From a virus: a stretch of 64,000 nt of DNA. The notes beneath the pieces were generated by a model that worked only from the letters and a program-made list of their open reading frames with translations, was not told where the DNA came from and searched no databases. Location of the stretch: positions 1 through 64,000 of the IMG/VR virus record IMGVR_UViG_3300042691_029205; one strand, 5' to 3'. Below are positions 1-64,000 of this stretch, piece after piece. Each line of letters opens with the position of its first letter. Positions within the stretch are counted from its first letter, which is position 1. The position numbers were made by a program, and so were the translations under genes.

Positions 1-4
1 GGAG

Positions 5-23
5 AGCCTCGCGGCGACTGAGC
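5..23 (+). repeat. 19-bp GC-rich box, copy 1
   Basis: AGCCTCGCGGCGACTGAGC, one of nine related boxes in the window. It ends directly at the ATG of the next gene and takes the place of a Shine-Dalgarno sequence. Confidence 0.75.
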
Positions 24-671
24 ATGAAAATTAAAAACGGTTACACCTACAAAACTCGAAATGGTTCCATAGTTACAGCCTATAATGATTATAATGGAAT
101 AACGATTGGTTTTTCACCGTCTATTGATGGAGTAGACTCTTGGTGGACTAATTTAGGAAAAAACTGGAAAGACAAAGAATCCCCATCCGACGCCGTTAAA
201 GAACTATACGGCCCGATTCCAGAAGGTTATATTATAGTAACTAAGGAAGAACAACAGAAAACAGATAAACCAAGTATTAAAGGTTTAAAATTTTGGGATA
301 ACATTCAAGATAAATGGAATGATTGTTCCAGCCAGTGGTGGCATAATCAATTATTTTATATAAAACCAATTATCCCCATCTCAAGCGATGTAAAAGAAGA
401 ACAAAAACCAGTCTTTCCTTGGAAACAGGGCGATCTATTACTAGATATGAAAGATCGGGAATTCCGCTATTTTGTTGCTGTTTATAAAAACACTCTATAT
501 TTTGAATACGATGTTGTTAATGGGATTTTCCATTATGATTCAGTTGACAATATGGATAACTATGTGTTGGCTAACACACTACGAGAAATTAATGTAGATG
601 GATTAACATATCTGTTATACTATAAAGATGGTCAACCTTGGCTGATTGCTAAACCAAATATTGTTGATTAA
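24..671 (+). CDS. hypothetical protein (215 aa)
   Basis: I do not recognise this protein. It is soluble-looking, aromatic and charged, with a Trp-rich stretch near residue 105 (SSQWW) and no signal peptide or membrane segment. The start has no Shine-Dalgarno sequence; the GC-rich box copy 1 abuts the ATG instead. It is the first complete gene of the window, and box copy 2 follows it before the next gene. Confidence 0.75.
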   Translation: MKIKNGYTYKTRNGSIVTAYNDYNGITIGFSPSIDGVDSWWTNLGKNWKDKESPSDAVKELYGPIPEGYIIVTKEEQQKTDKPSIKGLKFWDNIQDKWNDCSSQWWHNQLFYIKPIIPISSDVKEEQKPVFPWKQGDLLLDMKDREFRYFVAVYKNTLYFEYDVVNGIFHYDSVDNMDNYVLANTLREINVDGLTYLLYYKDGQPWLIAKPNIVD

Positions 672-693
672 TTCAATTCGTATCACAAAAGGA

Positions 694-712
694 AGCCCTG
701 CGGCGTTTGAGC
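694..712 (+). repeat. 19-bp GC-rich box, copy 2
   Basis: AGCCCTGCGGCGTTTGAGC directly abuts the ATG at 713. The same arrangement is seen at copies 1, 4 and 8. Confidence 0.75.
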
Positions 713-877
713 ATGAACTATTTACCTCTTTTAATCTGGTTAATCTACGGCCTTTCATTAATGTTTCTAGGTTTTGATGCCACCTACACGTTAAATCAAA
801 TGTGGTGGATGGGTATCATTTGGAATACGATGGGCTGTACAATATTGCCATTGTTTTTTGGCATTATATTTTTTTAG
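713..877 (+). CDS. small membrane protein, possible first half of a frameshifted gene (54 aa)
   Basis: Two hydrophobic segments are visible (near residues 4-22 and 41-54). The frame stops at TAG just after a run of seven T. A -1 slip on that run (TTT TTT TAG to TTT TTT TTA GCA) would join it without a break to the overlapping frame that runs to 1104, giving a membrane protein of about 130 aa. Box copy 2 precedes the ATG. It could be a complete small gene, a programmed frameshift product or a homopolymer indel. Confidence 0.55.
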   Translation: MNYLPLLIWLIYGLSLMFLGFDATYTLNQMWWMGIIWNTMGCTILPLFFGIIFF

Positions 878-1104
878 CATTACATAGCCCCGATCTTGAT
901 AAAAAAGTAGGTGTGAAATGGGTATTATGGTTTTGTTTTAAACCAATCCTGTATTTTTTACAAACTATTTGGCTGGTGTTGATTGGTAATTTTCATGCTC
1001 ATGTTGTTATTTTACCAGCACTTATAATCTGCTCCGTTGTAATTGCGTTACTATATATTTGGTATATTATCGCTCGTTATCATGTGGATAAAGAAGGTGC
1101 ATAA
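802..1104 (+). CDS. membrane protein, possible second half of a frameshifted gene
   Basis: The open frame gives two or three hydrophobic segments (centred near residues 15, 50 and 78) and a charged end, HVDKEGA. The ATG at 802 has no ribosome-binding site and lies inside the frame that starts at 713, so the protein is more likely read from 713 through a -1 slip at the T7 run at 869-875. Its stop overlaps the next ATG (TAATG), which shows translational coupling. Confidence 0.6.
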   Translation: MVDGYHLEYDGLYNIAIVFWHYIFLALHSPDLDKKVGVKWVLWFCFKPILYFLQTIWLVLIGNFHAHVVILPALIICSVVIALLYIWYIIARYHVDKEGA

Positions 1105-1313
1105 TGCAACTACAAATCAAAGAGCTTATCCCAGGAGACAAGATCGTTCACGATGGTAAAGGACTCACAGTTAGTAGTTTGCGGCCTTCTGTAGAATACG
1201 ACGGGTTTTATTTTGTACAATGCTGGTCACAGATTTATATGTTCCCAGCGGATTTATCAGTCGAAGTAGAACGAGATGCTCCAAAAACAAAGATTACAAA
1301 GGCTAAAACATGA
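1104..1313 (+). CDS. hypothetical protein (69 aa)
   Basis: A small, probably beta-rich protein with IKELIPGDKIVHDGKGLTV near its start, which resembles the short barrel folds (KOW/SH3-like) common in phage accessory proteins; this is inference only. The lysine-rich tail follows DAPKTKITKAK. It overlaps both neighbours by 1 to 4 bases, so it sits in one operon with them. Confidence 0.65.
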   Translation: MQLQIKELIPGDKIVHDGKGLTVSSLRPSVEYDGFYFVQCWSQIYMFPADLSVEVERDAPKTKITKAKT

Positions 1314-2005
1314 GAATTATTTCCAAATTTAAAGACTACTATGATTGTATGCAGAAGTATGCTGATTATTCGACTACTCCATATAATAGACACTCTTTGA
1401 TTAAAACATACAAAGATTTAGATAAAGAGGAATTGTCTTATCTTAAAACAGACCATCGTGATTTATTTATAATTGGTTTCTGTGGTAAGATTTATGGTGG
1501 TTTATCTGCATGTAAAAAAGAAAAAGGTGTGTTTAAATCTCAGATATGCTATTCTTATGAAGAATACGAGGCGTTTTATCATAATTATGATTTACCAGTG
1601 AATTATACAAGAGAACAAAAGCGAAAAAGTAAAGAGTTGTTCTTTCAAATAGAAAATAATTCTCTCTTTGTTAAGAATTCGGCTCCTTCTTTTATTTATT
1701 TAACTAGAAGACAGCCATATAGTTCATCTGATAATCCTGATATTATCTGCTATCATACATTAAATAAACATAAAAAACAAGACTCTATTGTTCAATACAA
1801 CGATAAATATGAAAGTTGGTTTCCTTGTTTATTTGACTATTCATTCTATAATATTATACCTGAAGAACAGGCTTATATGCAGATAGAATCTTATATTAAA
1901 GGGGTTCTCTGTAAAGAATATAAACAAGAACCATTTGAACCAAACAATACTAAAATTGAACGAGCGGGATTTGACTTAAAAGCTTCTTTTAGAAAGGATC
2001 GTTAA
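1310..2005 (+). CDS. hypothetical protein (231 aa)
   Basis: Not recognised. It is a Tyr- and Lys-rich soluble protein with no signal peptide or membrane segment. The start overlaps the upstream stop as ATGA. No catalytic motif was seen. Confidence 0.7.
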   Translation: MRIISKFKDYYDCMQKYADYSTTPYNRHSLIKTYKDLDKEELSYLKTDHRDLFIIGFCGKIYGGLSACKKEKGVFKSQICYSYEEYEAFYHNYDLPVNYTREQKRKSKELFFQIENNSLFVKNSAPSFIYLTRRQPYSSSDNPDIICYHTLNKHKKQDSIVQYNDKYESWFPCLFDYSFYNIIPEEQAYMQIESYIKGVLCKEYKQEPFEPNNTKIERAGFDLKASFRKDR

Positions 2006-2006
2006 A

Positions 2007-2357
2007 ATGATGCAATATTCAAAAATGACAATTCAACCAGAACACGGAGATATGACTGGTTATCGATTGGTACAAGAAGGGGAAAAAATACTTCCCGATG
2101 ATGAGTATTTTGATAATAAAAAATGGAATACACTTAATGGCTATACACCTCATAAAATGAGTGATCTGTATGTAGCTCATCGTCGTAAATTACCAGAAAA
2201 AAAGACCTATTTATTTAACATTGAAACAGATTATATTAAACTCGGCAAAGTATTTAGAGATGTTAATTCATTATTTCATGATGAATGTACTTTATCTGAC
2301 GAACAATTAGGCAAAATCCTATACCTACAGCTACGGAGTAGCAATAATGCTCAATAA
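2007..2357 (+). CDS. hypothetical protein (116 aa)
   Basis: Not recognised. AAGGA lies nine bases upstream. ATG at 2007 is immediately followed by a second ATG at 2010, either of which could be used. The protein is hydrophilic; the end overlaps the following gene by 11 bases. Confidence 0.65.
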   Translation: MMQYSKMTIQPEHGDMTGYRLVQEGEKILPDDEYFDNKKWNTLNGYTPHKMSDLYVAHRRKLPEKKTYLFNIETDYIKLGKVFRDVNSLFHDECTLSDEQLGKILYLQLRSSNNAQ

Positions 2358-2769
2358 CCTACCAACATTTACAAATAAAATGAAGCAAGTAGCCGTTCAT
2401 CTAAACGCAGCAAAAGGCTTATTAGATAGCGGCCCGTTAGATTATTATTTGGAAAAGTTATCTAAACACTCAGAAGTTTTGCTGTCTAAGTTTGCTGATT
2501 TTAAAATAGGTGATAGGTGTGTAATTATAAATACTCCTAATGGCTATAACGGAAAAGAAAGCTATCATGGTAGAGAAAAAACATTTGAAATCGGCTCTAT
2601 TGGTACTATTGTAGATATTGATTATACTAACGATTTTATATATTGCTGGAAGCCAGATCAAGATTTTTATCAAGATTACACTGGAGGATACCCTGGAAAA
2701 TGGCAGTTGTCCAATACTCCGCATCTTTATTGGTTACGTAGAGAAGTTATAGCAAAGAAATTTAGTTAA
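2347..2769 (+). CDS. hypothetical protein with SH3-like barrel region (140 aa)
   Basis: The second half reads FKIGDRCVIINTPNG and IGSIGTIVDIDY, the alternating pattern of small beta-barrel (KOW/MIB-like) domains that sense or bind nucleic acid or protein; the function is not known. GGAG stands 12 bases before the ATG. The start overlaps the upstream gene. Confidence 0.65.
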   Translation: MLNNLPTFTNKMKQVAVHLNAAKGLLDSGPLDYYLEKLSKHSEVLLSKFADFKIGDRCVIINTPNGYNGKESYHGREKTFEIGSIGTIVDIDYTNDFIYCWKPDQDFYQDYTGGYPGKWQLSNTPHLYWLRREVIAKKFS

Positions 2770-2785
2770 TATTAGGAGTTCAAAA

Positions 2786-2977
2786 GTGAATAATATTCCA
2801 AACACTTTTAAAAAACACGAAGAAAATGTATTACTAGCCGCGATACAAGATGCGTCTGAAATATATTATGGCTATCAAGATGTGGATCGATACTTAGAAG
2901 AAACTCCAAAGGCTTCTTTTGTTGTAGAAGTTAACCAGAATTTAAATAGATTGGGTTACAAAATCACAAAAATTTAA
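2786..2977 (+). CDS. hypothetical protein (63 aa)
   Basis: A small acidic protein starting at GTG with AGGAG ten bases upstream. No motif is recognised. Its stop codon lies inside box copy 3, so it ends the first operon. Confidence 0.6.
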   Translation: MNNIPNTFKKHEENVLLAAIQDASEIYYGYQDVDRYLEETPKASFVVEVNQNLNRLGYKITKI

Positions 2978-2994
2978 CCTCGCGGCGACTGAGC
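2976..2994 (+). repeat. 19-bp GC-rich box, copy 3
   Basis: AACCTCGCGGCGACTGAGC immediately abuts the TTGACT -35 hexamer of the next promoter, the arrangement also seen at copies 7 and 9. Confidence 0.75.
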
Positions 2995-3022
2995 TTGACT
3001 TTTCGCTCCTATATGCTAAAAT
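2995..3022 (+). promoter_or_regulatory. sigma-70-type promoter
   Basis: TTGACT, 16-base spacer, TAAAAT. The box copy 3 touches the -35. It would drive the glycosylase-like gene at 3069 and those after it. Confidence 0.7.
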
Positions 3023-3048
3023 CGTTGTATCAGATTTATCCTGTCTCT

Positions 3049-3067
3049 AGCCCAACGGCGATTGAGT
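3049..3067 (+). repeat. 19-bp GC-rich box, copy 4
   Basis: AGCCCAACGGCGATTGAGT ends one base before the ATG at 3069; no Shine-Dalgarno sequence is present there. Confidence 0.7.
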
Positions 3068-3068
3068 T

Positions 3069-3524
3069 ATGCAAGTTTTCCTCCCTTCATCGTCCTTTAA
3101 GGACTCTGTAGCCGCACTTGACCCGAAGCGTCTCGGTAATCAAATCTATCGGGAATGTAAAACTCTAATTAGCGGCGGCTGGACTTATCACCCCGCTTCT
3201 AAGATGTGGTCGGGCTATAAGCCTGCCCTTGCGGTTTACGCCCTCTATGGGCTGGAGGAACTTGCTCGCCGTGGGCGTTTTTATCCTCATCATGTGGACT
3301 ATTTTAAGTCCTTTTTACCAGAGGGACTTGACTTAGCCGACTCCCAGGCTATAATAGGATTATGTCCTAGTTGGTTAGGTGACGACAAATTACATAGTTC
3401 ACACCGAGCCGCCTTACTATATAAAGACTACAAGTGGTACTCACAGTTTGGCTGGAGTGAACAACCCGCAGTACCATTTAAAAACGGGAAGAAATTTTCG
3501 CTACCTTATTACTGGCCGAGCTAA
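3069..3524 (+). CDS. pyrimidine-dimer DNA glycosylase-like protein (MSMEG_6728 family)
   Basis: The pattern MQVFLP, LDPKRLGNQ, HPASKMWSGY, a central PSWLGDDKLHSSHRAALL and the Pro-rich end PYYWPS match the MSMEG_6728 family, annotated as pyrimidine-dimer glycosylase-like and related to T4 endonuclease V by family assignment. Such an enzyme would act on UV-damaged DNA. At 151 aa the length is normal. The start is set by box copy 4. A strong promoter lies inside the gene (3328) and reads towards the next one. Confidence 0.7.
   Translation: MQVFLPSSSFKDSVAALDPKRLGNQIYRECKTLISGGWTYHPASKMWSGYKPALAVYALYGLEELARRGRFYPHHVDYFKSFLPEGLDLADSQAIIGLCPSWLGDDKLHSSHRAALLYKDYKWYSQFGWSEQPAVPFKNGKKFSLPYYWPS
3328..3355 (+). 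promoter_or_regulatory. intragenic sigma-70-type promoter
   Basis: TTGACT, 16-base spacer, TATAAT, inside the glycosylase-like gene; it would drive the large gene at 3568. Confidence 0.7.
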
Positions 3525-3567
3525 AGCTCTATTATTGTAATAATCATTTTAATTGGAGATAATATTT

Positions 3568-5508
3568 ATGTTTACCGCATTTTCTAAAGCTGTTGATACT
3601 CGATTTAAAGAAATGTCTAAAGGTGAGTTATTTGTTGTCGATGCTCCAGATATATTTGAGCAATATTTAGCCGCTTTTCCCGCTGGAAGCGACCCAGTAT
3701 TTCGTACTAGAACTGAGCACGATTGTCAATGTTGCAAACACTTTCTACGACGACTTGGTATTGTAGTTAGTGTGAAAAATGGCGAAATGATTACACTGTT
3801 TAGTGATCTTGATTTACCTGCTCCTTATAATGTAGTAGCAGAGAAATTAGATTCATATATTCGTAGCCGCCCTATTGAATCTGTCTTTAGGACTAAGGAG
3901 CGTAGTTATGGTATGGATCATAATTATGACAAACAGAATCAACGCTATGACCATTTTTACGGTAAGATTGATAATAAACATTATTCATACGACAAAGCCG
4001 ATACATTAAGAGGTGAAAAAGAGTCTGTTTATAAGGTATTCAAACGAGGGCTAACCGAATTAAATATTGCGGATATTGATACGGTTATTGATTTGATCGA
4101 TAGTAATGGACTATATCGTGGAGAAGAACACAAGCAATCTCTATCGGCCTTTAGAAAATTGATGCTGGTCTATAAAGAATCTGAAAATAAAGATTTGTTT
4201 ATTTGGGAACACTTAAATGAGCGTAGTGCTTGTATTAGAAATACAGTTATTGGCACTTTGCTAGTCGATTTAGCCGATGGTAAAGATATTGATGTCGCTG
4301 TGAAATCTTTTGAAACCAAAGTGGCTCCAGCTAACTATAAACGGCCTACGTCTGTAATTACTCAAAAGATGGTCGAATCAGCTATCGAAACATTAAATAC
4401 AATGGGTCTAGGTGGGGCTATTTATCGACGATACGCTAAGTTAAGTGATGTTTCGGTTAACGATGTGTTATTTGTAGATAATGACGTTAAAAATAAAATG
4501 AAAGATGGTATTGCTACGTTATTGGAATCTAGTATTAAGCAATCAAAATCAACTACTAAAAATAGCATTACTATTAGTGCTGATGATTTTATAACTAAAG
4601 TGCTGCCAACTGCACGAAATATAGAGTTATTACTAGAGAATCGTCATTTAGGTAATTTTGTTACACTGACTGGTTCTGATGGATCAGAGCGTATATTTAA
4701 GTGGAATAATAATTTTGCGTGGTCTTATGATGGGGATGTGACCGATAGTGTTAAACAGAGAGTTAAGGCTGCTGGCGGCAATATTCACGCTGATATTAGA
4801 GTGAGTCTATCGTGGTTTAACTTTGATGATTTAGATTTACATGCAAAAACACCAGATGGAAAACTTATTTATTATGCAGATAAACAAGGTATATTAGACG
4901 TTGATATGAATGCTGGTTCTGGTACTACTAGAACTCCAGTAGAAAATCTAGCTTTTGTGAAGCCTAAGAGTGGTGTCTATAAAATATCAGTCGATCAATT
5001 TCATCGTCGAGAAACTATTGATTTTGGTTTTTCGATTGAGATTGAAAACGACGGTGTTTTACAACAATATAGTTATTCAAAAGCCCTACGAGATAAAGAA
5101 CACATTGACTGTTTTACATTCACCGTGAAGGGCGGTAAAGTGGTAGATATTAAAACCAATCTTGTTGGTGGAGATTTATCACAAGAAAAATGGGGACTAA
5201 AGACACAAACCTTAATCCCTGTGACTTCAATTATGTATAGCCCTAATCATTGGGGTGAAAATAAAGTTGGAGCTAAACATCTTATATTCGCGTTAAAGAA
5301 TTGTAAAAACGATAAACCTGTACGTGGGATATATAATGAGTTTCTGCGGTCTGACCTAGAGAAGCATCGCAAGGTGTTTGAAGTTTTAGGGTCTAAAACT
5401 AAGTGTCAACCTACAGAAGATCAAATATCTGGCGTTGGTTTTACATCTGCCAGAGGTGACAGTGTAAGTGTTAATGTAAACAATCGTAGTTATCTTGTTA
5501 CTTTCTAA
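3568..5508 (+). CDS. large protein with YfaP/DUF2135-like beta-sandwich domain (646 aa)
   Basis: Residues about 410-530 read VSLSWFNFDDLDLH, PDGKLIYY, LDVDMNAGSG, PVENLAF and GVYKISVDQF, the signature of the YfaP/DUF2135-like domain found in proteins linked to von Willebrand A and stress or conflict systems. Near residue 60 is a Cys cluster (HDCQCC) that could bind metal. The N-terminal 400 residues are not recognised. The ATG at 3568 follows GGAG by nine bases. The window also encodes a vWA protein (18713) and a pseudokinase-like protein (17510), partners such domains often have; that link is inference. Confidence 0.75.
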   Translation: MFTAFSKAVDTRFKEMSKGELFVVDAPDIFEQYLAAFPAGSDPVFRTRTEHDCQCCKHFLRRLGIVVSVKNGEMITLFSDLDLPAPYNVVAEKLDSYIRSRPIESVFRTKERSYGMDHNYDKQNQRYDHFYGKIDNKHYSYDKADTLRGEKESVYKVFKRGLTELNIADIDTVIDLIDSNGLYRGEEHKQSLSAFRKLMLVYKESENKDLFIWEHLNERSACIRNTVIGTLLVDLADGKDIDVAVKSFETKVAPANYKRPTSVITQKMVESAIETLNTMGLGGAIYRRYAKLSDVSVNDVLFVDNDVKNKMKDGIATLLESSIKQSKSTTKNSITISADDFITKVLPTARNIELLLENRHLGNFVTLTGSDGSERIFKWNNNFAWSYDGDVTDSVKQRVKAAGGNIHADIRVSLSWFNFDDLDLHAKTPDGKLIYYADKQGILDVDMNAGSGTTRTPVENLAFVKPKSGVYKISVDQFHRRETIDFGFSIEIENDGVLQQYSYSKALRDKEHIDCFTFTVKGGKVVDIKTNLVGGDLSQEKWGLKTQTLIPVTSIMYSPNHWGENKVGAKHLIFALKNCKNDKPVRGIYNEFLRSDLEKHRKVFEVLGSKTKCQPTEDQISGVGFTSARGDSVSVNVNNRSYLVTF

Positions 5509-5525
5509 TTTTTAAGGAGATGGTT

Positions 5526-5930
5526 ATGGATATGTATAAGTTTGCGGCTCAAAAGAAGTTGCGTTTTCCCTCTACGAAAGGTCAGTTGGTTGTAGAACAG
5601 CTTTTTGACCTACCGCTAAAATCAACTAATAATTTCGACTTGAATACGGTTGCTAAGACAATCAGTAACGATTTAAAAACAACTGGTGAAGAAAATTTCG
5701 TTGGAGACACAACTCTCGACCCTCATAAAGAAATGCTTGAGGTGGCATTAGAGATTGTAAAAGACGTTATTAAGGTCAAACAAGAAGAAAACGCTGCTCG
5801 TCTAAACAAACTCAAAAAAGCAGAAGAACGGAAAAAGATTCTCAATGCTATTGCAGCGAAAAAGGATCAACAATTAACTACTGCTTCTTTGGAAGAATTG
5901 CAACAGAAGTTAGATGCACTAGATGGATAG
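5526..5930 (+). CDS. hypothetical coiled-coil protein (134 aa)
   Basis: The C-terminal half (from about residue 75) is a Lys/Glu/Ala-rich amphipathic helix typical of a coiled coil. AAGGAG sits six bases upstream of the ATG at 5526; an ATG at 5520 touches the ribosome-binding site and is less likely. It directly follows the YfaP-like gene and may be its partner. Confidence 0.7.
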   Translation: MDMYKFAAQKKLRFPSTKGQLVVEQLFDLPLKSTNNFDLNTVAKTISNDLKTTGEENFVGDTTLDPHKEMLEVALEIVKDVIKVKQEENAARLNKLKKAEERKKILNAIAAKKDQQLTTASLEELQQKLDALDG

Positions 5931-5951
5931 TCTGTACCCCACATTAGGGGA

Positions 5952-5979
5952 TTGACAAAAACTTAGCATTTATTATAAT
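5952..5979 (+). promoter_or_regulatory. sigma-70-type promoter
   Basis: TTGACA, 16-base spacer, TATAAT in the gap before the gene at 6034; a full consensus match. Confidence 0.8.
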
Positions 5980-6033
5980 AGGCTCTGTGGGTAAAACTCG
6001 GAGTCTATTTTAATATCATAGGAGTAATTACTA

Positions 6034-6372
6034 ATGTTTGTTGAAACAAACGACGTTGACAAAGAAAGCAACCGAATAGTTCGTTGTTTACTAGATGAAC
6101 TACAGGCTAATTTAGGTGGATATTATTCTTGGAAAAAAGAATATATTGATATAAAACACAATGAAGAACAATTTAATGGTTTCTTCTGGCGAGCCTTCCA
6201 ATGTGTTCAAAGTTTACATGAAATTTTCGGATTTACCTATGATGAAGTCAGAGATATGTTATGGGATCACAAACCTAATGAGTGGTGGTTGACCAAGAAT
6301 TTAAAGTCATTAGAATTAACTAATGTTCAATATTTGATTAATAAACAACTGTTTGAATTGAGGACTCCATGA
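6034..6372 (+). CDS. hypothetical protein (112 aa)
   Basis: Not recognised; Trp-rich and soluble. It is preceded by AGGAG and by the promoter at 5952. Its end overlaps the next start as ATGA. Confidence 0.7.
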   Translation: MFVETNDVDKESNRIVRCLLDELQANLGGYYSWKKEYIDIKHNEEQFNGFFWRAFQCVQSLHEIFGFTYDEVRDMLWDHKPNEWWLTKNLKSLELTNVQYLINKQLFELRTP

Positions 6373-6902
6373 ATAAAACACTGATTACCGATGAAGATCA
6401 ATATAAAAACTATTTAGATATTCTAAGAAAAAACTACTATATTTGCGATCATGAAATACCACAAGAATATCCGTGTCTTATGATAGAAAATATAGAGTAT
6501 TTAACATATGGAGAAGACCAAGTATCTCTAGAATTTGTTTACCTATCGGATTTCGCCACAGATAAGCATCCAGATAGCCTCTTCACACAACATCTACAAA
6601 AAGAGGCAATGAGGCTGTGTCCTGATTATACATTCAATCATAAATCTGATGAATACGAGTATTTATATGCTATCATAGCTTCGCTGGAAGGAGTAAGTAA
6701 AGCGTGTGATGGTTGGTATGAAATGACAAAGGGATTACTTAAATCGATTAAAGAAACAACCAGTGGAATGTTATTGAGTGCAATATTGAACACTGGTAAG
6801 AAATTAGGCTTATTAAGTGAGCTAGATTATACTGCTTTGTCTGCTATTTCTCATACTTTAGGTAACGAAAATGACAAGAATGACAAAAAAACAGAAAGAT
6901 AA
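6369..6902 (+). CDS. hypothetical protein (177 aa)
   Basis: Not recognised. Largely helical and acidic, without membrane segments. The last 32 bases overlap the HNH nuclease gene in another frame. Confidence 0.65.
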   Translation: MNKTLITDEDQYKNYLDILRKNYYICDHEIPQEYPCLMIENIEYLTYGEDQVSLEFVYLSDFATDKHPDSLFTQHLQKEAMRLCPDYTFNHKSDEYEYLYAIIASLEGVSKACDGWYEMTKGLLKSIKETTSGMLLSAILNTGKKLGLLSELDYTALSAISHTLGNENDKNDKKTER

Positions 6903-7317
6903 ACTACGGGTAAAAGCACGCCGTAAGTATTTAGACATACTAATGTATTTTCAAGATAATAAGTGTTATTATTGTCATCGTGATCTTATTATTAGGCCAG
7001 TTGATGCTTATATAAAAGGAAATTATTGTTATAATGAGAAGACACATGAACAAGTTGGTATTTATGCAACTATAGATCATATAATACCTCTTAGAGAAAA
7101 GCACGATAATCATAACGATAGGTCTAATTTAGTAGTCTGTTGTATGAAATGTAATAACCAAAAAGATAATAGTTTTAATCCTCTACCAAAACAACGTATC
7201 TGTAATATATGTGGAATTACTTTTGTAAAACACAGACATAGTAATAAATCATGTATTGATTGTAGTCAGTGGCGTTACGAACTAGATATGGCTGTTTTGG
7301 CTACTTCGTTATCCTAA
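6871..7317 (+). CDS. HNH endonuclease with zinc ribbons (148 aa)
   Basis: Residues about 32-36 hold CYYC, followed by TIDHIIPL and NLVVCCMKCNNQKD, the Cys-Cys, HH/DH and Cys-Cys layout of a zinc-stabilised HNH nuclease domain. A second metal site, CNICG...CIDC, lies at the C-terminus. HNH proteins nick or cut DNA; free-standing phage versions are often homing endonucleases. The gene overlaps its upstream neighbour, which would be unusual for a recent insertion. Confidence 0.8.
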   Translation: MTRMTKKQKDKLRVKARRKYLDILMYFQDNKCYYCHRDLIIRPVDAYIKGNYCYNEKTHEQVGIYATIDHIIPLREKHDNHNDRSNLVVCCMKCNNQKDNSFNPLPKQRICNICGITFVKHRHSNKSCIDCSQWRYELDMAVLATSLS

Positions 7318-7328
7318 AGGAAAAAATT

Positions 7329-7715
7329 ATGTCCAAAGAACTAGAACAAGAATTAATTAAAACCATTGACACGATTAAAGAGCAATTAGGTAAATCTAAA
7401 GACTTTGTAGTAGAACAACTACCTGATGTAATCCAGCAGTATTTAGCCTGGGAGTTCTATTCAAATGTTATGTTATGTAGTATATCATTATTTATAAGTA
7501 TCGTAACATTTGAAATTATCCGTAGATTTTATAAAAATTTTCAAAAAAATGAATTAGACGATCCCTATTATGTATTGTTATTTATTTTTACTATCATGGC
7601 TTTTCTTTCGTCTGTATTAATAAGTTGTAGTCTCCTTTACAATGCTACGAAAGTTTATATAGCACCAAAAGTTGTTCTAGTAGAAAAAATGATTGAACTT
7701 ACTAAAGGTAAATAA
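7329..7715 (+). CDS. membrane protein, two transmembrane segments (128 aa)
   Basis: The N-terminal 40 residues are an amphipathic Lys/Glu helix, followed by two hydrophobic helices (about 45-65 and 80-108). AAAGGA precedes the ATG at 7329. The small size and two helices are compatible with a holin or other envelope protein, but nothing further supports this. Confidence 0.65.
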   Translation: MSKELEQELIKTIDTIKEQLGKSKDFVVEQLPDVIQQYLAWEFYSNVMLCSISLFISIVTFEIIRRFYKNFQKNELDDPYYVLLFIFTIMAFLSSVLISCSLLYNATKVYIAPKVVLVEKMIELTKGK

Positions 7716-7716
7716 T

Positions 7717-8310
7717 ATGTTAATTTACTATCACCCAACTCTTGTTTATTATCGTCAAAAATATTTTAAAATTACTGAAACTGAAAAAGAGGCCATTTAT
7801 AATGACTGTGATGATGACTTTCTAGAATATATGCATAAAATAGAAGATCATACTCGTTCTTATAAAACAAAACGTCCTGTTTTATACTTTCTACTAGAGG
7901 AACTACCACAGGCAGTAGAAACATTTTTTGATACATTGAGAGATATAAGAATTACAATTAAAAACCACTTCTATCCGTATAATATAGTCAAGTGTCGTTA
8001 TCTCAGTGTAAACTACCATGATAAAGACCTTGTTATGGAGCATTGTATTTTAGAATTACTAGCTCAATTTGTTGAACGTGAAAAACCGTGGGAATTTGAG
8101 TCCTCTAGTCGTGAGATAGCCAAACAATATGAAGAAGATTTATATGACGGAGAAAAACGCTCTGTAATATGGGCTAAATTAAAAAAAGCCTACTACTTCT
8201 ACAAACACTTAGAAGAAATAGAGTCTTTTTTAGATGAAAAGAAATTAAAACATATCTACCGCGAAGCTGTTATGAATACTGTCACTTATCGGGAATACCT
8301 TTGGACGTAG
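7717..8310 (+). CDS. hypothetical protein (197 aa)
   Basis: Not recognised. Tyr-rich, charged and mostly helical. The chosen ATG at 7717 follows AAAGGT. The gene ends exactly where an inverted copy of the GC-rich box begins. Confidence 0.65.
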   Translation: MLIYYHPTLVYYRQKYFKITETEKEAIYNDCDDDFLEYMHKIEDHTRSYKTKRPVLYFLLEELPQAVETFFDTLRDIRITIKNHFYPYNIVKCRYLSVNYHDKDLVMEHCILELLAQFVEREKPWEFESSSREIAKQYEEDLYDGEKRSVIWAKLKKAYYFYKHLEEIESFLDEKKLKHIYREAVMNTVTYREYLWT

Positions 8311-8329
8311 GCTCAATCGCCGCTGGGCT
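8311..8329 (-). repeat. 19-bp GC-rich box, copy 5 (inverted)
   Basis: The reverse complement reads AGCCCAGCGGCGATTGAGC, identical to copy 8. It is the only copy on the minus strand and lies directly after a stop codon, so a purely translational role for the box seems unlikely. The following 130 bases hold only a doubtful TTG-started frame at 8347-8445. Confidence 0.8.
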
Positions 8330-8463
8330 TATTTAAACGTGGAGACTTGCGAATTTCTCGGTATAAATTAGGATTACACGATTCTAAAGCTGCTTTATTA
8401 TTAAAGATGGAAAAAACTAATGATTCAATGCTAATACAACTCTAAGAAAGGTAGCGTAGCTAT

Positions 8464-8517
8464 ATGCATTACAAAGTAGTCATCGGAGACGTAACAAATC
8501 CAACATATCGGAAATAA
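8464..8517 (+). pseudogene. orphan 5' end of the macro-domain gene
   Basis: The 17-codon frame begins MHYKVVIGDVTNP and then stops. It closely matches the start MNYKVIIGDVTCP of the macro-domain gene at 9320, with mostly third-position differences. An HNH gene lies between the two. This is best read as the original 5' end left behind when the HNH gene inserted and a new head was supplied downstream. Confidence 0.75.
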
Positions 8518-8547
8518 TAAAAATTTTAAATTTTTGATTATTAACAA

Positions 8548-8560
8548 ACGGTGTATTATC
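8548..8560 (+). promoter_or_regulatory. AACGGTG-TATTAT motif (candidate late promoter), copy 1
   Basis: AACGGTGTATTAT, 21 bases before the HNH gene. The same motif stands before three virion or late-looking genes (23486, 26044, 29759), so it may be recognised by a phage-specific factor. Confidence 0.5.
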
Positions 8561-8580
8561 CCTTATAAGGAGAATACACT

Positions 8581-9330
8581 ATGTCAAACAGAAAATGGAC
8601 AGAAAAACAATTAAGACAGGCAGTTCCAAAATCTACATCGTGGAGAGATTTGTGTCGTAATTTAAATATGACTTTTTCCATATCGTTTAGAAAAATAATT
8701 GAATCGGAATTTCCAGATGTGGACACATCTCATTTTACCAGAGCTTATCCAGGTAGTACGAAGTACACATATTTATTAGACATGAAATTTGATAAATTAA
8801 CAGTTATAGAAATACTTAAACCACAATTAAAGACAAAATGGGATAGAAATTATAAATGTATTTGTAAATGCGAGTGCGGGAATTATAGAACATATAATTG
8901 TTGTTACATCATAAGAGGCTTATCTTTGTCTTGTGGGTGTGATAAGGATTATATTTATAGAAATCATAAGGGGGTTAATAGTAAAAATGGATTAGGGTCT
9001 ATTGGTGATATAGCCCATGTTTATACAAATAAACTATATGCTAGAGCATTGCAACACGATTTAGAATTTAATATTAATACAGAATATTTAAATGAAATAT
9101 ATCAACAACAAAACAAAAAATGTGCATTAACAGGGATAGATATAGAATTTAAAACTAAACACGGAACTGCGTCAGTTGATAGGATAGATAGCAGCAAGGG
9201 ATATATTAAGGGCAATATACAATGGGTACATAAAGACATTAATATTATGAAAATGGACTTTACTGTATTAGAATTTATAAGAATGTGTAAACTAGTAACA
9301 GACTATAATAAGGAAAAATATGAATTATAA
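8581..9330 (+). CDS. HNH homing endonuclease (249 aa)
   Basis: The C-terminal part has CALTGIDIEF, ASVDRIDSSKGYIKGN and QWVHKDINIMK, the His-Asn-His layout of phage free-standing HNH homing endonucleases. The N-terminal part starts with a likely helix-turn-helix (residues about 6-30, WTEKQLRQAVPKSTSWRDLC) and a Cys-rich zinc region (CKCECG, CGC). It has its own ribosome-binding site and motif. The gene splits the macro-domain gene, with an orphan 5' end on one side and a rebuilt 5' end overlapping its stop codon on the other. Confidence 0.88.
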   Translation: MSNRKWTEKQLRQAVPKSTSWRDLCRNLNMTFSISFRKIIESEFPDVDTSHFTRAYPGSTKYTYLLDMKFDKLTVIEILKPQLKTKWDRNYKCICKCECGNYRTYNCCYIIRGLSLSCGCDKDYIYRNHKGVNSKNGLGSIGDIAHVYTNKLYARALQHDLEFNINTEYLNEIYQQQNKKCALTGIDIEFKTKHGTASVDRIDSSKGYIKGNIQWVHKDINIMKMDFTVLEFIRMCKLVTDYNKEKYEL

Positions 9331-9898
9331 AGTAATTATTGGGGATGTTACATGTCCTGTTATACATTCGGATCATTGTTACATTCTACAAATAGTCAAT
9401 GACGAAAACCGACAATCAGCAGGCGTTGCTAAGGCTATTTATAAAAAATGGCCACAGGTAAAGACTGAATATCATGAATGGTTCTATAGATATGGAGAGA
9501 GATTATATAGAAGATCAAAATCTTTTCTTCCGGCAAAGTTAGGTCGTAATCAATATATTGAAGTCGAAGAAAATCTTACAGTGGTCAATATGATAGCTCA
9601 ATCGGATTGCGGCGGCTATCAAGGCTATCCTCCAATTCGTTATCAATCTCTTTGTGAGTGTTTAATTCGATTCGCAGATCATTTAAATCATCAAAGACAA
9701 CGTAGTTTTGAAATAGCGGCTCCCTTGTTTGGAACAGGATTAGCTGGTGGTACGATCAAAAATGTAATCACGGTTGTTAATAAAGCTATATATAATCGAG
9801 ATATTTTTGCTGATGTACTGTGGACTTGGTACGTCCTGACGGACGAGGAAAAGAAAGAAACAGAAGCAGCATTTCATCCAAGATGTGGAATTTCCTAA
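9320..9898 (+). CDS. macro-domain protein, predicted ADP-ribose hydrolase (192 aa)
   Basis: IIGDVT, IVNDENRQSAGVAKAI, VVNMIAQSD and IAAPLFGTGLAGG follow the order of macro-domain (Poa1p-like) ligand loops. Family members bind or cleave ADP-ribose derivatives, including ADP-ribose on proteins or DNA; DarG of DarTG is a macro protein that reverses DNA ADP-ribosylation. The ATG follows AAGGA and overlaps the HNH stop. With the NADAR protein at 34137 it would give the phage two routes to remove ADP-ribose. Confidence 0.8.
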   Translation: MNYKVIIGDVTCPVIHSDHCYILQIVNDENRQSAGVAKAIYKKWPQVKTEYHEWFYRYGERLYRRSKSFLPAKLGRNQYIEVEENLTVVNMIAQSDCGGYQGYPPIRYQSLCECLIRFADHLNHQRQRSFEIAAPLFGTGLAGGTIKNVITVVNKAIYNRDIFADVLWTWYVLTDEEKKETEAAFHPRCGIS

Positions 9899-9910
9899 AA
9901 GGTAAATAAT

Positions 9911-10120
9911 ATGCAATATAGAGTATTAAAAGAAGCAGCATTAGAAAGAACTTATTATTGGCCTCAGTATAAAAAAAACGATTTGGATGGTTGGAATCAT
10001 TTCTATGAAAAAAGTTGGGTTGGACAAGTATATGTATGTAGAACTTCTTATAAAGAAGCAGAAGAATATATAGATTCACAAATTACTAAATATCCAATTG
10101 TTGAAAAGAAGGTAATATGA
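9911..10120 (+). CDS. hypothetical protein (69 aa)
   Basis: A small protein rich in Tyr, Trp and Lys (YYWPQYKKND), not recognised. AAAGG precedes the ATG. It overlaps the next start as ATGA. Confidence 0.6.
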   Translation: MQYRVLKEAALERTYYWPQYKKNDLDGWNHFYEKSWVGQVYVCRTSYKEAEEYIDSQITKYPIVEKKVI

Positions 10121-10419
10121 AAATCACAATTAACAAACGAACATATATAAAAGAAACTGTGGATATTGATCTTCCTTATTATTATAAACAAAATATCTTT
10201 TTAGATTATTCGGACACCGAGGTTTATGGTCGAATAGATGAGAAAGAGCATATTTCTATCTCTATAACTACAGATAATACAGGTGAATACACTAGAATCC
10301 AATGGGAAAAAAAAGACACAGACTGGAATAGTTTGGGTTGTTATTTAGAACAAAAATATAAAAGCAATAAAGAAACATTTATAAAAATTAAATACTTAGC
10401 TGTAAATATTATCGTCTGA
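10117..10419 (+). CDS. hypothetical protein (100 aa)
   Basis: Probably beta-rich; no known motif. It is the last gene of its operon: its stop codon is followed directly by hairpin copy A, box copy 6 and a new promoter. Confidence 0.6.
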   Translation: MKITINKRTYIKETVDIDLPYYYKQNIFLDYSDTEVYGRIDEKEHISISITTDNTGEYTRIQWEKKDTDWNSLGCYLEQKYKSNKETFIKIKYLAVNIIV

Positions 10420-10441
10420 GTAGGGTTTCACTAGACAACCC
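10420..10441 (+). other. post-stop hairpin element, copy A (degenerate)
   Basis: GTAGGGTTTCACTAGACAACCC begins at the base after the stop codon. The GGGTT arm can pair with the distal AACCC; the first partner arm has decayed compared with copy B. No T-run follows, so it is not a standard terminator. Confidence 0.5.
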
Positions 10442-10451
10442 AGGAAAACTA

Positions 10452-10470
10452 AGCCCAGCGGCGTTTGAGC
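10452..10470 (+). repeat. 19-bp GC-rich box, copy 6
   Basis: AGCCCAGCGGCGTTTGAGC, seven bases upstream of a TTGACA -35 hexamer. Confidence 0.8.
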
Positions 10471-10477
10471 TTGAGCC

Positions 10478-10505
10478 TTGACAAATGAAAACCGCAGGCT
10501 ATAAT
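10478..10505 (+). promoter_or_regulatory. sigma-70-type promoter
   Basis: TTGACA, 16-base spacer, TATAAT. Nearly the same spacer sequence occurs in the promoter at 13177 (AATGAAAAyykCArGC), showing that the hairpin-box-promoter unit was duplicated. Confidence 0.85.
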
Positions 10506-10547
10506 GAACCTATCACCACAACTTCCGCCTGATTCAGAAAGGTTTTT

Positions 10548-11051
10548 ATGATTTACCGCGATTTTTACATTGAACATTCTGTTAATTTTAACGCTTATTA
10601 TATCTACAAAGAAAACGAAAGCGTTAACTATTTGTGTCGCGATTTAGAATTACGTTTACATGCATGTAATGGTCATAAAGATATGTTTAAAGAAGATACT
10701 GCTTGGTATAAAACCCAAGAAGAAGCTAAACAAACAGTCGATAATTACTACGTGTCTATCACTCCAAAGACTAAAAAACCACGCAAACAACGTAAGCCAC
10801 GCAAACAACAAACCGTTGATAGCTTTGTAGTGTCTACTGGTAAAAAGGTACGTATTGACGGTAGCGATATTTGTGTTATGTTTTCAATTAGATCAGATAA
10901 ACTTATGTTGTTTCATTTGAAAGATTGCAATAGATGGAATGAAAAAACATATGATAGAGGTCAAGTTGTAACTGCCAAAGACATAACTACGTTGTATCGT
11001 TGTGAATTTTATGACGAGAAGAAGAAGAAATACTTACTACTGAAGCAGTAA
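10548..11051 (+). CDS. hypothetical protein with basic linker (167 aa)
   Basis: An N-terminal globular part (1-80) is joined by a Lys/Arg/Pro-rich linker (TKKPRKQRKPRKQ) to a C-terminal domain starting GKKVRIDGSDI. The latter resembles weakly the C-terminus of the protein at 13245 (NDRVRFDGVE...), and both genes stand behind the same hairpin-box-promoter unit, so they may be distant paralogues. Function unknown. Confidence 0.7.
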   Translation: MIYRDFYIEHSVNFNAYYIYKENESVNYLCRDLELRLHACNGHKDMFKEDTAWYKTQEEAKQTVDNYYVSITPKTKKPRKQRKPRKQQTVDSFVVSTGKKVRIDGSDICVMFSIRSDKLMLFHLKDCNRWNEKTYDRGQVVTAKDITTLYRCEFYDEKKKKYLLLKQ

Positions 11052-11086
11052 GGTTAGTGGAATTTATTAATAAGTAGGAATATACA

Positions 11087-12004
11087 ATGTTACTCCAAGA
11101 TTTAGAAAAGAAATCTTTAATTCAGCCGCCAGCTTGGTTGTCTCATAATACCCAATTATTAACTGTTATGGGTAGTCTTGCTTATGGTGTGAGTTCTGAT
11201 TCTTCTGATTATGATGTATATGGATGGTGTATTCCTCCACAAGGAATAGTATTTCCTCATCTAAATGGATTAATACCTGGGTTTTCTAAAAACATTCCAA
11301 AGTTTGACCAATGGCAACAACATCATATCTTAGATCAATCGGCCTTAGCTGGTAAAGGTAGAGAATATGACTTTCAAGTTTTTAATGTCGTTAAATATTT
11401 TGCGTTGTGTATGGAAAACAACCCAAATATGATTGATAGTTTGTTTGTACCGCAAAACTGTATTTTACATATCACTCAAGTTGGAAATATTGTTAGAGAA
11501 AATCGTAAGTTGTTTCTACATAAAGGATTATGGCCGAAGTATAAGGGTTACAGTTTTTCGCAGTTACACAAGAGTTTAGGTAAGAATCCAGAAGAAGGTA
11601 GTAAACGTAAAGAGTTACGAGATACTTATGGTATGGATACTAAATTCCTCTACCACGTTGTACGTTTATTGAGTGAAGCCGAACAAATGTTAGCTACTGG
11701 CGACCTAGATTTACAAGAGACTGGTCGTAGAGAACATATGAAGGCTATTCGTCGTGGAGAAGTACCAGAAGAAGAAATTCGTAAGTGGGCAGCAGACAAA
11801 GAGAAACAGCTAGAAGATTTATATCATAAGAGCCATCTTCCTTGGGGGCCGGATGAAAACAAGATCAAACAGTTACTTTTAAATGTATTAGAACACCATT
11901 ATGGTTCATTGGAAAAGTGTGTAACTCAACCTGAAAAGGCGGTAGAAGCACTTAAACAAATAGCTGAAATTATTAATACTAATCATAGGTTATTATATGG
12001 TTAA
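11087..12004 (+). CDS. RlaP/YcgL-type nucleotidyltransferase (305 aa)
   Basis: GSLAYGVSSDSSDYDVYG at residues 29-46 is the Pol-beta-fold signature GS...DxD; D41 and D43 would bind the metals. The length and the downstream HKSLGKN and KFLYHVVRLL segments match the predicted nucleotidyltransferases of COG3541 (YcgL/RlaP), which are associated with RNA repair. The neighbouring Thg1-like gene supports work on tRNA or other RNA ends. The substrate cannot be told from sequence. Confidence 0.75.
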   Translation: MLLQDLEKKSLIQPPAWLSHNTQLLTVMGSLAYGVSSDSSDYDVYGWCIPPQGIVFPHLNGLIPGFSKNIPKFDQWQQHHILDQSALAGKGREYDFQVFNVVKYFALCMENNPNMIDSLFVPQNCILHITQVGNIVRENRKLFLHKGLWPKYKGYSFSQLHKSLGKNPEEGSKRKELRDTYGMDTKFLYHVVRLLSEAEQMLATGDLDLQETGRREHMKAIRRGEVPEEEIRKWAADKEKQLEDLYHKSHLPWGPDENKIKQLLLNVLEHHYGSLEKCVTQPEKAVEALKQIAEIINTNHRLLYG

Positions 12005-12071
12005 TACAGAAATCTCCCAACAAATAGAAGAATTCTATCAATCAAAAATAAAACCACTAATCGGATATTGA
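11997..12071 (+). CDS. possible small peptide (24 aa)
   Basis: ATG overlaps the upstream stop (ATGGTTAA) and the frame runs for 24 codons to one base before the next ATG. The tight fit between neighbours is the only support. Confidence 0.3.
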   Translation: MVNTEISQQIEEFYQSKIKPLIGY

Positions 12072-12072
12072 T

Positions 12073-12261
12073 ATGATTACCCGCAAAGTAAAAATAGGTA
12101 AAATAGGTGTATCTAAAGCCATTTTAGGAAGAATGGAACCGGATTATATTATACAAATAGATCGAGAAGACAATCAAATTAGATGTGTCTTAACAAAAGA
12201 ACAACTACTACGACACATAAAAAGATGCTTTGCTTTATTAACAGAGGATATAGATGTATGA
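12073..12261 (+). CDS. hypothetical protein (62 aa)
   Basis: A small charged protein without recognised motif. It sits between the nucleotidyltransferase and the Thg1-like gene and overlaps the latter as ATGA, so it is co-translated with the RNA-repair genes. Confidence 0.55.
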   Translation: MITRKVKIGKIGVSKAILGRMEPDYIIQIDREDNQIRCVLTKEQLLRHIKRCFALLTEDIDV

Positions 12262-13031
12262 AAAACGATGCTCTCGGCAACCGTATGAAACTCTACGAAC
12301 AGGAAGAAGCAGGAAGAAAACTTAATCATCTTCTGCCAATAATAGCCCGTATAGATGGCCGCTGTTTTTCTAATTTTACAGCCGGTTTAGAGCGGCCTTT
12401 TGATACTGGTATGTCAGCCTTAATGGTTGAGGTAACTAAAGAACTAGTTCGCGAATTCAATTGTAATATTGGATATACTCAATCAGATGAAATTACATTA
12501 GTTTGGATTCCAAATTTAGATCATATAGAACGACAGATGATTTTTGGGGCTAAGGTAGCTAAGTTAAATTCAATTTTAGCTTCGTCGGCTACAATGTGGT
12601 TTCATACTATGAAGTCTAGATATTTACCAGACTCTCATTTAAATAAGAAAGCTACGTTTGATTGTCGAGTATGGAACGTACCATCTAAAATAGAGGCGGC
12701 TAACTGCTTAGTATGGCGTGAAATCGACTGTATGAAGAATTCTGTTTCTATGGCAGCTATGAATTATTTCAGCCACAAGACTTTAATAGGTAAAACCGGC
12801 AAAGAAAAGAAACAAATGCTGCTAGATATAGGTGTAGATTGGGATAATTATCCTAATTTTTTTAGGAGAGGTAGTTATATACAAAAAGTGCCAACCAGTT
12901 ATATCTTGAACGATGTTGGATATATTAGACATGAATTACATTACATGGAAATACCTTTACTTAAAGACATTAAAAATAAGTCTGAGGTATTATTCGATCA
13001 CAGTGAACCAATCTTAAAGGAGCCTGTTTAA
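12258..13031 (+). CDS. Thg1-like 3'-5' RNA polymerase (257 aa)
   Basis: IIARIDGRCFSNFTAGLERPFD (split here as IARIDGRCFSNF at 29-40 and GLERPFD) and IGYTQSDEITLVW at 71-83 are the two metal-binding motifs of tRNA-His guanylyltransferase and Thg1-like proteins: D33 on the first, D77/E78 on the second. Bacterial and archaeal Thg1-like proteins add nucleotides to the 5' end of damaged or mispaired tRNAs in the 3'-5' direction. The start at 12258 overlaps the upstream stop; longer forms in the same frame have no ribosome-binding site. The phage also carries tRNA-like genes with poor acceptor stems. Confidence 0.88.
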   Translation: MKNDALGNRMKLYEQEEAGRKLNHLLPIIARIDGRCFSNFTAGLERPFDTGMSALMVEVTKELVREFNCNIGYTQSDEITLVWIPNLDHIERQMIFGAKVAKLNSILASSATMWFHTMKSRYLPDSHLNKKATFDCRVWNVPSKIEAANCLVWREIDCMKNSVSMAAMNYFSHKTLIGKTGKEKKQMLLDIGVDWDNYPNFFRRGSYIQKVPTSYILNDVGYIRHELHYMEIPLLKDIKNKSEVLFDHSEPILKEPV

Positions 13032-13123
13032 TGTTATTCGCCACAACTTATTCGCCCGAATTTACATTTATGTTACTTATTTTCTGCTTAATTGGTTTGG
13101 TTTCCTTAACTAAAAAAGTTTGA
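13031..13123 (+). CDS. small membrane protein (30 aa)
   Basis: The ATG overlaps the stop of the Thg1-like gene (TAATG). The 30-residue product is one hydrophobic helix (FMLLIFCLIGLVSL) with a KK end. The stop is directly followed by hairpin copy B. Confidence 0.5.
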   Translation: MLFATTYSPEFTFMLLIFCLIGLVSLTKKV

Positions 13124-13145
13124 GTAGGGTTTCACCCTACAACCC
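13124..13145 (+). other. post-stop hairpin element, copy B
   Basis: GTAGGG-TTTCA-CCCTAC forms a 6-bp hairpin starting at the base after a stop codon; a further AACCC at 13141-13145 could pair with GGGTT instead, giving two competing folds. Confidence 0.65.
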
Positions 13146-13157
13146 AGGAAAAAACTA

Positions 13158-13176
13158 AGCCCAGCGGCGACTGAGC
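13158..13176 (+). repeat. 19-bp GC-rich box, copy 7
   Basis: AGCCCAGCGGCGACTGAGC immediately followed by the TTGACA of the next promoter. Confidence 0.8.
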
Positions 13177-13204
13177 TTGACAAATGAAAATTACAAGCTA
13201 TAAT
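13177..13204 (+). promoter_or_regulatory. sigma-70-type promoter
   Basis: TTGACA, 16-base spacer, TATAAT; full consensus, part of a duplicated hairpin-box-promoter unit (compare 10420-10505). Confidence 0.85.
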
Positions 13205-13244
13205 AACTTCATAACCCATTTCACTTCTTCAAAGGATTTTACAA

Positions 13245-14021
13245 ATGTCTCAAGTTAAAACAGTTAAAGTTTGCGGTCACACTCTGGATTTTTACAAAGA
13301 TAACCGAACCAAACACCCCGAATACAAGTCTAATCACCAAACCGAAGGTATGAGGTATCGTGAAAAGGGAGAAAGATTACAAAAAGGAGATATTATTTAC
13401 TATTATACTGGTGGCTCAGAACCAGTTTATGGTATAGCTGGTGATTTACGCGATAATCATTCATGTATTAGTGTACTATGCCCAAAAGACGCTCCATATA
13501 CCTTTGATTCAAATATCGAAGTAGTGCGATTTCAACGTGGGGATCGCGTAAAGGTATTGAGGGCTTCTACTAAAGAGGAAGATAGAGGCGGCAAGTGGAA
13601 TAATTCTTGGGTCGATGATATGAACAAAAATATTGATAAAGTTTTTACTGTTAGATCGGCATCCAACACAGGAATTCGTTTTCACGAAGTTGGTTTTGGC
13701 TATCCTTGGTTCTGTTTAGAAAAAGTCGAAGTAGAAACTACACCTAATAAGGTTGAAACAAAACCAAAAGTTGTTAATCGGCCACAAAAAACAATCATTA
13801 ACGTTGTCTTACAGCCTAATGATCGTGTTCGTTTTGATGGAGTAGAATGCCGAACAGCTATTGATAATTATGGAACGGCTTATTTTATTCAGAAAGACTG
13901 GCGTTTTCACAAAGTATTTGTATCTAAAGCTGTTTTAGATTCAAGCCTTAGTGGATTATTCAAAGCTAAAGTAGAATACTACAACAAAAAGTCTAAACGC
14001 TGGTTTAGGGTTGCACCATAA
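13245..14021 (+). CDS. hypothetical protein, two putative barrel domains (258 aa)
   Basis: Soluble. The central part has FQRGDRVKVLRAST and a C-terminal part has NDRVRFDGVECRT, both typical of small beta-barrels. The C-terminus is weakly similar to that of the protein at 10548. AAAGGA precedes the ATG and the promoter at 13177 drives it. Confidence 0.7.
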   Translation: MSQVKTVKVCGHTLDFYKDNRTKHPEYKSNHQTEGMRYREKGERLQKGDIIYYYTGGSEPVYGIAGDLRDNHSCISVLCPKDAPYTFDSNIEVVRFQRGDRVKVLRASTKEEDRGGKWNNSWVDDMNKNIDKVFTVRSASNTGIRFHEVGFGYPWFCLEKVEVETTPNKVETKPKVVNRPQKTIINVVLQPNDRVRFDGVECRTAIDNYGTAYFIQKDWRFHKVFVSKAVLDSSLSGLFKAKVEYYNKKSKRWFRVAP

Positions 14022-14047
14022 AAACCCGCAGTAGAGAACCAGTATAA

Positions 14048-14197
14048 ATGAACTATACTATTTGGGAAGTAAGATTTCGCTGGTCAACTGAATACTTTGC
14101 GGTTGACCCACTTTTATTTTTAATTTGGTCTATATTATTCATAATGGTTGTGCATAAAGGGTTTTTCGATGGATACGACTACTTTACCGATGGTTGA
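14048..14197 (+). CDS. small single-pass membrane protein (49 aa)
   Basis: The frame gives one hydrophobic segment (PLLFLIWSILFIMVV) with charged ends. It overlaps the next gene by 29 bases in another frame. No clear ribosome-binding site. Confidence 0.45.
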   Translation: MNYTIWEVRFRWSTEYFAVDPLLFLIWSILFIMVVHKGFFDGYDYFTDG

Positions 14198-14477
14198 TAT
14201 TGCAGATTGGTGTGTAGTTCAAGAGGATATTGATCCATATTGTCCACCTGAAAGTCGCTATACAATGCTTCGTGGGGTAGTATATGGCCATCCACGCAAA
14301 CCAGATGGAATGGTAGTTGTAACTAGTCCAATTATAAACGTAGCTGGACGAATTGTAACTACTAAACATACTTGTTATCGTTTGTTGAAACCATCAGAAG
14401 AATATATTAGCTGGTGCTTGAAGAATGGGTATCCAGACCCCACAGATTCAGATCAACCAATTCGGGTTGTACACTAA
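14169..14477 (+). CDS. hypothetical protein (102 aa)
   Basis: Not recognised; contains ADWCVVQEDIDPYC and a conserved-looking Val-rich beta core. I prefer the ATG at 14169 (AAAGGG upstream); a longer form from 14148 has no ribosome-binding site. Confidence 0.6.
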   Translation: MDTTTLPMVDIADWCVVQEDIDPYCPPESRYTMLRGVVYGHPRKPDGMVVVTSPIINVAGRIVTTKHTCYRLLKPSEEYISWCLKNGYPDPTDSDQPIRVVH

Positions 14478-14500
14478 AAATCCACAAGCAAGGAAAAACA

Positions 14501-14692
14501 ATGTATAAACAATATGAAGATAATGAAGATGGTCAAGCTAGACAACGACTCGAACATCCTCATGGAGAAGAATATCCTGGTCAATACGATGCAGAGCGAA
14601 GATGTCTAATGGAACATTCAGATAATCCGTCTGAAATTGAAAAGAAATACGGAAAACTACAAGGATACAGAGAGATCAAAAATAATGAATAA
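14501..14692 (+). CDS. hypothetical protein (63 aa)
   Basis: Highly charged and His/Glu-rich, without hydrophobic core; probably partly disordered. AAGGA precedes the ATG at 14501. Confidence 0.55.
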   Translation: MYKQYEDNEDGQARQRLEHPHGEEYPGQYDAERRCLMEHSDNPSEIEKKYGKLQGYREIKNNE

Positions 14693-15125
14693 TATCACTT
14701 TAGAATTCGCTATCTATTTTTATGCTTGGGCTGGGCTAACCAGCGTTATTTTTTTATCCAGTTTATTAATTTATATAATTGGACAATCTATTTTAGAGTG
14801 GACACTAGACAAACTAGCACATCATCATTATGTACGATATAGCGTTGGACTTTTAATTGGAATGGCCACTTCTAAGATTCCATACATAAGAGGTGATAAG
14901 TATTTTGTACTAACTCAATTAGAACATAGATTTTGGTTAATGGCTACTGAAAATCCTGATTTAGCCCGCGATTTTATTCGCATAGTTCATAAACCTAAAA
15001 CCAAAGAACATAGAGAACTTTTTAGCTATATGTTTGGAATTAAATTACTTGAGACAATGGATGAACTTAGAATATCTCTTATAGAAGATAACAAGGAGTT
15101 ATCAAATGACTCGGAAGAAGACTAA
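14685..15125 (+). CDS. membrane protein (146 aa)
   Basis: An N-terminal hydrophobic pair of segments (residues 7-35) anchors a cytoplasmic helical domain with DLARDFIRIVHKPKTKEH. Not recognised. The start overlaps the previous gene; its end overlaps a short frame starting at 15106. Confidence 0.65.
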   Translation: MNNITLEFAIYFYAWAGLTSVIFLSSLLIYIIGQSILEWTLDKLAHHHYVRYSVGLLIGMATSKIPYIRGDKYFVLTQLEHRFWLMATENPDLARDFIRIVHKPKTKEHRELFSYMFGIKLLETMDELRISLIEDNKELSNDSEED

Positions 15126-15174
15126 AACAAAACAGATTCAATGTGGTAAAAAAAATACCATGCTTAACTATTGA
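15106..15174 (+). CDS. possible 5' part of the gene at 15143 (22 codons)
   Basis: ATG with a strong AAGGAG opens a lysine-rich 22-codon frame that ends soon after a run of eight A (15149-15156). One base fewer in that run would fuse it to the frame that ends at 15400. This suggests that the true start of that gene is 15106 and that either a +1 slip or an indel is involved. Confidence 0.45.
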   Translation: MTRKKTKTKQIQCGKKNTMLNY

Positions 15175-15400
15175 AGCTGAAAAAGTAATAGATAGCGGCC
15201 TGGATAAGATATTTACTAAGTTGGCATCTATGAAGTCTGTGGAATATATACAAGTATATCCAGACGACGATATCTATGAACCAGAAGGATACCAAATTGT
15301 TCCTCTTAATACAGATACCTCGTTTAGAGAACAATTTTTAGAACAAATGGAAAATTTACTTATTGAAAAGTTATATAGATATACGAAAGATAATAAATAA
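15143..15400 (+). CDS. hypothetical protein (85 aa or more)
   Basis: The open frame from GTG at 15143 has no ribosome-binding site and begins inside the short frame at 15106, just upstream of an A8 run. The product is acidic with a helical C-terminus (FLEQMENLLIEKLYRY). Probably expressed from 15106 with a frame change at the A run. Confidence 0.55.
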   Translation: MVKKIPCLTIEAEKVIDSGLDKIFTKLASMKSVEYIQVYPDDDIYEPEGYQIVPLNTDTSFREQFLEQMENLLIEKLYRYTKDNK

Positions 15401-15412
15401 GGAAAATACTAT

Positions 15413-15613
15413 ATGTTAAAATCAGAAAAAATAGCGGTTACAACTACTCTTGTATTAATAGTATTAATTACTCTGTTAAATTTTGGCTGGATGTGGATTT
15501 GTGCCAGCCAGGAAGCCGCAACGTATAATAAAATAACAGGGACTAGCGTAACCACCTGGGATGCCCTGTGGGTAGAACTAAGAGTAGATTCACAACCAAA
15601 AAAGAGAGATTAA
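15413..15613 (+). CDS. small single-pass membrane protein (66 aa)
   Basis: One transmembrane helix at about 10-30 followed by ASQEAATYNKITG and TTWDALWVELRV. This layout (membrane helix, then EA.TYN..TG...) recurs in small proteins of many tailed phages; their function is unknown. Confidence 0.65.
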   Translation: MLKSEKIAVTTTLVLIVLITLLNFGWMWICASQEAATYNKITGTSVTTWDALWVELRVDSQPKKRD

Positions 15614-15615
15614 TA

Positions 15616-15801
15616 ATGTTCGCCAACTGTCAAAGCGAGTATGCTTATTTTTGTAACCTATCTGATGAAGAAAAGTTTCTTCTAATGAAGGAAATGGCCG
15701 ACCATCTTATAGATTTAGAGTCTATTCACTGGTCAAACAAAGAACCTGGATATTACTGGAGTTGTTCGGGAGCTAAGTTGGGAGTAGAAGATGAAAGTTA
15801 A
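15616..15801 (+). CDS. hypothetical protein (61 aa)
   Basis: Small, acidic, with EYAYFCNLSDEEKFLLMKEM forming a probable helical pair. The ATG at 15616 lies three bases after the upstream stop. Not recognised. Confidence 0.55.
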   Translation: MFANCQSEYAYFCNLSDEEKFLLMKEMADHLIDLESIHWSNKEPGYYWSCSGAKLGVEDES

Positions 15802-15997
15802 GAAACTCATTAATATATTAAATATCTACTCCAAAAATCTAAAAGTTTATAAGGCCGCTGATGACGAAGGAAACTCCTTCCAAGAACTATACGAAGGTTC
15901 TATTGGTATCTTGTATAAGAATCTGGATACCGGAGATATAGTTGGTGAATGTGACATTGAAGATGACGGAAATTACGAAGAGATTCTTGTACTCTAA
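15791..15997 (+). CDS. hypothetical protein (68 aa)
   Basis: Begins MKVKKLINILNIYSKNLKVY, the pattern of small phage proteins that start with a helix of the form LI..L......V. Overlaps the previous gene by 11 bases. Function unknown. Confidence 0.55.
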   Translation: MKVKKLINILNIYSKNLKVYKAADDEGNSFQELYEGSIGILYKNLDTGDIVGECDIEDDGNYEEILVL

Positions 15998-16014
15998 AAA
16001 TAAGCAGCGTAGCT

Positions 16015-16830
16015 ATGGCATTTTGTTTTATTGGTAGTTATCCGTTGTATTGTCTTACTGGTGGTAAAATTCCATATAAAGACATTGATGTATTGACAGA
16101 TAATATTGAACATGCTAAACATTACATTCTTACTGAATATAAACTAGGCGAAGCTAAAATTGAGTATCACCTAGCCACAGGCGAAATGTTGGAGTTTTTA
16201 TACGATAACCCTACATATCCACCATTAAATGAACTTTTAACTCTTAAACTAAGCCACATGCAATGGGATATTAACTGGAAAAAACACGCAGAACAAGCAG
16301 TTTTACTAATGAGTTCTTACGGATGTACTCCTGATATATCTTTGTTTTACTCTTTCTCACGATACTGGAAAAAACACCACGGAGATAATAAAAAACACAT
16401 TACACTAAACAAGGAAAACTACGAGTTTTTTGACAATGGTGTAACCTATAAATTTGTCCACGATGATCTGCACGAAGCGGTCAAACATAAAAAACACCCG
16501 ATGTATTGGTATATCAAGGAAGATAAAAACTCCGCAAAAACTAGCGACTCACTACTTAACAAATTGAGTCCGCAGGATAAAATATTGTTATGCAGAGAAG
16601 AAATGTATGTCGTTGCCCTGGAACGCTTTATAATTCCCAGCAATTTTACATGTGATCCAGTGGTAGCTTGTCGGAGAGCCTTATATAAATTGTGTACCTC
16701 GATGACTAAGGGTTTATTTTGTCAGACGATTTTGTTTAATTTACACCATCTTTGGAATCCAGATTTAGACTTTATTTATAAGTTTAATCGGGCTTATTTT
16801 AATAATCAATTAACACTAGCACAAGGATAA
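16015..16830 (+). CDS. putative nucleotidyltransferase-fold phage protein, DUF7275-like (271 aa)
   Basis: IGSYPLYCLTGGKIPYKDIDV near residues 6-26 resembles the GS...DxD element of nucleotidyltransferases, and the later segments FVHDDLHEAV, PMYWYIKEDK, LSPQDKILLCREEMYVVALERF match the recurrent pattern of DUF7275-type phage proteins. The assignment is from memory of the pattern. A divergent GC-rich box (GCAGCGTAGCT) precedes the ATG in place of a Shine-Dalgarno sequence. Confidence 0.55.
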   Translation: MAFCFIGSYPLYCLTGGKIPYKDIDVLTDNIEHAKHYILTEYKLGEAKIEYHLATGEMLEFLYDNPTYPPLNELLTLKLSHMQWDINWKKHAEQAVLLMSSYGCTPDISLFYSFSRYWKKHHGDNKKHITLNKENYEFFDNGVTYKFVHDDLHEAVKHKKHPMYWYIKEDKNSAKTSDSLLNKLSPQDKILLCREEMYVVALERFIIPSNFTCDPVVACRRALYKLCTSMTKGLFCQTILFNLHHLWNPDLDFIYKFNRAYFNNQLTLAQG

Positions 16831-16833
16831 CGT

Positions 16834-17172
16834 ATGAGTACGCTTAAAGATTTTAAGTCTGTTTTAGATGAATTAGAAGTTAGCGTTTCGGACTTTCTAA
16901 ACGACTTTGAGTATGAAGACTATTCACATGCTCCAGAAGACAAGGAACAGGAATACAAGGATTTACTAGCAAGTTGTGAATCTGTATCTGTTGGAAGTCA
17001 TTATGACGGGAAAGTATACGACATTATTTTCAAATGGAAAGATATCTTTATTCGTGGGTCTGGTTGGTATTCTTCATGGGGTGATTCTAGTCACGAAGAC
17101 TATTTAGAAGAAGTAGTACCAGTAGAAAAAACAATAATTCAATATGTAAATAAAAACAATAAGAAAGGTTAA
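16834..17172 (+). CDS. hypothetical acidic protein, tandem paralogue 1 (112 aa)
   Basis: Shares with the next protein the order DELE.SVSDFL, VYDIIFKWKD, GWYSSWGDSS and a final beta strand (TIIQYV). The two genes are a tandem duplication. AAGGA precedes the ATG. Function unknown; the acidic character may suggest a DNA mimic or a protein-binding role, which is speculation. Confidence 0.65.
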   Translation: MSTLKDFKSVLDELEVSVSDFLNDFEYEDYSHAPEDKEQEYKDLLASCESVSVGSHYDGKVYDIIFKWKDIFIRGSGWYSSWGDSSHEDYLEEVVPVEKTIIQYVNKNNKKG

Positions 17173-17180
17173 GTATCACT

Positions 17181-17510
17181 ATGGACGAATTACTTTCAGA
17201 ACTAGATAAGTGGAATATCAACGTAGCAGATATGTTGAAATATATAAATCAAGAAGATTGGGAAGACCCAGATTTAGATGATTTTGATGAAAACGAATGG
17301 GAAAATTTTATAGGGTCTTTTGAGCTAATAGATAGCGGCTTTAAAGGAGATGGTCAGTTGTTTGATATAATCTTTAGATACAAAGACAAGTATTTTAAAG
17401 GTTATGGTAAGTATTCATCTTGGGACTCAACTAGATACAATAGTGATTTAGTAGAAGTGTTTCCAAAACAGGTTACTATTACCGAATACGTGGAACAAGA
17501 AGACTTATAA
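17181..17510 (+). CDS. hypothetical acidic protein, tandem paralogue 2 (109 aa)
   Basis: Paralogue of the protein at 16834: LFDIIFRYKDKYFKGYGKYSSW and TITEYV align with the neighbour. The N-terminal half is very rich in Asp and Glu. Its stop overlaps the start of the pseudokinase-like gene (TAATG), so the two are translationally coupled. Confidence 0.65.
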   Translation: MDELLSELDKWNINVADMLKYINQEDWEDPDLDDFDENEWENFIGSFELIDSGFKGDGQLFDIIFRYKDKYFKGYGKYSSWDSTRYNSDLVEVFPKQVTITEYVEQEDL

Positions 17511-18484
17511 TGACTCTTAAACAAATACAACTATTGATAAAGAACCAGAATGCTTGGGATTTATTTGGTTCTGATATAGATAGCCGCCTTAAAGAACTTT
17601 TAGTCGGTTGTCACCCTGATCGTTTTGAAGATGAAAAAGATAAAGAACTAGCTCTATCCCTATCAAAACAGCTATCCTTATTAGCGGAGAAAGCTAGAGA
17701 GCCTCGTTTGTCAATCTTGGACTATTTATTCGTCAAGGATATTTGTACCGGCGACTCTTCTTATGTTCGTCTGTTTGAAAAAGCAGGGAAAAAGTATATA
17801 TTCAAAAGCCCGCTTTCCGATGGGGTTAAGAAGCTAGTCGGGACTGAATTTAATCTAACTAAAGACTTAGTGAGTAAGTCTACTGGTCAGGTTTTTGAGA
17901 AGTTTTTTAGAAAGCCGGTCGAGATTATAATCGACGCTAAAAATAAAGACTATCACTGTGTATATGAATATACAGATGGTTTGATTTCAGTGGCCGATTT
18001 GATTAATATGTTTCCTAGCGGCCTAGATGGTCGTCATATTGTATGGATAACACGTAGAGTATTAGCCGCCCTAGCTTATTTACATTCTCAAGATATTTGT
18101 CATAATGCACCTACGCCAGATCATTTACTTGTAGAGTATAAGGGTCATGGTTTAGTATTGGCTGGGCTGCTGCATTCTACAAAAACCGGAGAAAAACCAC
18201 CTGTTATTCCTGCTAAATATACTGATATATATCCTGATAAATGGGTCAAGGACATTAAAAAAGCCAGTAGCGGGCTAGACATTTATCTAGCAATCAGTTC
18301 AATGCTTAAACTTGCTGGCATAAATTGTCATACTCGAATTAAGAATTTTCTCAAGGGGGTTCAGCTTGAGAGCTTGACAAACCCACAATCGGGAATTATA
18401 ATACATGATGAGCTTGGTGATTTGGCAAAGTCTTTATACGGGAAACCGAAATTTTTTGAATTGGAGCTAATTAATGAAACTTAG
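17510..18484 (+). CDS. DnaJ-like plus protein-kinase-like (pseudokinase) protein (324 aa)
   Basis: Residues about 12-60 look like a degenerate J domain, with HPD at 35-37 (VGCHPDRF). Residues about 75-240 follow a protein-kinase fold: a beta lobe with KYIFKSP, a hinge-like YEYTDGLISV, then RRVLAALAYLHSQDICHNAPTPDHLLVEY where active kinases have HRD...N. The catalytic Asp of HRD and the DFG motif are absent (HNA, LAG), so it is probably a pseudokinase. A vWA gene lies 230 bases downstream, a pairing reminiscent of TerY-type vWA-kinase systems. Confidence 0.6.
   Translation: MTLKQIQLLIKNQNAWDLFGSDIDSRLKELLVGCHPDRFEDEKDKELALSLSKQLSLLAEKAREPRLSILDYLFVKDICTGDSSYVRLFEKAGKKYIFKSPLSDGVKKLVGTEFNLTKDLVSKSTGQVFEKFFRKPVEIIIDAKNKDYHCVYEYTDGLISVADLINMFPSGLDGRHIVWITRRVLAALAYLHSQDICHNAPTPDHLLVEYKGHGLVLAGLLHSTKTGEKPPVIPAKYTDIYPDKWVKDIKKASSGLDIYLAISSMLKLAGINCHTRIKNFLKGVQLESLTNPQSGIIIHDELGDLAKSLYGKPKFFELELINET
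18374..18402 (+). promoter_or_regulatory. intragenic sigma-70-type promoter
   Basis: TTGACA, 17-base spacer, TATAAT within the pseudokinase-like gene; full consensus. It gives the vWA operon its own promoter. Confidence 0.8.
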
Positions 18485-18710
18485 AAAATGGATACTACAT
18501 CAATTAGATGAAATGTTAGAGTGTATTAAATACGCTAGAACAGATTATATTAGTAGTCAATTAACACCTATTGGACCACCAGTAGAAAAACAATTTACTT
18601 CGGTTCGTTCTACAATAAGAGCAGAAAAAGCACTATGTAAAATAGAATCAATAGTAAAAGCAATTAAATCTTTACTTACACCAGAAAAAATCTTTACCAA
18701 AGGACAATAA
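18474..18710 (+). CDS. hypothetical helical protein (78 aa)
   Basis: Basic and helical, without recognised motif. GGAG precedes the ATG. It lies between the pseudokinase-like and vWA genes and overlaps the former by 11 bases. Confidence 0.6.
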   Translation: MKLRKWILHQLDEMLECIKYARTDYISSQLTPIGPPVEKQFTSVRSTIRAEKALCKIESIVKAIKSLLTPEKIFTKGQ

Positions 18711-18712
18711 AT

Positions 18713-19684
18713 ATGGGAACATCAAATTATTCAGCCGATCTTTATAACCACAAGGCGGTTCTACGAGCTAAAACAGCCACGCCTGTATTTGCTCACTCTG
18801 CTGCTGTTAGCTCTGGAAAGGCAGCAAGAGCTACACATGATAGCTTAAATCCAGTCAAATTCACTAATAAAATTCGTGAAAGTCGAGACTCAGCAGAACA
18901 CCCGAATTCACTAGCTATTGCGGTAGCCTTCGATGTGACTGGTTCTATGGGTGGTGTGCCTAAAACAGTACAAAGCAAACTTAATACGCTAATGAGTTTG
19001 TTACTGAAAAAGGGCTATGTGGAAGACCCCCATATTATGCCTGCTGCTTTTGGTGATTCATATTGCGACGACGGGCCAATTCAAGTTGGTCAGTTTGAAG
19101 CGGGTAATGAGGTGGAAGATCATCTTACTAATATCTGGTTAGAAGGTGGTGGTGGAGGCCAAGTTAGTGAGTCGCCAGGACTGTTTCTGTATTACATGGC
19201 AAATTATACCTCAATTGACTGCTTTGAAAAACGCGGCAAAAAGGGCTATATTTTCATTATTACGGATGAAAAGTCACACCCTGTTTCTAAAGAACATATT
19301 AAGGAATTTCTTGGAGTGGACACTGAAAAAGACTACTCGTTCCAAGAGGTTTTAGATATGGCTCGTACCAAGTATAATGTATTTGTTATTATGCCTAATT
19401 TAACGTGTCACTATAATGACTCACAAGTTAATAACTTCTGGAAGTCGCATTTAGGCGAGAATTTTCTCAAGTTAGACGATCCTGATACTGTAGCTGAATT
19501 GATTGCCTCAACAATTGGACTCTGTGAGGGTAATGTTGATAACGATCAATTAATAGATGATTTAACCGATGCTGGTTTATCGAAGAATTCTATTGATTCA
19601 GTAACAAAAACCCTATCTACAGTCACTACTAATACAGCAATCTCGAATAAAAAGTATAGTGGGACTGGTTTAAAACCACTATAA
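18713..19684 (+). CDS. von Willebrand factor A domain protein (323 aa)
   Basis: AFDVTGSMGG at residues 72-81 is the metal-ion-dependent adhesion site (DxTxS: D74, T76, S78). AAFGDSYCDD and a later IFIITDEKSH fit the next vWA strands, and the Gly-rich loop EGGGGGQVSES lies between them. Intracellular vWA proteins act as metal-dependent protein-binding scaffolds, often with AAA ATPases or kinases. It has no signal peptide. Partner candidates here are the pseudokinase-like protein just upstream and the YfaP-like protein at 3568. Confidence 0.8.
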   Translation: MGTSNYSADLYNHKAVLRAKTATPVFAHSAAVSSGKAARATHDSLNPVKFTNKIRESRDSAEHPNSLAIAVAFDVTGSMGGVPKTVQSKLNTLMSLLLKKGYVEDPHIMPAAFGDSYCDDGPIQVGQFEAGNEVEDHLTNIWLEGGGGGQVSESPGLFLYYMANYTSIDCFEKRGKKGYIFIITDEKSHPVSKEHIKEFLGVDTEKDYSFQEVLDMARTKYNVFVIMPNLTCHYNDSQVNNFWKSHLGENFLKLDDPDTVAELIASTIGLCEGNVDNDQLIDDLTDAGLSKNSIDSVTKTLSTVTTNTAISNKKYSGTGLKPL

Positions 19685-19727
19685 AACTCAATTTGAGTTA
19701 TCGATTCTAGCCCCTTGAAAGAGGGAC

Positions 19728-19755
19728 TTGTTTTTTGCCTGCGGTAAGCTATAAT
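19728..19755 (+). promoter_or_regulatory. promoter for a leaderless transcript
   Basis: TTGTTT, 16-base spacer, TATAAT. The -10 ends seven bases before the ATG at 19762, so the expected transcription start is at or next to the A of the start codon. Confidence 0.6.
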
Positions 19756-19761
19756 AAAGAC

Positions 19762-20118
19762 ATGAAATACGAAATAAAAGTTAAATATTTATTATCTGGT
19801 ACTAAAGATTGGCAATTTAAAACTTTAACAGTTAAGGACACGGATAATTTTTGTAAAATCATAGATCAAATTAACGAGTTATTTACAGGTGTTCTGCATT
19901 TCTTATCAGGTAGGAAATTAGAAAATGATAATTTATCGCTCTGTGCAACAAAGAGTGGATGTACTGGATGTATAGAAGACGAAACATATAAACATGGATA
20001 TCGTTTTAACTACGACGATGGGACAACGGATGCTGGAGAATATAGAAAGAAAGGAATGGTAATATATCATTATGCAGATAAAATTAAAAACCCCGAAAAA
20101 TCATCACCTACCTCGTAA
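19762..20118 (+). CDS. hypothetical protein, leaderless (118 aa)
   Basis: Begins MKYEIKVKYLLSGTKDW and is probably beta-rich. Two Cys pairs are present (CATKSGCTGC). No ribosome-binding site; the -10 box is so close that the mRNA should start at the ATG. A longer in-frame TTG start at 19735 lies inside the promoter and is rejected. Confidence 0.65.
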   Translation: MKYEIKVKYLLSGTKDWQFKTLTVKDTDNFCKIIDQINELFTGVLHFLSGRKLENDNLSLCATKSGCTGCIEDETYKHGYRFNYDDGTTDAGEYRKKGMVIYHYADKIKNPEKSSPTS

Positions 20119-20257
20119 GGTTGTGATCGAACTAAGTGTCAATGAGTTTAATTTACTACATAATGCAATAGATTCGATAGAACTAGACGATCCAGACGAA
20201 CATGATTTTATTACATTGTTACAAGAAGAATTAGAGGTAATTCATGGAGATTTGTAG
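20072..20257 (+). CDS. hypothetical protein (61 aa)
   Basis: Small, with KVVIELSVNEFNLLHNAIDS, a pattern of short helical phage proteins. It overlaps both neighbours in other frames. Not recognised. Confidence 0.5.
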   Translation: MQIKLKTPKNHHLPRKVVIELSVNEFNLLHNAIDSIELDDPDEHDFITLLQEELEVIHGDL

Positions 20258-20459
20258 AGGTTCGATTTTTTTAAAATCGGCTTGTGGTAGATGTGAAAAA
20301 TGTCAAAATGATATTGTCGCTATAGCTAAAAGCCTAAATTATTATCTACATAAAACAGACGAAGAAACTAGAGAAGTTGCTTGTAGCGAAGTTACAAATA
20401 ATATCTGCTTACACTGTTTTGGTACTGATAAACCTTGTTATTGCTGGAGAGACGAGTAA
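20244..20459 (+). CDS. zinc-binding Cys-rich protein (71 aa)
   Basis: CGRCEKC near residue 16 and CLHCFGTDKPCYC near the C-terminus supply seven cysteines for one or two zinc sites. Such small proteins bind nucleic acid or protein partners. It overlaps both neighbours. Confidence 0.65.
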   Translation: MEICRGSIFLKSACGRCEKCQNDIVAIAKSLNYYLHKTDEETREVACSEVTNNICLHCFGTDKPCYCWRDE

Positions 20460-20743
20460 TGTCAATGTCAACATATGTTTATGGTGTTCGTGATTTAGAT
20501 GGTATGTTTGCTAAAATGATGAGGGTTAAGAAAGTCTGCGATACAGCAGGCATCAGTTATCCAAAAGAGGTAACTGAATATTTTAAAGACCCAGGGGAAA
20601 ACGAAGAAACAATAAGAAGAGAAATGGAAACTCTTGAAATCAAATTCGAGAGAAACAGTCGAAATGGTGAATATATATATGAAGTACAATTAGAAGATTT
20701 ACCTAAAGAAGTGAAGGCTATTAGATTTATTAATTCATGGTAA
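20459..20743 (+). CDS. hypothetical protein (94 aa)
   Basis: Begins MSMSTYVYGVRDLDGMFAKM, a pattern of small phage proteins of unknown function (YVYGV...D). The ATG overlaps the upstream stop. Its own stop lies at the first base of hairpin copy C. Confidence 0.65.
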   Translation: MSMSTYVYGVRDLDGMFAKMMRVKKVCDTAGISYPKEVTEYFKDPGENEETIRREMETLEIKFERNSRNGEYIYEVQLEDLPKEVKAIRFINSW

Positions 20744-20766
20744 TAGGGGTTTCACCCATATAACCC
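20743..20766 (+). other. post-stop hairpin element, copy C
   Basis: ATAGGGGTTTCACCCATATAACCC. GGG can pair with the near CCC or GGGTT with the distal AACCC. It starts at a stop codon and is followed 15 bases later by a small gene. Confidence 0.6.
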
Positions 20767-20781
20767 AAGGAAAAAAGAACA

Positions 20782-20958
20782 ATGTACGATATAATAGAAG
20801 CATTAACAAAAGAAGTAAATCAATCTCTTTGGAATGCTTTTTATACAAATGAATGGTCAAAGTTTATAGAAACAGTAATTCCAAAGATGAAAACTATATC
20901 TGATTTAATGGAAGAAGATCAAGAATGGTGGGAAGATTACAACGAACCAGCAAAATAA
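20782..20958 (+). CDS. small acidic protein (58 aa)
   Basis: Frame of 59 codons starting MYDIIEALTKEVNQSLW and ending EWWEDYNEPAK; AAGGA lies 12 bases upstream of the ATG. No known family. It lies directly downstream of hairpin copy C, which could control it. Confidence 0.6.
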   Translation: MYDIIEALTKEVNQSLWNAFYTNEWSKFIETVIPKMKTISDLMEEDQEWWEDYNEPAK

Positions 20959-20968
20959 AGTATTAAAT

Positions 20969-21334
20969 ATGCCATACGATAGACCTCCTATTAAACTTAC
21001 GATGTTAATATTAGAGCAGGGTCATCACGAAGGTGCTAGATTAGCATGTATCCCACTTTTTGTTTATCATTATGATTTAACAAGAGAAAAGCTAATTAGT
21101 GTTTTTTTAGATAATATTAAATTAGTGTTACAAGAAACGAATAATAAACAAACGGTATATAATTGGTTACTAGATCAATTTAACTTGGAATCTCATGAAA
21201 CATGTGGAGACAAAGTTTGGGATCATTTAGATTCAATGGGAATTAAATTTATCCCTGATTTAGATATAGATATTAAAATAGACAACATTGTATTATTAGA
21301 CGTTTACTCACTAGAGGATGATTATAATGACTAA
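20969..21334 (+). CDS. hypothetical protein (121 aa)
   Basis: Not recognised; hydrophobic core segments alternate with acidic stretches and the C-terminus is very acidic (VYSLEDDYND). It overlaps the start of the PurA/PurZ-type gene. Confidence 0.6.
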   Translation: MPYDRPPIKLTMLILEQGHHEGARLACIPLFVYHYDLTREKLISVFLDNIKLVLQETNNKQTVYNWLLDQFNLESHETCGDKVWDHLDSMGIKFIPDLDIDIKIDNIVLLDVYSLEDDYND

Positions 21335-22652
21335 GGCTTTTATCGTCGTAGGACTTCAATTTGGTGATGAAACTAAGGGAGCAACAACAGATTACCTATG
21401 TTCGTTGTTTCCAGATCAGCGTAAGCTCGTAGTACGCTATAGCGGTGGCTCTCAGGCTGGTCATTCCGTAGAACACAACGAAAGTCGCCATATCTTTAAT
21501 AACTTCGGCAGCGGCTCTTTACAAGACGTTCCAACTTATTGGGATCGTCATTGTGTATTAAATCCCTACAGCCTGTTTTATGAAACAGAGAAATTAGTTC
21601 AATTAGGTTTAAAGCCAAAGATTAATATTCATCAACAATGTTTAGTCTCAACAATCTATCATCAGATTTTTAACCAGTATAGAGAAAGAAAACGTGGAGA
21701 CTTAAAACATGGTACTTGTGGTCATGGAATTGGTGAAACACGCTCTTATTACTTAAAATACGGCCAAGACGCTATCTTTTATCAAGATTGTTTTTTATCT
21801 CCGCAAGTTTTAGAAAACAAGCTCTATTTACTGAGAGAGCGACTACTTGAAGAAAGTAATTATGGAAAAGAGCTATGCGAAGAACTGTATAGCGTTGATA
21901 TTTTTCAAGCTAAGTATGTTATAGAACAAATAGTTTTTCAACAGAAGACAGGGAATAATTATATAACACCAATTAAAGAGCACGATCTATTTGTTTTTGA
22001 AGGTGCTCAAGGTATTTTACTAGATCAGAATTACGGATTTCACCCACATACTACATGGACAGATACTACGCCACGTAGGGCGTTGGAGTTATGTAGAGAA
22101 TGGGGTATTGAAGATGTTAAGATACTTGGTCTAACACGTACTAATACTACTAGACATGGTAATGGCCCGCTACCTACTTATAATCCAGAACTAACGGATG
22201 AATATCCAGACCAAACGAATACACATAATGAGTTCCAAGGTAACTTTAGAATTGGCGATTTAGACCTATCTATGTTGGAATACTCAAATGAGATTATTCG
22301 ACGTAGTTGTGGACGAGGTTTAGATGGTTTAGTAGTTAGTCATCTGGATCAACATCAAGATGGTTTGTATAAGACAAAAACATTGAACAAGACAGAATAT
22401 AAAAAATATTTCTGTCGAGAATTAAAATATCAAGGCTCTCTATTAAAACAGGAGGCATTGACATATGAACTGTCTTTATTACACGATAAGACTAGATACA
22501 ACTACCACGATAGTCTAAGATGTGATAAAATTTCTTTATACAATAAACTACAGTCTATTTTTCAATGCCCTGTGGTCATCGAATCTGATGGGGCGACAAG
22601 GAATCATAGACAAACAACGAAAGAGGGGCAGGAAATATTATGTATATCATAA
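21327..22652 (+). CDS. adenylosuccinate synthetase-family protein (PurA/PurZ type, 441 aa)
   Basis: GLQFGDETKG at residues 9-18 is the family P-loop; D14 occupies the place of the catalytic Asp of PurA. RYSGGSQAGHS, HGTCGHGIGETR, FEGAQGILLDQ and TRHGNGPLPT follow in family order. PurA joins IMP and Asp with GTP; the phage relative PurZ uses dGMP to build 2-aminoadenine nucleotides. As I recall, PurZ enzymes usually replace that Asp, so its presence favours PurA-like chemistry, but the sequence is divergent (ETKG for EGKG). The window also has MazG and HD proteins, the other two types of partner in the aminoadenine pathway. The ATG at 21327 follows GAGG. Confidence 0.82.
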   Translation: MTKAFIVVGLQFGDETKGATTDYLCSLFPDQRKLVVRYSGGSQAGHSVEHNESRHIFNNFGSGSLQDVPTYWDRHCVLNPYSLFYETEKLVQLGLKPKINIHQQCLVSTIYHQIFNQYRERKRGDLKHGTCGHGIGETRSYYLKYGQDAIFYQDCFLSPQVLENKLYLLRERLLEESNYGKELCEELYSVDIFQAKYVIEQIVFQQKTGNNYITPIKEHDLFVFEGAQGILLDQNYGFHPHTTWTDTTPRRALELCREWGIEDVKILGLTRTNTTRHGNGPLPTYNPELTDEYPDQTNTHNEFQGNFRIGDLDLSMLEYSNEIIRRSCGRGLDGLVVSHLDQHQDGLYKTKTLNKTEYKKYFCRELKYQGSLLKQEALTYELSLLHDKTRYNYHDSLRCDKISLYNKLQSIFQCPVVIESDGATRNHRQTTKEGQEILCIS

Positions 22653-22870
22653 TGATTATTGCAATAATTTTATGGATAGGCATTGGATTAAGGTGTTGGT
22701 TTTATGAAACAATATTGATGAACGAATATCGATTTGCTAAAAAATGTATAACAATGGCCGATTTACTTAGTATTCCTGCATATATGGTACTTGGCGTATT
22801 TTTTAGTATTGTAGATTTATTAGGTAAATTTAGTAAAATTGTAATTTGGAAGGAGAAAAAGAATGATTGA
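22640..22870 (+). CDS. small membrane protein (76 aa)
   Basis: Two hydrophobic segments (2-22 and about 40-62) separated by MNEYRFAKK. GCAGGA precedes the ATG, which lies inside the end of the synthetase gene. Function unknown. Confidence 0.55.
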   Translation: MYIIMIIAIILWIGIGLRCWFYETILMNEYRFAKKCITMADLLSIPAYMVLGVFFSIVDLLGKFSKIVIWKEKKND

Positions 22871-23480
22871 TTTAAATAAATATTGGGTAGAGTGTATTAA
22901 TCATAGTACATTTATATTGAAAATATCACATTGTCGAGTGGATAAATGGGATCGTCGAACTGGTGGATATTACATATGTGAAACAAGTGATTATCCAGGT
23001 AAAGTATTTATATCAGTATCAGACAAACTTCCGAAAAACTGCACAAAATGGAGTCATACTAGTTACACACTTTTTAGTGTGGTAGCCGATCCTATTATTA
23101 TTGATGTTGATAATAATTTAACTGTTAAAACGGAGAACCCTGTCATGTTTATTAAGTACATTCGCGTTAATGACGGTAATAACAATAAATATGGTTCACC
23201 ATCTGTCGGTCGGCCTATTGGTTGTATTGCTATGACTTCTAGTGGCGATTATGGTATATCGTTACATAATAAAACTGATATGTTTGATAAGCGTACCAGT
23301 AAGGCTTATGCTGTATCTAGAGCGATTGGTATGGAAAAACCCATTCGTAAAATTCCTACTAAAACGGTACTGCATCCTCACACTGGAAATCCAATTATGT
23401 TAGATTGCCTGATTGACGATATGGTTAGCCACCTACAAACAAAAGTGAAAAAGATTAAAGACTTAAAAGCCAGCGGCTAA
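22863..23480 (+). CDS. hypothetical protein (205 aa)
   Basis: Not recognised. The second half has a Gly/Ser-rich stretch (NNNKYGSPSVGRPIGC) and a basic C-terminus. AAGGAG precedes the ATG. It is the last gene before the virion module. Confidence 0.65.
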   Translation: MIDLNKYWVECINHSTFILKISHCRVDKWDRRTGGYYICETSDYPGKVFISVSDKLPKNCTKWSHTSYTLFSVVADPIIIDVDNNLTVKTENPVMFIKYIRVNDGNNNKYGSPSVGRPIGCIAMTSSGDYGISLHNKTDMFDKRTSKAYAVSRAIGMEKPIRKIPTKTVLHPHTGNPIMLDCLIDDMVSHLQTKVKKIKDLKASG

Positions 23481-23485
23481 TTTAG

Positions 23486-23498
23486 AACGGTGTATATT
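23486..23498 (+). promoter_or_regulatory. AACGGTG-TATATT motif (candidate late promoter), copy 2
   Basis: AACGGTGTATATT, 35 bases before the first virion-type gene. Confidence 0.55.
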
Positions 23499-23532
23499 TC
23501 TAGTAGAGGACACACAGGAGTTTCTACTAGAA

Positions 23533-24039
23533 ATGGCTATTACAACTAATTGTATATTTAAATCTGCTATTTATTGGCAGCAAAAAGATACACAAAATCT
23601 AGGTTTTTTAAATGATACCGGCGAAATCGGTATTACTCTACCACTATCTACGGGCAGCGGTAATTCTCAAGTAAATCAAGTGTTTTACGAGAGCGGAACC
23701 CTGCCCTCCGGTCAATCGGTTGAATATGATTTAACTGATTTAACCCGCACTATCTTAAATTCTGATGTTCCTATTACCTTTGCTAAAGTCAAGGGTATTT
23801 CTGTAAAAAATAAGGGAACTAGCAGCGGCCACATTATATCTATTTCTGTTACCGGCTCCAATGCTTTTGAAGATTTATTGGAAGATGGTACGTCTTTGCG
23901 TGTTTATCCTGGGGCTGCTCAGACGTTTTTCCGCCCTATAGATGGTTGGACTATCACTTCTAGCGGCTGTATCTTTCAGATTAACGACCTCTATTCTTAC
24001 GGTGTACCCTACGAAATTTCAGTAGTAGGAGTAGAATAA
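23533..24039 (+). CDS. virion-type protein, paralogue 1 (168 aa)
   Basis: A Ser/Gly/Thr-rich beta protein. VEYDLTDLTRTILN, FAKVKGISVKNKG, PIDGWTITSSG and VPYEISVVGVE align with the two next proteins, so the three form a paralogous set of likely tail or baseplate components. It is the first gene after the candidate late promoter at 23486. The exact structural role is unknown. Confidence 0.6.
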   Translation: MAITTNCIFKSAIYWQQKDTQNLGFLNDTGEIGITLPLSTGSGNSQVNQVFYESGTLPSGQSVEYDLTDLTRTILNSDVPITFAKVKGISVKNKGTSSGHIISISVTGSNAFEDLLEDGTSLRVYPGAAQTFFRPIDGWTITSSGCIFQINDLYSYGVPYEISVVGVE

Positions 24040-24524
24040 TGGCGTTTTTAGGTTTTTCTAACGTCCAAATTAAATGGACAAAAACAGATAGCAATTTAGG
24101 TACTGTCGTATCAAAAAACCACCGACAGACACAAACTACATGGACTGATATCTATAGTAATAATTATTATGCAGAAGATTTATTATCATTAGAATTAGAT
24201 ATAGCCGCCACAGAAACATATACATTAGATTTTAATGCTATTTCTTACGAACGGCTGGGTTTTACACTTGAAAAACAGTGGACTAAACTAAAATTTCTCT
24301 ATATTGAAAATTTAGATACTGAAAATTATATAGATATTGGGTCTAGCGGCCTTTCTTATCCATTAGGAATTGTATGTGAAGACGCTGATATAGGACCATT
24401 AGGAGTCTATGTCTATTCCGATAAAGCCGGTATTGCTATAAGCGGTTATCAAAAAGATTTTCAGTTAGTAAATAATAGTGGATCGACAATAAGTGTCAGA
24501 ATCGTAGCTGCGGGAGAATTCTAA
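24039..24524 (+). CDS. virion-type protein, paralogue 2 (161 aa)
   Basis: Shares the order of beta segments with its neighbours (TKLKFLYIENLDTENYI, then a Ser/Gly loop, then SGSTISVRIVAAGEF). GGAG precedes the ATG and the start overlaps the upstream stop. Probable structural component. Confidence 0.55.
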   Translation: MAFLGFSNVQIKWTKTDSNLGTVVSKNHRQTQTTWTDIYSNNYYAEDLLSLELDIAATETYTLDFNAISYERLGFTLEKQWTKLKFLYIENLDTENYIDIGSSGLSYPLGIVCEDADIGPLGVYVYSDKAGIAISGYQKDFQLVNNSGSTISVRIVAAGEF

Positions 24525-25393
24525 TGGCTGAATTTTCCGCTGAAATATTTGCTGACATTAATTTTAGACGATCCGAGAAGAGTTCTTACGGAGTCGTTCA
24601 AGATGAAGTAATTATCAAGCATTCAACCGAACTAGAACGAGGTGTAGGTTTCCAAGAGGCCGAGTCAATTTATAGAACAACTCAGACTCAGCCATCTACA
24701 GGAGAAGTGCTATACCAACTAGAAGATTTACCATTTACTGTTATTGGTGAAGATATATCTACTAGTATTATTGGAACTAATTATAGTAAGATAAAAGGAT
24801 TTTCTATCTATAATAGAAGTTCACAGCCTCTTTATTTTAGATTACCATTCTTTACAGGCCAAATGAGAGTTGGAGCAAGCGGCGAAGTACATTCATCTAA
24901 TATGGATGGTTGGGTGGTTTCTTCTGGTGACGAGATAGGGATTAGTGGAAATAGCGGCCAAACATATGATTTATTATTTTTATCTGCTCCAATTCCTTTC
25001 GATGTAACCGGCTCACTTAACGCTAATTATACGTATATTTCACCAGTAGTCTCAACAGGCTATATGAACTATTCGTTTAGCGGCCAATTAAGTATAGGTT
25101 TTACTGGTAATATTGGACATACTTTAAATATATCTAGTACAGGTAGTTTTAATTATAGTCACTATTTAGATATTACTTCAACTGGAACTGGTAATTATAG
25201 TCATCACTTAGACGTAACTTCTTTAGCCACAACTAATTATTCATTAGCAGACATAACTCCAATCATCCGAAGTATTTTAAATACAAATTATTCTCATTAT
25301 CAAGATGTAACACAACGAGTCTATGGGAATTATTCGTTTAGCGGTGAAGTACCAAGCGGCGATTATGGTATGTTATTTGGTATTTGGTTCTAA
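24524..25393 (+). CDS. virion-type protein with NYS repeats, paralogue 3 (289 aa)
   Basis: Residues 1-165 match the paralogue domain (LEDLPFTVIGEDI, YSKIKGFSIYNRSS, NMDGWVVSSGD). From about 170 onwards the protein is built of imperfect 17-21-residue repeats with a core such as NYSHYLDITSTG, ending in SFSGEVPSGDYG. Such repeats are typical of fibre shafts or surface-exposed virion proteins and would allow repeat-number variation. Confidence 0.6.
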   Translation: MAEFSAEIFADINFRRSEKSSYGVVQDEVIIKHSTELERGVGFQEAESIYRTTQTQPSTGEVLYQLEDLPFTVIGEDISTSIIGTNYSKIKGFSIYNRSSQPLYFRLPFFTGQMRVGASGEVHSSNMDGWVVSSGDEIGISGNSGQTYDLLFLSAPIPFDVTGSLNANYTYISPVVSTGYMNYSFSGQLSIGFTGNIGHTLNISSTGSFNYSHYLDITSTGTGNYSHHLDVTSLATTNYSLADITPIIRSILNTNYSHYQDVTQRVYGNYSFSGEVPSGDYGMLFGIWF

Positions 25394-25406
25394 AAGGAGC
25401 AGGAAA

Positions 25407-26045
25407 ATGAATATATATATCCAATGTCGAGACGGAGAAGAGGACTTTTTTAATGTAGCGGCTTATACCGTAATTAAAAATACCAGCAAAGAGGTATCAA
25501 TTTTTAAATTAAATCCAAAAACATTAAGGGAATCCAAATTATTAATCCGACCACAAGACGAGTTAGCCCGTTATTTTATTCCTCATATGCAAAAATATAA
25601 TGGACTAGCTTTATTTTTAGATTGTTATAATTATGTTAATATAGACGTATATGACTTAATAGCTGCCTTTAATACTAAAGCTGCCATTGGAATACCTCAA
25701 AATAATGAGAAACAGCCGTTTTTAGTTTTTAATTGTGAAAATCGACATAATCACGATAAATTATTTCCTAATATGATTAATTCAATGAATTTTAGTCGAA
25801 GGGAATTATATTTCTGGATTCCTCAGAATGATAAATTCTATTTTCATGAAGGCTGGACTAAAGATAGTATAGTATTTAATGATAAAAAAGATGATTATTT
25901 TAGTAATCTATTAAAAGAGTCTAAAGAAGAAAAAACACTCTTTGGTTTAATTAAAAAAGAACGCAAAATAAACTTTACAGAGGTCAATGAACAAACAATT
26001 CCACAAATTACATCGAATCAATGTGGTTGCGGCGGCAAAAAGTAA
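25407..26045 (+). CDS. hypothetical protein with Cys-Gly tail (212 aa)
   Basis: Mixed alpha-beta protein, not recognised, ending in NQCGCGGKK. AAGGAG precedes the ATG at 25407. It lies within the virion module, so it may be structural or an assembly factor. Confidence 0.6.
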   Translation: MNIYIQCRDGEEDFFNVAAYTVIKNTSKEVSIFKLNPKTLRESKLLIRPQDELARYFIPHMQKYNGLALFLDCYNYVNIDVYDLIAAFNTKAAIGIPQNNEKQPFLVFNCENRHNHDKLFPNMINSMNFSRRELYFWIPQNDKFYFHEGWTKDSIVFNDKKDDYFSNLLKESKEEKTLFGLIKKERKINFTEVNEQTIPQITSNQCGCGGKK

Positions 26046-26056
26046 CGGTGTATTAC
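26044..26056 (+). promoter_or_regulatory. AACGGTG-TATTAC motif (candidate late promoter), copy 3
   Basis: AACGGTGTATTAC, 36 bases before the large fibre gene. Confidence 0.55.
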
Positions 26057-26092
26057 ATGGTATGTGGAAATCTACAAATAGAGGAATAAAAC

Positions 26093-28348
26093 GTGAGTAC
26101 ACCATATAGTTATAGTCAAAGAGGCACGTTTGCCAGCGGACCAGCAATCGCTATCAAGGAATTTACCGATGGTAGTGGTAATGCTAGAGTTATGCCACAA
26201 GTATCTCTTTCTTTAGCAACTGGTACAGGCGACTATAATGAAATCCAACAGATAGCCCAAAGTGGTACAAATTGTATCCCTATTGCCTTAGTTGGGGCTG
26301 ACGGAACAGTTATTGATAATTTTAATAATGGAAGTATAAATGCCCTTAATGTAGCTCTTGTGGATGCAACAGGAGGCCAAGTAACTTCTTTCGGTGGCGG
26401 CACTCAATATACAGAAGGAGATTCAGACGCTTCTATTACAGGCGGGGCTATATTATTTGAGGGAACCGGCGATATATTACGAGTTCCATCTAATGATTAT
26501 CCTCTGCCAATCAAATTAATAGACGAAGCTGGTAGCGAAGCTGATATTATTAGCGGTGGTCTTAATGTTAATTTGCAAGATCAATATGGTAATTTAGTAG
26601 ACACAACTGCTTTACCTGGATCTATTAATGCTATTAATGTAGCTATTTTAGACAGTAATGGAGATCAGGTAGATATAACTCAGTATTCTAGAGATGATAC
26701 ACCTGCCCCAATTAAGGGTTTTGCTATATTCCATGAAGGAACTGGTAATGCTATGCATACTGCTTCGGCAGGAACACCATTTCCTATTAAAATTGTTTCT
26801 GATGAAAGCGACCATCCTTATTTTTATGCTAGTGGTGAAACGGTAGATGCTTATAGTAAAGGAGTTTTGATTGGTGGCGGAAATACCGGAGACGGGGTAA
26901 AACTAACTAATGTTATTAATGCTACCACTGAAATAGATACCGCTCAAGCAACCGATCTATACGGAATCGTAACTAATTCGGTTATTCGTTATAGAGACGC
27001 GGATAGCGGCGATTTTACAACCGTTGGTGGAGGTGTAGCGACTCCCGATTATAATAATAGAGGATTATTTGTCCGGCCTATCTTAGGCGATAGGTCAACT
27101 TCTGGTACGTTAGATATGACTGATTCTGCTGCTAATGTGGCTTTTGCTAATATAAATGGATATGCCACAGCAACGGTATCTGTAAGTGGTACATGGACTG
27201 GTACTGTAGCATTTATGGGTAGTGTGGATGGAACTAACTTCTTTGATATTCCTGGTCATACAGTAGGAAAAGGTCATGAATTTATTGAGACTTTTACTGC
27301 TAATGGTGACTACACAATTCCAATTGCAGGTTTAAAAGGATTTAAAACACAAGTTAGAACTACTGGTTCAGGAACAGCTAATGTAAGCAGCAGATTAAGT
27401 TATGCATCTGGTCGTATATATGACCTACCAGATGTAGAGACAACCGGCTCTATAGCTATGAGCAGCACCTCAAATGCAGTTACGATGAGTAATATTCATG
27501 GTGTAGAAAGTGCATTAGTAGAGACTACAGGTACATGGACTGGAACTATTATTTGTGAAGGATCATTAGATAATTCAACTTATTATGCTATTTTTGCAAA
27601 TAATCAAACGGCGGCTGAAACTTCAATAGCCAGCACCTTCACTTCTAACCAATTACGATCTTTAAATATTACAGGTTTTAATTATTTTAGAGTACGTTGT
27701 TCTGTTGTAGGAACAGGTACAGCCAATGTTCGCATTAAATTAGTAGAGAATTCAAAATCATTTTATTTAGACAAAGGTTTACCAACTGGTACTAACTCTA
27801 TAGGTACTGTTGTTACATCAGGTGGAGTTTCTCATGATAGTGCGGATTCTGGACAGCCTGTGAAGATTGGAGGCAAAGCCGTATCTGGAAGACCTACTGC
27901 GGTATCAGCAAGTGATAGAGTTGATGCTTATTACGATTTACATGGATCACAGATGGTTAGAACAGCTAATCAATATCAAGATAATGGTTTTACAGTTAAT
28001 CATGTACCAGCCGCGAATACGCAAGCAACTAAAAACCAAGCTGCTGCGGGTTCTGGTTTATGTAATGTATGCACTGGTATATCTGCCACATGGTCAGCAG
28101 ATGGTACTGCCCCTACAGCGGCTCAAAGATATGTATATCTAAGAGATGGAGCATCTGGTTCTGGTACTATATTATGGGCAGGAACACTATCGTTACCAGC
28201 AACAGCAGGTGCAAGTACAGGTATAGCAATCAGCGGACTTTGGATCAAAGGGACTGCGAACACCTCAATGACTTTAGAGTTTAGTAGTGCGGGCGGGGCT
28301 AATACATACGAGGTAGTAACAATGACAGGTGTTATTGTAGCAGGCTAA
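26093..28348 (+). CDS. large fibre or tail surface protein (751 aa)
   Basis: Very rich in Gly, Thr, Ser, Asn and Ala, with no Cys until near the C-terminus. A domain of about 105 residues occurs twice (near 340-450 and 450-560): each has SGTWTGTVAFMGSVDG or TGTWTGTIICEGSLD followed by NYFRV-type beta strands. This is the arrangement of tail-fibre or host-contact proteins. The start is GTG with GAGG upstream. A candidate late promoter lies 36 bases upstream. Confidence 0.75.
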   Translation: MSTPYSYSQRGTFASGPAIAIKEFTDGSGNARVMPQVSLSLATGTGDYNEIQQIAQSGTNCIPIALVGADGTVIDNFNNGSINALNVALVDATGGQVTSFGGGTQYTEGDSDASITGGAILFEGTGDILRVPSNDYPLPIKLIDEAGSEADIISGGLNVNLQDQYGNLVDTTALPGSINAINVAILDSNGDQVDITQYSRDDTPAPIKGFAIFHEGTGNAMHTASAGTPFPIKIVSDESDHPYFYASGETVDAYSKGVLIGGGNTGDGVKLTNVINATTEIDTAQATDLYGIVTNSVIRYRDADSGDFTTVGGGVATPDYNNRGLFVRPILGDRSTSGTLDMTDSAANVAFANINGYATATVSVSGTWTGTVAFMGSVDGTNFFDIPGHTVGKGHEFIETFTANGDYTIPIAGLKGFKTQVRTTGSGTANVSSRLSYASGRIYDLPDVETTGSIAMSSTSNAVTMSNIHGVESALVETTGTWTGTIICEGSLDNSTYYAIFANNQTAAETSIASTFTSNQLRSLNITGFNYFRVRCSVVGTGTANVRIKLVENSKSFYLDKGLPTGTNSIGTVVTSGGVSHDSADSGQPVKIGGKAVSGRPTAVSASDRVDAYYDLHGSQMVRTANQYQDNGFTVNHVPAANTQATKNQAAAGSGLCNVCTGISATWSADGTAPTAAQRYVYLRDGASGSGTILWAGTLSLPATAGASTGIAISGLWIKGTANTSMTLEFSSAGGANTYEVVTMTGVIVAG

Positions 28349-28383
28349 TTATATTTACTTTTTTGTTTTAAGGAACTTTTATC

Positions 28384-28737
28384 ATGGCTCAGTTTGAAGA
28401 ATTATCAGCAGAACAACAGCAAGCGGTTTTACAGGGTACTTTGTTTATGCGACAAAAGGCTGGTGAGTTTGCTCGCCTAGCTAACTCTATCCAATATTTG
28501 TTAATTGGGGCTGGTAGTGACTATATTACTCAGGCAGTATCCGAATTAGATGATGGTGCTTTGATTCCTCTTTATGATCCAGCATCAGAATTTCGTGGTG
28601 CTACTTATATGAGTAAAGAAAGATATCTACAGCTAAAAGCATTAGCTCAGGATATTGTTGATCTTAATACAGATACTCAACAAGGTATTAAGGCTGCTAC
28701 TGTAGAAGCCGTTGGTCCATTTAGAGTAATTTCTTAA
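28384..28737 (+). CDS. small virion-module protein (117 aa)
   Basis: Helical, begins MAQFEELSAEQQQAVLQGTLFM and includes YDPASEFRGATYMSKERYLQLK. It resembles small tail or connector subunits in composition only. AAGGA precedes the ATG. Located between two surface-type proteins. Confidence 0.6.
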   Translation: MAQFEELSAEQQQAVLQGTLFMRQKAGEFARLANSIQYLLIGAGSDYITQAVSELDDGALIPLYDPASEFRGATYMSKERYLQLKALAQDIVDLNTDTQQGIKAATVEAVGPFRVIS

Positions 28738-28738
28738 T

Positions 28739-29455
28739 ATGCCAATTACTACTATTTTTCAACATACTACTTTTAATAACGCTGAATTAGGCACTATAAG
28801 TAGTACAAATGTTGGAAGCGGCTATACATCTCAATATACCACTGGTACATATGGATCATTATACGCAAATACTAGTGGTAGTTATTCTGGATATATTTCT
28901 AATAATACAGCTAGTCAATCTGGTACAAATGGATGTAGATATAAAATAAATCATACTAATGGTACTAATCCAATTTTATCAATAATATTAAGATATTATT
29001 ATGCTGTTACAGATGATACATTTCATATATATTTTAATTATATAGATAGTTCAAATTTTTATTGCGTACAAATGACAGGATTAAATAGTTCAACTAGATT
29101 TCAAAATTATAGAGTTGATAAATATGTAGCTGGGGTTAGAACACAATTACAATGGCAAGGTAATACTCCATTCGTCGGTAGTACAAATGAATATATTAAA
29201 CTAGACTATGACGGATCAAATATTCGTTTATATCAATCTACAAGTTTAACTTTTGGGGCGGCAACATATACAGATGCAGTTAGTGGATTATCTACTTCTT
29301 CTGGTAGTTTATGTTTAGGAAGTGGTAGGACGGAATATTATAATAATTTTTATTCAACTACACGACATGGAATAAAAGAGATTTACGCTGAAGCAGACGT
29401 AGCCGCTACCTCGACTTACAAAGGTGGTCGAATTATCGGCGGTGGCTTGTTATAA
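28739..29455 (+). CDS. lectin-like virion protein (238 aa)
   Basis: Ser/Tyr/Thr/Asn-rich beta protein; the pattern RYYYAVTDDTFHIYFNYIDS, VDKYVAGVRTQLQW, IKLDYDGSNIRLYQS is like a concanavalin/LamG-type jelly roll that binds sugars. It ends in a Gly-rich tail (RIIGGGLL). It starts two bases after the previous stop and closes the virion operon. Confidence 0.6.
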   Translation: MPITTIFQHTTFNNAELGTISSTNVGSGYTSQYTTGTYGSLYANTSGSYSGYISNNTASQSGTNGCRYKINHTNGTNPILSIILRYYYAVTDDTFHIYFNYIDSSNFYCVQMTGLNSSTRFQNYRVDKYVAGVRTQLQWQGNTPFVGSTNEYIKLDYDGSNIRLYQSTSLTFGAATYTDAVSGLSTSSGSLCLGSGRTEYYNNFYSTTRHGIKEIYAEADVAATSTYKGGRIIGGGLL

Positions 29456-29803
29456 GCAGCCAGCGACGATTGCCAGCGTTTTTTAACTCAGATCGACTCA
29501 AACCACGTTTTCTTATTTTAGGTCGTTTTCCCGCTTTGGAAAAGGCTTGATTTTAAGAAAACAGAAATTGTTTGCGGGTTTCCGTAAAATCCTAAATGTT
29601 TTCACTTTCATACTTGACGATATTTTTGGGAAATAGTAAACTATTGGCATAGGGTTAAGTATCATTCTCTTCTTACAGTAAGATATTAATATTATATATC
29701 TAAGTGTTAACTCTTCCTTAGTATTAAGAATCTGAGTAGAGTATCCAACTGAGTTAAGAACGGTGTAATCTAATATAGATACAACTCACATAAGGAAAAC
29801 TCT
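29456..29803 (+). promoter_or_regulatory. 348-base intergenic regulatory region
   Basis: No convincing gene. Contents: an inverted repeat GTTTTCTTA/TAAGAAAAC at 29507-29515 and 29554-29562; a possible promoter TTGACG-17-TAAACT at 29614-29642; an AT-rich dyad (AGATAT...ATATCT) near 29682-29702; and the AACGGTG motif at 29759. The gap separates the virion operon from the lipoprotein-protease operon. Confidence 0.5.
29759..29771 (+). promoter_or_regulatory. AACGGTG-TAATCT motif (candidate late promoter), copy 4
   Basis: AACGGTGTAATCT, 32 bases before the gene at 29804. Confidence 0.5.
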
Positions 29804-30124
29804 ATGAAACGCCGAATTCTACACAATAGACGAGAAATTGAAGTAAATGACGAAGATTTAGAACAACTAATGGGCGGCTGGATACCTAACTTCTCTAATT
29901 TAACAGACGGTATAAAAAATAAAGTTCTAGCTTACGTTTTAGAAGAAGTAAAGAAAGCTATAGCCGACCCAGCAAACCGCGAAAAATTTAAATTGGTCAT
30001 TATGACCTGGGTTTCTACAAAAGATTTTGGTCCAAAAAGCGAACTAATTAAAGCTCTTTTTCTACCAATGTTGGATGATATCTTGGATGTAATTCTAGAA
30101 TTAGAAGTAAAGCAAGGAGAATAA
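29804..30124 (+). CDS. hypothetical protein (106 aa)
   Basis: Basic N-terminus (MKRRILHNRREIEV), then a helical domain with DPANREKFKLVIMTW. Not recognised. It leads an operon with a lipoprotein and a papain-like protease. Confidence 0.65.
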   Translation: MKRRILHNRREIEVNDEDLEQLMGGWIPNFSNLTDGIKNKVLAYVLEEVKKAIADPANREKFKLVIMTWVSTKDFGPKSELIKALFLPMLDDILDVILELEVKQGE

Positions 30125-30125
30125 T

Positions 30126-30602
30126 ATGTTCAATAAGATAATTAACTACACTTTGGTTGTATCAATGTGTATTATAATTGGTTGTAATTTTCGCCATCAA
30201 GATGATCCTAAACCACCAGTACCTCAACCAGTACCAGTTATTGTTGACGAGACAATAGATCGGGACTTTACAGTTGATGTTAAAGACGAAGTGGTTCCAC
30301 AACCAGACCTACCTAAACCAAATGATGAAGTGGCAGGAAAAATTAAGTCTATAACCGACAACTACTTAGACGAAATAGCTGCCAACTACAGCATCATCTG
30401 TAATCAAGAATTTAAAACAGTTACAGAAGTAATGAATGAACTTACCCGTCTTAATGTGGCTTCTAGGGTTAAGTTTCAAACAGAAATCGGAGCTATACTT
30501 AAATCTAAATTAGCTACTGATGATGATAAATATAACAAGGAAGTCGGAACAAAGGTATTTTTATCGATTTCCAAAGGTATAAACGACGCTAATAAGGAAT
30601 AA
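30126..30602 (+). CDS. lipoprotein (158 aa)
   Basis: A basic start, a hydrophobic stretch and the lipobox IIGC (Cys about 21) mark a signal-peptidase II lipoprotein. A Pro-rich linker (KPPVPQPVPVI) follows, then a helical domain. Small Pro-rich phage lipoproteins include outer spanin subunits, but no matching inner subunit was found next to it. It supports a diderm host. Confidence 0.7.
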   Translation: MFNKIINYTLVVSMCIIIGCNFRHQDDPKPPVPQPVPVIVDETIDRDFTVDVKDEVVPQPDLPKPNDEVAGKIKSITDNYLDEIAANYSIICNQEFKTVTEVMNELTRLNVASRVKFQTEIGAILKSKLATDDDKYNKEVGTKVFLSISKGINDANKE

Positions 30603-30606
30603 TAAT

Positions 30607-31458
30607 ATGTTTCATGCTTTAAAGAAGTTTTTTAATAAACACGGCCATTATGGATTAATTAGAAATCGAAAAGTAGAAGAAGAATTTTGTTCTGCTAATC
30701 CTTATTCTTTTGGCGACGATGTTATTCCTCCAGTTGATATTAATCTTATACCAGTATCAATGGGGATCAATAAGTGGCTTAAAACAGAGAACCAACAACA
30801 GCTTTCAAGTTGTGTTGGGCATGGTAGCACTTCTGCCGCAGAAATTGCCTTCTATCGAGAAACACGGCTTGTAGAACAATTTAATCGTATGTTTGCCTAT
30901 CGTACCGCCCAAATGATAGACGGTATTACAGGTGATCGTGGTGCAATGATCACTGGAGCCGGAAAAGCTAGTATGAAATTCGGTCATTGCTTAGAATCTA
31001 TTTGGCCATATGTTAATCGTTATCAAACTAAATTACCTGCCGAATGTTTTAAAGATGCAGAAAAACGTAAGATTAGAATGTATAAGGCTTTACGGTCTTA
31101 TGATGATGTTCTTCGCTGGCTAGTTCATGGTATTGGTGGTGTTCATATTGGAATTGACTGGAATTCTAGTATGGATAATTATGACTCAAAAGGTCGTATT
31201 ACTAAATATAGTCAAGGTGGCGGCGGTCATGCTTTATGTTTAGGTGACTGGAATAAAGAGTTCCTTGATGATAAAGGTCAACCTTTTATTGAAATGTTTA
31301 ACTCTTGGGGTGTAAATTGGGGTGTTGGTGGTAGAGCTTATATCCATCCAAAAGTAGTTGATTATTGGTGCAAAGCCGAAGTTGTTATAGGATATTCAGA
31401 TATGGATGGTGAAGCTGTAAAGCCTCGTACTTATGACTGGTCAACTTTTTCTATGTAG
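30607..31458 (+). CDS. papain-like cysteine protease (C1 family, 283 aa)
   Basis: LSSCVGHGSTSA places the nucleophile at C69 with Gln65 nearby for the oxyanion hole, GGGGHALCLGDW supplies H208, and NSWGVNWGVGGRAYI supplies N232: the full papain order Cys-His-Asn. There is no signal peptide. Phage-encoded C1 proteases are uncommon; it could process virion proteins, be injected, or trim a peptide tag. It lies two genes upstream of an ATP-grasp ligase. Confidence 0.88.
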   Translation: MFHALKKFFNKHGHYGLIRNRKVEEEFCSANPYSFGDDVIPPVDINLIPVSMGINKWLKTENQQQLSSCVGHGSTSAAEIAFYRETRLVEQFNRMFAYRTAQMIDGITGDRGAMITGAGKASMKFGHCLESIWPYVNRYQTKLPAECFKDAEKRKIRMYKALRSYDDVLRWLVHGIGGVHIGIDWNSSMDNYDSKGRITKYSQGGGGHALCLGDWNKEFLDDKGQPFIEMFNSWGVNWGVGGRAYIHPKVVDYWCKAEVVIGYSDMDGEAVKPRTYDWSTFSM

Positions 31459-31468
31459 GATCATAATC

Positions 31469-31630
31469 ATGAAACAATCTAAATTAAAAGAGACTCAATT
31501 GAGAATGGAACGAAGAAAACAAAGAAGAAAAAGAGCAAATGAATTGAGAAAAAGAGGTATAGTTAGCACTGGTAGTATATCTCTATCTAAAAAAGATGAT
31601 AGACCAGCTTTAATAATTCGTTTTCAATAG
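31469..31630 (+). CDS. small basic protein (53 aa)
   Basis: Extremely Lys/Arg-rich (MERRKQRRKRANELRKRG) then a short beta tail SGSISLSKK...LIIRFQ. Likely nucleic-acid binding. The ATG at 31469 follows AGGA; a longer frame overlapping the protease is rejected. Confidence 0.55.
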   Translation: MKQSKLKETQLRMERRKQRRKRANELRKRGIVSTGSISLSKKDDRPALIIRFQ

Positions 31631-31637
31631 GCGGTCT

Positions 31638-31976
31638 ATGAATCTAAAAGAGTTTGTTACTAAAACATCTGATAATCTGGATGATAGAGGGTTGTGTTCC
31701 AATCCTCTTTTGATTTTGACTATGGTTAGTATTGCTATAAATATAGCTAGATTATGGGTTGAATGTAGAAAAAACAAGTCTGAAATGTATAATATGGCGG
31801 TTAAGCCTAATTTTACACAAAAAATTTTATTGAAACGTGTTATTAAAAATAATTTACGATCTAAGACTATATCTACAAGTCATACCAATACTGTTTATAA
31901 TGCTCTAATTAAAACAGCCGGAAATCTAACAGAGGAAGAGTTTAATAAACTCATTAATAGTATAGATACGGAGTAA
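31638..31976 (+). CDS. hypothetical protein (112 aa)
   Basis: Contains a hydrophobic segment (PLLILTMVSIAINIARLW) that may be a membrane helix, then a basic helical part. Not recognised; precedes the ATP-grasp gene. Confidence 0.6.
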   Translation: MNLKEFVTKTSDNLDDRGLCSNPLLILTMVSIAINIARLWVECRKNKSEMYNMAVKPNFTQKILLKRVIKNNLRSKTISTSHTNTVYNALIKTAGNLTEEEFNKLINSIDTE

Positions 31977-31979
31977 GTT

Positions 31980-32780
31980 ATGCTTAATTTTATTCTGCAA
32001 TCCAATTTAATCGAAAATGAAAACTTTGGATTAGTAGCAGAGAAATTAGGTCATAATATATTACGATATAACGATTTAAGTGAATATCTATCTATAGATA
32101 ACGGTCTTCCAACTTATGTTCGCTGCTCACTAGATCATTATCTTTCTTACTGGCGAAAGAACAGCCCAAATCCTGGTGTTTGTTTTGAAGCCTCCAACTT
32201 TAAATACCTAGAATACCAGCAATACTGGAACGGCTATCTACTTAATAACAATTTCATCGTTTGCCCGATATCTAATTTAACAGAAGAGTGGTATAATGAG
32301 TTTATTCATGGTGATATGTTTATACGGCCTAATTCTGGCTGTAAATCTTTTACTGGCCAAACAATTTTTAAATATAAAGACCTGAAACAAATTATTGATT
32401 TATACCGGCCATTACCAAGCGAACTAGCTATTTTCGCACCGGCTCGTCCAATTAGTAATGAAGCTCGCCTAGTTGTGGGGATTGACAAAGATGAAAAACC
32501 TGTTATACTAGCAGGAAGTATGTATCGTATTGATGGGAATGTTCAAAATGAGCGGATTAATAAGGATAGCCGATACTGGAAGTTCGGCCAAAAGGCGGCT
32601 GAACAAGTCCTAGAGAAGTATGGAAATCCTCCGTCTGAATTGTTTACACTTGATGTTTGTTCTGAAAGATGGCGGGATGAACTATATATAGTTGAACTTA
32701 ACTCTTTTGGATGTGCTGGTTTATATGATTGTGAAATAGAGTCGATTATTCATTTCATGGAAAAACAATGGACAACTTAA
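31980..32780 (+). CDS. ATP-grasp ligase, R2K/DUF4343-like, copy 1 (266 aa)
   Basis: FIRPNSGCKSFTGQ, ELAIFAPARPISNEARLVV, VILAGSMYR and ELFTLDVCSERWRDEL...VELNSFGCAG reproduce the ATP-grasp order: lysine-strand, R-E-x-R core and metal-binding D...E.N. The closest match in the window is the protein at 41746, so the phage has two. R2K-type ATP-grasp enzymes from phages are predicted to form amide bonds on peptides or proteins. It is followed by a GNAT acetyltransferase. Confidence 0.75.
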   Translation: MLNFILQSNLIENENFGLVAEKLGHNILRYNDLSEYLSIDNGLPTYVRCSLDHYLSYWRKNSPNPGVCFEASNFKYLEYQQYWNGYLLNNNFIVCPISNLTEEWYNEFIHGDMFIRPNSGCKSFTGQTIFKYKDLKQIIDLYRPLPSELAIFAPARPISNEARLVVGIDKDEKPVILAGSMYRIDGNVQNERINKDSRYWKFGQKAAEQVLEKYGNPPSELFTLDVCSERWRDELYIVELNSFGCAGLYDCEIESIIHFMEKQWTT

Positions 32781-32839
32781 TTACTTGGATTTTATCTACC
32801 ATTATAGCAACTGAGGACGAGGATAATGAACAAGATTAA
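32768..32839 (+). CDS. possible small peptide (23 aa)
   Basis: MDNLITWILSTIIATEDEDN: a short hydrophobic helix with an acidic tail, overlapping both neighbours. Weak support. Confidence 0.25.
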   Translation: MDNLITWILSTIIATEDEDNEQD

Positions 32840-33293
32840 TTGCTCTGTTAGATGTATGGTTAATAAAGATTTAGAAAAAGTAACAGATATTGAGCACGAA
32901 TCTTCTAATTATGAAAACATCTTAACGGAAGATGAAATTACAGTTTTTCTGCGTCAGAATGATACGGTTGGCCTTGTAGCCGAAGTGGACGAACAAATAG
33001 CTGGTTTTTGTCTTTACCGGCTAAAAACTAACAGTCTTATTGTGTACCGGCTGGTTGTCTCCCCTTATTACCGGCGTTTTAAAATTGGCACGCAAATTGT
33101 TGAAAAACTTAAACAAAAAATGAGTTTTGGCAACCGCACCCACTTGACAATTGCCGTTTCTGAGCGTAATATAGAGGGACAGCTTTTTCTTCGTGCTAAT
33201 GGATTTGTTTGTTACAAGACTAAACCTAATTTTTTTGAAGAAAACGACGCTTACTGTTTTAAATTAGAGGCTAAAAATGCTGTTACCAAGTGA
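32826..33293 (+). CDS. GNAT-family N-acetyltransferase (155 aa)
   Basis: AEVDEQIAGFCLYRLK, SLIVYRLVVSPYYRRFKIGTQ and a later ERNIEGQLFLRANGFV match motifs D, A and B of GNAT enzymes; RRFKIGTQIV is the acetyl-CoA pyrophosphate loop (consensus Q/RxxGxG/A). It resembles RimI, which acetylates protein N-termini. It directly follows an ATP-grasp gene, as RimK/RimI-type modification enzymes might. Confidence 0.78.
   Translation: MNKINCSVRCMVNKDLEKVTDIEHESSNYENILTEDEITVFLRQNDTVGLVAEVDEQIAGFCLYRLKTNSLIVYRLVVSPYYRRFKIGTQIVEKLKQKMSFGNRTHLTIAVSERNIEGQLFLRANGFVCYKTKPNFFEENDAYCFKLEAKNAVTK
33144..33172 (+). promoter_or_regulatory. intragenic sigma-70-type promoter
   Basis: TTGACA, 17-base spacer, TAATAT within the acetyltransferase gene, pointing to the following operon. 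Confidence 0.6.
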
Positions 33294-33465
33294 ATCTACT
33301 GATCGTAAACAGTCTATTGCAATTATTTGCTTTGTTGTGTTTATGTCTATATATGTTATTACTGCCATTACTTGCGACTATAATGTTAAAAAAACGGCCA
33401 TTGAAAAAGGCTATGAGCAAGATAGCAACGGACATTGGGTGAAGAATAAGGAATTCAATAAATAA
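33277..33465 (+). CDS. small single-pass membrane protein (62 aa)
   Basis: One transmembrane helix (about 14-32) followed by KKTAIEKGYEQDSNGHWVKN. The gene at 36029 has the same plan (membrane helix then RKAVQSGFAEYDSQTGIW), so they are related small phage membrane proteins of unknown function. Confidence 0.65.
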   Translation: MLLPSESTDRKQSIAIICFVVFMSIYVITAITCDYNVKKTAIEKGYEQDSNGHWVKNKEFNK

Positions 33466-33483
33466 GGCAGTTTGGTGAAGAAT

Positions 33484-33693
33484 ATGAGTGTCAAAACAGA
33501 TAAAGATATAAAAAATGCTATTTCTAATGAAAGTACATCTCAATCTTTTTTTATTGGTTTTGTGTGGGGTATTATATTCTGTACCATTCCAATAGTTTCA
33601 TGTTATTATAAAATGTCTACGTATAAGTATACAATTTTTAATCTACAAAACAAAGTTCAAAATTTACAACAAGAAATAGACACAAGGAAATAA
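33484..33693 (+). CDS. small membrane protein with coiled coil (69 aa)
   Basis: A membrane helix (FFIGFVWGIIFCTIPIVSCYY) and a C-terminal coiled coil (FNLQNKVQNLQQEIDT). This layout can serve as an inner-membrane spanin but is not specific. The start could also be GTG at 33475. Confidence 0.55.
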   Translation: MSVKTDKDIKNAISNESTSQSFFIGFVWGIIFCTIPIVSCYYKMSTYKYTIFNLQNKVQNLQQEIDTRK

Positions 33694-33696
33694 TAA

Positions 33697-34134
33697 ATGA
33701 AGCCGTTTGGTTATTCACTCTTGATCGACATGTATGAATGCTGTCGATATGCTCTAGACGACTTAGATTTACATTACAGACTTCTAGAAGAACTTCCACA
33801 TAGACTTGGTATGAAGTTAATGACTCAACCAGTAGTTTGTCACGGTTTAGTTGAATTTTCGCCCTATCCTTATAAAGACTGTAACGGTAATCTTGAGTAT
33901 TTTAGACGCGATATCTACTTAGACAAGGCGGGCTGTAGCGGCTGGGTCGGATTAATAACCAGCGGAATTCAGGTTCATTCTTGTGTTCCCACAAATTTCT
34001 CTACGATAGATATTTATTCCTGTAATGATTTTCGTGAACTAATTCCTGGTATCAAAGATTTTCTACGATCTAGATTTAAATTTGAGTCATATGAAGAGAA
34101 CCTAGTAGTTCGCGGCACAAAATATAAAGGATAA
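33697..34134 (+). CDS. S-adenosylmethionine decarboxylase-like protein, active site altered (145 aa)
   Basis: LLIDMYECC near the start and CSGWVGLITSGIQVHSC followed by STIDIYSCNDF and a final IKDFLRSRFK match the SpeD core strands (consensus GVSG...ESHxSIHTWPE...DxFTC). The Ser that is cleaved to make pyruvoyl sits in an ESH motif in true enzymes; here the place reads ITSGIQVH, so normal self-processing is doubtful. Phage SpeD relatives with new activities are known. AAGGA precedes the ATG. Confidence 0.6.
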   Translation: MKPFGYSLLIDMYECCRYALDDLDLHYRLLEELPHRLGMKLMTQPVVCHGLVEFSPYPYKDCNGNLEYFRRDIYLDKAGCSGWVGLITSGIQVHSCVPTNFSTIDIYSCNDFRELIPGIKDFLRSRFKFESYEENLVVRGTKYKG

Positions 34135-34136
34135 TC

Positions 34137-34562
34137 ATGTCTTATATTGGAAAAATTGACTCATTTAGCGGTAAATATAGATTCTTATCTAACTTTTATC
34201 CTTGTATCATTGAATACGAAGGTATAACTTATCCTTCTACTGAACACGCATTTCAAGCGGCAAAATTCCTAGATTTTAAAATTAGAGAAGAAATAGCCGC
34301 TTTGAAAAAACCTGTGGAGGCTAAACGATTTCCAAAAGGAAAAACTATCCGTGAAGATTGGTTCGATGTGTCATTAAAAATAATGAAAGATGTGAATGTT
34401 GTTAAATATAGACAACCTTCTTTTAGAGATCGGTTATATGATACTCGCGGCTATGAACTAGAAGAAGGTAATACCTGGGGCGATACTTTTTGGGGTACTT
34501 GTGATGGTGTAGGAGAGAATCATCTAGGTAAAATCCTAATGGAGATTAGAGATGAGTTATAG
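34137..34562 (+). CDS. NADAR-family N-glycosidase (YbiA-like, 141 aa)
   Basis: SGKYRFLSNFYPC, YPSTEHAFQAAKF (residues 32-44) and WGDTFWGTCDGVGENHLGKI are the hallmark motifs of the NADAR/YbiA family. Members cleave N-glycosidic bonds, including riboflavin intermediates and, in recently studied NADARs, ADP-ribose attached to guanine in DNA. In a phage this suggests reversal of host ADP-ribosylation. The length is typical. It overlaps the next gene by 11 bases. Confidence 0.88.
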   Translation: MSYIGKIDSFSGKYRFLSNFYPCIIEYEGITYPSTEHAFQAAKFLDFKIREEIAALKKPVEAKRFPKGKTIREDWFDVSLKIMKDVNVVKYRQPSFRDRLYDTRGYELEEGNTWGDTFWGTCDGVGENHLGKILMEIRDEL

Positions 34563-35040
34563 TCAGCCTAACTATATATTCCTAGATATTGATGGTGTCT
34601 TAAATAACCATAATCCGCTAGAAAATAACACATGTGGGATAAATAAGGAAAATATAGCCGCCCTTAATTTAATAATGGACGAGTGTGATCCGTTTATAAT
34701 ACTATCTTCCGCCTGGAGAAGTCTAATAGCGAAAAAGGATTTGTCTCTACGTGGCTTTGAAATCATGCTACAAACACATGGCTTGAAGTGTTTTAACAAA
34801 CTGGTGTCTCATACTCGTTTTCAAATGTTTCAGGATAACAGAGAAGAAGAAATATTAGAGTGTGTTTTAGATAATGATATTAAAAACTATGTAATTTTAG
34901 ATGATTTACCGCTAGACTTCACTAATCTTAACATTCCAGCCTATCGTTTTATAAAAACCGACCCTCATTTAGGACTTACAATCGAAGATGTACAAAAGGC
35001 AATATCTGTTTTTAAAGAGCCGCCAAATGAAGCTATATAG
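34552..35040 (+). CDS. HAD-like phosphatase, HAD_SAK type (162 aa)
   Basis: YIFLDIDGVLNNHNP at residues 8-22 is HAD motif I (DxD), IILSSAWRS is motif II, and YVILDDLPLDF is motif IV (DD). The SSAWR form is typical of HAD domains of Swiss-army-knife RNA-repair proteins, which remove 2',3'-phosphates or 5' ends before ligation. It fits with the RNA ligase, kinase and Thg1-like proteins encoded elsewhere in the window. Confidence 0.75.
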   Translation: MSYSQPNYIFLDIDGVLNNHNPLENNTCGINKENIAALNLIMDECDPFIILSSAWRSLIAKKDLSLRGFEIMLQTHGLKCFNKLVSHTRFQMFQDNREEEILECVLDNDIKNYVILDDLPLDFTNLNIPAYRFIKTDPHLGLTIEDVQKAISVFKEPPNEAI

Positions 35041-35632
35041 TATATTTATATTCTTCCTGCTAGTCTTTTGCTGTAATATTTATGCAGAAGAAATTACTCT
35101 ATCTGAATTAAGACCAAAACAAAACAACTCCTATTTAGATGATATATATCGTCATGTGTATCCTAAAGAATTACGTTATTTTCAAGAGCGTGATTTAGTT
35201 ACCAGCGGCCATGAATGTTTACATGCTGTAAATTCTAGGATTCGCCGTGAGTATGTTGGTAAGGCCGGTTTTTACATTAAAGGCGATAGGGCTTTTATAT
35301 TTAGCCCTGTTCCTATAAAGTTAAAAGAAGTAGCCTCCTTAGTAGAACAAAAGGACAGGAATCATTTATACCAGACCTACCTTATAGACGCTCAAAAAGA
35401 CTGGAACGACGAGGCTTTATATGTTTTAGACGAGCTAAGTGCTTATGTGGCTGGTTATCAAGTTGGTCGTGAGTATAATTTAACCGCCCGCTATAAAGAT
35501 TCACAAAAAAGCGGCTTGACCCTCTTGACTTTTTCCAAAATCGTGCTACAATTGGCTAAAGAGAGAAATTACTCAGAAATTGATGAGTTGACTAAATTTA
35601 TTGAGTTGCAAGAAAATTTATTAAGGAATTAG
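35027..35632 (+). CDS. secreted zinc metallopeptidase-like protein (201 aa)
   Basis: Signal peptide: MKLYS, a hydrophobic stretch, then cleavage near IYA-EE (residue 20). HECLH at residues 62-66 fits the HExxH zinc motif, and NDEALYVLDELSAY about 65 residues on could give the third ligand. The protein would act in the periplasm or outside. Its family is not recognised. It carries an internal promoter at 35525. Confidence 0.6.
   Translation: MKLYSIFIFFLLVFCCNIYAEEITLSELRPKQNNSYLDDIYRHVYPKELRYFQERDLVTSGHECLHAVNSRIRREYVGKAGFYIKGDRAFIFSPVPIKLKEVASLVEQKDRNHLYQTYLIDAQKDWNDEALYVLDELSAYVAGYQVGREYNLTARYKDSQKSGLTLLTFSKIVLQLAKERNYSEIDELTKFIELQENLLRN
35525..35552 (+). promoter_or_regulatory. intragenic sigma-70-type promoter
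   Basis: TTGACT, 16-base spacer, TACAAT, inside the metallopeptidase-like gene and pointing to the gene at 35635. Confidence 0.6.
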
Positions 35633-35634
35633 CT

Positions 35635-36018
35635 ATGAGCGACGAATATAAATATGAATACCATACAGATATTGGTACAGAGATTAAAGAAGGATGGGAG
35701 GTTGAAACAGATGATGGTGAATGGAGAAAAACCATTCTAGAAGGTACTAGAATTGGAGATTGTTTTACTGGAAAAAGATACCGATCTATTAAATCTCTTA
35801 ATACACAAAAAGAAACAATATCACAGGCTAAATATCTTGTAGAGTTATTGCATCAAAAGTTTTATCCAGAGAACAAAGAGTGGCGTGCATGTGAGTCTAT
35901 ATTAGGAATACTAGATCAAATCAATAATATTTGTGCAGGATTACAAAGAATTCCAGAACCAAGTAAGCAAGTTGCTGCACCTGTATCATGGGTAATTGAA
36001 ACTTCATTTTATAAATAG
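35635..36018 (+). CDS. hypothetical protein (127 aa)
   Basis: N-terminal half is Glu/Asp/Tyr-rich with GWEVETDDGEWRKT; the C-terminal half is helical. Not recognised. AAGGA precedes the ATG. Confidence 0.6.
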   Translation: MSDEYKYEYHTDIGTEIKEGWEVETDDGEWRKTILEGTRIGDCFTGKRYRSIKSLNTQKETISQAKYLVELLHQKFYPENKEWRACESILGILDQINNICAGLQRIPEPSKQVAAPVSWVIETSFYK

Positions 36019-36028
36019 GTTATAAAAA

Positions 36029-36208
36029 ATGAAAGCTGAGAATGCATTTGTCTCTCTAACATTGGTATTGATATTTTCTATCTTTGTTGGTTTTATAATT
36101 GGATACTCAATTTCAACCGCAGATCATAAGCGAAAAGCTGTTCAGAGTGGATTTGCCGAGTACGACTCGCAAACTGGAATCTGGAAGTGGAAAGATGGTA
36201 AGAGATGA
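36029..36208 (+). CDS. small single-pass membrane protein (59 aa)
   Basis: A hydrophobic helix (about 8-30) then HKRKAVQSGFAEYDSQTGIWKWKDG. This plan is frequent in small phage proteins and matches the protein at 33277. Its stop overlaps the next ATG as ATGA. Confidence 0.65.
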   Translation: MKAENAFVSLTLVLIFSIFVGFIIGYSISTADHKRKAVQSGFAEYDSQTGIWKWKDGKR

Positions 36209-36309
36209 ATAAAAGAGAACAAGCCGAAATGCAGCGATTGAAAAACAAATTATTAAAAGCCAAGGCGTGGATAGTTGAAGATAGGCACATGATGAGAGGT
36301 AAAAAATGA
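36205..36309 (+). CDS. small helical protein (34 aa)
   Basis: A Lys/Arg/Glu-rich helix (EQAEMQRLKNKLLKAKAW) linked by ATGA overlaps on both sides, which supports real translation. Confidence 0.5.
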   Translation: MNKREQAEMQRLKNKLLKAKAWIVEDRHMMRGKK

Positions 36310-36572
36310 CACAACACGAACGGTTTGAGCAGTGGATAGAAAGTACATACTCACCTCAAAAATTACGAAAGACTGACCAGCCAAGTGATTACGTTCAGAA
36401 TTCGCACGGTATGTGGTTAGCATGGCAAGCTGCACAACCGAAAGTACCTGATGACGTGCGAGAAGCGGCGGAATATGTAAAATGCCCAAATACCAGTGAA
36501 CATAGCTTTGACGTTGCAATGATGAAGATAGTAGACTGGGCACTAAAGTTAATTGAGGAGCAAACGCAATGA
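36306..36572 (+). CDS. hypothetical phage protein of proteobacterial type (88 aa)
   Basis: HERFEQWIEST, YVQNSHGMWLAWQAA and VREAAEYVK resemble accessory proteins of enterobacterial and Vibrio phages (F..W, MW..WQAA). The bases are clearly richer in GC than the neighbours. Part of a coupled four-gene cassette that may have been transferred. Confidence 0.65.
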   Translation: MTQHERFEQWIESTYSPQKLRKTDQPSDYVQNSHGMWLAWQAAQPKVPDDVREAAEYVKCPNTSEHSFDVAMMKIVDWALKLIEEQTQ

Positions 36573-36679
36573 GTGAAAACATAGCACTTATATTTGCAGC
36601 ATTCGTTCTCTTCAGCTTCCTTGCTGGGTTTTGTGTTGGGTTCAAGGCAGGAATCATCGACCGTGAGGAAAATCAATGA
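36569..36679 (+). CDS. small membrane peptide (36 aa)
   Basis: One hydrophobic helix (IALIFAAFVLFSFLAGFCVG) and a short charged end. ATGA overlaps with both neighbours. Confidence 0.55.
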   Translation: MSENIALIFAAFVLFSFLAGFCVGFKAGIIDREENQ

Positions 36680-37005
36680 CACCTGAAGAATTAGAAGAAC
36701 TAAAGAGATTAGAAGCAGCAGTATCTAACGATGGCGAGATGATTGGAGAACAATTTAAACAGTATTTGGATGATTGCAAAAAATTTGCCAAGATGATTTA
36801 TAACCACGCCCACGAACTCATCGCAGCGGCGGAAGAACGCGACCAACTCAAGCAGCGTTTGGAGGTGTGTGCGGAGTTCTTTGAAGTCCACGACTACATT
36901 AACGAAATAAACACACCGGAAGAAAACGGAATAGATTTTGCAAGTTTATTTCGCGAGAAAGACCGAAAATTTCAAGCAGCCCGTGCAGCGGCGAAAGGAC
37001 AGTAA
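36676..37005 (+). CDS. coiled-coil accessory protein of proteobacterial-phage type (109 aa)
   Basis: Long helical regions with HELIAAAEERDQLKQRLEVC and a final FQAARAAAKGQ, typical of accessory proteins in Gram-negative phages. Codon use (GCG, CGC, CTC) differs from the surrounding AT-rich genes, again suggesting recent acquisition of the 36.2-37.0 kb cassette. Confidence 0.65.
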   Translation: MTPEELEELKRLEAAVSNDGEMIGEQFKQYLDDCKKFAKMIYNHAHELIAAAEERDQLKQRLEVCAEFFEVHDYINEINTPEENGIDFASLFREKDRKFQAARAAAKGQ

Positions 37006-37008
37006 TTT

Positions 37009-37656
37009 ATGACTGACTTTATTATTAACGGCGACTCAGTATTTAAGTCAGATGTTACTTTAAGTAATCAAAGATTTTATCAATCGAAAGTTGACGTTAA
37101 AAATATAACACTCTCTGGAGCGACAATAACTATCTCTAACTGTCACACTCCTAGATTTGAAAATGTAAGGTTCTCTAAAACGTCGCTGATTATATTAGAG
37201 GGCTGCTATGATCCATATTTTCGCAACTGTGAATTTATTGAAGATACACAGTTAGCTATTTATGGTATAAACAGACAAAGTAACTGCATTAGAATAATGG
37301 ACTGTAGATTTGAAAACAATACTGATATTGGTCTTACGTGCTCGGAAAATATTAGACAGTGCTTAATACATGCAACCAAATTTCACGCTAAAAAGAACCA
37401 TCCAAATTCTAAATTATGCAGCTTTAAAAATGTAAAAGAGCTATTCATCAAAGATTGTAAGTTTACATCTGGTGAATCTAAAAAAATAGGAGTTGGTATG
37501 TCTATTGATAACTGTGAAAATGTGGTTATTGATAGCGTGTTTGAAAGTTTAGATATTGGTATTATAACAGATAATATCAAGGAAATAACTCTAAATGCGA
37601 TTCAGCCGAAACGACGCTTGTGCGGAACTCTTATTAAAGAAGGACAAGGACTTTAA
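37009..37656 (+). CDS. right-handed beta-helix protein (215 aa)
   Basis: Repeated short strands of the form ITLSGATITISNCHTPRF, LEGCYDPYFRNCEF, IRIMDCRFENN, LFIKDCKFTSG and VVIDSVFES, about 20-25 residues apart, are the rungs of a parallel beta-helix (pectate-lyase-like). Phage proteins with this fold are tailspikes or sugar-binding surface proteins. It lacks an obvious catalytic motif, is short for a tailspike and is outside the virion module. Confidence 0.65.
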   Translation: MTDFIINGDSVFKSDVTLSNQRFYQSKVDVKNITLSGATITISNCHTPRFENVRFSKTSLIILEGCYDPYFRNCEFIEDTQLAIYGINRQSNCIRIMDCRFENNTDIGLTCSENIRQCLIHATKFHAKKNHPNSKLCSFKNVKELFIKDCKFTSGESKKIGVGMSIDNCENVVIDSVFESLDIGIITDNIKEITLNAIQPKRRLCGTLIKEGQGL

Positions 37657-37920
37657 ATGTTTAAATCTAGTAAAACGCTAAAAACAGGTGTTCCAGAACA
37701 ACCAGAGGTTACTGTAAATTATATTATTGATGATGATAATGTAACATATGTACCATTGCAAAATATTAAAATTGCCTTAGATAATTTGGCTATTTATATC
37801 GCTGTAGATATGTTAACAAAACCAGATCAAAGTATTTCTACTGTATTTGCTAGACAAATAAATTTACAAAAGGAAGCGGTTGATAAGCTGGAGTTGATGA
37901 TAAAGTCTTCCACTAACTAA
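37657..37920 (+). CDS. hypothetical protein (87 aa)
   Basis: Helical C-terminus (IAIYIAVDML, LQKEAVDKLELMIK). Not recognised. Its stop codon coincides with the first base of hairpin copy D. Confidence 0.6.
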   Translation: MFKSSKTLKTGVPEQPEVTVNYIIDDDNVTYVPLQNIKIALDNLAIYIAVDMLTKPDQSISTVFARQINLQKEAVDKLELMIKSSTN

Positions 37921-37946
37921 AAGGGGTTCCACCCCTTTAAAACCCC
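37920..37946 (+). other. post-stop hairpin element, copy D
   Basis: AAAGGGG-TTCCA-CCCCTTT forms a perfect 7-bp hairpin; a third arm, AAAACCCC, follows and can compete for the GGGG. No T-run follows. Confidence 0.7.
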
Positions 37947-37959
37947 GAAGAGGATTAAA

Positions 37960-38058
37960 ATGGAAACCGGAATGTTTTTCTTAGGTGTGTGTATTGTATT
38001 ACATGCTGTTATAAATTTTATTAGAAGTGTTATGTGGTTTAACAGCAGGAGAGACTAA
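37960..38058 (+). CDS. small membrane peptide (32 aa)
   Basis: METGMFFLGVCIVLHAVINF then RSVMWFNSRRD; one hydrophobic helix. AGAGGA precedes the ATG. It lies directly behind hairpin copy D, in the same position as the small gene behind copy C. Confidence 0.5.
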   Translation: METGMFFLGVCIVLHAVINFIRSVMWFNSRRD

Positions 38059-38059
38059 T

Positions 38060-38347
38060 ATGGTTATCGCTATAGATTTTGACGACACATTAACCAAGGA
38101 TGCTGAATTATGGTGTGAATTTATAAGAATATGTAAAATCGGCCATCATAAGATAATCTGTGTAACTTGCAGAAGAAACACAGCAGTTAATCAAGATACT
38201 ATAGAACGCTGGATGCAGTCTCATAATTGTAGTATTCCTGTTTATTTTAGTGACTTGAATCCAAAAATAGAATTAATGAATAAATTAGGAATTAAAGTCG
38301 ATATTTGGATAGACGATGATCCACATTGTATTTTAGAAGGTAAATAA
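38060..38347 (+). CDS. small HAD-superfamily protein (95 aa)
   Basis: IAIDFDDTLTKD (residues 3-14) is HAD motif I, VTCRRNT is the motif II region and DIWIDDDPHCI is motif IV. This minimal form without a cap domain is common in phages and is predicted to be a phosphatase on small substrates. The start lies one base after the previous stop. Confidence 0.75.
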   Translation: MVIAIDFDDTLTKDAELWCEFIRICKIGHHKIICVTCRRNTAVNQDTIERWMQSHNCSIPVYFSDLNPKIELMNKLGIKVDIWIDDDPHCILEGK

Positions 38348-38383
38348 AACAATTAAATTAATTAAGGAAGGAGCAACGAAAGA

Positions 38384-38978
38384 ATGAACGAAATTTATTT
38401 TTCATCAGACTTTCACGGCTTTTCATAAGAACATAACCGGACCTACTGTATCTAGTTGGCCGACTGGTTATCGTGACTTTTCTTCTATTGAGGAAATGAA
38501 CTCTACTATCTATGAAAATATGAACTCTTCTATAAAAGAAGATGATATCTTGTATTTTCTAGGAGACTGGTCATTTGGCGGCAAGGATAAGATTCCAATA
38601 GTTCGAGAGAATATTCGTTGTAAAAACATATATTTTGTCGCGGGCAATCACGATCATCATATTGAGAGAGATAGAAACTTACAAAAGCTGTTTCTTTCGG
38701 TTCGTAAAGAGATGTTTACTAAGATTTGCGGGCGTGATTTCTTTCTAAGTCATTACGCACATAGAACTTATATTCATCAGTCTGCTACTAGTATTCATCT
38801 TTACGGTCACTCACATGGTAATCTACCGGATGATATTCATAGCCTGAGTATGGATATTGGATTTGACACACATCTTTTTGGGCATGAAAAATATACTCCA
38901 TATCATATAGACGAGATATTCCATATTATGGACAATATTAAAGAGCCGGTTTCTACAGATCATCATACAAATCATTGA
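38384..38978 (+). pseudogene. calcineurin-like metallophosphoesterase with a 1-base frame break
   Basis: From ATG at 38384 (behind AAGGAAGGAG) the frame reads MNEIYFSSDFHGF and then stops. One T fewer in TTTT at 38420-38423 would continue as HKNITGPTVSSW into the long frame (open from 38430 or earlier), which has FLGDWSFGG, VAGNHDHH, LSHYAH and LYGHSHGN, the phosphoesterase metal ligands. Without the fix the first metal motif DxH is lost. The break may be a real mutation or a sequencing error. If real, a truncated protein from ATG 38496 (160 aa) could still be made. Confidence 0.8.
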
Positions 38979-38995
38979 TTTAAAGGATCATAAAT

Positions 38996-40318
38996 ATGAG
39001 TATTGATATTTTGGCATTAATTAAAGAATACTGGCCTGTCTTATTAATGTTTTCTGGATTAATTTTTTCTTGTTGGACATATATAAAAGACATTTGCATT
39101 AGACTTTGGCGATTTTTTATTGTCGAGGTTCATATTACTGACAGACGTTCTGTGTCTGGTCTTCGTCGTTACCTATGTAAAAATTTTGAATTTACTTTTA
39201 GTGAGCCTTATTATTTTTCTCGTATTAAATTATTTAATAATAACAAAACTAGCTATCCTTTAGTTAGACATTTACCTGTTAAGGGATTTTTAAGATATGG
39301 ATGGCGTATTATCTATATAGATAACAATGTCTGCTATTCATGGATAGAACCAGATGTTAAGATTTATTTTTTACGTTATAGTTTTCACTATAGGCACTTT
39401 TTAGATCAGGCTAATAATTGGTCTATAAATGATAAAGATTCTCGATTTATGGTTAAAAAAATATGCGGGACACGTTATGATAATACTATTATATCATCTA
39501 TATCTAACAATAAAACAGATAATCATTCTTTTATAGAAAAGATACATTTTAAAGAGTCTATGATTTTAGATGGTAAAGAATCTGATTATAATATTAATCT
39601 AAGAAGCTCATACGAGCTATATCAAACAAATAAACAAACTGAATCTATTATTGATGAAATTTCTATGTTTATAGAATATGAAGATTGGTATAAGTCTAAA
39701 GGTATAAAGTGGCAACGTGGTTATGTTTTAACATCTAAACCAGGAGGAGGTAAAACTTCTTTTGTTCGTTATATAGGTGTTCGTTTTGGATTACCTGTAT
39801 ATTCGTTTGATTTGGGGTCAATGACTAATAATAATATGATAGATGAATGGGCAACAGCAACGACTAATTCACCTTGTATTATTTTATTTGAGGATTTTGA
39901 CGCAGTATTTAATAAACGTGAAAATATTACAAATACATTAGCACAAACTCCTGGTGTAACTTTTGATTGTATTTTACAGTGTATTGATGGTATTAATTCT
40001 AATGATGGCGTTATATTATTTATAACTACAAATAAACCAGAATGTTTAGATTATGCGTTAAGTGATACTAATCAAGAAATGAGTAGTCGCCCTGGTAGAA
40101 TTGATCGTTATATTGAATTAAGCGATCCAACCGAGCAACAAAAAACTAATATAGCAACCATCATTCTTGAAGATTGCTCAGATAAAATTGATGTTCCTAA
40201 ATTTATTAATACTGAATTATTACCTAAATCTAGTTCAATGAGCATTGCACAATTTCAAGAAATGTGTACCAAGATAGCTCTAGACTACAAATGGAATAAA
40301 TCTTTAACTGAGAATTAA
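38996..40318 (+). CDS. BCS1-like membrane-anchored AAA ATPase (440 aa)
   Basis: An N-terminal membrane helix (about 12-30), a BCS1-like middle region (about 45-230) and a AAA module: Walker A SKPGGGKTS (247-255), Walker B CIILFEDFDAVF, sensor-1 FITTNKPECLDYAL and SSRPGRIDRYIELSDP with the arginine finger. BCS1-type AAA proteins move folded proteins across or out of membranes; bacterial and phage relatives exist but are little studied. Its neighbourhood also has an SPFH lipoprotein at 43018. Confidence 0.82.
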   Translation: MSIDILALIKEYWPVLLMFSGLIFSCWTYIKDICIRLWRFFIVEVHITDRRSVSGLRRYLCKNFEFTFSEPYYFSRIKLFNNNKTSYPLVRHLPVKGFLRYGWRIIYIDNNVCYSWIEPDVKIYFLRYSFHYRHFLDQANNWSINDKDSRFMVKKICGTRYDNTIISSISNNKTDNHSFIEKIHFKESMILDGKESDYNINLRSSYELYQTNKQTESIIDEISMFIEYEDWYKSKGIKWQRGYVLTSKPGGGKTSFVRYIGVRFGLPVYSFDLGSMTNNNMIDEWATATTNSPCIILFEDFDAVFNKRENITNTLAQTPGVTFDCILQCIDGINSNDGVILFITTNKPECLDYALSDTNQEMSSRPGRIDRYIELSDPTEQQKTNIATIILEDCSDKIDVPKFINTELLPKSSSMSIAQFQEMCTKIALDYKWNKSLTEN

Positions 40319-40330
40319 ATAGGTTACTAA

Positions 40331-40417
40331 ATGAATAATTATCAAAGACCAGAAGACAGTATTGTAAAGCATTACTTGGATCAAACTAAAACAAGCCCAG
40401 CGGCGATTGAGCTATGA
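40331..40417 (+). CDS. possible small peptide ending in the GC-rich box (28 aa)
   Basis: The frame ends with box copy 8 translated as SPAAIEL before TGA. It could be chance, since other boxes are not in frame with a gene. Weak support. Confidence 0.25.
   Translation: MNNYQRPEDSIVKHYLDQTKTSPAAIEL
40394..40412 (+). repeat. 19-bp GC-rich box, copy 8
   Basis: AGCCCAGCGGCGATTGAGC, one base before the ATG at 40414 and with no Shine-Dalgarno sequence between. Confidence 0.8.
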
Positions 40418-40713
40418 TTATTTTCAACACCAATCTCATTAACGATTCCAATAAAGACCTATGTACTGTCGTCCATTATTTTTCACCTGAAAAGAACAGA
40501 GCGGCCTGCTCCCTCCAAGATATAAAATTTTTAGAGAGATACCTGGGTCACACTCTTGACTTTTCACAGTATCCAAGTTATAATAAGGTGAGTTACCACA
40601 CTCCTAAGCAAGAAGACGAAGTTAGATTGAACACTTTATCAACTAATTTATTTATCAGAGAAATTATTAAGCCCAAGTCTAAAAAAGACAAACTTTTATT
40701 TAAAAAGGTATAA
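40414..40713 (+). CDS. hypothetical protein (99 aa)
   Basis: Not recognised; ends in a basic tail (KPKSKKDKLLFKKV). The start is set by box copy 8. A consensus promoter lies inside the gene. Confidence 0.65.
   Translation: MIIFNTNLINDSNKDLCTVVHYFSPEKNRAACSLQDIKFLERYLGHTLDFSQYPSYNKVSYHTPKQEDEVRLNTLSTNLFIREIIKPKSKKDKLLFKKV
40556..40584 (+). promoter_or_regulatory. intragenic sigma-70-type promoter
   Basis: TTGACT, 17-base spacer, TATAAT, inside the gene at 40414 and directed at the MazG-kinase-ATP-grasp operon. Confidence 0.75.
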
Positions 40714-40715
40714 TT

Positions 40716-41003
40716 ATGCGTTTTGAAACACTAGAATCGACACCAAGTAAAGACCACCCATATTTAGATGCAGATCGTGCTTTGTTTTATGTGTATGATA
40801 CAGTCAAGCACTCAAAATCACTAGGAGCATACACAAGGCGGGATTTAGCAGATAAAATTACCGATCAAAAAAATAAAGAATATCTCGAAACTTGGTTTGC
40901 AGAAGTAAAACATCAGGACTTAAAAAATGGCACTATCGATCAAGAAGTTACAGAAAACAGCCTCTCAGAGGACGTTATTACTCAACAAGCAGGGGACTTA
41001 TAA
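40716..41003 (+). CDS. hypothetical protein (95 aa)
   Basis: Soluble, acidic C-terminus. The last 77 bases overlap the MazG gene in another frame, an unusually long overlap for this genome. AAAGG precedes the ATG. Confidence 0.6.
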   Translation: MRFETLESTPSKDHPYLDADRALFYVYDTVKHSKSLGAYTRRDLADKITDQKNKEYLETWFAEVKHQDLKNGTIDQEVTENSLSEDVITQQAGDL

Positions 41004-41262
41004 GTGTAAGCCGGAAGATTTTGGGTTTTTTGGCCTAGCTCTAGCTGGAGAAGTCGGCGAAACCTGCAACCTTTTAAAAAAGGTGCTACGTGGCACAAAA
41101 CAACTTAATCTAACTACACTTGATGCTCTAGCTAGTGAATTAGCTGACTGTCAAATGTATTTAGTTTTGTTAGCTGCCTCGCTAAATATTAACCTTGAGG
41201 AAGCTGTAATTGTGAAATTTAACGAACGTAGTAAAGACTTAGGGATAGATATTACATTATGA
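40927..41262 (+). CDS. MazG-like nucleotide pyrophosphohydrolase (111 aa)
   Basis: FGLALAGEVGETCNLLKKVLRG and LASELADCQMYLVLLAASLNINLEEAV (each is given here only in part: GEVGETCNLLKK, SELADCQMYL) carry the EExxE...ExxD metal ligands of all-alpha NTP pyrophosphohydrolases. They convert (d)NTPs to monophosphates. The phage MazZ of the 2-aminoadenine pathway belongs to this superfamily and hydrolyses dGTP, and MazG can also lower ppGpp. The first 25 codons overlap the previous gene. Confidence 0.82.
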   Translation: MALSIKKLQKTASQRTLLLNKQGTYKCKPEDFGFFGLALAGEVGETCNLLKKVLRGTKQLNLTTLDALASELADCQMYLVLLAASLNINLEEAVIVKFNERSKDLGIDITL

Positions 41263-41756
41263 AAAAATTAATTCTCATTCGCTCTGCTTCTGGTGGAGGT
41301 AAGAGCTATCTAGCTAAACAAATCGCCTATGAAGCCGTTATAGATAATAAGTCCGTTGTTATTCATAATACTGATTCTGTTTGGATGAGCAAGACTAATT
41401 TTACAGATGAAGCCTATTACTTTGACTTTAATGTTTTATATCAGGCTCACCAAATCAACCAAGCTAAAACGGCTATCTCTATGGAACGCGGAATTAACGT
41501 AGTTATCATAGACAATACGAATACCACCCTGAAAGAAGTCAAGGTCTATGTTGATTTAGCTGTCAAATACGGCTACACAGTAGAAGTAGTGCGGCCCAAT
41601 ACACCCTGGTTTGGTAATATTGATGAACACTTCGCTAGAAACACGCATAATGTTCCTAAAGACGTTATCCAAAAACAGATGGATCGATTGAGTAGATCGC
41701 CTGACTCTGAAGTTTATGAATACTATAATAGTATAAGAGATTGCAATGTCTCCTAA
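41259..41756 (+). CDS. polynucleotide kinase-like P-loop enzyme (165 aa)
   Basis: Walker A RSASGGGKSYLA at residues 8-19; IDNTNTTLKEVKVYVDLAVKYG and VEVVRPNTPWFGN followed by RNTHNVPKD match the kinase domain of N4BP2/PNK-like proteins that phosphorylate 5'-OH ends of RNA or DNA. It would prepare ends for the RNA ligase at 45180. The ATG overlaps the MazG stop and the end overlaps the next gene. Confidence 0.78.
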   Translation: MKKLILIRSASGGGKSYLAKQIAYEAVIDNKSVVIHNTDSVWMSKTNFTDEAYYFDFNVLYQAHQINQAKTAISMERGINVVIIDNTNTTLKEVKVYVDLAVKYGYTVEVVRPNTPWFGNIDEHFARNTHNVPKDVIQKQMDRLSRSPDSEVYEYYNSIRDCNVS

Positions 41757-42576
41757 ATGGTTAATTGAAAAAGATACATTAGAATGTACAGAAAAGCTAA
41801 TTGAATCTTTGGTTAAATTTAATATTGAATATCAAGAGATTCATAGTTCTGTTCGTTTTAAAGATGATTTTCTTTCTATTTTTAAACCGTATGATTGTGT
41901 AATCTTCTATGGTTCATTGGAACTCGCTAAAAGAATTCGTAAAAAAGCTAAGTGGGTTCCAGGGGTGTTTTATAATGTCGAACAATATAATTGCACATAT
42001 TACTATGCTAAATTAGGCAAGTATTTATTAAATGAAAATTATATTATGATGCCTTATGGCGAATTAAGCCGCCGTAAAGAATTTTTATATGAAATGTTCG
42101 GAGAAGATAGAGCAGTATTTATTCGTCCTAATCGAGGTGACAAAATCTTTACTGGTAAGGTAGTATATAAAGAAAACTTTGAAAAAGATATTCGATTATT
42201 TAACTTTTACCAAATGGCAGACGAAGAATTAGTTATAGTTGCCAGACCTATTAATATTACTTGTGAATGGAGATTTGTTGTAGTAAACCAAGAGGTTATT
42301 ACTGGTAGCGTGTATAAAGAAAATGATCGTGTTGGCAGTAAAGCTGGCTATGATATTAAAGCATTTGAATTAGCAAGTAAAATTGCGAAGGAATATAATC
42401 CTGATCCGGCATATGTAATAGATATTTGTTTGACTAAAACTGGCGATTATCGCTTAATGGAAGTTGGATGTTTTAGTTGTGCAGGAATGTACTTATGTGA
42501 TACAGATATTATTGTAGAGAAAGTTTCAGACGTTGTATTAAAAGAATGGAGAAATTACAATGAAGGTTGTTGCTAG
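41746..42576 (+). CDS. ATP-grasp ligase, R2K/DUF4343-like, copy 2 (276 aa)
   Basis: FIRPNRGDKIFTGKVV, ELVIVARPINITCEWRFVV, ITGSVYKEND and YVIDICLTKTGDYRLMEVGCFSCAG line up with the protein at 31980 over the whole length, so the two are paralogues of one amide-ligase family. The catalytic R/E/D/E/N set is kept in both. The substrate is unknown. It is followed by a secreted repeat protein with Gly-Arg-Tyr units. Confidence 0.75.
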   Translation: MSPKWLIEKDTLECTEKLIESLVKFNIEYQEIHSSVRFKDDFLSIFKPYDCVIFYGSLELAKRIRKKAKWVPGVFYNVEQYNCTYYYAKLGKYLLNENYIMMPYGELSRRKEFLYEMFGEDRAVFIRPNRGDKIFTGKVVYKENFEKDIRLFNFYQMADEELVIVARPINITCEWRFVVVNQEVITGSVYKENDRVGSKAGYDIKAFELASKIAKEYNPDPAYVIDICLTKTGDYRLMEVGCFSCAGMYLCDTDIIVEKVSDVVLKEWRNYNEGCC

Positions 42577-42829
42577 ACTAGTATTACTATTTATTTTAAC
42601 CTGCTCAACTTGTTTTGGGCAGACAGTTGTTTTTAAAGACTCAGCCGGTCGTTACGCTGGTTCGGCTTCTACAAGTAGAAATATTACGACGCTACGAGAC
42701 AGTAGTGGTAGATACAGTGGCTATAACAGATATAACGGTGGTAAAACGTCGTTTTATGATGCTAAAGGCAGATACAGCGGGCAAGCAAGTGGAAAAGTAA
42801 TAGTATCTCCTTTTACAAAGTCGAAGTAA
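42560..42829 (+). CDS. secreted GRY-repeat protein (89 aa)
   Basis: Signal peptide (MKVVARLVLLFILTCSTCFG), then three repeats of about 18 residues: FKDSAGRYAGSAS, LRDSSGRYSGYNR and FYDAKGRYSGQAS. Similar short repeat proteins occur as host periplasmic or surface proteins; the function is unknown. GGAG precedes the ATG. It overlaps the ATP-grasp gene by 17 bases. Confidence 0.65.
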   Translation: MKVVARLVLLFILTCSTCFGQTVVFKDSAGRYAGSASTSRNITTLRDSSGRYSGYNRYNGGKTSFYDAKGRYSGQASGKVIVSPFTKSK

Positions 42830-42830
42830 T

Positions 42831-43043
42831 ATGAAAGATGTAATTTTTATACTAAATTTACTGTTAATCATTCTTGGTGCTATATGGTATTTCATTAGTA
42901 CCACATATGCACTTAGCTGTATTTCCGGCAAACAAATTGAATTTATTGTCTGTGGAATTGGATTACTAGTGTTTAATTTTTGTTCCTTGTCTCTATTTAT
43001 TAAAAGGATGTATCAGTATGCGAAAAACTCTTGGTTTGTGTAG
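42831..43043 (+). CDS. small membrane protein (70 aa)
   Basis: Two hydrophobic helices (about 3-25 and 38-58) and a short basic tail. It overlaps the start of the SPFH lipoprotein gene. Not recognised. Confidence 0.6.
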   Translation: MKDVIFILNLLLIILGAIWYFISTTYALSCISGKQIEFIVCGIGLLVFNFCSLSLFIKRMYQYAKNSWFV

Positions 43044-43881
43044 TTTGTTTTTGTTACTTTCTGTTGGTTGTTCTCGTCAATTTGTTGATCCTGGTAACGT
43101 AGGAGTACAAGTTAATTTCTATGGAGAAGAAAAAGGGGTTGACGACAAAGTATTGACTAGCGGTGCTTATTGGTATAATTCATGGACTTCTAATATTTAT
43201 GAATATCCAACCTTTATGCAACAAGCCGTGTGGACACAAAGCTCAACAGAAGGAAGTCCTAACGATGAAAGCATATCCTTTAATAGTACAGAAGGATCAC
43301 CAATCAATGTTGATGTTGGCGTAGCTTATGCTTTTAAAGCTGAAAAAGTGCCACATGTATTTAAGAAGTTTAGACAAGATGCTAACACGATTACTCATGG
43401 ATATTTAAGGTCTAGAGTGCGAGATGCGTTTAATGAACACGCTTCCACATATAAAGCAGCCGATATTTTTGGTTCTGGTAAGGTTAAATTACTCAAAGAA
43501 GTAACCGAAACGATTAAGACTCAATTAGCCGAAGAAGGATTTGAGATTGATAATATCTCATTTTTATCTAAGTTTAGAGTGGATTCTAACTTAGAGGCCG
43601 CTATAAATAGAACGATTCAAGCCTCTCAACAGGCTATTGAGGCTGAAAACAAGGTAAAACAGATCGAGGCAGAAGCCCAACAAGCTATAGCTAAAGCCAA
43701 GGGAACATCAGAGTCAGTGTTACTCGAAGCAAAGGCCAAGGCAGAAGCAAATATTATATTGGCGAAGTCAATTACTCCAGAATTAGTCCAATATGAAGCA
43801 CTACAAAAATGGGACGGTAAAATGCCTACATATATGGGTGGTGGTAGTAGTATGCCATTTATTACTGTCCCTGTTAAATAA
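43018..43881 (+). CDS. SPFH/band-7 domain lipoprotein (287 aa)
   Basis: A lipoprotein signal with lipobox SVGC (Cys 18). Then an SPFH domain (about 22-180: VDPGNVGVQVNFYG, SPINVDVGVAYAF) and an Ala/Glu-rich coiled coil (AIEAENKVKQIEAEAQQAIAKA). SPFH proteins form ring or cage assemblies on membranes and modulate proteases and AAA enzymes. This one would be anchored to the outside or periplasmic face. A role in host-membrane remodelling or superinfection exclusion is inference. AAAGGA precedes the ATG. Confidence 0.82.
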   Translation: MRKTLGLCSLFLLLSVGCSRQFVDPGNVGVQVNFYGEEKGVDDKVLTSGAYWYNSWTSNIYEYPTFMQQAVWTQSSTEGSPNDESISFNSTEGSPINVDVGVAYAFKAEKVPHVFKKFRQDANTITHGYLRSRVRDAFNEHASTYKAADIFGSGKVKLLKEVTETIKTQLAEEGFEIDNISFLSKFRVDSNLEAAINRTIQASQQAIEAENKVKQIEAEAQQAIAKAKGTSESVLLEAKAKAEANIILAKSITPELVQYEALQKWDGKMPTYMGGGSSMPFITVPVK

Positions 43882-43896
43882 CGAAAGGACAAATAT

Positions 43897-44103
43897 ATGT
43901 TTAATTTGATTAATAATATTACGAAACCATTAGAAGAAATAGTTAAGTATATTGGTTTTACATGTGAATATACTTATAACAGATTGTATAATGCTAAGTC
44001 AAACCTACTAAAAGACTTACCGACAGATACGAATTGTGACTGGATTAATAAAAGAAACCAAGAATTGAATAAAATACCTCTATGTAAAAGCGTTAAAAGA
44101 TAG
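43897..44103 (+). CDS. hypothetical protein (68 aa)
   Basis: Small and helical with a short Cys-containing C-terminus. GAAAGGA precedes the ATG. Followed directly by a structured non-coding stretch. Confidence 0.6.
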   Translation: MFNLINNITKPLEEIVKYIGFTCEYTYNRLYNAKSNLLKDLPTDTNCDWINKRNQELNKIPLCKSVKR

Positions 44104-44242
44104 AGCTATATCGTTGCTAACCACAACTAGCCTAAATCCCAGGTGAATGGTACTTGAGTGTACGGGATACGACGAGTCTGACGACTGTGGTGGTCGCTAG
44201 ATGGCCTTCGTTGGAGTAAGTAGGTAGCGACACTTACATTAA
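44104..44242 (+). ncRNA. structured non-coding region
   Basis: No gene seen on the + strand. The stretch is richer in GC than its surroundings and has several pairings: ACCACA (near 44120) with TGTGGT (near 44186), ATCCC with GGGAT around a GTAC-TTGAGT-GTAC hairpin, and AGTC-TGAC-GACT. It may be a decayed tRNA or a phage RNA, and it leads straight into the tRNA-like element at 44243. Confidence 0.4.
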
Positions 44243-44315
44243 CCACTAAGTAGCTTAATTGCTGGTAAAGCGGCTCTTGGCCAGAGAGAAGAGGATTCAA
44301 ACGCCTCCTAGTGGA
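44243..44315 (+). tRNA. degenerate tRNA-like element (73 nt)
   Basis: Acceptor CCACTAA/CTAGTGG (six pairs, mismatch at the seventh), D arm GCTT/AAGC with a GG-containing loop, four-pair anticodon stem, T loop TTCAAAC in a stem with one mismatch, discriminator A and no encoded CCA. The total length is normal. The anticodon loop lacks the usual U33 in one register, so the identity (Gly GCC or Ala GGC) cannot be fixed. Confidence 0.4.
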
Positions 44316-44318
44316 CTT

Positions 44319-44453
44319 ATGAAAATCAATAATAAATTTAAACAAGCCTGTAAAAAAGCAACTAAAGAAATCAAAAGATTAGCTAAGACAGGTTATCCTG
44401 TAGAAGAACTTGGTTTAAATCGTTACTTGCAGAATAAAAGAACACATAAATAA
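44319..44453 (+). CDS. small basic protein (44 aa)
   Basis: Lys/Arg-rich helical start (MKINNKFKQACKKATKEIKR) then GYPVEELGLNRYLQNKRTHK. It starts four bases after the tRNA-like element. No Shine-Dalgarno sequence. Confidence 0.45.
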   Translation: MKINNKFKQACKKATKEIKRLAKTGYPVEELGLNRYLQNKRTHK

Positions 44454-44543
44454 TATCTAATAAATCAGGTAAAAATTATACTGAATCGCTGTTGAATTTA
44501 ATATTAGTTACGCTAAAGCACATTCATTAGTAAAGAGGTACTT

Positions 44544-45113
44544 ATGCAGGTATTCCTAGATATGGACGGAGTTTTAGCAGATTTCCCGTCTGCCGTGTGC
44601 AACGCACACAATCGCCCAAATCCATATACTGATCCAAATAACTTTGGCAAAGATATATTAGAGTGCTGGCCCGATATGTGTAAAAAAGACTACTGGCTTC
44701 CAGCGGAGTTTGATTTTTGGGCTAATCTTAAACCGCTGCCTGATTTTGAAGAATTGATCGGTATTATTAAGGAATTCGTCCCGCTCGAAGAAGTCTGTAT
44801 TTTAACCTCTCCAAGTCGTAATCGCGGCTGTAAGCCTGGAAAACTCAAGTGGATAGAAAAATACTTACCAGAAATCAGCGAGAAAAACATCTTTTTCTGT
44901 TCTGAAAAATGGCGGTTTGCCCTTGACAAAGACGGAAAACAGAATATACTTATTGATGACACATCTAAGAAAACCGAGCCTTTTATCAAGGCTGGTGGCG
45001 AAGCATATTTAGTGCCTCGTCCTTGGAATCATCATTTTATTTGGCGTGATGAACCATACGAATTATTACCAAAAATTTTAAAAGATTGGATGAAGGCGAA
45101 CAAAAATGTCTGA
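44544..45113 (+). CDS. HAD-family 5'-nucleotidase-like protein (189 aa)
   Basis: FLDMDGVLADFPSAV at residues 4-18 is HAD motif I (DxDGVLAD) as in deoxyribonucleotidases; ILTSPSRN is motif II; NILIDDTSKKTEPF is motif IV. The length and the cap position agree with the NT5C/YqfW type, which dephosphorylates (deoxy)nucleoside monophosphates. AGAGG precedes the ATG. It would act in nucleotide salvage or in balancing the dNTP pool. Confidence 0.75.
   Translation: MQVFLDMDGVLADFPSAVCNAHNRPNPYTDPNNFGKDILECWPDMCKKDYWLPAEFDFWANLKPLPDFEELIGIIKEFVPLEEVCILTSPSRNRGCKPGKLKWIEKYLPEISEKNIFFCSEKWRFALDKDGKQNILIDDTSKKTEPFIKAGGEAYLVPRPWNHHFIWRDEPYELLPKILKDWMKANKNV
44923..44950 (+). promoter_or_regulatory. intragenic sigma-70-type promoter
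   Basis: TTGACA, 16-base spacer, TATACT within the 5'-nucleotidase-like gene; it would drive the RNA ligase gene. Confidence 0.6.
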
Positions 45114-45179
45114 AGCTATGAAACTATTCAAACAAAGATAAGAACGAACTTTTTTCCTTTTCTAAAATGGATTAATATT

Positions 45180-46487
45180 ATGATTACTAAAATTTACCCA
45201 GGTTCTATCAATTATACCTGCACTGTTGTAAAATTACCGCACAAGCAAGTTATTCAGGGTTTAGACAACCTTGTTAATGTTTGTATATTTGGTAATAACT
45301 GTCTAATTTCTAAAGACTCTGATGAAAATAAGCTCTGGCTGTTCTTTCCTTCTGGTACTATATTATCAGAGAAATTTTTGGCCGCAAATAACTTATATCG
45401 TCACTCTGAGCTAAACGCGGATAAGACCAAAAAGGGCTTCTTTGAAGATAACGGTCGTGTTAAGTCTGTTAAGTTTAAGGGTGTAGTATCTACCGGATTT
45501 TGTATTCCCGTTTCTGCATTAGGAGAGATGGGACTTGTATATACAGATTTGAATGTTGGTGACGAGTTTAATGAGATTGATAATGAATTTATCTGTAAAA
45601 AGTTTATAAATCGCCACTTAGAATCATCTAAGTCTCCAAAGATTAAGACTGGTCGTGTATTAGATGAAGTAGTTAATTCACGTTTAGTACCTGAGCATGA
45701 CGATTCATCTCATTTAATGCGTAATACTCGAAAGATGGATAGAAATCCAATTGTAGCTGTAACACATAAAATGCACGGCACAAGTTTACGGGTGTTTAAA
45801 GCACCAGTAAAGCGTCCATTACGTTGGTATGAACGCCTGTATGCATATTTTGGCGGAAAAATACAAGATGAAGTCTATGACTATGTTGTAGGTTCTCGTC
45901 GTGTAATTAAGTCTATTGGATTTAAGACTTTGAGTGGTAAAGAACACTTCTACTCCGAGGATTTGTGGTCAAAAGCAGCAAAAGAATACTTTGATGGCAA
46001 ATTGTTCGATGGAGAAGCTGTTTTTTGTGAAATCGTAGGTAAGGACTATACGAAAAAGGCAATACAACCTGGATATACTTATGGCTTTGAAACGCCTAAG
46101 ATTTTTATCTATCGTATTGCTAATATTAATCATCAAGGTGTAGAAGTTGATCTTCCATATGCTCAGATGAAAATTAGAGCAGATCAATTAGGTATACCTG
46201 TTTGCCAAGAGTTATTTTATGGTCGTTTTAATGATTTTTTAGAGCAATTTAAAGCTGAAGGAAATACATTAGACGAAAAAATAGAAGATGTTTTCTATAA
46301 AAAGCTACTTGATAAACCTGATCCTGTTGACCCAACTGTGGTTAATGAGGGTTATGTTGTGCGTATAGATGATATTTATCCAAAACCAGAAATGTTAAAG
46401 GCTAAATCTCCTTTGTTTATCAAGGGCGAATCGGATTTAGCAGACAAAGGTAACTTAGATATAGAGGATCAACAAAGTGAAGAATGA
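45180..46487 (+). CDS. RNA ligase, Rnl5/DRB0094-like (435 aa)
   Basis: An N-terminal OB-like region (about 1-160) precedes the nucleotidyltransferase domain. VTHKMHGTSLRV holds motif I with the likely adenylated K197. Later come LFDGEAVFCEIVG (motif IIIa/IV region), IFIYRIA and EGYVVRIDDIYPKPEMLKAK (motifs IV-V). The order OB domain first and KxHGTS motif is that of the Deinococcus-type RNA ligase family, which seals nicks with 3'-OH RNA and 5'-phosphate. It completes the repair set with kinase, HAD_SAK and Thg1-like proteins. Confidence 0.82.
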   Translation: MITKIYPGSINYTCTVVKLPHKQVIQGLDNLVNVCIFGNNCLISKDSDENKLWLFFPSGTILSEKFLAANNLYRHSELNADKTKKGFFEDNGRVKSVKFKGVVSTGFCIPVSALGEMGLVYTDLNVGDEFNEIDNEFICKKFINRHLESSKSPKIKTGRVLDEVVNSRLVPEHDDSSHLMRNTRKMDRNPIVAVTHKMHGTSLRVFKAPVKRPLRWYERLYAYFGGKIQDEVYDYVVGSRRVIKSIGFKTLSGKEHFYSEDLWSKAAKEYFDGKLFDGEAVFCEIVGKDYTKKAIQPGYTYGFETPKIFIYRIANINHQGVEVDLPYAQMKIRADQLGIPVCQELFYGRFNDFLEQFKAEGNTLDEKIEDVFYKKLLDKPDPVDPTVVNEGYVVRIDDIYPKPEMLKAKSPLFIKGESDLADKGNLDIEDQQSEE

Positions 46488-47079
46488 TTATATGTCTCTA
46501 TCGGATATCCAGAAGGAAATGGACTTTTGGATTAATTATAACCAGCCTCCAAAAGACTTTAAACACAAAGCCTTTTATGTAGATTTTTTCGATTTTAAAC
46601 AGGTGAGTGGCGACTGTTTAGAGATTGGATGTGCTGGTTCTCCGTTTATTAGTTATGCAGATGAAGTTAATCCATATTTAAATCTAGAATTACTAGACCC
46701 ACTTATGGATGAAATAGTTCGTATTCCTAAGTATTCATATTTAGAAAAGTATACACGGTATCAGACTTCTCTACTTGATTTTAGAACATGGCAATCATAT
46801 GATTATATTATTTGTTTGAATGTATTAGATCATTTTGGTCAGGCACATGTAAATTTCCTCAATAAAATTTTTAATTTATTAAAAGTCGGCGGCTATTTAT
46901 ACTTGTACTATGATATTCGGCCAAAATATTTAGACGGGCATTATCCAATAGATCACCTAGCTGTACATAATCATATAAGCAATATATATAATATACGCAA
47001 AGAATCTCTGGATGTAAATCCTGTTCATAACGGTTGGTCTGGTGTGCGATCTTCTTATAGAGGTGTATTGCAGAAATGA
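46477..47079 (+). CDS. class I SAM-dependent methyltransferase-like protein (200 aa)
   Basis: GDCLEIGCAGSPF is the SAM-binding motif I, NLELLDPLMDEI motif II, and YDYIICLNVLDHF with LLKVGGYLYLYYDIR are motifs IV and V. The substrate is not evident. The start is GTG behind GAGGA. It overlaps the ligase and is followed by an FkbM-type methyltransferase and a glycosyltransferase. Confidence 0.75.
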   Translation: MKNDYMSLSDIQKEMDFWINYNQPPKDFKHKAFYVDFFDFKQVSGDCLEIGCAGSPFISYADEVNPYLNLELLDPLMDEIVRIPKYSYLEKYTRYQTSLLDFRTWQSYDYIICLNVLDHFGQAHVNFLNKIFNLLKVGGYLYLYYDIRPKYLDGHYPIDHLAVHNHISNIYNIRKESLDVNPVHNGWSGVRSSYRGVLQK

Positions 47080-47645
47080 ATGTCTTATTAGATTGTGGTA
47101 GCCACTTTTTTGAGGGTCTTTATAAACTCGACAAAATCTATCATTTTGGTAATTATTGGCGGATTGTTTGTTTTGAAGCTAATCCTGAAACATATAACCA
47201 ATCACTAAATAATAAGCCCAATTTTAAGAATTTAGATATTAATAATATAGCTATTTCAGATAAATCCGACTTTGTGATAGTCAATTGCGACAAAGACTAT
47301 GGAGAAGGTTCTAATATATTAGAATATCCACCAGTTAATGACATAGTATATGGGAATACTTTTAATTTTAATAGACGGGAGATTTGTTCAGAGGATATAG
47401 TTGACTCTATAGATTATGAAAACCTAACACCTCATGATAAACTTTTCATTAAGTTGGATATCGAAGGCTCAGAGTATCGAGTTATTCACCGTCTTATTGA
47501 AACCGGCTACTATAAAAAGATAGACACTCTCTATGTTGAATTTCACGACAGGTTTTTTGAAGCTAGAGAATATTACCAACAGCTTAATCGGTTATACGTT
47601 GATTTTTTAACCAAGAGCGGCGTTAAAGTTGTACTTTGGGATTAA
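47076..47645 (+). CDS. FkbM-family methyltransferase (189 aa)
   Basis: MNVLLDCGSHFFEG (motif I), VCFEANPETY (the acidic end of strand 2) and KLFIKLDIEGSEYRVIHRL (the FkbM signature LKIDVEGxE) are present. FkbM enzymes O-methylate sugars or polyketides. Sandwiched between another methyltransferase and a glycosyltransferase, it may decorate a sugar on DNA, virion or host surface. Confidence 0.8.
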   Translation: MNVLLDCGSHFFEGLYKLDKIYHFGNYWRIVCFEANPETYNQSLNNKPNFKNLDINNIAISDKSDFVIVNCDKDYGEGSNILEYPPVNDIVYGNTFNFNRREICSEDIVDSIDYENLTPHDKLFIKLDIEGSEYRVIHRLIETGYYKKIDTLYVEFHDRFFEAREYYQQLNRLYVDFLTKSGVKVVLWD

Positions 47646-47646
47646 T

Positions 47647-48318
47647 ATGAAACTATATACATTGTTTACCGATAGTCACTCTGAATTACTACAGCGGTAT
47701 TTTTTACCGTCTTTATTTAAAGTATTGCCGATTTTAGAAGTAGTTGTGAAAAAAGTGCCGCAGTTATGTGAAACGGCCACATATGGAGAAAACGGCTGGT
47801 TCGAGACAATGCTTCGTAAAGCAGAGTATCATATTCAATCTTGCGAAGAGACGATGGGCGGCTATTTTATTTATATGGACTGCGACATTCAATTTTTCCG
47901 GCCATTTTTACATGAAATGTTGGTGGAAATAAACGCCGGAGACTATGATTTAGCGTGCCAGGACGACGTTTTTCCTTTTGGGAACCGACCAACCTACTGT
48001 GCTGGACTTTTTATCTGTAAATCTTCGGATAGAACTTTACGATTTTTCAAATCCTTATATAATAGTATGTTGGCTAATCAGCGACACAAAGATCGTTACA
48101 CCGACCAAATTGCCTTAAACGAAAATTTAGATCAGATTAAACACAGCTTACTTTCACATCGATTTTATACTATTGCTCATAGTAAGCCCAAACTATGGAA
48201 TCAGGATTACAACATTCAAATTCCTAATGATTTGTTAGTACATCATGCTAACTGGACACATGGTATTGAGAATAAGATATCATTATTGAACTTCGTTAAA
48301 GAACGACAAAATGTTTAG
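47647..48318 (+). CDS. nucleotide-sugar glycosyltransferase-like protein (223 aa)
   Basis: GGYFIYMDCDIQFFRPF (DxD motif), CQDDVFPFGNRPTYCAGLFICKS (in part) and RYTDQIALNENL match GT-A-type nucleotide-diphospho-sugar transferases (PF03407-like). A metal and UDP- or GDP-sugar would bind at the DCD. The ATG at 47647 lies two bases after the previous stop. Confidence 0.72.
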   Translation: MKLYTLFTDSHSELLQRYFLPSLFKVLPILEVVVKKVPQLCETATYGENGWFETMLRKAEYHIQSCEETMGGYFIYMDCDIQFFRPFLHEMLVEINAGDYDLACQDDVFPFGNRPTYCAGLFICKSSDRTLRFFKSLYNSMLANQRHKDRYTDQIALNENLDQIKHSLLSHRFYTIAHSKPKLWNQDYNIQIPNDLLVHHANWTHGIENKISLLNFVKERQNV

Positions 48319-48694
48319 TTATTTGTTTAAATTTTTTAATTCATTATATTATTACTTTTTCCCGACATCTAAAAGACAGGGAATTAAGTATTATTATAAT
48401 GTATTAGTATATATAACAAAAAAAGACCATCAATTTAAATGCAATGAAATAGATAATGTTTTTGGTATTATAAAATTAAAGGATAAAAACCGTAAAGTTT
48501 ATTATCTTCCTATATCTGATAAGTTAGATAAAACTGTAGATGAATGTATAAATGAATATTGCAGAGTGAATAATAAGATTACCTGTTTTGTGTATCTTTT
48601 TTATTTTAATGATAAATTGGTTAATGTGTATGTAACCAACGAAATTGACTTAACCTGTGAAGGTTGTCAGTTAATGAAAGAAGTTTTATTATAA
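48311..48694 (+). CDS. hypothetical protein (127 aa)
   Basis: An N-terminal hydrophobic, aromatic stretch (MFSYLFKFFNSLYYYFFP) that may insert in the membrane, then a beta-rich domain. Not recognised. Confidence 0.6.
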   Translation: MFSYLFKFFNSLYYYFFPTSKRQGIKYYYNVLVYITKKDHQFKCNEIDNVFGIIKLKDKNRKVYYLPISDKLDKTVDECINEYCRVNNKITCFVYLFYFNDKLVNVYVTNEIDLTCEGCQLMKEVLL

Positions 48695-48705
48695 AGGGTT
48701 TAATC

Positions 48706-49128
48706 ATGGCTAGTTTTAACAATGTTGTTTTGGTTGGAAATGTAACAAGAGACGTAGAAGTACGCTATACACCAGGAGGGGCTGCTGTTACTGATATTGG
48801 ATTAGCAGTAAATGAGCGGTATAAGAAGGGTGATGAATGGATGGAAGAAACCGTCTTTGTGGATGTTACTTTATGGGGTCGTCAAGCAGAAGTAGCAGGC
48901 GAATATCTAACTAAAGGTTCCCCTGTTTTAATTCAAGGAAAGTTGCGTCTCGATTCTTGGGAACAAGATGGACAAAAACGATCTAAACTCAAGGTTGTAG
49001 CAGATACGATGCAGCTTTTAGGGTCTAAGAAGGATAAAGTAGAAGGTGAAAGCGAACCAGAACCAAAGACCGCTAAACCTAAAAAGAAGGCTACTAAGGA
49101 TAGTGATACTGAGGAAGTGCCTTTTTAA
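48706..49128 (+). CDS. ssb: single-stranded DNA-binding protein, SSB-1 (140 aa)
   Basis: The OB fold begins MASFNNVVLVGNVTRDVEVR; AVTDIGLAVNERYK, ETVFVDVTLWGRQAEVAGEYL and SPVLIQGKLRLDSWEQDGQK follow in bacterial SSB order. The tail is acidic and ends DTEEVPF, the tip that recruits partner proteins. The EETxFVDVTLWGR...GEYLxKGSPV wording is close to SSBs of Planctomycetes and relatives. AAGGG precedes the ATG at 48706. Confidence 0.93.
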   Translation: MASFNNVVLVGNVTRDVEVRYTPGGAAVTDIGLAVNERYKKGDEWMEETVFVDVTLWGRQAEVAGEYLTKGSPVLIQGKLRLDSWEQDGQKRSKLKVVADTMQLLGSKKDKVEGESEPEPKTAKPKKKATKDSDTEEVPF

Positions 49129-49129
49129 C

Positions 49130-49142
49130 AACGGTGGTATAA
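49130..49142 (+). promoter_or_regulatory. AACGGTGG-TATAAT motif, variant copy
   Basis: AACGGTGGTATAAT overlaps the ATG at 49142 by its last base. It has the AACGGTG core with one extra base before a -10-like hexamer; it may serve the gene at 49322. Confidence 0.35.
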
Positions 49143-49321
49143 TGGGATCAACCTGTTGGGATGAAAATATTAGGCTCGCTGAAAAAGTTGGCGAGCTAGA
49201 AGTCTCTCTTAAAAAAGAGCGGGATTATAATATTGAATTAAGATCACAAATTCATGATCTTGAGATAGAACTAGCCTCTCTAAGAGATTCTCCAACTGTT
49301 AGATTTTTTCGGGAAGATTAA
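49142..49321 (+). CDS. small coiled-coil protein (59 aa)
   Basis: A nearly continuous coiled coil (KVGELEVSLKKERDYNIELR). It ends one base before the start of the P-loop ATPase gene. Not recognised. Confidence 0.55.
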   Translation: MGSTCWDENIRLAEKVGELEVSLKKERDYNIELRSQIHDLEIELASLRDSPTVRFFRED

Positions 49322-49840
49322 ATGAGCACAAAAATCATTAATCTATTAGCGTCTCCGTGTAAGGGTAAATCGTCATTATCCCACTCTATTGTCGGTGAAA
49401 TGAAGAAATTACACTTACATGTAGAACATGTCTCCGAGTATCCAAAAGAGCTAGTTTATTCTGGTCGGCTGCATGATTTGTCGTGTCAACCGGCTGTTTT
49501 TGGGCGAATGTTGGAAAAAATCTGGCTTTTATATGATAAAGTGGACTATATAGTAGTAGATGGCAGCTTGTTGTTGTCTGCGGTGTATGGTACTGATGTA
49601 TGGCCAACTAGTTTCCAGCGTTCGGTAATAGATATTTATAACTCGTTTAATAACTTAAACTTCTATTTACAAGGAAGCTATACACCTTATAAACAAGAAG
49701 GGCGGCTGTCTGAGCATAGCCAACGAGATATAGATTCAGAAATTTTACGTTTGTTGGTTATGGAAGATATTAAATTTATTTCCCTGCCAATAGACACAGA
49801 TCGCGTTAGTACAATACTAAACTATGTTTTACACCAATAG
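49322..49840 (+). CDS. NadR/AAA_28-like P-loop ATPase (172 aa)
   Basis: Walker A LLASPCKGKSSLS at residues 8-20; VSEYPKELVYSGR; YIVVDGSLLLSAVYG; and a final RDIDSEILRLLV...FISLPID are typical of phage AAA_28 proteins related to the nicotinamide-ribose kinase domain of NadR. They are often encoded next to NAD or nucleotide genes. A role in NAD(P) salvage is possible, which would connect with the ADP-ribose enzymes. Confidence 0.72.
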   Translation: MSTKIINLLASPCKGKSSLSHSIVGEMKKLHLHVEHVSEYPKELVYSGRLHDLSCQPAVFGRMLEKIWLLYDKVDYIVVDGSLLLSAVYGTDVWPTSFQRSVIDIYNSFNNLNFYLQGSYTPYKQEGRLSEHSQRDIDSEILRLLVMEDIKFISLPIDTDRVSTILNYVLHQ

Positions 49841-49860
49841 AAAGTAGAGATTGAATTATT

Positions 49861-50214
49861 ATGGCAATGTCTGATGTTAATATTAATGTTATTATGGGTA
49901 ATTTAACTCACGACCCTAAATTGAGTTATACTCCTGGTAACACACCATTTTGCAATGCACAAATCGCAAGTAATTGGAACAAAGGCCCGAAACCTGCTGT
50001 ATTGTTTCAGGAAATTCGGCTTTACGGGACTACTGCTGAGTTGCTGGTCAAAGAAGGCTATAAAGGTAAGAAAATTCAAGTTACAGGCCACTTAGAAACT
50101 AAGTCGTTTGAAGAAGACGACGGTAAAAAGTTATCGAAAAACGTATTATATGTAGAAGACCTCAAGTTTATAGGTGGTCCTGCTGAGAAGCAAGACTATG
50201 ACTCAGTTAATTAA
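49861..50214 (+). CDS. second single-stranded DNA-binding protein, SSB-2 (117 aa)
   Basis: VNINVIMGNLTHDPKLSYTPGN, FQEIRLYGTTAELLVKEGYKGKKIQVTGHLETKSF (in part: KGKKIQVTGHLETKSF) and VLYVEDLKFIGG follow the SSB OB fold. It lacks the acidic DDxxPF-type tip, ending EKQDYDSVN. It could form mixed complexes with SSB-1 or protect a different DNA. Confidence 0.85.
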   Translation: MAMSDVNINVIMGNLTHDPKLSYTPGNTPFCNAQIASNWNKGPKPAVLFQEIRLYGTTAELLVKEGYKGKKIQVTGHLETKSFEEDDGKKLSKNVLYVEDLKFIGGPAEKQDYDSVN

Positions 50215-50512
50215 ACTCCTGATCTTTATTTTTCGGTTTAAAAATTATATGGATGAAACACCAGTAGATAATCCAGAACAGCCCACAAAAAAACCCAAAA
50301 AACCCAAAAAGGCTAATAGTACACAACTACGAGCTTGGTGGGATAAGCATAAAAATAAGCTATATATTGTTGCGGCTATTCTTGGTGCTATTGGTGTATC
50401 GAACGCAGATCGTTTAGATATTGTCTATATTCTAGAGTCGGCCTTAACTGTTCCCGAAAGACTTGACAATCTCGAAGAACGTGTTAAAATACTAGAAGAG
50501 AAAACAAAGTAA
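50198..50512 (+). CDS. membrane protein with Pro/Lys linker and coiled coil (104 aa)
   Basis: A hydrophobic N-terminus (LIKLLIFIFRF), a Lys/Pro-rich linker (TKKPKKPKKAN), a second hydrophobic segment (LYIVAAILGAIGV) and a C-terminal coiled coil (LDNLEERVKILEEK). The ATG overlaps the end of SSB-2. It has the look of a small envelope protein; function unknown. A promoter for the tRNA region lies within its last part. Confidence 0.6.
   Translation: MTQLIKLLIFIFRFKNYMDETPVDNPEQPTKKPKKPKKANSTQLRAWWDKHKNKLYIVAAILGAIGVSNADRLDIVYILESALTVPERLDNLEERVKILEEKTK
50463..50490 (+). promoter_or_regulatory. promoter of the tRNA region
   Basis: TTGACA, 16-base spacer, TAAAAT near the end of the membrane-protein gene, about 130 bases before the first tRNA-like element. 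Confidence 0.7.
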
Positions 50513-50518
50513 TTTACT

Positions 50519-50617
50519 AGTAACAACGTCATTCCATCGTTGTAAAACTCATGGAGTCCACCAGGGACAAAAAGCTGGTAGTCTAAAACTCCGTAAATAA
50601 GACTTTAAAAGTGGACG
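50519..50617 (+). ncRNA. structured RNA leading the tRNA cluster
   Basis: A hairpin ACAACG-TCATTCCAT-CGTTGT is followed by a branched element closed by GTCCAC (50556-50561) and GTGGAC (50611-50616), with inner arms CCAG/CTGG and AGTCT/AGACT. The outline recalls a decayed tRNA without a T arm. Confidence 0.4.
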
Positions 50618-50619
50618 GT

Positions 50620-50690
50620 AGGACTTTAGTGTTAATGGTAGCACAACGCCATTAATAAGGCGTAAGATCGGTTCGATTCCGAATGTCTGT
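50620..50690 (+). tRNA. atypical tRNA-like gene with 8-nt anticodon loop
   Basis: D arm GTGT-TAATGGTA-GCAC, anticodon stem ACGCC/GGCGT with the loop ATTAATAA (8 nt instead of 7), T arm TCGG-TTCGATT-CCGA, acceptor AGGACTT/ATGTCTG with a mismatch at position 1, a G:T at 2 and a T:T at 6. Anticodon AAT (Ile) fits best with T33 and A37; TAA is the alternative. No CCA is encoded. Confidence 0.5.
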
Positions 50691-50827
50691 TTACAGTACC
50701 AGCTATCCCTCTAGGTGTATTATGACTAGTCGCACCAATGGAAATAATGGGCTGGTCAATGGAGGTTAGATCATTCCTCAAAAATGACCTGTTTGTGGTG
50801 ATGTTCAGTAAAAACTTCACTTAATAC
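50691..50827 (+). ncRNA. spacer RNA between tRNA genes
   Basis: No gene seen. Foldable: GGTCA...TGACC enclosing GAGG/CCTC, and GTGA...TCAC just before the Met tRNA. Confidence 0.35.
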
Positions 50828-50900
50828 TGCGAGTGGAGGGTGTGGTCATCCAAGGTGTCTCATAAGCACCAAAAATGTAGTTCGATTCTACAATTCGCAA
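50828..50900 (+). tRNA. tRNA-Met (CAT)
   Basis: Acceptor TGCGAGT/ATTCGCA (7 pairs, one G:T), D arm GGA/TCC, anticodon arm GGTGT-CTCATAA-GCACC with anticodon CAT, T arm TGTAG-TTCGATT-CTACA (5 perfect pairs), discriminator A. CCA is not encoded. It could also be the Ile tRNA whose C34 becomes lysidine. The D stem is weak and position 8 is G. Confidence 0.82.
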
Positions 50901-50904
50901 CTAA

Positions 50905-50977
50905 GCGTCTATAGTGTTCAACGGCAGCATGTTAGTCTTCCAAACTAAAAGTTTCAGTTCAAATCTGAATAGACGCT
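50905..50977 (+). tRNA. tRNA-Gly (TCC)
   Basis: Acceptor GCGTCTA/TAGACGC (7 perfect pairs), D arm GTGT/GCAT with TTCAACGGCA loop, anticodon arm TTAGT-CTTCCAA-ACTAA with anticodon TCC, T arm TTCAG-TTCAAAT-CTGAA, discriminator T. CCA is not encoded. It lies four bases after the Met tRNA. It would read GGA and GGG codons, and GGA/GGT are frequent in these AT-rich genes. Confidence 0.92.
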
Positions 50978-51002
50978 CTGTTTTAAATTAAAGGAGAATA
51001 AA

Positions 51003-51602
51003 GTGGATTATAAGTCAAATATTGATAAAAACAAAGAACGAATTTACGAAGCAATTTCTAATATTGATCCAACTTATGCTATTAAAGTTTTAGCGGACAC
51101 ATTATTTAGAAATTATCCACAGTTTGAAATTTGGACCGGCTCTGGTTCCTATAATTCTCATCATTATGGAAAAGGTGGCTTATTACAACATACTAGAGAG
51201 GTTCTAGAACTATGTATTCAAAATTATGGGTATTTAACTTCAGACGAACCAATTAATAATTTTCACGATCTAAAAATACTTGTTCTTGGTGCTCTATATC
51301 ATGACGTTGGTAAGATTTGGGATTATGGGCCAAAAGATGGTGGTTTAAATTGGGAAAATACAAACCATAAAAAAGAAATTCATCATGTTCCTCGATCATA
51401 TCTAGAGTGGAACAGGGTGGCTACAGAACTTAGTTTATCCGAAGAAGTAACCGATGAGGTTTCTCATTTAATACTATCTCATCATGGTTGTAAAGAATGG
51501 GGTTCGCCAGTAGAGCCACGTAATAAATTAGCATGGATATTACATCTTTCTGATAATATGTCGGCTAAATTCAACTGTCCAATTCACATACCACAAAAAT
51601 AA
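51003..51602 (+). CDS. HD-domain phosphohydrolase (199 aa)
   Basis: HHYGKGGLLQHT (His 63), LGALYHDVGKIWD (HD at 100-101), a later HHVPR and ILSHHGCKEWGSPVEPRN...LHLSDNMSAK (final Asp near 188) give the full metal set of HD hydrolases. The HHG..EWGSP wording is as in YhaM-type nucleases, while phage dATP triphosphohydrolases such as DatZ have the same fold. Together with MazG and the PurA/PurZ-type enzyme it raises the question of an altered purine in this DNA. Start is GTG behind AAGGAG. Confidence 0.8.
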   Translation: MDYKSNIDKNKERIYEAISNIDPTYAIKVLADTLFRNYPQFEIWTGSGSYNSHHYGKGGLLQHTREVLELCIQNYGYLTSDEPINNFHDLKILVLGALYHDVGKIWDYGPKDGGLNWENTNHKKEIHHVPRSYLEWNRVATELSLSEEVTDEVSHLILSHHGCKEWGSPVEPRNKLAWILHLSDNMSAKFNCPIHIPQK

Positions 51603-51620
51603 GTTCTACAGCGTTTAAGT

Positions 51621-52715
51621 ATGAAAATTATTATAACGGCCCCAATTAACAATACCGGCATTGGCATTATGAACAAGGAAATTGTTCTAGCAATGTCTAA
51701 AATTCCATCAGTTGACTTATCTTATGTGCCGGTTGGTAATATAGAGGGTCTGGATAATAAAGAACAAGCAGAAACAATACAGAATTTACTACTTTGGAAT
51801 AAAGAGTATGATAAATCCGCTATTAGTCTAGTAATAAATCAACCTGCCACATCTATCGGTCATACAACTGCTAAACGTGCTCTGTTTACAGTATTCGAGC
51901 TAGATAATTTTACAACTAGAGAAAAAGTCTGTCTATCTTCTCAAGATGTAATAATTACACCTTCTCAATGGGGAGTTGATATTCTTAAATCCAGAGGCTA
52001 TAATAATTCGACCAAGGCTCCTTTAGGTGTCAACTATACGATTTTTAATCCAGCCGTAAAGCCTTCTCCACGCAACACTTACAGAGATTCGCAGGAAAAA
52101 TTCATAGTATATTTTGCGGGCAAACTAGAGAAACGCAAAGGGATTGATGTGGCTCTTAGGGCTTTTAATTATGCTTTTAGCGGTAAAGACAATGTGGAAT
52201 TTTGGCTATCTTGTCATAATATGTTTATGTCTGATAGTGATTATCAGGCGGCTATTAAACGAGAAATTTTAAATCCGGCAGTAAATAAATTGTGGTATAA
52301 GACAAAGGTTTTACCGCGAGTTCAAACTCAAAAAGATTTAGCGGAGATAATGAGCCAAACAAACTGCGGGCTATTCTGTTCGCGTGCAGAGGGTTGGGGA
52401 CTAGAATCAGCCGAAATGATCTCTATGAATAAGCCATGTATAATAACAAATTACTCTGCTCACACTGAGTATAACGACTATTTTTATAGAATACCAGTTA
52501 AGTTTACCGAACCGGCCAATGATGGGGTTTGGTTTCATGGTCATGGTAATTGGGCAACACTTGATGAAGAAGTCTGCCTAGACGCGGCTAGGGCACTTAA
52601 AAACCTATATCATGGTACTAAATTAGATGTTGATTACAGCCAATTTACAGAACAATATACATGGTATAATACTTGTCAGCATATTTTAAAAGCATTGGAA
52701 GTTGCTTATGGATGA
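51621..52715 (+). CDS. GT-B glycosyltransferase (GT4-like, 364 aa)
   Basis: N-terminal half MKIIITAPINNTGIGIMNKE; second half EKFIVYFAGKLEKRKGIDVALRAF (in part), VLPRVQTQKDLAEIMSQTN and the donor-site CSRAEGWGLESAEMISMNKP (E...GL..EA.A pattern). It would transfer a sugar from a nucleotide donor. A divergent GC-rich box (ACAGCGTTTAAGT) abuts the ATG in place of a Shine-Dalgarno sequence. Confidence 0.82.
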   Translation: MKIIITAPINNTGIGIMNKEIVLAMSKIPSVDLSYVPVGNIEGLDNKEQAETIQNLLLWNKEYDKSAISLVINQPATSIGHTTAKRALFTVFELDNFTTREKVCLSSQDVIITPSQWGVDILKSRGYNNSTKAPLGVNYTIFNPAVKPSPRNTYRDSQEKFIVYFAGKLEKRKGIDVALRAFNYAFSGKDNVEFWLSCHNMFMSDSDYQAAIKREILNPAVNKLWYKTKVLPRVQTQKDLAEIMSQTNCGLFCSRAEGWGLESAEMISMNKPCIITNYSAHTEYNDYFYRIPVKFTEPANDGVWFHGHGNWATLDEEVCLDAARALKNLYHGTKLDVDYSQFTEQYTWYNTCQHILKALEVAYG

Positions 52716-53625
52716 TACGCTTTATATAATTACCCCAATTTTTAATTCTTGGAGATATAAATCTCGATACAAGCTCTATAAAGACTTCGAGACTTATATT
52801 AAAAAACACGACAATGTTCGCCTGATTACTATTGAGGCGGCTTTTGGAGATAGGCCGTGGGAAGTTACTTCTCCAGACGACAAAGACGATATACAACTTA
52901 GAACCTCTACTGAATTGTGGCACAAAGAAAGAATGATTAACCTAGCGGTAAATAGATTGCCGCAAGGGTGGAAGTATGCCGGTTATCTTGACAGTGATTT
53001 AGTTTTCAGCAGACCAGACTGGAATACCGAGATTGTTCAGCGGCTACAACATTATTCTTTTGTGCAGCCTTTTAGTCAGTCTATTAATTTGAGTCCAAGT
53101 TATGAAGTAATAGGCACAACAAGAGAATCTTTTTTCTCTGCTTATTTAAACAACACATTAGACTCACAGCTTGAATATGGTAAGTTGCCACACCCAGGAT
53201 TCGGCCTATTTTGGACAAAAGAGGCATTTAATGCAGTTGGCGGCTTATTAGACACCCCTATTTTGGGGAGTTCTGATCTCCATATGCTTGCTTCATTAAT
53301 AGGATTAGGTGAAACTAAATTACCACAAGGTATTAGTAATGGTTATAAAGAACAATTATTAATGTGGCAAAACAGATGTGAAAATTTAATTCGTAGAAAT
53401 ATTGGTATAGTACCTGGGTTGATTTTACATCAATGGCATGGAGCTAGAAAAGATCGAAGATATGGAGAACGCTGGAAAATATTAGTGGACAATCAATATG
53501 ATCCAGAGTTTGATATAAAATTAGACTGGCAAGGATTATATCAATGGAGTGGAAATAAACCACAATTACAATATGATGTGCGAAATTACTTCGCGAGCAG
53601 GCATGAAGATAGTATAGACCTATAG
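52708..53625 (+). CDS. GT-A glycosyltransferase-like protein (305 aa)
   Basis: ELWHKERMINLAVNRLP, YAGYLDSDLVFSRPDW (DxD) and HPGFGLFWTKEAFNAVGG, then ILGSSDLHML and ILHQWHG, match GT2-like GT-A enzymes seen in phages. The ATG at 52708 overlaps the upstream gene and follows GGAAG. With the GT-B gene it forms a two-step sugar-transfer pair; the acceptor may be phage DNA or the host surface. Confidence 0.75.
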   Translation: MDDTLYIITPIFNSWRYKSRYKLYKDFETYIKKHDNVRLITIEAAFGDRPWEVTSPDDKDDIQLRTSTELWHKERMINLAVNRLPQGWKYAGYLDSDLVFSRPDWNTEIVQRLQHYSFVQPFSQSINLSPSYEVIGTTRESFFSAYLNNTLDSQLEYGKLPHPGFGLFWTKEAFNAVGGLLDTPILGSSDLHMLASLIGLGETKLPQGISNGYKEQLLMWQNRCENLIRRNIGIVPGLILHQWHGARKDRRYGERWKILVDNQYDPEFDIKLDWQGLYQWSGNKPQLQYDVRNYFASRHEDSIDL

Positions 53626-53635
53626 GAATAAATTT

Positions 53636-54049
53636 ATGTGGACTAATGGAAATCCAACTTCTACCGGCCTTTATGTAATTGAATGGTGTAATGGTTGTAC
53701 ATGGCCAGAAGTATATCTTGTTGTAAAATGTAAAGATGGTAATTTATACCTATCTACTCATCAATATAGAGAAAATCGTAAGCCTTATCCATTATCAAGA
53801 TCAGCTATTAAAAGACATTATAAAATTGAGCAACCAGATGGGGATGGTATGAATATTAATTTCCATACTAAAGATTTTGATCCTGAAATTTGTGCTATTA
53901 GTGACCCAGATGGTAAAAAATTTAGATGGCTAAATTATTATCCCGAAGAACATAATAGAAAGCCTCTAGATGCTTATGAGAATGAATCATTAACAGAGTT
54001 TATGAAGAGATTATCAGAATCATTACCACCTATAGAGTATCTAGAATAA
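53636..54049 (+). CDS. hypothetical protein (137 aa)
   Basis: Begins MWTNGNPTSTGLYVIEW, the W..G.P...G.Y...... pattern of small phage proteins with a DUF551-like fold; the rest is not recognised. AGGAA precedes the ATG. Confidence 0.6.
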   Translation: MWTNGNPTSTGLYVIEWCNGCTWPEVYLVVKCKDGNLYLSTHQYRENRKPYPLSRSAIKRHYKIEQPDGDGMNINFHTKDFDPEICAISDPDGKKFRWLNYYPEEHNRKPLDAYENESLTEFMKRLSESLPPIEYLE

Positions 54050-54061
54050 GGAAATAAAAGA

Positions 54062-54802
54062 ATGGGAAACCTAAATAAAGACGATGAATTTACAGTTGGT
54101 AAATTACCACCATATGTAACTGGTAAATTAGTAGAATCAAACATACCTAATAAAAACGATGATATATTTCCAATGACAGTCTCTTCTACATATGTGATGC
54201 CTAGTAAAACTAGCGATTTTGGAGCGGTGGTACAACCATTAGAAAAAACTGGTATATATGAATATGACTCTATCCAAAAAAAAGATGGAACTATAAATTT
54301 GCAGGATTACGTTCAAACATTATACTTTCCGCCAAAAATTCTTTTAATGTGTAAAAAGATACATCCAGACACTAAAATTCCTACAAAGAACAACTTAGAT
54401 GATGCCGCTTTTGATTTATCCTGTGTGGCAGATGAAACCTTTACTAAAAAACCAGACGATGACTGTTTAAGTTATATACTCGCTCCTGGCGAACGCAAGG
54501 TATTTAAAACCGGCCTAGTAATTTCAAGTCCAAGGGGCTATTTCTGTCAATATACTGGTAGATCAGGATTGGCCGCTAAAAAAGGGGTAGATTTTATGGC
54601 AGGAACTATAGATTCTGCCACATATCGCGGGGAATGGGGCGTAGTATTAATTAATCATGGAGACACTCCGGTAAAAATTAATGCTGGCGACCGTATAGTA
54701 CAATTTATTGTTCTACCTATACCAGATATTGCTATAGTTGAAGTGTCGGAATTAGATGAAACAAATCGCGGTACGAAAGGTTGGGGAAGTAGTGGAACCT
54801 AA
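54062..54802 (+). CDS. dut: dUTPase (dUTP diphosphatase) with N-terminal extension (246 aa)
   Basis: The five trimeric-dUTPase motifs are present from residue about 95: NLDDAAFDLS, YTGRSGLAAKKGV, GTIDSATYRGEWGV, GDRIVQFI and RGTKGWGSSGT. It hydrolyses dUTP to dUMP, giving substrate to thymidylate synthase (58346) and keeping uracil out of DNA. The extra 95 residues at the N-terminus are not recognised and could bind a partner. AAGGA precedes the ATG. Confidence 0.93.
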   Translation: MGNLNKDDEFTVGKLPPYVTGKLVESNIPNKNDDIFPMTVSSTYVMPSKTSDFGAVVQPLEKTGIYEYDSIQKKDGTINLQDYVQTLYFPPKILLMCKKIHPDTKIPTKNNLDDAAFDLSCVADETFTKKPDDDCLSYILAPGERKVFKTGLVISSPRGYFCQYTGRSGLAAKKGVDFMAGTIDSATYRGEWGVVLINHGDTPVKINAGDRIVQFIVLPIPDIAIVEVSELDETNRGTKGWGSSGT

Positions 54803-55013
54803 AACACCAAGAATTATATATAATGTTAAGCCATTTCCAGTTCCAGATAGTGTTATTTTAGATGTTGATAATGCTAATAGTGGAAATAGACCTTTCCAGA
54901 AATCTCCCATTGTTCCACTAAAGGACTTATCAATCGAAACATTACATTTATTATGTGATGATTTCAAGCGTTCTGTATTTAAAAAAGCCGGTAAAATTGA
55001 TCCAAAGGGATAA
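54792..55013 (+). CDS. hypothetical protein (73 aa)
   Basis: Starts probably at GTG 54792 with GGGGA upstream; the frame is open further up inside the dUTPase gene. The product has KTPRIIYNVKPFPVPDSV and a helical end. Not recognised. Confidence 0.55.
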   Translation: MEPKTPRIIYNVKPFPVPDSVILDVDNANSGNRPFQKSPIVPLKDLSIETLHLLCDDFKRSVFKKAGKIDPKG

Positions 55014-55019
55014 AGCATC

Positions 55020-55214
55020 ATGTATATAGATTTATGTATTGCGATAATTATTACAATTGCACTTGGTTGCAATGTAGTCTTTGCACCACAAAAATATGGT
55101 TGGATGAGTGGCTTTGTTGAATTTTTATATTTTTCATTTTTTGTGCCAATTACTTGGCTCATCTTTTTCATCGAACGCTACTTATTTTTACTTTACTCTA
55201 TAAATGTCGATTAA
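55020..55214 (+). CDS. small membrane protein (64 aa)
   Basis: Two hydrophobic helices (about 3-22 and 33-60). AAAGGGA precedes the ATG. Last gene before box copy 9. Confidence 0.6.
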   Translation: MYIDLCIAIIITIALGCNVVFAPQKYGWMSGFVEFLYFSFFVPITWLIFFIERYLFLLYSINVD

Positions 55215-55248
55215 ATAGCTTGTTACACTATAACACAGTAAAAAATCA

Positions 55249-55267
55249 AGCTCACCGACGTTTGAGG
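55249..55267 (+). repeat. 19-bp GC-rich box, copy 9 (divergent)
   Basis: AGCTCACCGACGTTTGAGG, about four or five changes from the others, two bases before the TTGACT of a promoter. Confidence 0.6.
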
Positions 55268-55269
55268 TC

Positions 55270-55297
55270 TTGACTTTTCTGTTTTCCAGGTTATAAT
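55270..55297 (+). promoter_or_regulatory. sigma-70-type promoter
   Basis: TTGACT, 16-base spacer, TATAAT; drives the gene at 55340. Confidence 0.8.
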
Positions 55298-55339
55298 AAC
55301 ACAGAGAACCAAATTCACAATTTTTACAAAGGAAAGATC

Positions 55340-55591
55340 ATGCCCGCTAAAATTAACTGGAACAACCAAAACACACCACAAACTTTAAATTTTGATCAAT
55401 TGTCTTATGGTGATTGTTATAAGGTTGCCACTTCTCGCTCTAAAGGTGCGGTTTATATGAAAACCGAAGGTGGACACCAAGATTATGCTTTAGAATTAGC
55501 TACAGGTAAGTTATTCCCACCACAACTAAGTCCACTATCGTTAGTTGAAGTCGAAATTAATATTCAGGCGGATAAACCAACTATTTACTAA
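55340..55591 (+). CDS. hypothetical protein (83 aa)
   Basis: Contains LSYGDCYKVATSRSKGAVYMKTEGG, a beta-rich pattern seen in small phage proteins of unknown function. It has its own box-promoter unit and is followed by hairpin copy E, as are the genes at 10117 and 13031. Confidence 0.65.
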   Translation: MPAKINWNNQNTPQTLNFDQLSYGDCYKVATSRSKGAVYMKTEGGHQDYALELATGKLFPPQLSPLSLVEVEINIQADKPTIY

Positions 55592-55615
55592 TAGGGGATT
55601 CTCCCCTATGACCCC
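55591..55615 (+). other. post-stop hairpin element, copy E
   Basis: ATAGGGG-ATTCT-CCCCTAT is a perfect 7-bp hairpin beginning at the stop codon; a third arm GACCCC follows. No T-run. Confidence 0.7.
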
Positions 55616-55626
55616 TAGAGTTATAT

Positions 55627-55836
55627 ATGAACGCAGATCAATCAACTCAATATCTACCATTAAGTTTTAAAACAAATAGAGATATTCCATATTGTATTTC
55701 TTATATAAATTATATAAGGATATGTGAAAAATATTTTAAGGACAATAATACATCGATTGAAGATATTATAGCTTATTATCAAGACGAAGGATTAATAAGA
55801 AATGATAAAGATGATGTTTTCTTCTTAGAAAGATAA
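55627..55836 (+). CDS. hypothetical protein (69 aa)
   Basis: Small, with FKTNRDIPYCISYINYIR and an acidic helix. Not recognised. Lies just behind hairpin copy E. Confidence 0.55.
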   Translation: MNADQSTQYLPLSFKTNRDIPYCISYINYIRICEKYFKDNNTSIEDIIAYYQDEGLIRNDKDDVFFLER

Positions 55837-55839
55837 AAT

Positions 55840-56040
55840 ATGCCTGTTTATGGACCAGATTATAACAAACATAGAGCAGATGAAGATGGTAAGGAATTAT
55901 ATAATATTATAGTCCAAAGATTTAGAGTTATGCAAGCTACAGATTATTTTACACTAGAAATCTGTAGAGACGAACTTAAAAGAGAATGTATCAGGTTGAT
56001 GCATTTATTTCACAAATATGATTCTTATGAGAATTTTTAA
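55840..56040 (+). CDS. hypothetical protein (66 aa)
   Basis: Small helical protein (ELYNIIVQRFRVMQATDYF). Not recognised; starts four bases after the previous stop. Confidence 0.55.
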   Translation: MPVYGPDYNKHRADEDGKELYNIIVQRFRVMQATDYFTLEICRDELKRECIRLMHLFHKYDSYENF

Positions 56041-56080
56041 CTTAGCAGGATTTTATAAATGAATACTGGAATAAATAAAG

Positions 56081-56758
56081 ATGACTAAAATTCGTTTAGT
56101 TTCTGATTGCCACGGTAAATACGACCGTCTTCTTCCTCTTTTAGATTCTAATCAGGCGGATTATGTCATACAGCTTGGCGACATGGGGTATGATTACTCA
56201 TTTTTAAATTCTATTCCAAGTGACTACCTAAGAGTCTTAAGAGGCAATCACGACCATCATATCAATTATAAGCAGTATAATCATTTCCTTCCAGACTACG
56301 GCTATCATACACTAGGGAACTTCAACTTCTTTAATGTCTGTGGTGCTTTCTCTATTGATTGGAAAATCCGAGAGAAATACTATTTTTCCGGTAAATGGCC
56401 TCAAACTTGGTTTCCAGAGGAAGAACTATCGGTTTCGCAGCTAGAAAAAGCAGTAGAATTATATTCGTCTATTAAGCCGCAGGTAGTCCTTACACACGAA
56501 GCTCCACGTAGTATAGCTAATATTATAGGTAATCCTAATATTCTTAAAGATTTCGGTTACGACCCTCATACATTTACTACTAGAACAAGTGAGGCTCTAG
56601 AATGTATGTTTGAAATACACAAACCTAAATTATGGCATTTCGCTCATTACCACCATAACTTTGATATAACTATTGATGGTACAAGATTTATTTGTAAGAG
56701 AGAATTGGGATTTACAGACCTAACAGTAGATAATGAAGGGAATATCAATGTTCACTAA
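56081..56758 (+). CDS. calcineurin-like metallophosphoesterase (225 aa)
   Basis: VSDCHGKYDRL, IQLGDMGYD, LRGNHDHH, VLTHEAPRS and FAHYHHNF give the complete two-metal set (DxH, GD, GNHD, H, HxH). Possible substrates are nucleotides, cyclic nucleotides or phosphoproteins. This copy is intact, unlike the one at 38384. Confidence 0.85.
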   Translation: MTKIRLVSDCHGKYDRLLPLLDSNQADYVIQLGDMGYDYSFLNSIPSDYLRVLRGNHDHHINYKQYNHFLPDYGYHTLGNFNFFNVCGAFSIDWKIREKYYFSGKWPQTWFPEEELSVSQLEKAVELYSSIKPQVVLTHEAPRSIANIIGNPNILKDFGYDPHTFTTRTSEALECMFEIHKPKLWHFAHYHHNFDITIDGTRFICKRELGFTDLTVDNEGNINVH

Positions 56759-56772
56759 TAAGGTAACTCAAA

Positions 56773-57138
56773 GTGAGTAGTCCAGAAATCCAATCTTTTA
56801 CAATTGGTGACAAAGTTGTCCCGAAAACGATTGGTTTTCCAGGTGTTGGAATGATAGTTGGTATTATTCATGGTACGGTATATTCCGCGTATAGCGGGGA
56901 CTATATGCCTAAGTTGTGGACTGTTAAATATCCAAATTGGGCAGAAGAAATTGTATGTATTATTCTTTTCGACCAAGAAAGAAAACCGTGTACAAAGGAA
57001 GAGTTTAGGACTATTTTTCCTTTAAATCTTTACCCTAGTATGTCTTATGATGATTTAATCCCTAGTAAACTTATAGCCTATCCGTTTAAAGACCTTTTTT
57101 TGTTTGAAAAATTCGAGGAGTATATTAATGAAGAATAA
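56773..57138 (+). CDS. hypothetical protein with SH3-like start (121 aa)
   Basis: FTIGDKVVPKTIGFPGVGMIVGI is the pattern of short beta barrels. The start is GTG. The last 11 bases overlap the secreted protein gene. Not recognised. Confidence 0.6.
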   Translation: MSSPEIQSFTIGDKVVPKTIGFPGVGMIVGIIHGTVYSAYSGDYMPKLWTVKYPNWAEEIVCIILFDQERKPCTKEEFRTIFPLNLYPSMSYDDLIPSKLIAYPFKDLFLFEKFEEYINEE

Positions 57139-58327
57139 TATTTTAGCCGCCATTTTAATGCTATTAGTATTGTTTACCGCAGATTTAGCAGCCCAAGTAC
57201 CTGAAATCCCAGGATTAAAGTATGATGGCTGCTTTCAATTAACTGATAAGAGTACAGATCGTAATTTACCTACTAAGGTTGGTTGGAATTGGGGGTGTGG
57301 TTATGTAAAAGACGGTTATTATTTTGCGGGAAACCGCACTAACCAATATAATGCGGGCTTTTTAATTCCTAGCGAGCTATCTCAAAACTTGCCGGTTTAT
57401 AACCCACTTTCTAAGGTATCGACGCTAAACGCCCCAAAGGTAGAGCGTTCGACAGATTGGACTCCTAGTGTGCCGCTGGATAAAGTTGATGATTTTATTC
57501 CTGCTACTTCTATTGAGATTACTTCTTTTTTCTTACTCAATAATAAATTAGGCACTAGTGTAAACCGCTTCTATAACGTAGGCAACTATAAATGGCCATT
57601 TTTGTGGGTTGATGGAGTTGGATATAGTTCTAGCATTGATCCTATCTATACTGGCGGCTATGTATTTGAGTTTCCAATTGAACATAGAAAATATACTGGT
57701 CGTTTTGGTTGCGGTAATAATAGAACCGGCAACGGTATTCAACAGCCTGTCTTGTGGACATTTGATGTTGTTCAAGATAATATGCAACTTAGCCATAGAC
57801 TTGGCCCCACTAAGCATTTTTATGAATGTATAGACGCGGCTGGTAATGTTACCTTGAAGGAAAAAGTACCTGATCTATCATCCGTCCCACCAACACTTGA
57901 GATTGATGGATATACAGTATGTTGTCAAAGTCAAATAACCGGAGCATGTGCTTTGGGTGACAATGTATATTTTATTGGCTTGAAAGGCACTGGATTCGGC
58001 TGGTACGGTAATCCGCAGTTTACATATAACGGCAAGTCATATAATGATAAGCGTATGGCTACAAAAGGTTATCATAATGAATTCTATGAATATGCTGTTT
58101 ATGTATATAATACCGAAGACCTTGTAAAGGTTAAGTATGGCGTTTTACAACCAGAAAACATTCAACCAAAGTCTGTAATCAGTCTTAAAACAGTTGTTCC
58201 AGAAGTAGCAACGACCAAGAGTGGTATTTATGCAGATCAAATGAATAATAAGGTTTATGTGACTATTCCTTATATGTTAGCGTCCGGTGTTACTTATCCT
58301 ATTGTATTTGTGTTTTCGGGTATATAA
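57128..58327 (+). CDS. large secreted protein (399 aa)
   Basis: Signal peptide MKNNILAAILMLLVLFTADLAA, cleavage likely near AQ (residue 22-23). The mature part is beta-rich with Gly/Asn loops, several Cys (WNWGCGYV, RFGCGNN, TVCCQS) and FIGLKGTGFGWYG, reminiscent of a beta-propeller but not assignable. A phage protein exported by the host could modify the envelope or be released. GAGGAG precedes the ATG. Confidence 0.65.
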   Translation: MKNNILAAILMLLVLFTADLAAQVPEIPGLKYDGCFQLTDKSTDRNLPTKVGWNWGCGYVKDGYYFAGNRTNQYNAGFLIPSELSQNLPVYNPLSKVSTLNAPKVERSTDWTPSVPLDKVDDFIPATSIEITSFFLLNNKLGTSVNRFYNVGNYKWPFLWVDGVGYSSSIDPIYTGGYVFEFPIEHRKYTGRFGCGNNRTGNGIQQPVLWTFDVVQDNMQLSHRLGPTKHFYECIDAAGNVTLKEKVPDLSSVPPTLEIDGYTVCCQSQITGACALGDNVYFIGLKGTGFGWYGNPQFTYNGKSYNDKRMATKGYHNEFYEYAVYVYNTEDLVKVKYGVLQPENIQPKSVISLKTVVPEVATTKSGIYADQMNNKVYVTIPYMLASGVTYPIVFVFSGI

Positions 58328-58345
58328 AGGAAAGAAGTATAAATT

Positions 58346-59281
58346 ATGCATATCGAACACCAATACTTAAATTTATTACAGCAGATTTTAGATCATGGAA
58401 CCTGGAAAGAAAATCGAACTGGAATTCGTTGTAAGACTATAGCGAATACTATGATACAACATGATATGTCATCAGGTTTTCCTTTAATGACTCATCGAAA
58501 GTTAGCTATACGAAGCACTCTCGTTGAATTGGAAGGATTCCTCAATGGAATTACATCCAAAGAATGGTATCAACAACGCGGCTGTAAATATTGGGATCAT
58601 TGGGCAAATCCAGAGGCTACATTCTATGAATATAAAAAACGTGAACATGATCCAGATTTACCATATCAAACACAAAAAGAGGTCGCCAAAGAAGTAGATG
58701 ATCTTGGTCCAATCTATGGTTTCCAATGGAGAAATTTTGGTTATGATTTTGAAAATTATAGAAAATCTATATGCGACAATCGCGATCAATTATTTACTAT
58801 CTGTAAGTCTCTAAAGGAAAACCCGAATGATCGTCGAATGATTTGTTCTGCCTGGAATCCCACTCAATTACACCTAATGGCGTTGCCACCTTGTCATATG
58901 ACCTGGGGAGTAATTCATATTAATGGCACTTTGAATTTGTGGTGGCTGCAAAGATCGTGTGATTTTATATTAGGAATTCCAGCAAATATTACGTCTTACG
59001 CGGCATTATTACTTATTTTGTGTAAGTTTTCTGGTTTTACTCCTGGTGTTCTAACCGGCTATCTTTGTGATACACATATTTATGAAAATCACCTAGATGG
59101 AGTACAAGAAATATTACGTCGAAAATATGAAATACCATATTATTTACCTAAATTAGAAATAACTAATGATTATCCTCTGGCTTTAAGTAAAGATTGGTTG
59201 AATGTATATTGGACACATAAAGACTATAAATTAAATGATTATCGGCATCTTGATCCTATTAAATTTGAGGTAGCTATATGA
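58346..59281 (+). CDS. thyA: thymidylate synthase (ThyA type, 311 aa)
   Basis: The catalytic ALPPCHMTW places Cys183; DRRM (162-165) binds phosphate; RSCDFILGIPANITSY keeps Asn214, the residue that selects dUMP, where dCMP hydroxymethylases have Asp. N-terminal TGIRCKT and GFPLMTHRK are also family motifs. It methylates dUMP with methylene-tetrahydrofolate, following the dUTPase. AAAGGA precedes the ATG. Confidence 0.93.
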   Translation: MHIEHQYLNLLQQILDHGTWKENRTGIRCKTIANTMIQHDMSSGFPLMTHRKLAIRSTLVELEGFLNGITSKEWYQQRGCKYWDHWANPEATFYEYKKREHDPDLPYQTQKEVAKEVDDLGPIYGFQWRNFGYDFENYRKSICDNRDQLFTICKSLKENPNDRRMICSAWNPTQLHLMALPPCHMTWGVIHINGTLNLWWLQRSCDFILGIPANITSYAALLLILCKFSGFTPGVLTGYLCDTHIYENHLDGVQEILRRKYEIPYYLPKLEITNDYPLALSKDWLNVYWTHKDYKLNDYRHLDPIKFEVAI

Positions 59282-59709
59282 GCCGATCCGACATTGATAA
59301 AATAGACAAAAAAATTGATAAGTATCGCGGCTATATTACTAAGCTCGCTAAGGATAAATATCAATATATCCAGAAGCTCAGTATCCAATGTTATGATTGT
59401 AAAGTTTTTAATAGTCTAGAAGACTGGATATTATTAGAAGCAACTAAAAGTGATTATTTAAACGAAGAAACTATAATTACTAGAACGGAACTAATTTGTC
59501 CTGGTTGTTTTAGTCGCTATCGTATTATAGATAAAAATAAGTTCTTTATAGATAAATGTTTATTTAACAATATACTAGAACACAATCAATATCCTGGCTA
59601 TAGACAACCCTATGTTCGTTACGTAAAACGCAACGGTTTGGATCATTATAAAGAAGGTGACTTTTTTGATCTTAGTGAAAAAACATATAACGAAAGTTAC
59701 TTAAATTAA
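59278..59709 (+). CDS. zinc-ribbon protein (143 aa)
   Basis: A coiled-coil-like start (KIDKKIDKYRGYITKL) and then a CYDC...CPGC zinc ribbon at about residues 38-80. The start overlaps the thyA stop as ATGA. Function unknown. Confidence 0.65.
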   Translation: MSRSDIDKIDKKIDKYRGYITKLAKDKYQYIQKLSIQCYDCKVFNSLEDWILLEATKSDYLNEETIITRTELICPGCFSRYRIIDKNKFFIDKCLFNNILEHNQYPGYRQPYVRYVKRNGLDHYKEGDFFDLSEKTYNESYLN

Positions 59710-60104
59710 TGAAACTAATTATAGCAGGTTCCCGCGATTTTACCGACTATAATCTACTAAAAAGCCGCTGTGATAAATTTATAGCCGCCAACTTGACAAA
59801 ACCCGACGAACAGGTTATAATAGTATCTGGAACGGCAAGCGGTGCAGACAAACTAGGTGAAAAATTCGCAGAAGAAAAAGGCTATTCTATTCTACGTTTT
59901 CCTGCTAATTGGTCCAAATTTGGTCGTAGTGCCGGTTATCGTAGAAATGTTCAAATGGCAGAAAAAGCCACTCATTGTATAGTATTTAGATTAGGAGGTG
60001 CTCGATCTAAAGGTTCTACTCATATGTATAATATTGCTAAATCACATTTCCTTATTACAGAATTGGTAGACATTGATGACTCCACCGCAAACATCTCTTT
60101 CTGA
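59709..60104 (+). CDS. SLOG-family protein (DUF2493/YspA-like, 131 aa)
   Basis: MKLIIAGSRDFTDY, VSGTASGADKLGEKFAEEKG and FPANWSKFGRSAGYRRNVQM are the defining motifs of DUF2493, a Rossmann-like SLOG domain that binds nucleotide-derived ligands. These proteins are common in phages, and SLOG domains sense NAD-related signals in defence systems. The start overlaps the previous stop. Confidence 0.85.
   Translation: MKLIIAGSRDFTDYNLLKSRCDKFIAANLTKPDEQVIIVSGTASGADKLGEKFAEEKGYSILRFPANWSKFGRSAGYRRNVQMAEKATHCIVFRLGGARSKGSTHMYNIAKSHFLITELVDIDDSTANISF
59793..59821 (+). promoter_or_regulatory. intragenic sigma-70-type promoter
   Basis: TTGACA, 17-base spacer, TATAAT inside the SLOG gene; it would drive the sigma-like factor at 60076. 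Confidence 0.78.
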
Positions 60105-60603
60105 ATATGAGTTAATTTCAATTAAACAAATAAAATATTTTTGGAAGCCTTATTATCCTAGACATATGATGGGTATAGACCTAATCAATAAAGTTATAGC
60201 CGCTAATATTAAGGCTGATATGTCTTATGATGACAAATACAATACAGGTTATAAAACATGGCGAAATGTGGTTGCTATTACTGCTATACGAAATTTTTAT
60301 AAAACCACACATAATAAGAAAAATAAAACCATTAGTTTAAATCAGGTTAAAAACTCAGAAGAAGTGAAGTTAGATATTGGTTATCGCGATTTATCGGAAG
60401 AAATAGTAGCCGCCGAAGAGTTGATTGATAAAACACTAAATGATACCGAAAAAGACTTATTATATCGCCGATGTTATAAAAATCAAAGCTATCGCGAAAT
60501 AGCCGAGTCCTATAAAATTAGTAAACAGCGTGTTGCACAAAAAATATCTAAAATAGAGAGGAAGTTACATGAAGCCGCAAATAGTGATAACAATCAATCA
60601 TAA
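60076..60603 (+). CDS. sigma-70-like factor (175 aa)
   Basis: The N-terminal half (about 20-90) has YKTWRNVVAITAIRNFYK, compatible with sigma region 2. The C-terminal half reads LNDTEKDLLYRRCYKNQSYREIAESYKISKQRVAQKISKIERKL (key parts: YREIAESYKISKQRVAQKI), a region 4 helix-turn-helix. A phage sigma would redirect host RNA polymerase, and the AACGGTG-TATWAT motif is a possible target. The ATG at 60076 lies within the end of the SLOG gene. Confidence 0.68.
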   Translation: MTPPQTSLSEYELISIKQIKYFWKPYYPRHMMGIDLINKVIAANIKADMSYDDKYNTGYKTWRNVVAITAIRNFYKTTHNKKNKTISLNQVKNSEEVKLDIGYRDLSEEIVAAEELIDKTLNDTEKDLLYRRCYKNQSYREIAESYKISKQRVAQKISKIERKLHEAANSDNNQS

Positions 60604-60931
60604 CGATGATGCCGATGTTGCGTTTATTAGTGATAATTTTTCACAAGATGATGCAGAACAAATTGGTACTATGATAGCAATGTTGAGTTGTGGAATGTAT
60701 AATGATGTATTCTTAAAATCAATTCAAAAGTTATTTAGCCACGATCAATATAAAGAGTTTAGCGAAACCGTCTTTAAAACATGGAAAGAGGAAGAGACAG
60801 AGATACACACAGCTTTGTTCTCCTTTGAGAATCAAGGAAACTACAATGAGGAAGACGAAGAAGAACCAATGGTAAGACCAGATGACCTACCATATGCCCC
60901 GCCACTACCAGGAGATACATCTCATGAATAA
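60569..60931 (+). CDS. hypothetical acidic protein (120 aa)
   Basis: Acidic, with a Pro/Glu-rich C-terminus (EDEEEPMVRPDDLPY). GAGG precedes the ATG. Not recognised. Confidence 0.6.
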   Translation: MKPQIVITINHNDDADVAFISDNFSQDDAEQIGTMIAMLSCGMYNDVFLKSIQKLFSHDQYKEFSETVFKTWKEEETEIHTALFSFENQGNYNEEDEEEPMVRPDDLPYAPPLPGDTSHE

Positions 60932-61367
60932 AGAATATAAGTTTATATGGCAACATTGTAAAAATCCTTTTTTATTTAAAAAAGACTATGGACAAACTAT
61001 ATTATTAAGTGCAGACAATCTAGATGAAGCATTACCAGAATTACCAGAAGAGGAAATATCCGCCGACAGCGAAGACCATGAAATGGTTGGCGGTATGATT
61101 TATACTCCATTAGGTGTACTTCCAATTACAGAACATACAGATATGTTCAAACTTTTTAATTTTTGGATGTGTCACACTAATTTTAATATTAGCCGCAATG
61201 TTTTTAATATTGTTTGTAAAACCCAAGGCGTAGAAGCGGCCCATGTCTTTAGTAGATATAGGTTTAGGATTGCAATTGGCAAGGCTTTTGATTTTAAACC
61301 AACCCGCATCAAAATACAAGATTCTATCAAAAAATATCTAGAAAGCCGCCAAAATAAAACTGAATAG
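60924..61367 (+). CDS. hypothetical protein (147 aa)
   Basis: Contains GVLPITEHTDMFKLFNFWMCHTNF and a basic C-terminus. It precedes the ClpP-like protease and may cooperate with it, but no motif is known. GGAGA precedes the ATG at 60924. Confidence 0.6.
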   Translation: MNKEYKFIWQHCKNPFLFKKDYGQTILLSADNLDEALPELPEEEISADSEDHEMVGGMIYTPLGVLPITEHTDMFKLFNFWMCHTNFNISRNVFNIVCKTQGVEAAHVFSRYRFRIAIGKAFDFKPTRIKIQDSIKKYLESRQNKTE

Positions 61368-61392
61368 TGTATTAATATCGGGAGGACTTCTT

Positions 61393-62079
61393 ATGTATGA
61401 TCCCGATATACACGAAATTCAGGAACACGGACTGGATATTTCTAGTCGCTCTATCTATTTATCGACTGAAAAAGATACGGAAAACTCAATCAACTTTCAG
61501 TCTATGTATCGATTTATTAAGAATTTAAAATTTTTAGATTCAATAAATCACGATCCTATTATATTCTATGCTGGTTCTGCTGGAGGGGACGTAGAATATG
61601 GATTTGGTATGTATGATGCTATAAAATTAACCAAATCTCCGGTAATATTTGTTGGTATAGGTGAAGTATGTTCTATGCTAACGATCATTATGCAGGCTGC
61701 TAATCTAAGACTTATTACTGAAAATACATACTTTTTAATACACGAAGGTCAAATATGTATCAGTGAGTCGGAACCTAAAATAGCTAGTTCCGCCGTTAAA
61801 TCACATAGGCTAACCATTAATAAATTCTATGATATTTATTTGTCGCGTTGTATGAACGGGTTGTTTTTCAAAGGTAAAAATGATCGATCTATCAAAAATC
61901 ACCTTAAAAAACAGCTTATGAAGAAGGGTGACTGGTATTTAGAGGCCGAAGAAGTGGTTCATTATGGTTTTGCTGACGGTATTTTAGGCCAAAAGCCATA
62001 TGAATCTATTGAAGATATATTGAAATCGGTGTATAATATTACAGACGACACTACTTTAATAACTAACCAAAAGGAATAA
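61393..62079 (+). CDS. ClpP-like serine protease (228 aa)
   Basis: FYAGSAGGDVEYG, GIGEVCSMLTIIMQAA, YFLIHEGQ and KKGDWYLEAEEVVHYGFADGIL (in part) follow the ClpP fold, giving the triad Ser94, His117 and Asp180. In phages ClpP-like proteases often mature the prohead. The adjacent gene encodes a virion-like protein. GGGAGG precedes the ATG and the degenerate sequence AATAGTGTATTAA (near 61363) recalls the late motif. Confidence 0.82.
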   Translation: MYDPDIHEIQEHGLDISSRSIYLSTEKDTENSINFQSMYRFIKNLKFLDSINHDPIIFYAGSAGGDVEYGFGMYDAIKLTKSPVIFVGIGEVCSMLTIIMQAANLRLITENTYFLIHEGQICISESEPKIASSAVKSHRLTINKFYDIYLSRCMNGLFFKGKNDRSIKNHLKKQLMKKGDWYLEAEEVVHYGFADGILGQKPYESIEDILKSVYNITDDTTLITNQKE

Positions 62080-62083
62080 TATA

Positions 62084-62596
62084 ATGGCTACACATTTTAT
62101 AACAGGATCAGCCCAGGTGCAGGATGGAGGTATGACAATATATGGGGGGACCATCGTTGGTTCCCGTATGTCAACTCGCGGCGTTTCTGAAACTGCCCAA
62201 CTAGGCACGCCAGTATTAACTAGTAGCATGGATAATTTACATGCAGCTATTAGTGGTGGTAATTTCGCCTTAATGACCAAAGGTAAATATGTTGTAAAAC
62301 GAGTTACAACCGAATTGGCTGGTTCTGCAAATACCGCATTGTTATCTGGTTCTAGTGAACATAGCAACCGACGCTCTATTAATTATGCTGAATCGTTTGC
62401 TCAAACCTTTTTACATTCGTTAACTTGGACCTCAGATGCCGAAGGAATGCCAACATTTTCCTTTACTAAGAATACTAGCTCGGCAGCTATCGGTACAGAT
62501 TCCGAAGCAAGAAGTACCCGTACTGCTCCAGGTGAACTTGTCTATGGACTCTCCCAAGGTGCAATTACCGACGATTACAGTGCTAAGACTTCGTAA
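62084..62596 (+). CDS. virion-like protein, possible head decoration (170 aa)
   Basis: Ser/Thr/Gly/Ala-rich, without Cys, with repeated short beta segments (TIYGGTIVGSRM, LTSSMDNLHAAISGG). Strong AAAGGA and a strong terminator directly after it suggest high expression. The position next to a ClpP-like protease fits a capsid or decoration protein; direct evidence is lacking. Confidence 0.6.
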   Translation: MATHFITGSAQVQDGGMTIYGGTIVGSRMSTRGVSETAQLGTPVLTSSMDNLHAAISGGNFALMTKGKYVVKRVTTELAGSANTALLSGSSEHSNRRSINYAESFAQTFLHSLTWTSDAEGMPTFSFTKNTSSAAIGTDSEARSTRTAPGELVYGLSQGAITDDYSAKTS

Positions 62597-62620
62597 TCTT
62601 GTTTTATAGTTAATTTCTAA

Positions 62621-62648
62621 GGGGTTAACACTGTTAGCCCCTTTTTTT
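62621..62648 (+). terminator. Rho-independent terminator
   Basis: GGGGTTAAC-ACT-GTTAGCCCC forms a 9-bp stem (one G:T), followed by TTTTTTT. It ends the transcript of the virion-like gene. Confidence 0.92.
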
Positions 62649-62663
62649 ATATCGGGACTTTCT

Positions 62664-63350
62664 ATGGACACCATGCTGCAATTCATCTTTGATTATTTAA
62701 GTCAAAATCATGCGGCTTCATGGTTTTATCACGTAGTTAGCTTTCTTATTTTTTTAATAGCAGGAGTTAGGTTTATATTATGGCCAGCGGGATTATGGTG
62801 CTGGCAGGCTGGAAAAAGAGTTTATAGTTTTTTCACAGGTATTAACGACACTGTTCAAACTGTAATTTTCTTAAAAAAAGAACTACAACCAAATGGTGGC
62901 TCTACATTAAAAGATTCAATCAATAGAATAGACAATGAAATTCGGAATATCAAACATTTGGTTACTTATAGCTGTGCTAAACAAGGGGCTTTTTTTGACT
63001 TTTTAGGCTATGTAGGCAACGATGGCATCGGCCTATTTGAAGCTAATTCAGAAGGAGAATGTGTACATGCCAGCCCTAAGTATTACGAAATCACAGGTTC
63101 TACCGAACAAGACGTTACAGGAAACGGCTGGATTAATTTACTAGATGAAAAGGATCGAGATAGAGTATATAATGAATGGTCTGCATGTATAGCACAAAAA
63201 AGACCTTTTATTATGGAATACAATATAATAAATAGAAAAACAAACGAACAAATCTCAGTATCGTGTTATGCAAAGCCCTTAGTCGAACAAGGTAAATTTC
63301 TAGGATATATTGGCGGACTAAGGAGATTATCATGTCAAAGTGCTACGTAA
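62664..63350 (+). CDS. membrane-anchored PAS-domain protein (228 aa)
   Basis: Two hydrophobic helices near the N-terminus (about 20-50), a coiled coil with NRIDNEIRNIKHLV, and then a PAS fold (about 110-225): GIGLFEANSEGECVHASPKYYEITG, WINLLDEKDRDRVYNEW and SVSCYAKPLVEQGKFLGYIGGL (each in part). There is no output domain such as a kinase. It may sense the membrane or redox state and could act in lysis timing; that is inference. Confidence 0.78.
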   Translation: MDTMLQFIFDYLSQNHAASWFYHVVSFLIFLIAGVRFILWPAGLWCWQAGKRVYSFFTGINDTVQTVIFLKKELQPNGGSTLKDSINRIDNEIRNIKHLVTYSCAKQGAFFDFLGYVGNDGIGLFEANSEGECVHASPKYYEITGSTEQDVTGNGWINLLDEKDRDRVYNEWSACIAQKRPFIMEYNIINRKTNEQISVSCYAKPLVEQGKFLGYIGGLRRLSCQSAT

Positions 63351-63964
63351 GCTATGAACAAGCCGAAAGAATAATTAGCGAGGGAGATATTCTTCTCTTT
63401 AGACACACTGGACCTCTTTCTACGCTGGTTAGCTCAGTTACCGACAGTCCATACAGCCACGTTGGGTTAGCCTCTTGGAGTGATTCTGTACTTGAATGCG
63501 TGGAGTTTCGCGAATGGGTTGGGAGTCGGGCGATTAATTTGCAAAATTACGTAAAAAATTACCCAGGGGAGCTTGACATTTTCACGCCTCATAGATATAG
63601 TATTATTACTCACTTCGATTGTTCGACAAGAACGAGAACGGAAGAAAGAGTTTTTTTCAAAGGTAAAAAGATTACTAATGAGTTTCGCTGCCTAACTGGT
63701 ATTCCGTATGGCTGGAAAAGAATTTGGCAGATTTTTTCCCGCAAGACCTATCGAATATTTTTCCCTTATAAAAACGAATTCTCAGACGAATTGGCAGATA
63801 AAATAATATATCCAATCTGTTCTTCGGCGGTAGCATACTGTTATAATAAACACTACGTCGATTTAGTTCGATGTAAAATGGACGAGTTGGTTACACCTGG
63901 GGAAATAGCTAAGTCTTCTACGTTGAATTATATTGCGACTATATCTAAAAATGAAACAAACTAG
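63332..63964 (+). CDS. YiiX/permuted NlpC-P60-like hydrolase (210 aa)
   Basis: EGDILLFRHTGP, DSPYSHVGLAS (His43) and PICSSAVAYCY (Cys163) appear in the order His then Cys that marks circularly permuted papain-like (YiiX/YebB) hydrolases. They cleave amide or ester bonds of peptidoglycan or lipids. It overlaps the PAS gene and follows AAGGAG, so the pair may act together at the envelope. Confidence 0.75.
   Translation: MSKCYVSYEQAERIISEGDILLFRHTGPLSTLVSSVTDSPYSHVGLASWSDSVLECVEFREWVGSRAINLQNYVKNYPGELDIFTPHRYSIITHFDCSTRTRTEERVFFKGKKITNEFRCLTGIPYGWKRIWQIFSRKTYRIFFPYKNEFSDELADKIIYPICSSAVAYCYNKHYVDLVRCKMDELVTPGEIAKSSTLNYIATISKNETN
63573..63601 (+). promoter_or_regulatory. intragenic sigma-70-type promoter
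   Basis: TTGACA, 17-base spacer, TATAGT inside the YiiX-like gene, towards genes beyond the window. Confidence 0.6.
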
Positions 63965-64000
63965 TTTTATAGACGAACAGTACAAAAACATGATATATAC
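63951..64000 (+). CDS. partial gene at the window end
   Basis: ATG overlapping the end of the YiiX-like gene opens a frame reading MKQTSFIDEQYKNMIY that runs off the window. Too short to identify. Confidence 0.5.
   Translation, partial: MKQTSFIDEQYKNMIY

Follow-up and report, generated by a model that had tools for sequence, protein, structure and literature searches.

The window analysed here (64,000 nucleotides, G+C content 35%), which comprises bases 1-64000 of a 78,910-base IMG/VR virus record, encodes a dispersed set of enzymes that, with a probability of about 0.65, make up an RNA-end healing and sealing kit keeping tRNAs usable during infection. The kit is real and of an already known kind: many large phages carry such genes, and models of the same kit have been published (PMC7824862, PMC2904730). 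All five protein calls of the original prediction, namely an RlaP nucleotidyltransferase, a Thg1-like protein, a HAD_SAK phosphatase, a polynucleotide kinase (Pnk)-type kinase and an Rnl5-like RNA ligase, proved to be real, with matches to Pfam and PHROG profiles. They are indeed dispersed, spanning 35 kb amid unrelated genes, with RlaP and Thg1 as the only adjoining pair. The final 15 kb of the record encode a ribonucleotide reductase, PhoH, a UvsX-like recombinase, a DnaB-like helicase and a primase.

The RlaP gene (RNA-ligase-associated nucleotidyltransferase of the Pol-beta fold; 11087..12004, plus strand) matches PF10127 with 48 bits (cut-off 23; E = 1.7e-12) and phrog_388 with an E value of 3e-43, and the motif GSLAYG..SDYDVYG of its product retains both GS and DxD. 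Sixty relatives in IMG/VR are 41-61% identical to it. Consecutive with RlaP on the same strand are a 62-aa open reading frame (ORF; 12073..12261, plus strand), taken from the ORF list and the sequence, and the Thg1-like gene (12258..13031, plus strand). The stop codon of the small ORF overlaps the ATG of the Thg1-like gene in an ATGA, and translation of the two is therefore likely to be coupled. The Thg1-like protein matches PF04446 with 100 bits (cut-off 29.2; E = 1.1e-28), and D33 (the D of ARIDGR), D77 and E78 (of QSDE) are invariant in nine phage Thg1 proteins, which identifies a catalytic domain with its metal-binding carboxylates. Among solved chains, the best match is the Thg1-like protein (TLP) of Bacillus thuringiensis (BtTLP, PDB 4kgk; 112 bits, E = 2e-31), the next chain reaching 49 bits. 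HINNLYN is a motif of eukaryal Thg1; in the phage protein, DCMKNSVSMA stands in its place. Because BtTLP outscores the other Thg1 chains by a wide margin and HINNLYN is absent, the protein is, judging from its sequence, of the TLP type and not a eukaryal Thg1. BtTLP repairs 5'-truncated tRNAs in vitro, across a range of tRNAs, and TLPs rebuild the end of the 5' strand of the acceptor stem templated by the 3' strand (PMC3701042). Unlike BtTLP, the Thg1-like gene of the window is phage-borne and adjoins RlaP.

The HAD_SAK-type phosphatase gene (34552..35040, plus strand) was identified by a match of its product to HAD_SAK_2 (PF18143; 74 bits, cut-off 27.5, E = 1.8e-20) and by the HAD motifs DIDGVLN (DxD), SSAW (S) and DD. 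A second HAD protein (NT5C, at 44544) and several nucleotide-metabolism genes are also present in the record. The P-loop kinase of the Pnk type (41259..41756, plus strand) matches AAA_33 with 41 bits (cut-off 27; E = 2e-10) and the polynucleotide kinase family phrog_505 (E = 2e-14), and its similarity to T4 Pnk is significant but weak (E = 8e-4), making this on sequence grounds the weakest of the five protein calls. It keeps GKS and D39, but not the arginine position of T4 Pnk, which uses this residue near the catalytic aspartate, of which we take D39 to be the counterpart. The kinase could act on another substrate.

The ATP-dependent, Rnl5-like RNA ligase (45180..46487, plus strand) matches PF09414 with 41 bits (cut-off 27; E = 2.5e-10) and phrog_968 with an E value of 1e-59. 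Its motif I, K197-x-H-G, is invariant in nine relatives, as are E284, E390 and K407, and the predicted model, of moderate quality (pLDDT 64), has a strand-rich N-terminal region. The RNA ligase of Naegleria gruberi (PDB 5cot), which we take to be the solved example of Rnl5, is the best match in both profile and fold searches: it was the nearest hit of a mixed ligase profile of nine members (E = 3e-23) and the best Foldseek hit of the ligase model (E = 4e-12), a full-length match with a TM score of only 0.3-0.4. The Naegleria ligase was not found with a profile of the narrow subfamily of the phage ligase alone. The two proteins are only about 14% identical, and motif I of the Naegleria ligase would be K-x-D-G, judging from the mutant names in the PDB (K170, D172). 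Against the DRB0094 model, the phage ligase scored only 17 bits.

Peptide searches of IMG/VR with the Thg1-like protein and the ligase returned no close relatives, so the comparisons all rest on more distant phages. In these, the same families keep company: 12 of 32 RlaP records also carry Thg1, and of 40 Thg1 records 18 also carry RlaP and 26 a protein of the RNA_ligase family. RlaP and Thg1 lie at most 6 kb apart in 7 of the 30 records that have both, compared with 1.9 expected (P = 0.0015, or 0.006 with the window excluded), a modest statistic because several of the records are related and 6 kb is one of five thresholds looked at. Vibrio phage D69 encodes, within about 11 kb, a tRNA nucleotidyltransferase, a nucleotidyltransferase matching RlaP, Thg1, an RNA ligase and Pnk, and in Aeromonas phage phiA009 Thg1, RNA ligase 1 and a member of the kinase family of the window are located within 3.5 kb, the kinase gene adjoining that of the ligase. 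The neighbouring ligase in these two phages is annotated as the RNA ligase 1/tail-fibre attachment type, unlike that of the window, and their genes are clustered whereas those of the window are dispersed. The ligase type of the window itself is found with Thg1 and RlaP within 3.5 kb in L125 and beside RlaP in L101, L107 and L114; the same two genes are 33 kb apart in the window. The heal-and-seal logic resembles that of coliphage T4, in which Pnkp and Rnl1 repair tRNA-Lys cut by PrrC. The T4 kinase and phosphatase are fused, and T4 is not known to have RlaP or Thg1. Already in 2010, Thg1 was described alongside a polynucleotide kinase and an RNA ligase in gene neighbourhoods of bacteria (PMC2904730), and a 2021 survey of jumbo phages described RlaP, Thg1, kinases, phosphoesterases, RNA ligases and a CCA enzyme as an RNA-repair complement (PMC7824862). 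The latter resembles the present case in that the same enzyme families occur in a single phage genome together with phage tRNAs, and differs in that the genes lie here on a 78.9-kb record that may be a fragment, that holds few tRNAs and whose ligase is Rnl5-like.

Reading these genes as RNA-repair functions, as originally predicted, agrees with the families of the enzymes and their intact motifs, with the neighbourhood of Thg1 and RlaP and with the short distances between genes of these families in other phages; the catalytic steps in the phage of the window, their substrates and the nuclease we infer from these observations. The best explanation suggested by the families is that the tRNAs under repair would be cut or trimmed ones, whether of the host or of the phage. 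A host ribonuclease would cut or trim tRNAs; the HAD_SAK phosphatase would clear the 3' phosphates and the Pnk-type kinase would phosphorylate the 5'-OH ends; RlaP would replace nucleotides missing from the 3' end of the break, and the Thg1-like protein would use 3'-to-5' addition on a template strand to restore trimmed 5' ends, after which the Rnl5-like ligase might seal the RNA. RNA-repair kits of phages are regarded as a countermeasure against hosts that cleave their own tRNAs, and the restoration of nuclease-cut tRNAs, one of the two roles originally proposed, is plausible here.

Against a joint kit count the 35-kb spread of its genes among unrelated ones, the kinase without the T4-type arginine, the modest closeness statistic and the lack of any recognised CCA-adding enzyme, RtcB or cyclic phosphodiesterase among the scanned proteins of a record that is perhaps a fragment. 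The five genes might instead have been acquired independently and perform separate jobs without cooperating, the kinase and HAD proteins, for example, in nucleotide metabolism. The dispersed positions, with only RlaP and Thg1 as neighbours, the second HAD protein and the nucleotide-metabolism genes speak for this explanation, as does the fact that RlaP goes undetected in over half of the Thg1 records. However, the same families are close together in D69, phiA009 and the four records with the ligase type of the window, and we consider separate jobs unlikely.

To characterise the tRNA genes, we searched the record, with all filters off, using a covariance model based on 45 gap-free phage tRNAs. 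Four elements stand out, with the next match at 13.5 bits, and no further tRNA-like genes were found in the record with this model. Of the two tRNAs originally described as good, tRNA-Gly(TCC) (50905..50978, plus strand) is canonical, being found by ARAGORN and scoring 54.2 bits with Rfam and 37.6 bits with our model. The other, tRNA-Met(CAT) (50828..50901, plus strand), is weaker: it is found by ARAGORN and has a poor D arm, was not reported by Rfam and, at 26.1 bits, scores below the degenerate tRNA-like gene at 50620..50690 (plus strand; 28.0 bits, E = 2e-6). The latter reaches 27.7 bits with Rfam, just below the gathering score of 29, and has the predicted mismatched acceptor stem and odd anticodon loop: A1-G72, adjoined by a G2-U71 wobble, and U6-U67, with an 8-nt anticodon loop (AUUAAUAA) and a T stem of 4 bp. 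Shuffled windows yield 0.38 matches per 64 kb with ARAGORN at -ps90, the setting that finds this gene, and its position beside two tRNAs of the same strand is therefore unlikely to be due to chance. A second degenerate gene, for which the original prediction gave no coordinates, was located at 44243..44315 (plus strand; 21.7 bits, E = 2e-4 over the record), where it is missed by Rfam and by ARAGORN at -ps75. It is also real, although its acceptor stem is bulged by one A rather than mismatched; in addition, it has an A53-G61 mismatch, an anticodon stem that is broken and almost missing, and the loop CUCUUGG, which resembles that of tRNA-Lys(CUU). The noncoding stretches gave no sign of structured RNA (z = -0.04 for 44110-44235, -1.55 for 50510-50700 and -0.59 for 50690-50830) and, the tRNAs aside, no above-chance Rfam match, and no sequence is common to the two noncoding regions.

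Most likely, the elements at 50620 and 44243 are decaying phage tRNA genes and not designed enzyme substrates. One could imagine that they are working tRNAs whose odd anticodon loops were selected for escape from host anticodon nucleases: anticodon-loop changes have been reported in phage tRNAs, and such escape has been proposed for those of mycobacteriophages (PMC10264068), in keeping with the 8-nt loop of the former element and the Lys-CUU-like loop of the latter. However, the lesions also affect the acceptor, T and anticodon stems, and decay therefore fits better than selection confined to the loop. No relatives of the 50620 element were found in IMG/VR with the patterns tried. We regard escape through the loops as doubtful.

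The other role originally proposed, editing by the phage of defective tRNAs of its own, is not supported. The Thg1-like protein would remove mismatched 5' nucleotides of phage tRNAs and rebuild them on the 3' strand, as in the mitochondria of Dictyostelium. TLP-dependent editing of this kind has been described (PMC3701042), and A1-G72 and G2-U71 of the 50620 element fall inside the TLP zone. Yet of the lesions in the window, at least six in number, A1-G72 alone falls in this zone, which is the 5' end of the acceptor stem. The same element's U6-U67 mismatch, short T stem and 8-nt loop are beyond reach, as is every lesion of the 44243 element and of tRNA-Met. We then compared 728 distinct ARAGORN tRNAs from Thg1-bearing phage stretches with 208 taken from phage records that have RlaP but no detected Thg1. 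An excess of mismatches at position 1 consists mostly of initiator-type Met tRNAs. Since initiator tRNAs mismatch at 1-72, Met was excluded from the count. Mismatches at acceptor positions 1-3 then amount to 25/(679x3) with Thg1 and 7/(191x3) without, or 1.2% per position in both groups, which are phylogenetically unmatched and in which ARAGORN may miss strongly mismatched tRNAs and Thg1-negative records may be fragments. Nor are weak tRNAs commoner with Thg1: the -ps90 setting added 125 to the 728 and 48 to the 208. The comparison of 870 non-Met phage tRNAs thus argues against editing of encoded mismatches, which we consider very improbable, and favours repair of damage, a statement that can be tested directly. 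It is scarcely credible that 5' rebuilding by the TLP matures at least one defective phage tRNA, that at 50620, perhaps into an 8-nt-loop tRNA that host nucleases would be unable to cut.

We also considered a role in G-1 addition to tRNA-His, which is unsupported: no tRNA-His was found in the record, and G stands at -1 in 14 of 21 tRNA-His with Thg1 and in 3 of 6 without, both small numbers. Finally, records with and without Thg1 show widely overlapping numbers of tRNAs, and these counts seem to follow record size.

The RNA ligase gene is directly preceded by a gene for a second HAD protein, of the NT5C (deoxyribonucleotidase) type (window positions 44544-45113), which may have a role in nucleotide metabolism or else act as an extra end-healing phosphatase. 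After the ligase gene comes a three-gene run (46477-48318), one product of which is weakly methyltransferase-like; within this run, the gene for the FkbM-type methyltransferase is at 47076 and the third gene at 47629. Further upstream, about 140 noncoding bases (44104-44242) precede the degenerate tRNA-like gene at 44243. The predicted fold of this stretch did not exceed that of shuffled sequences, comparison with Rfam gave no matches and a search for relatives returned none.

Two paralogous R2K-type ATP-grasp proteins, both assigned to phrog_7313, are encoded at 31980-32780 and 41746-42576, the second gene overlapping the 3' end of the Pnk-type kinase gene. An adenylosuccinate-synthetase-like protein (21318-22652) matches phrog_1211, annotated as a 2-amino-type synthetase, and could possibly be linked to modified adenine in phage DNA.

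Among the other phages, L033 carries a tandem pair of Thg1-like genes (9156-9980 and 9998-10804) in a single phage, and in the relative G040 an in-frame TAG lies inside the RNA ligase frame. Related huge-phage loci contain several tRNAs with an amber-reading anticodon, labelled Pyl by ARAGORN, that are likely to be suppressors.
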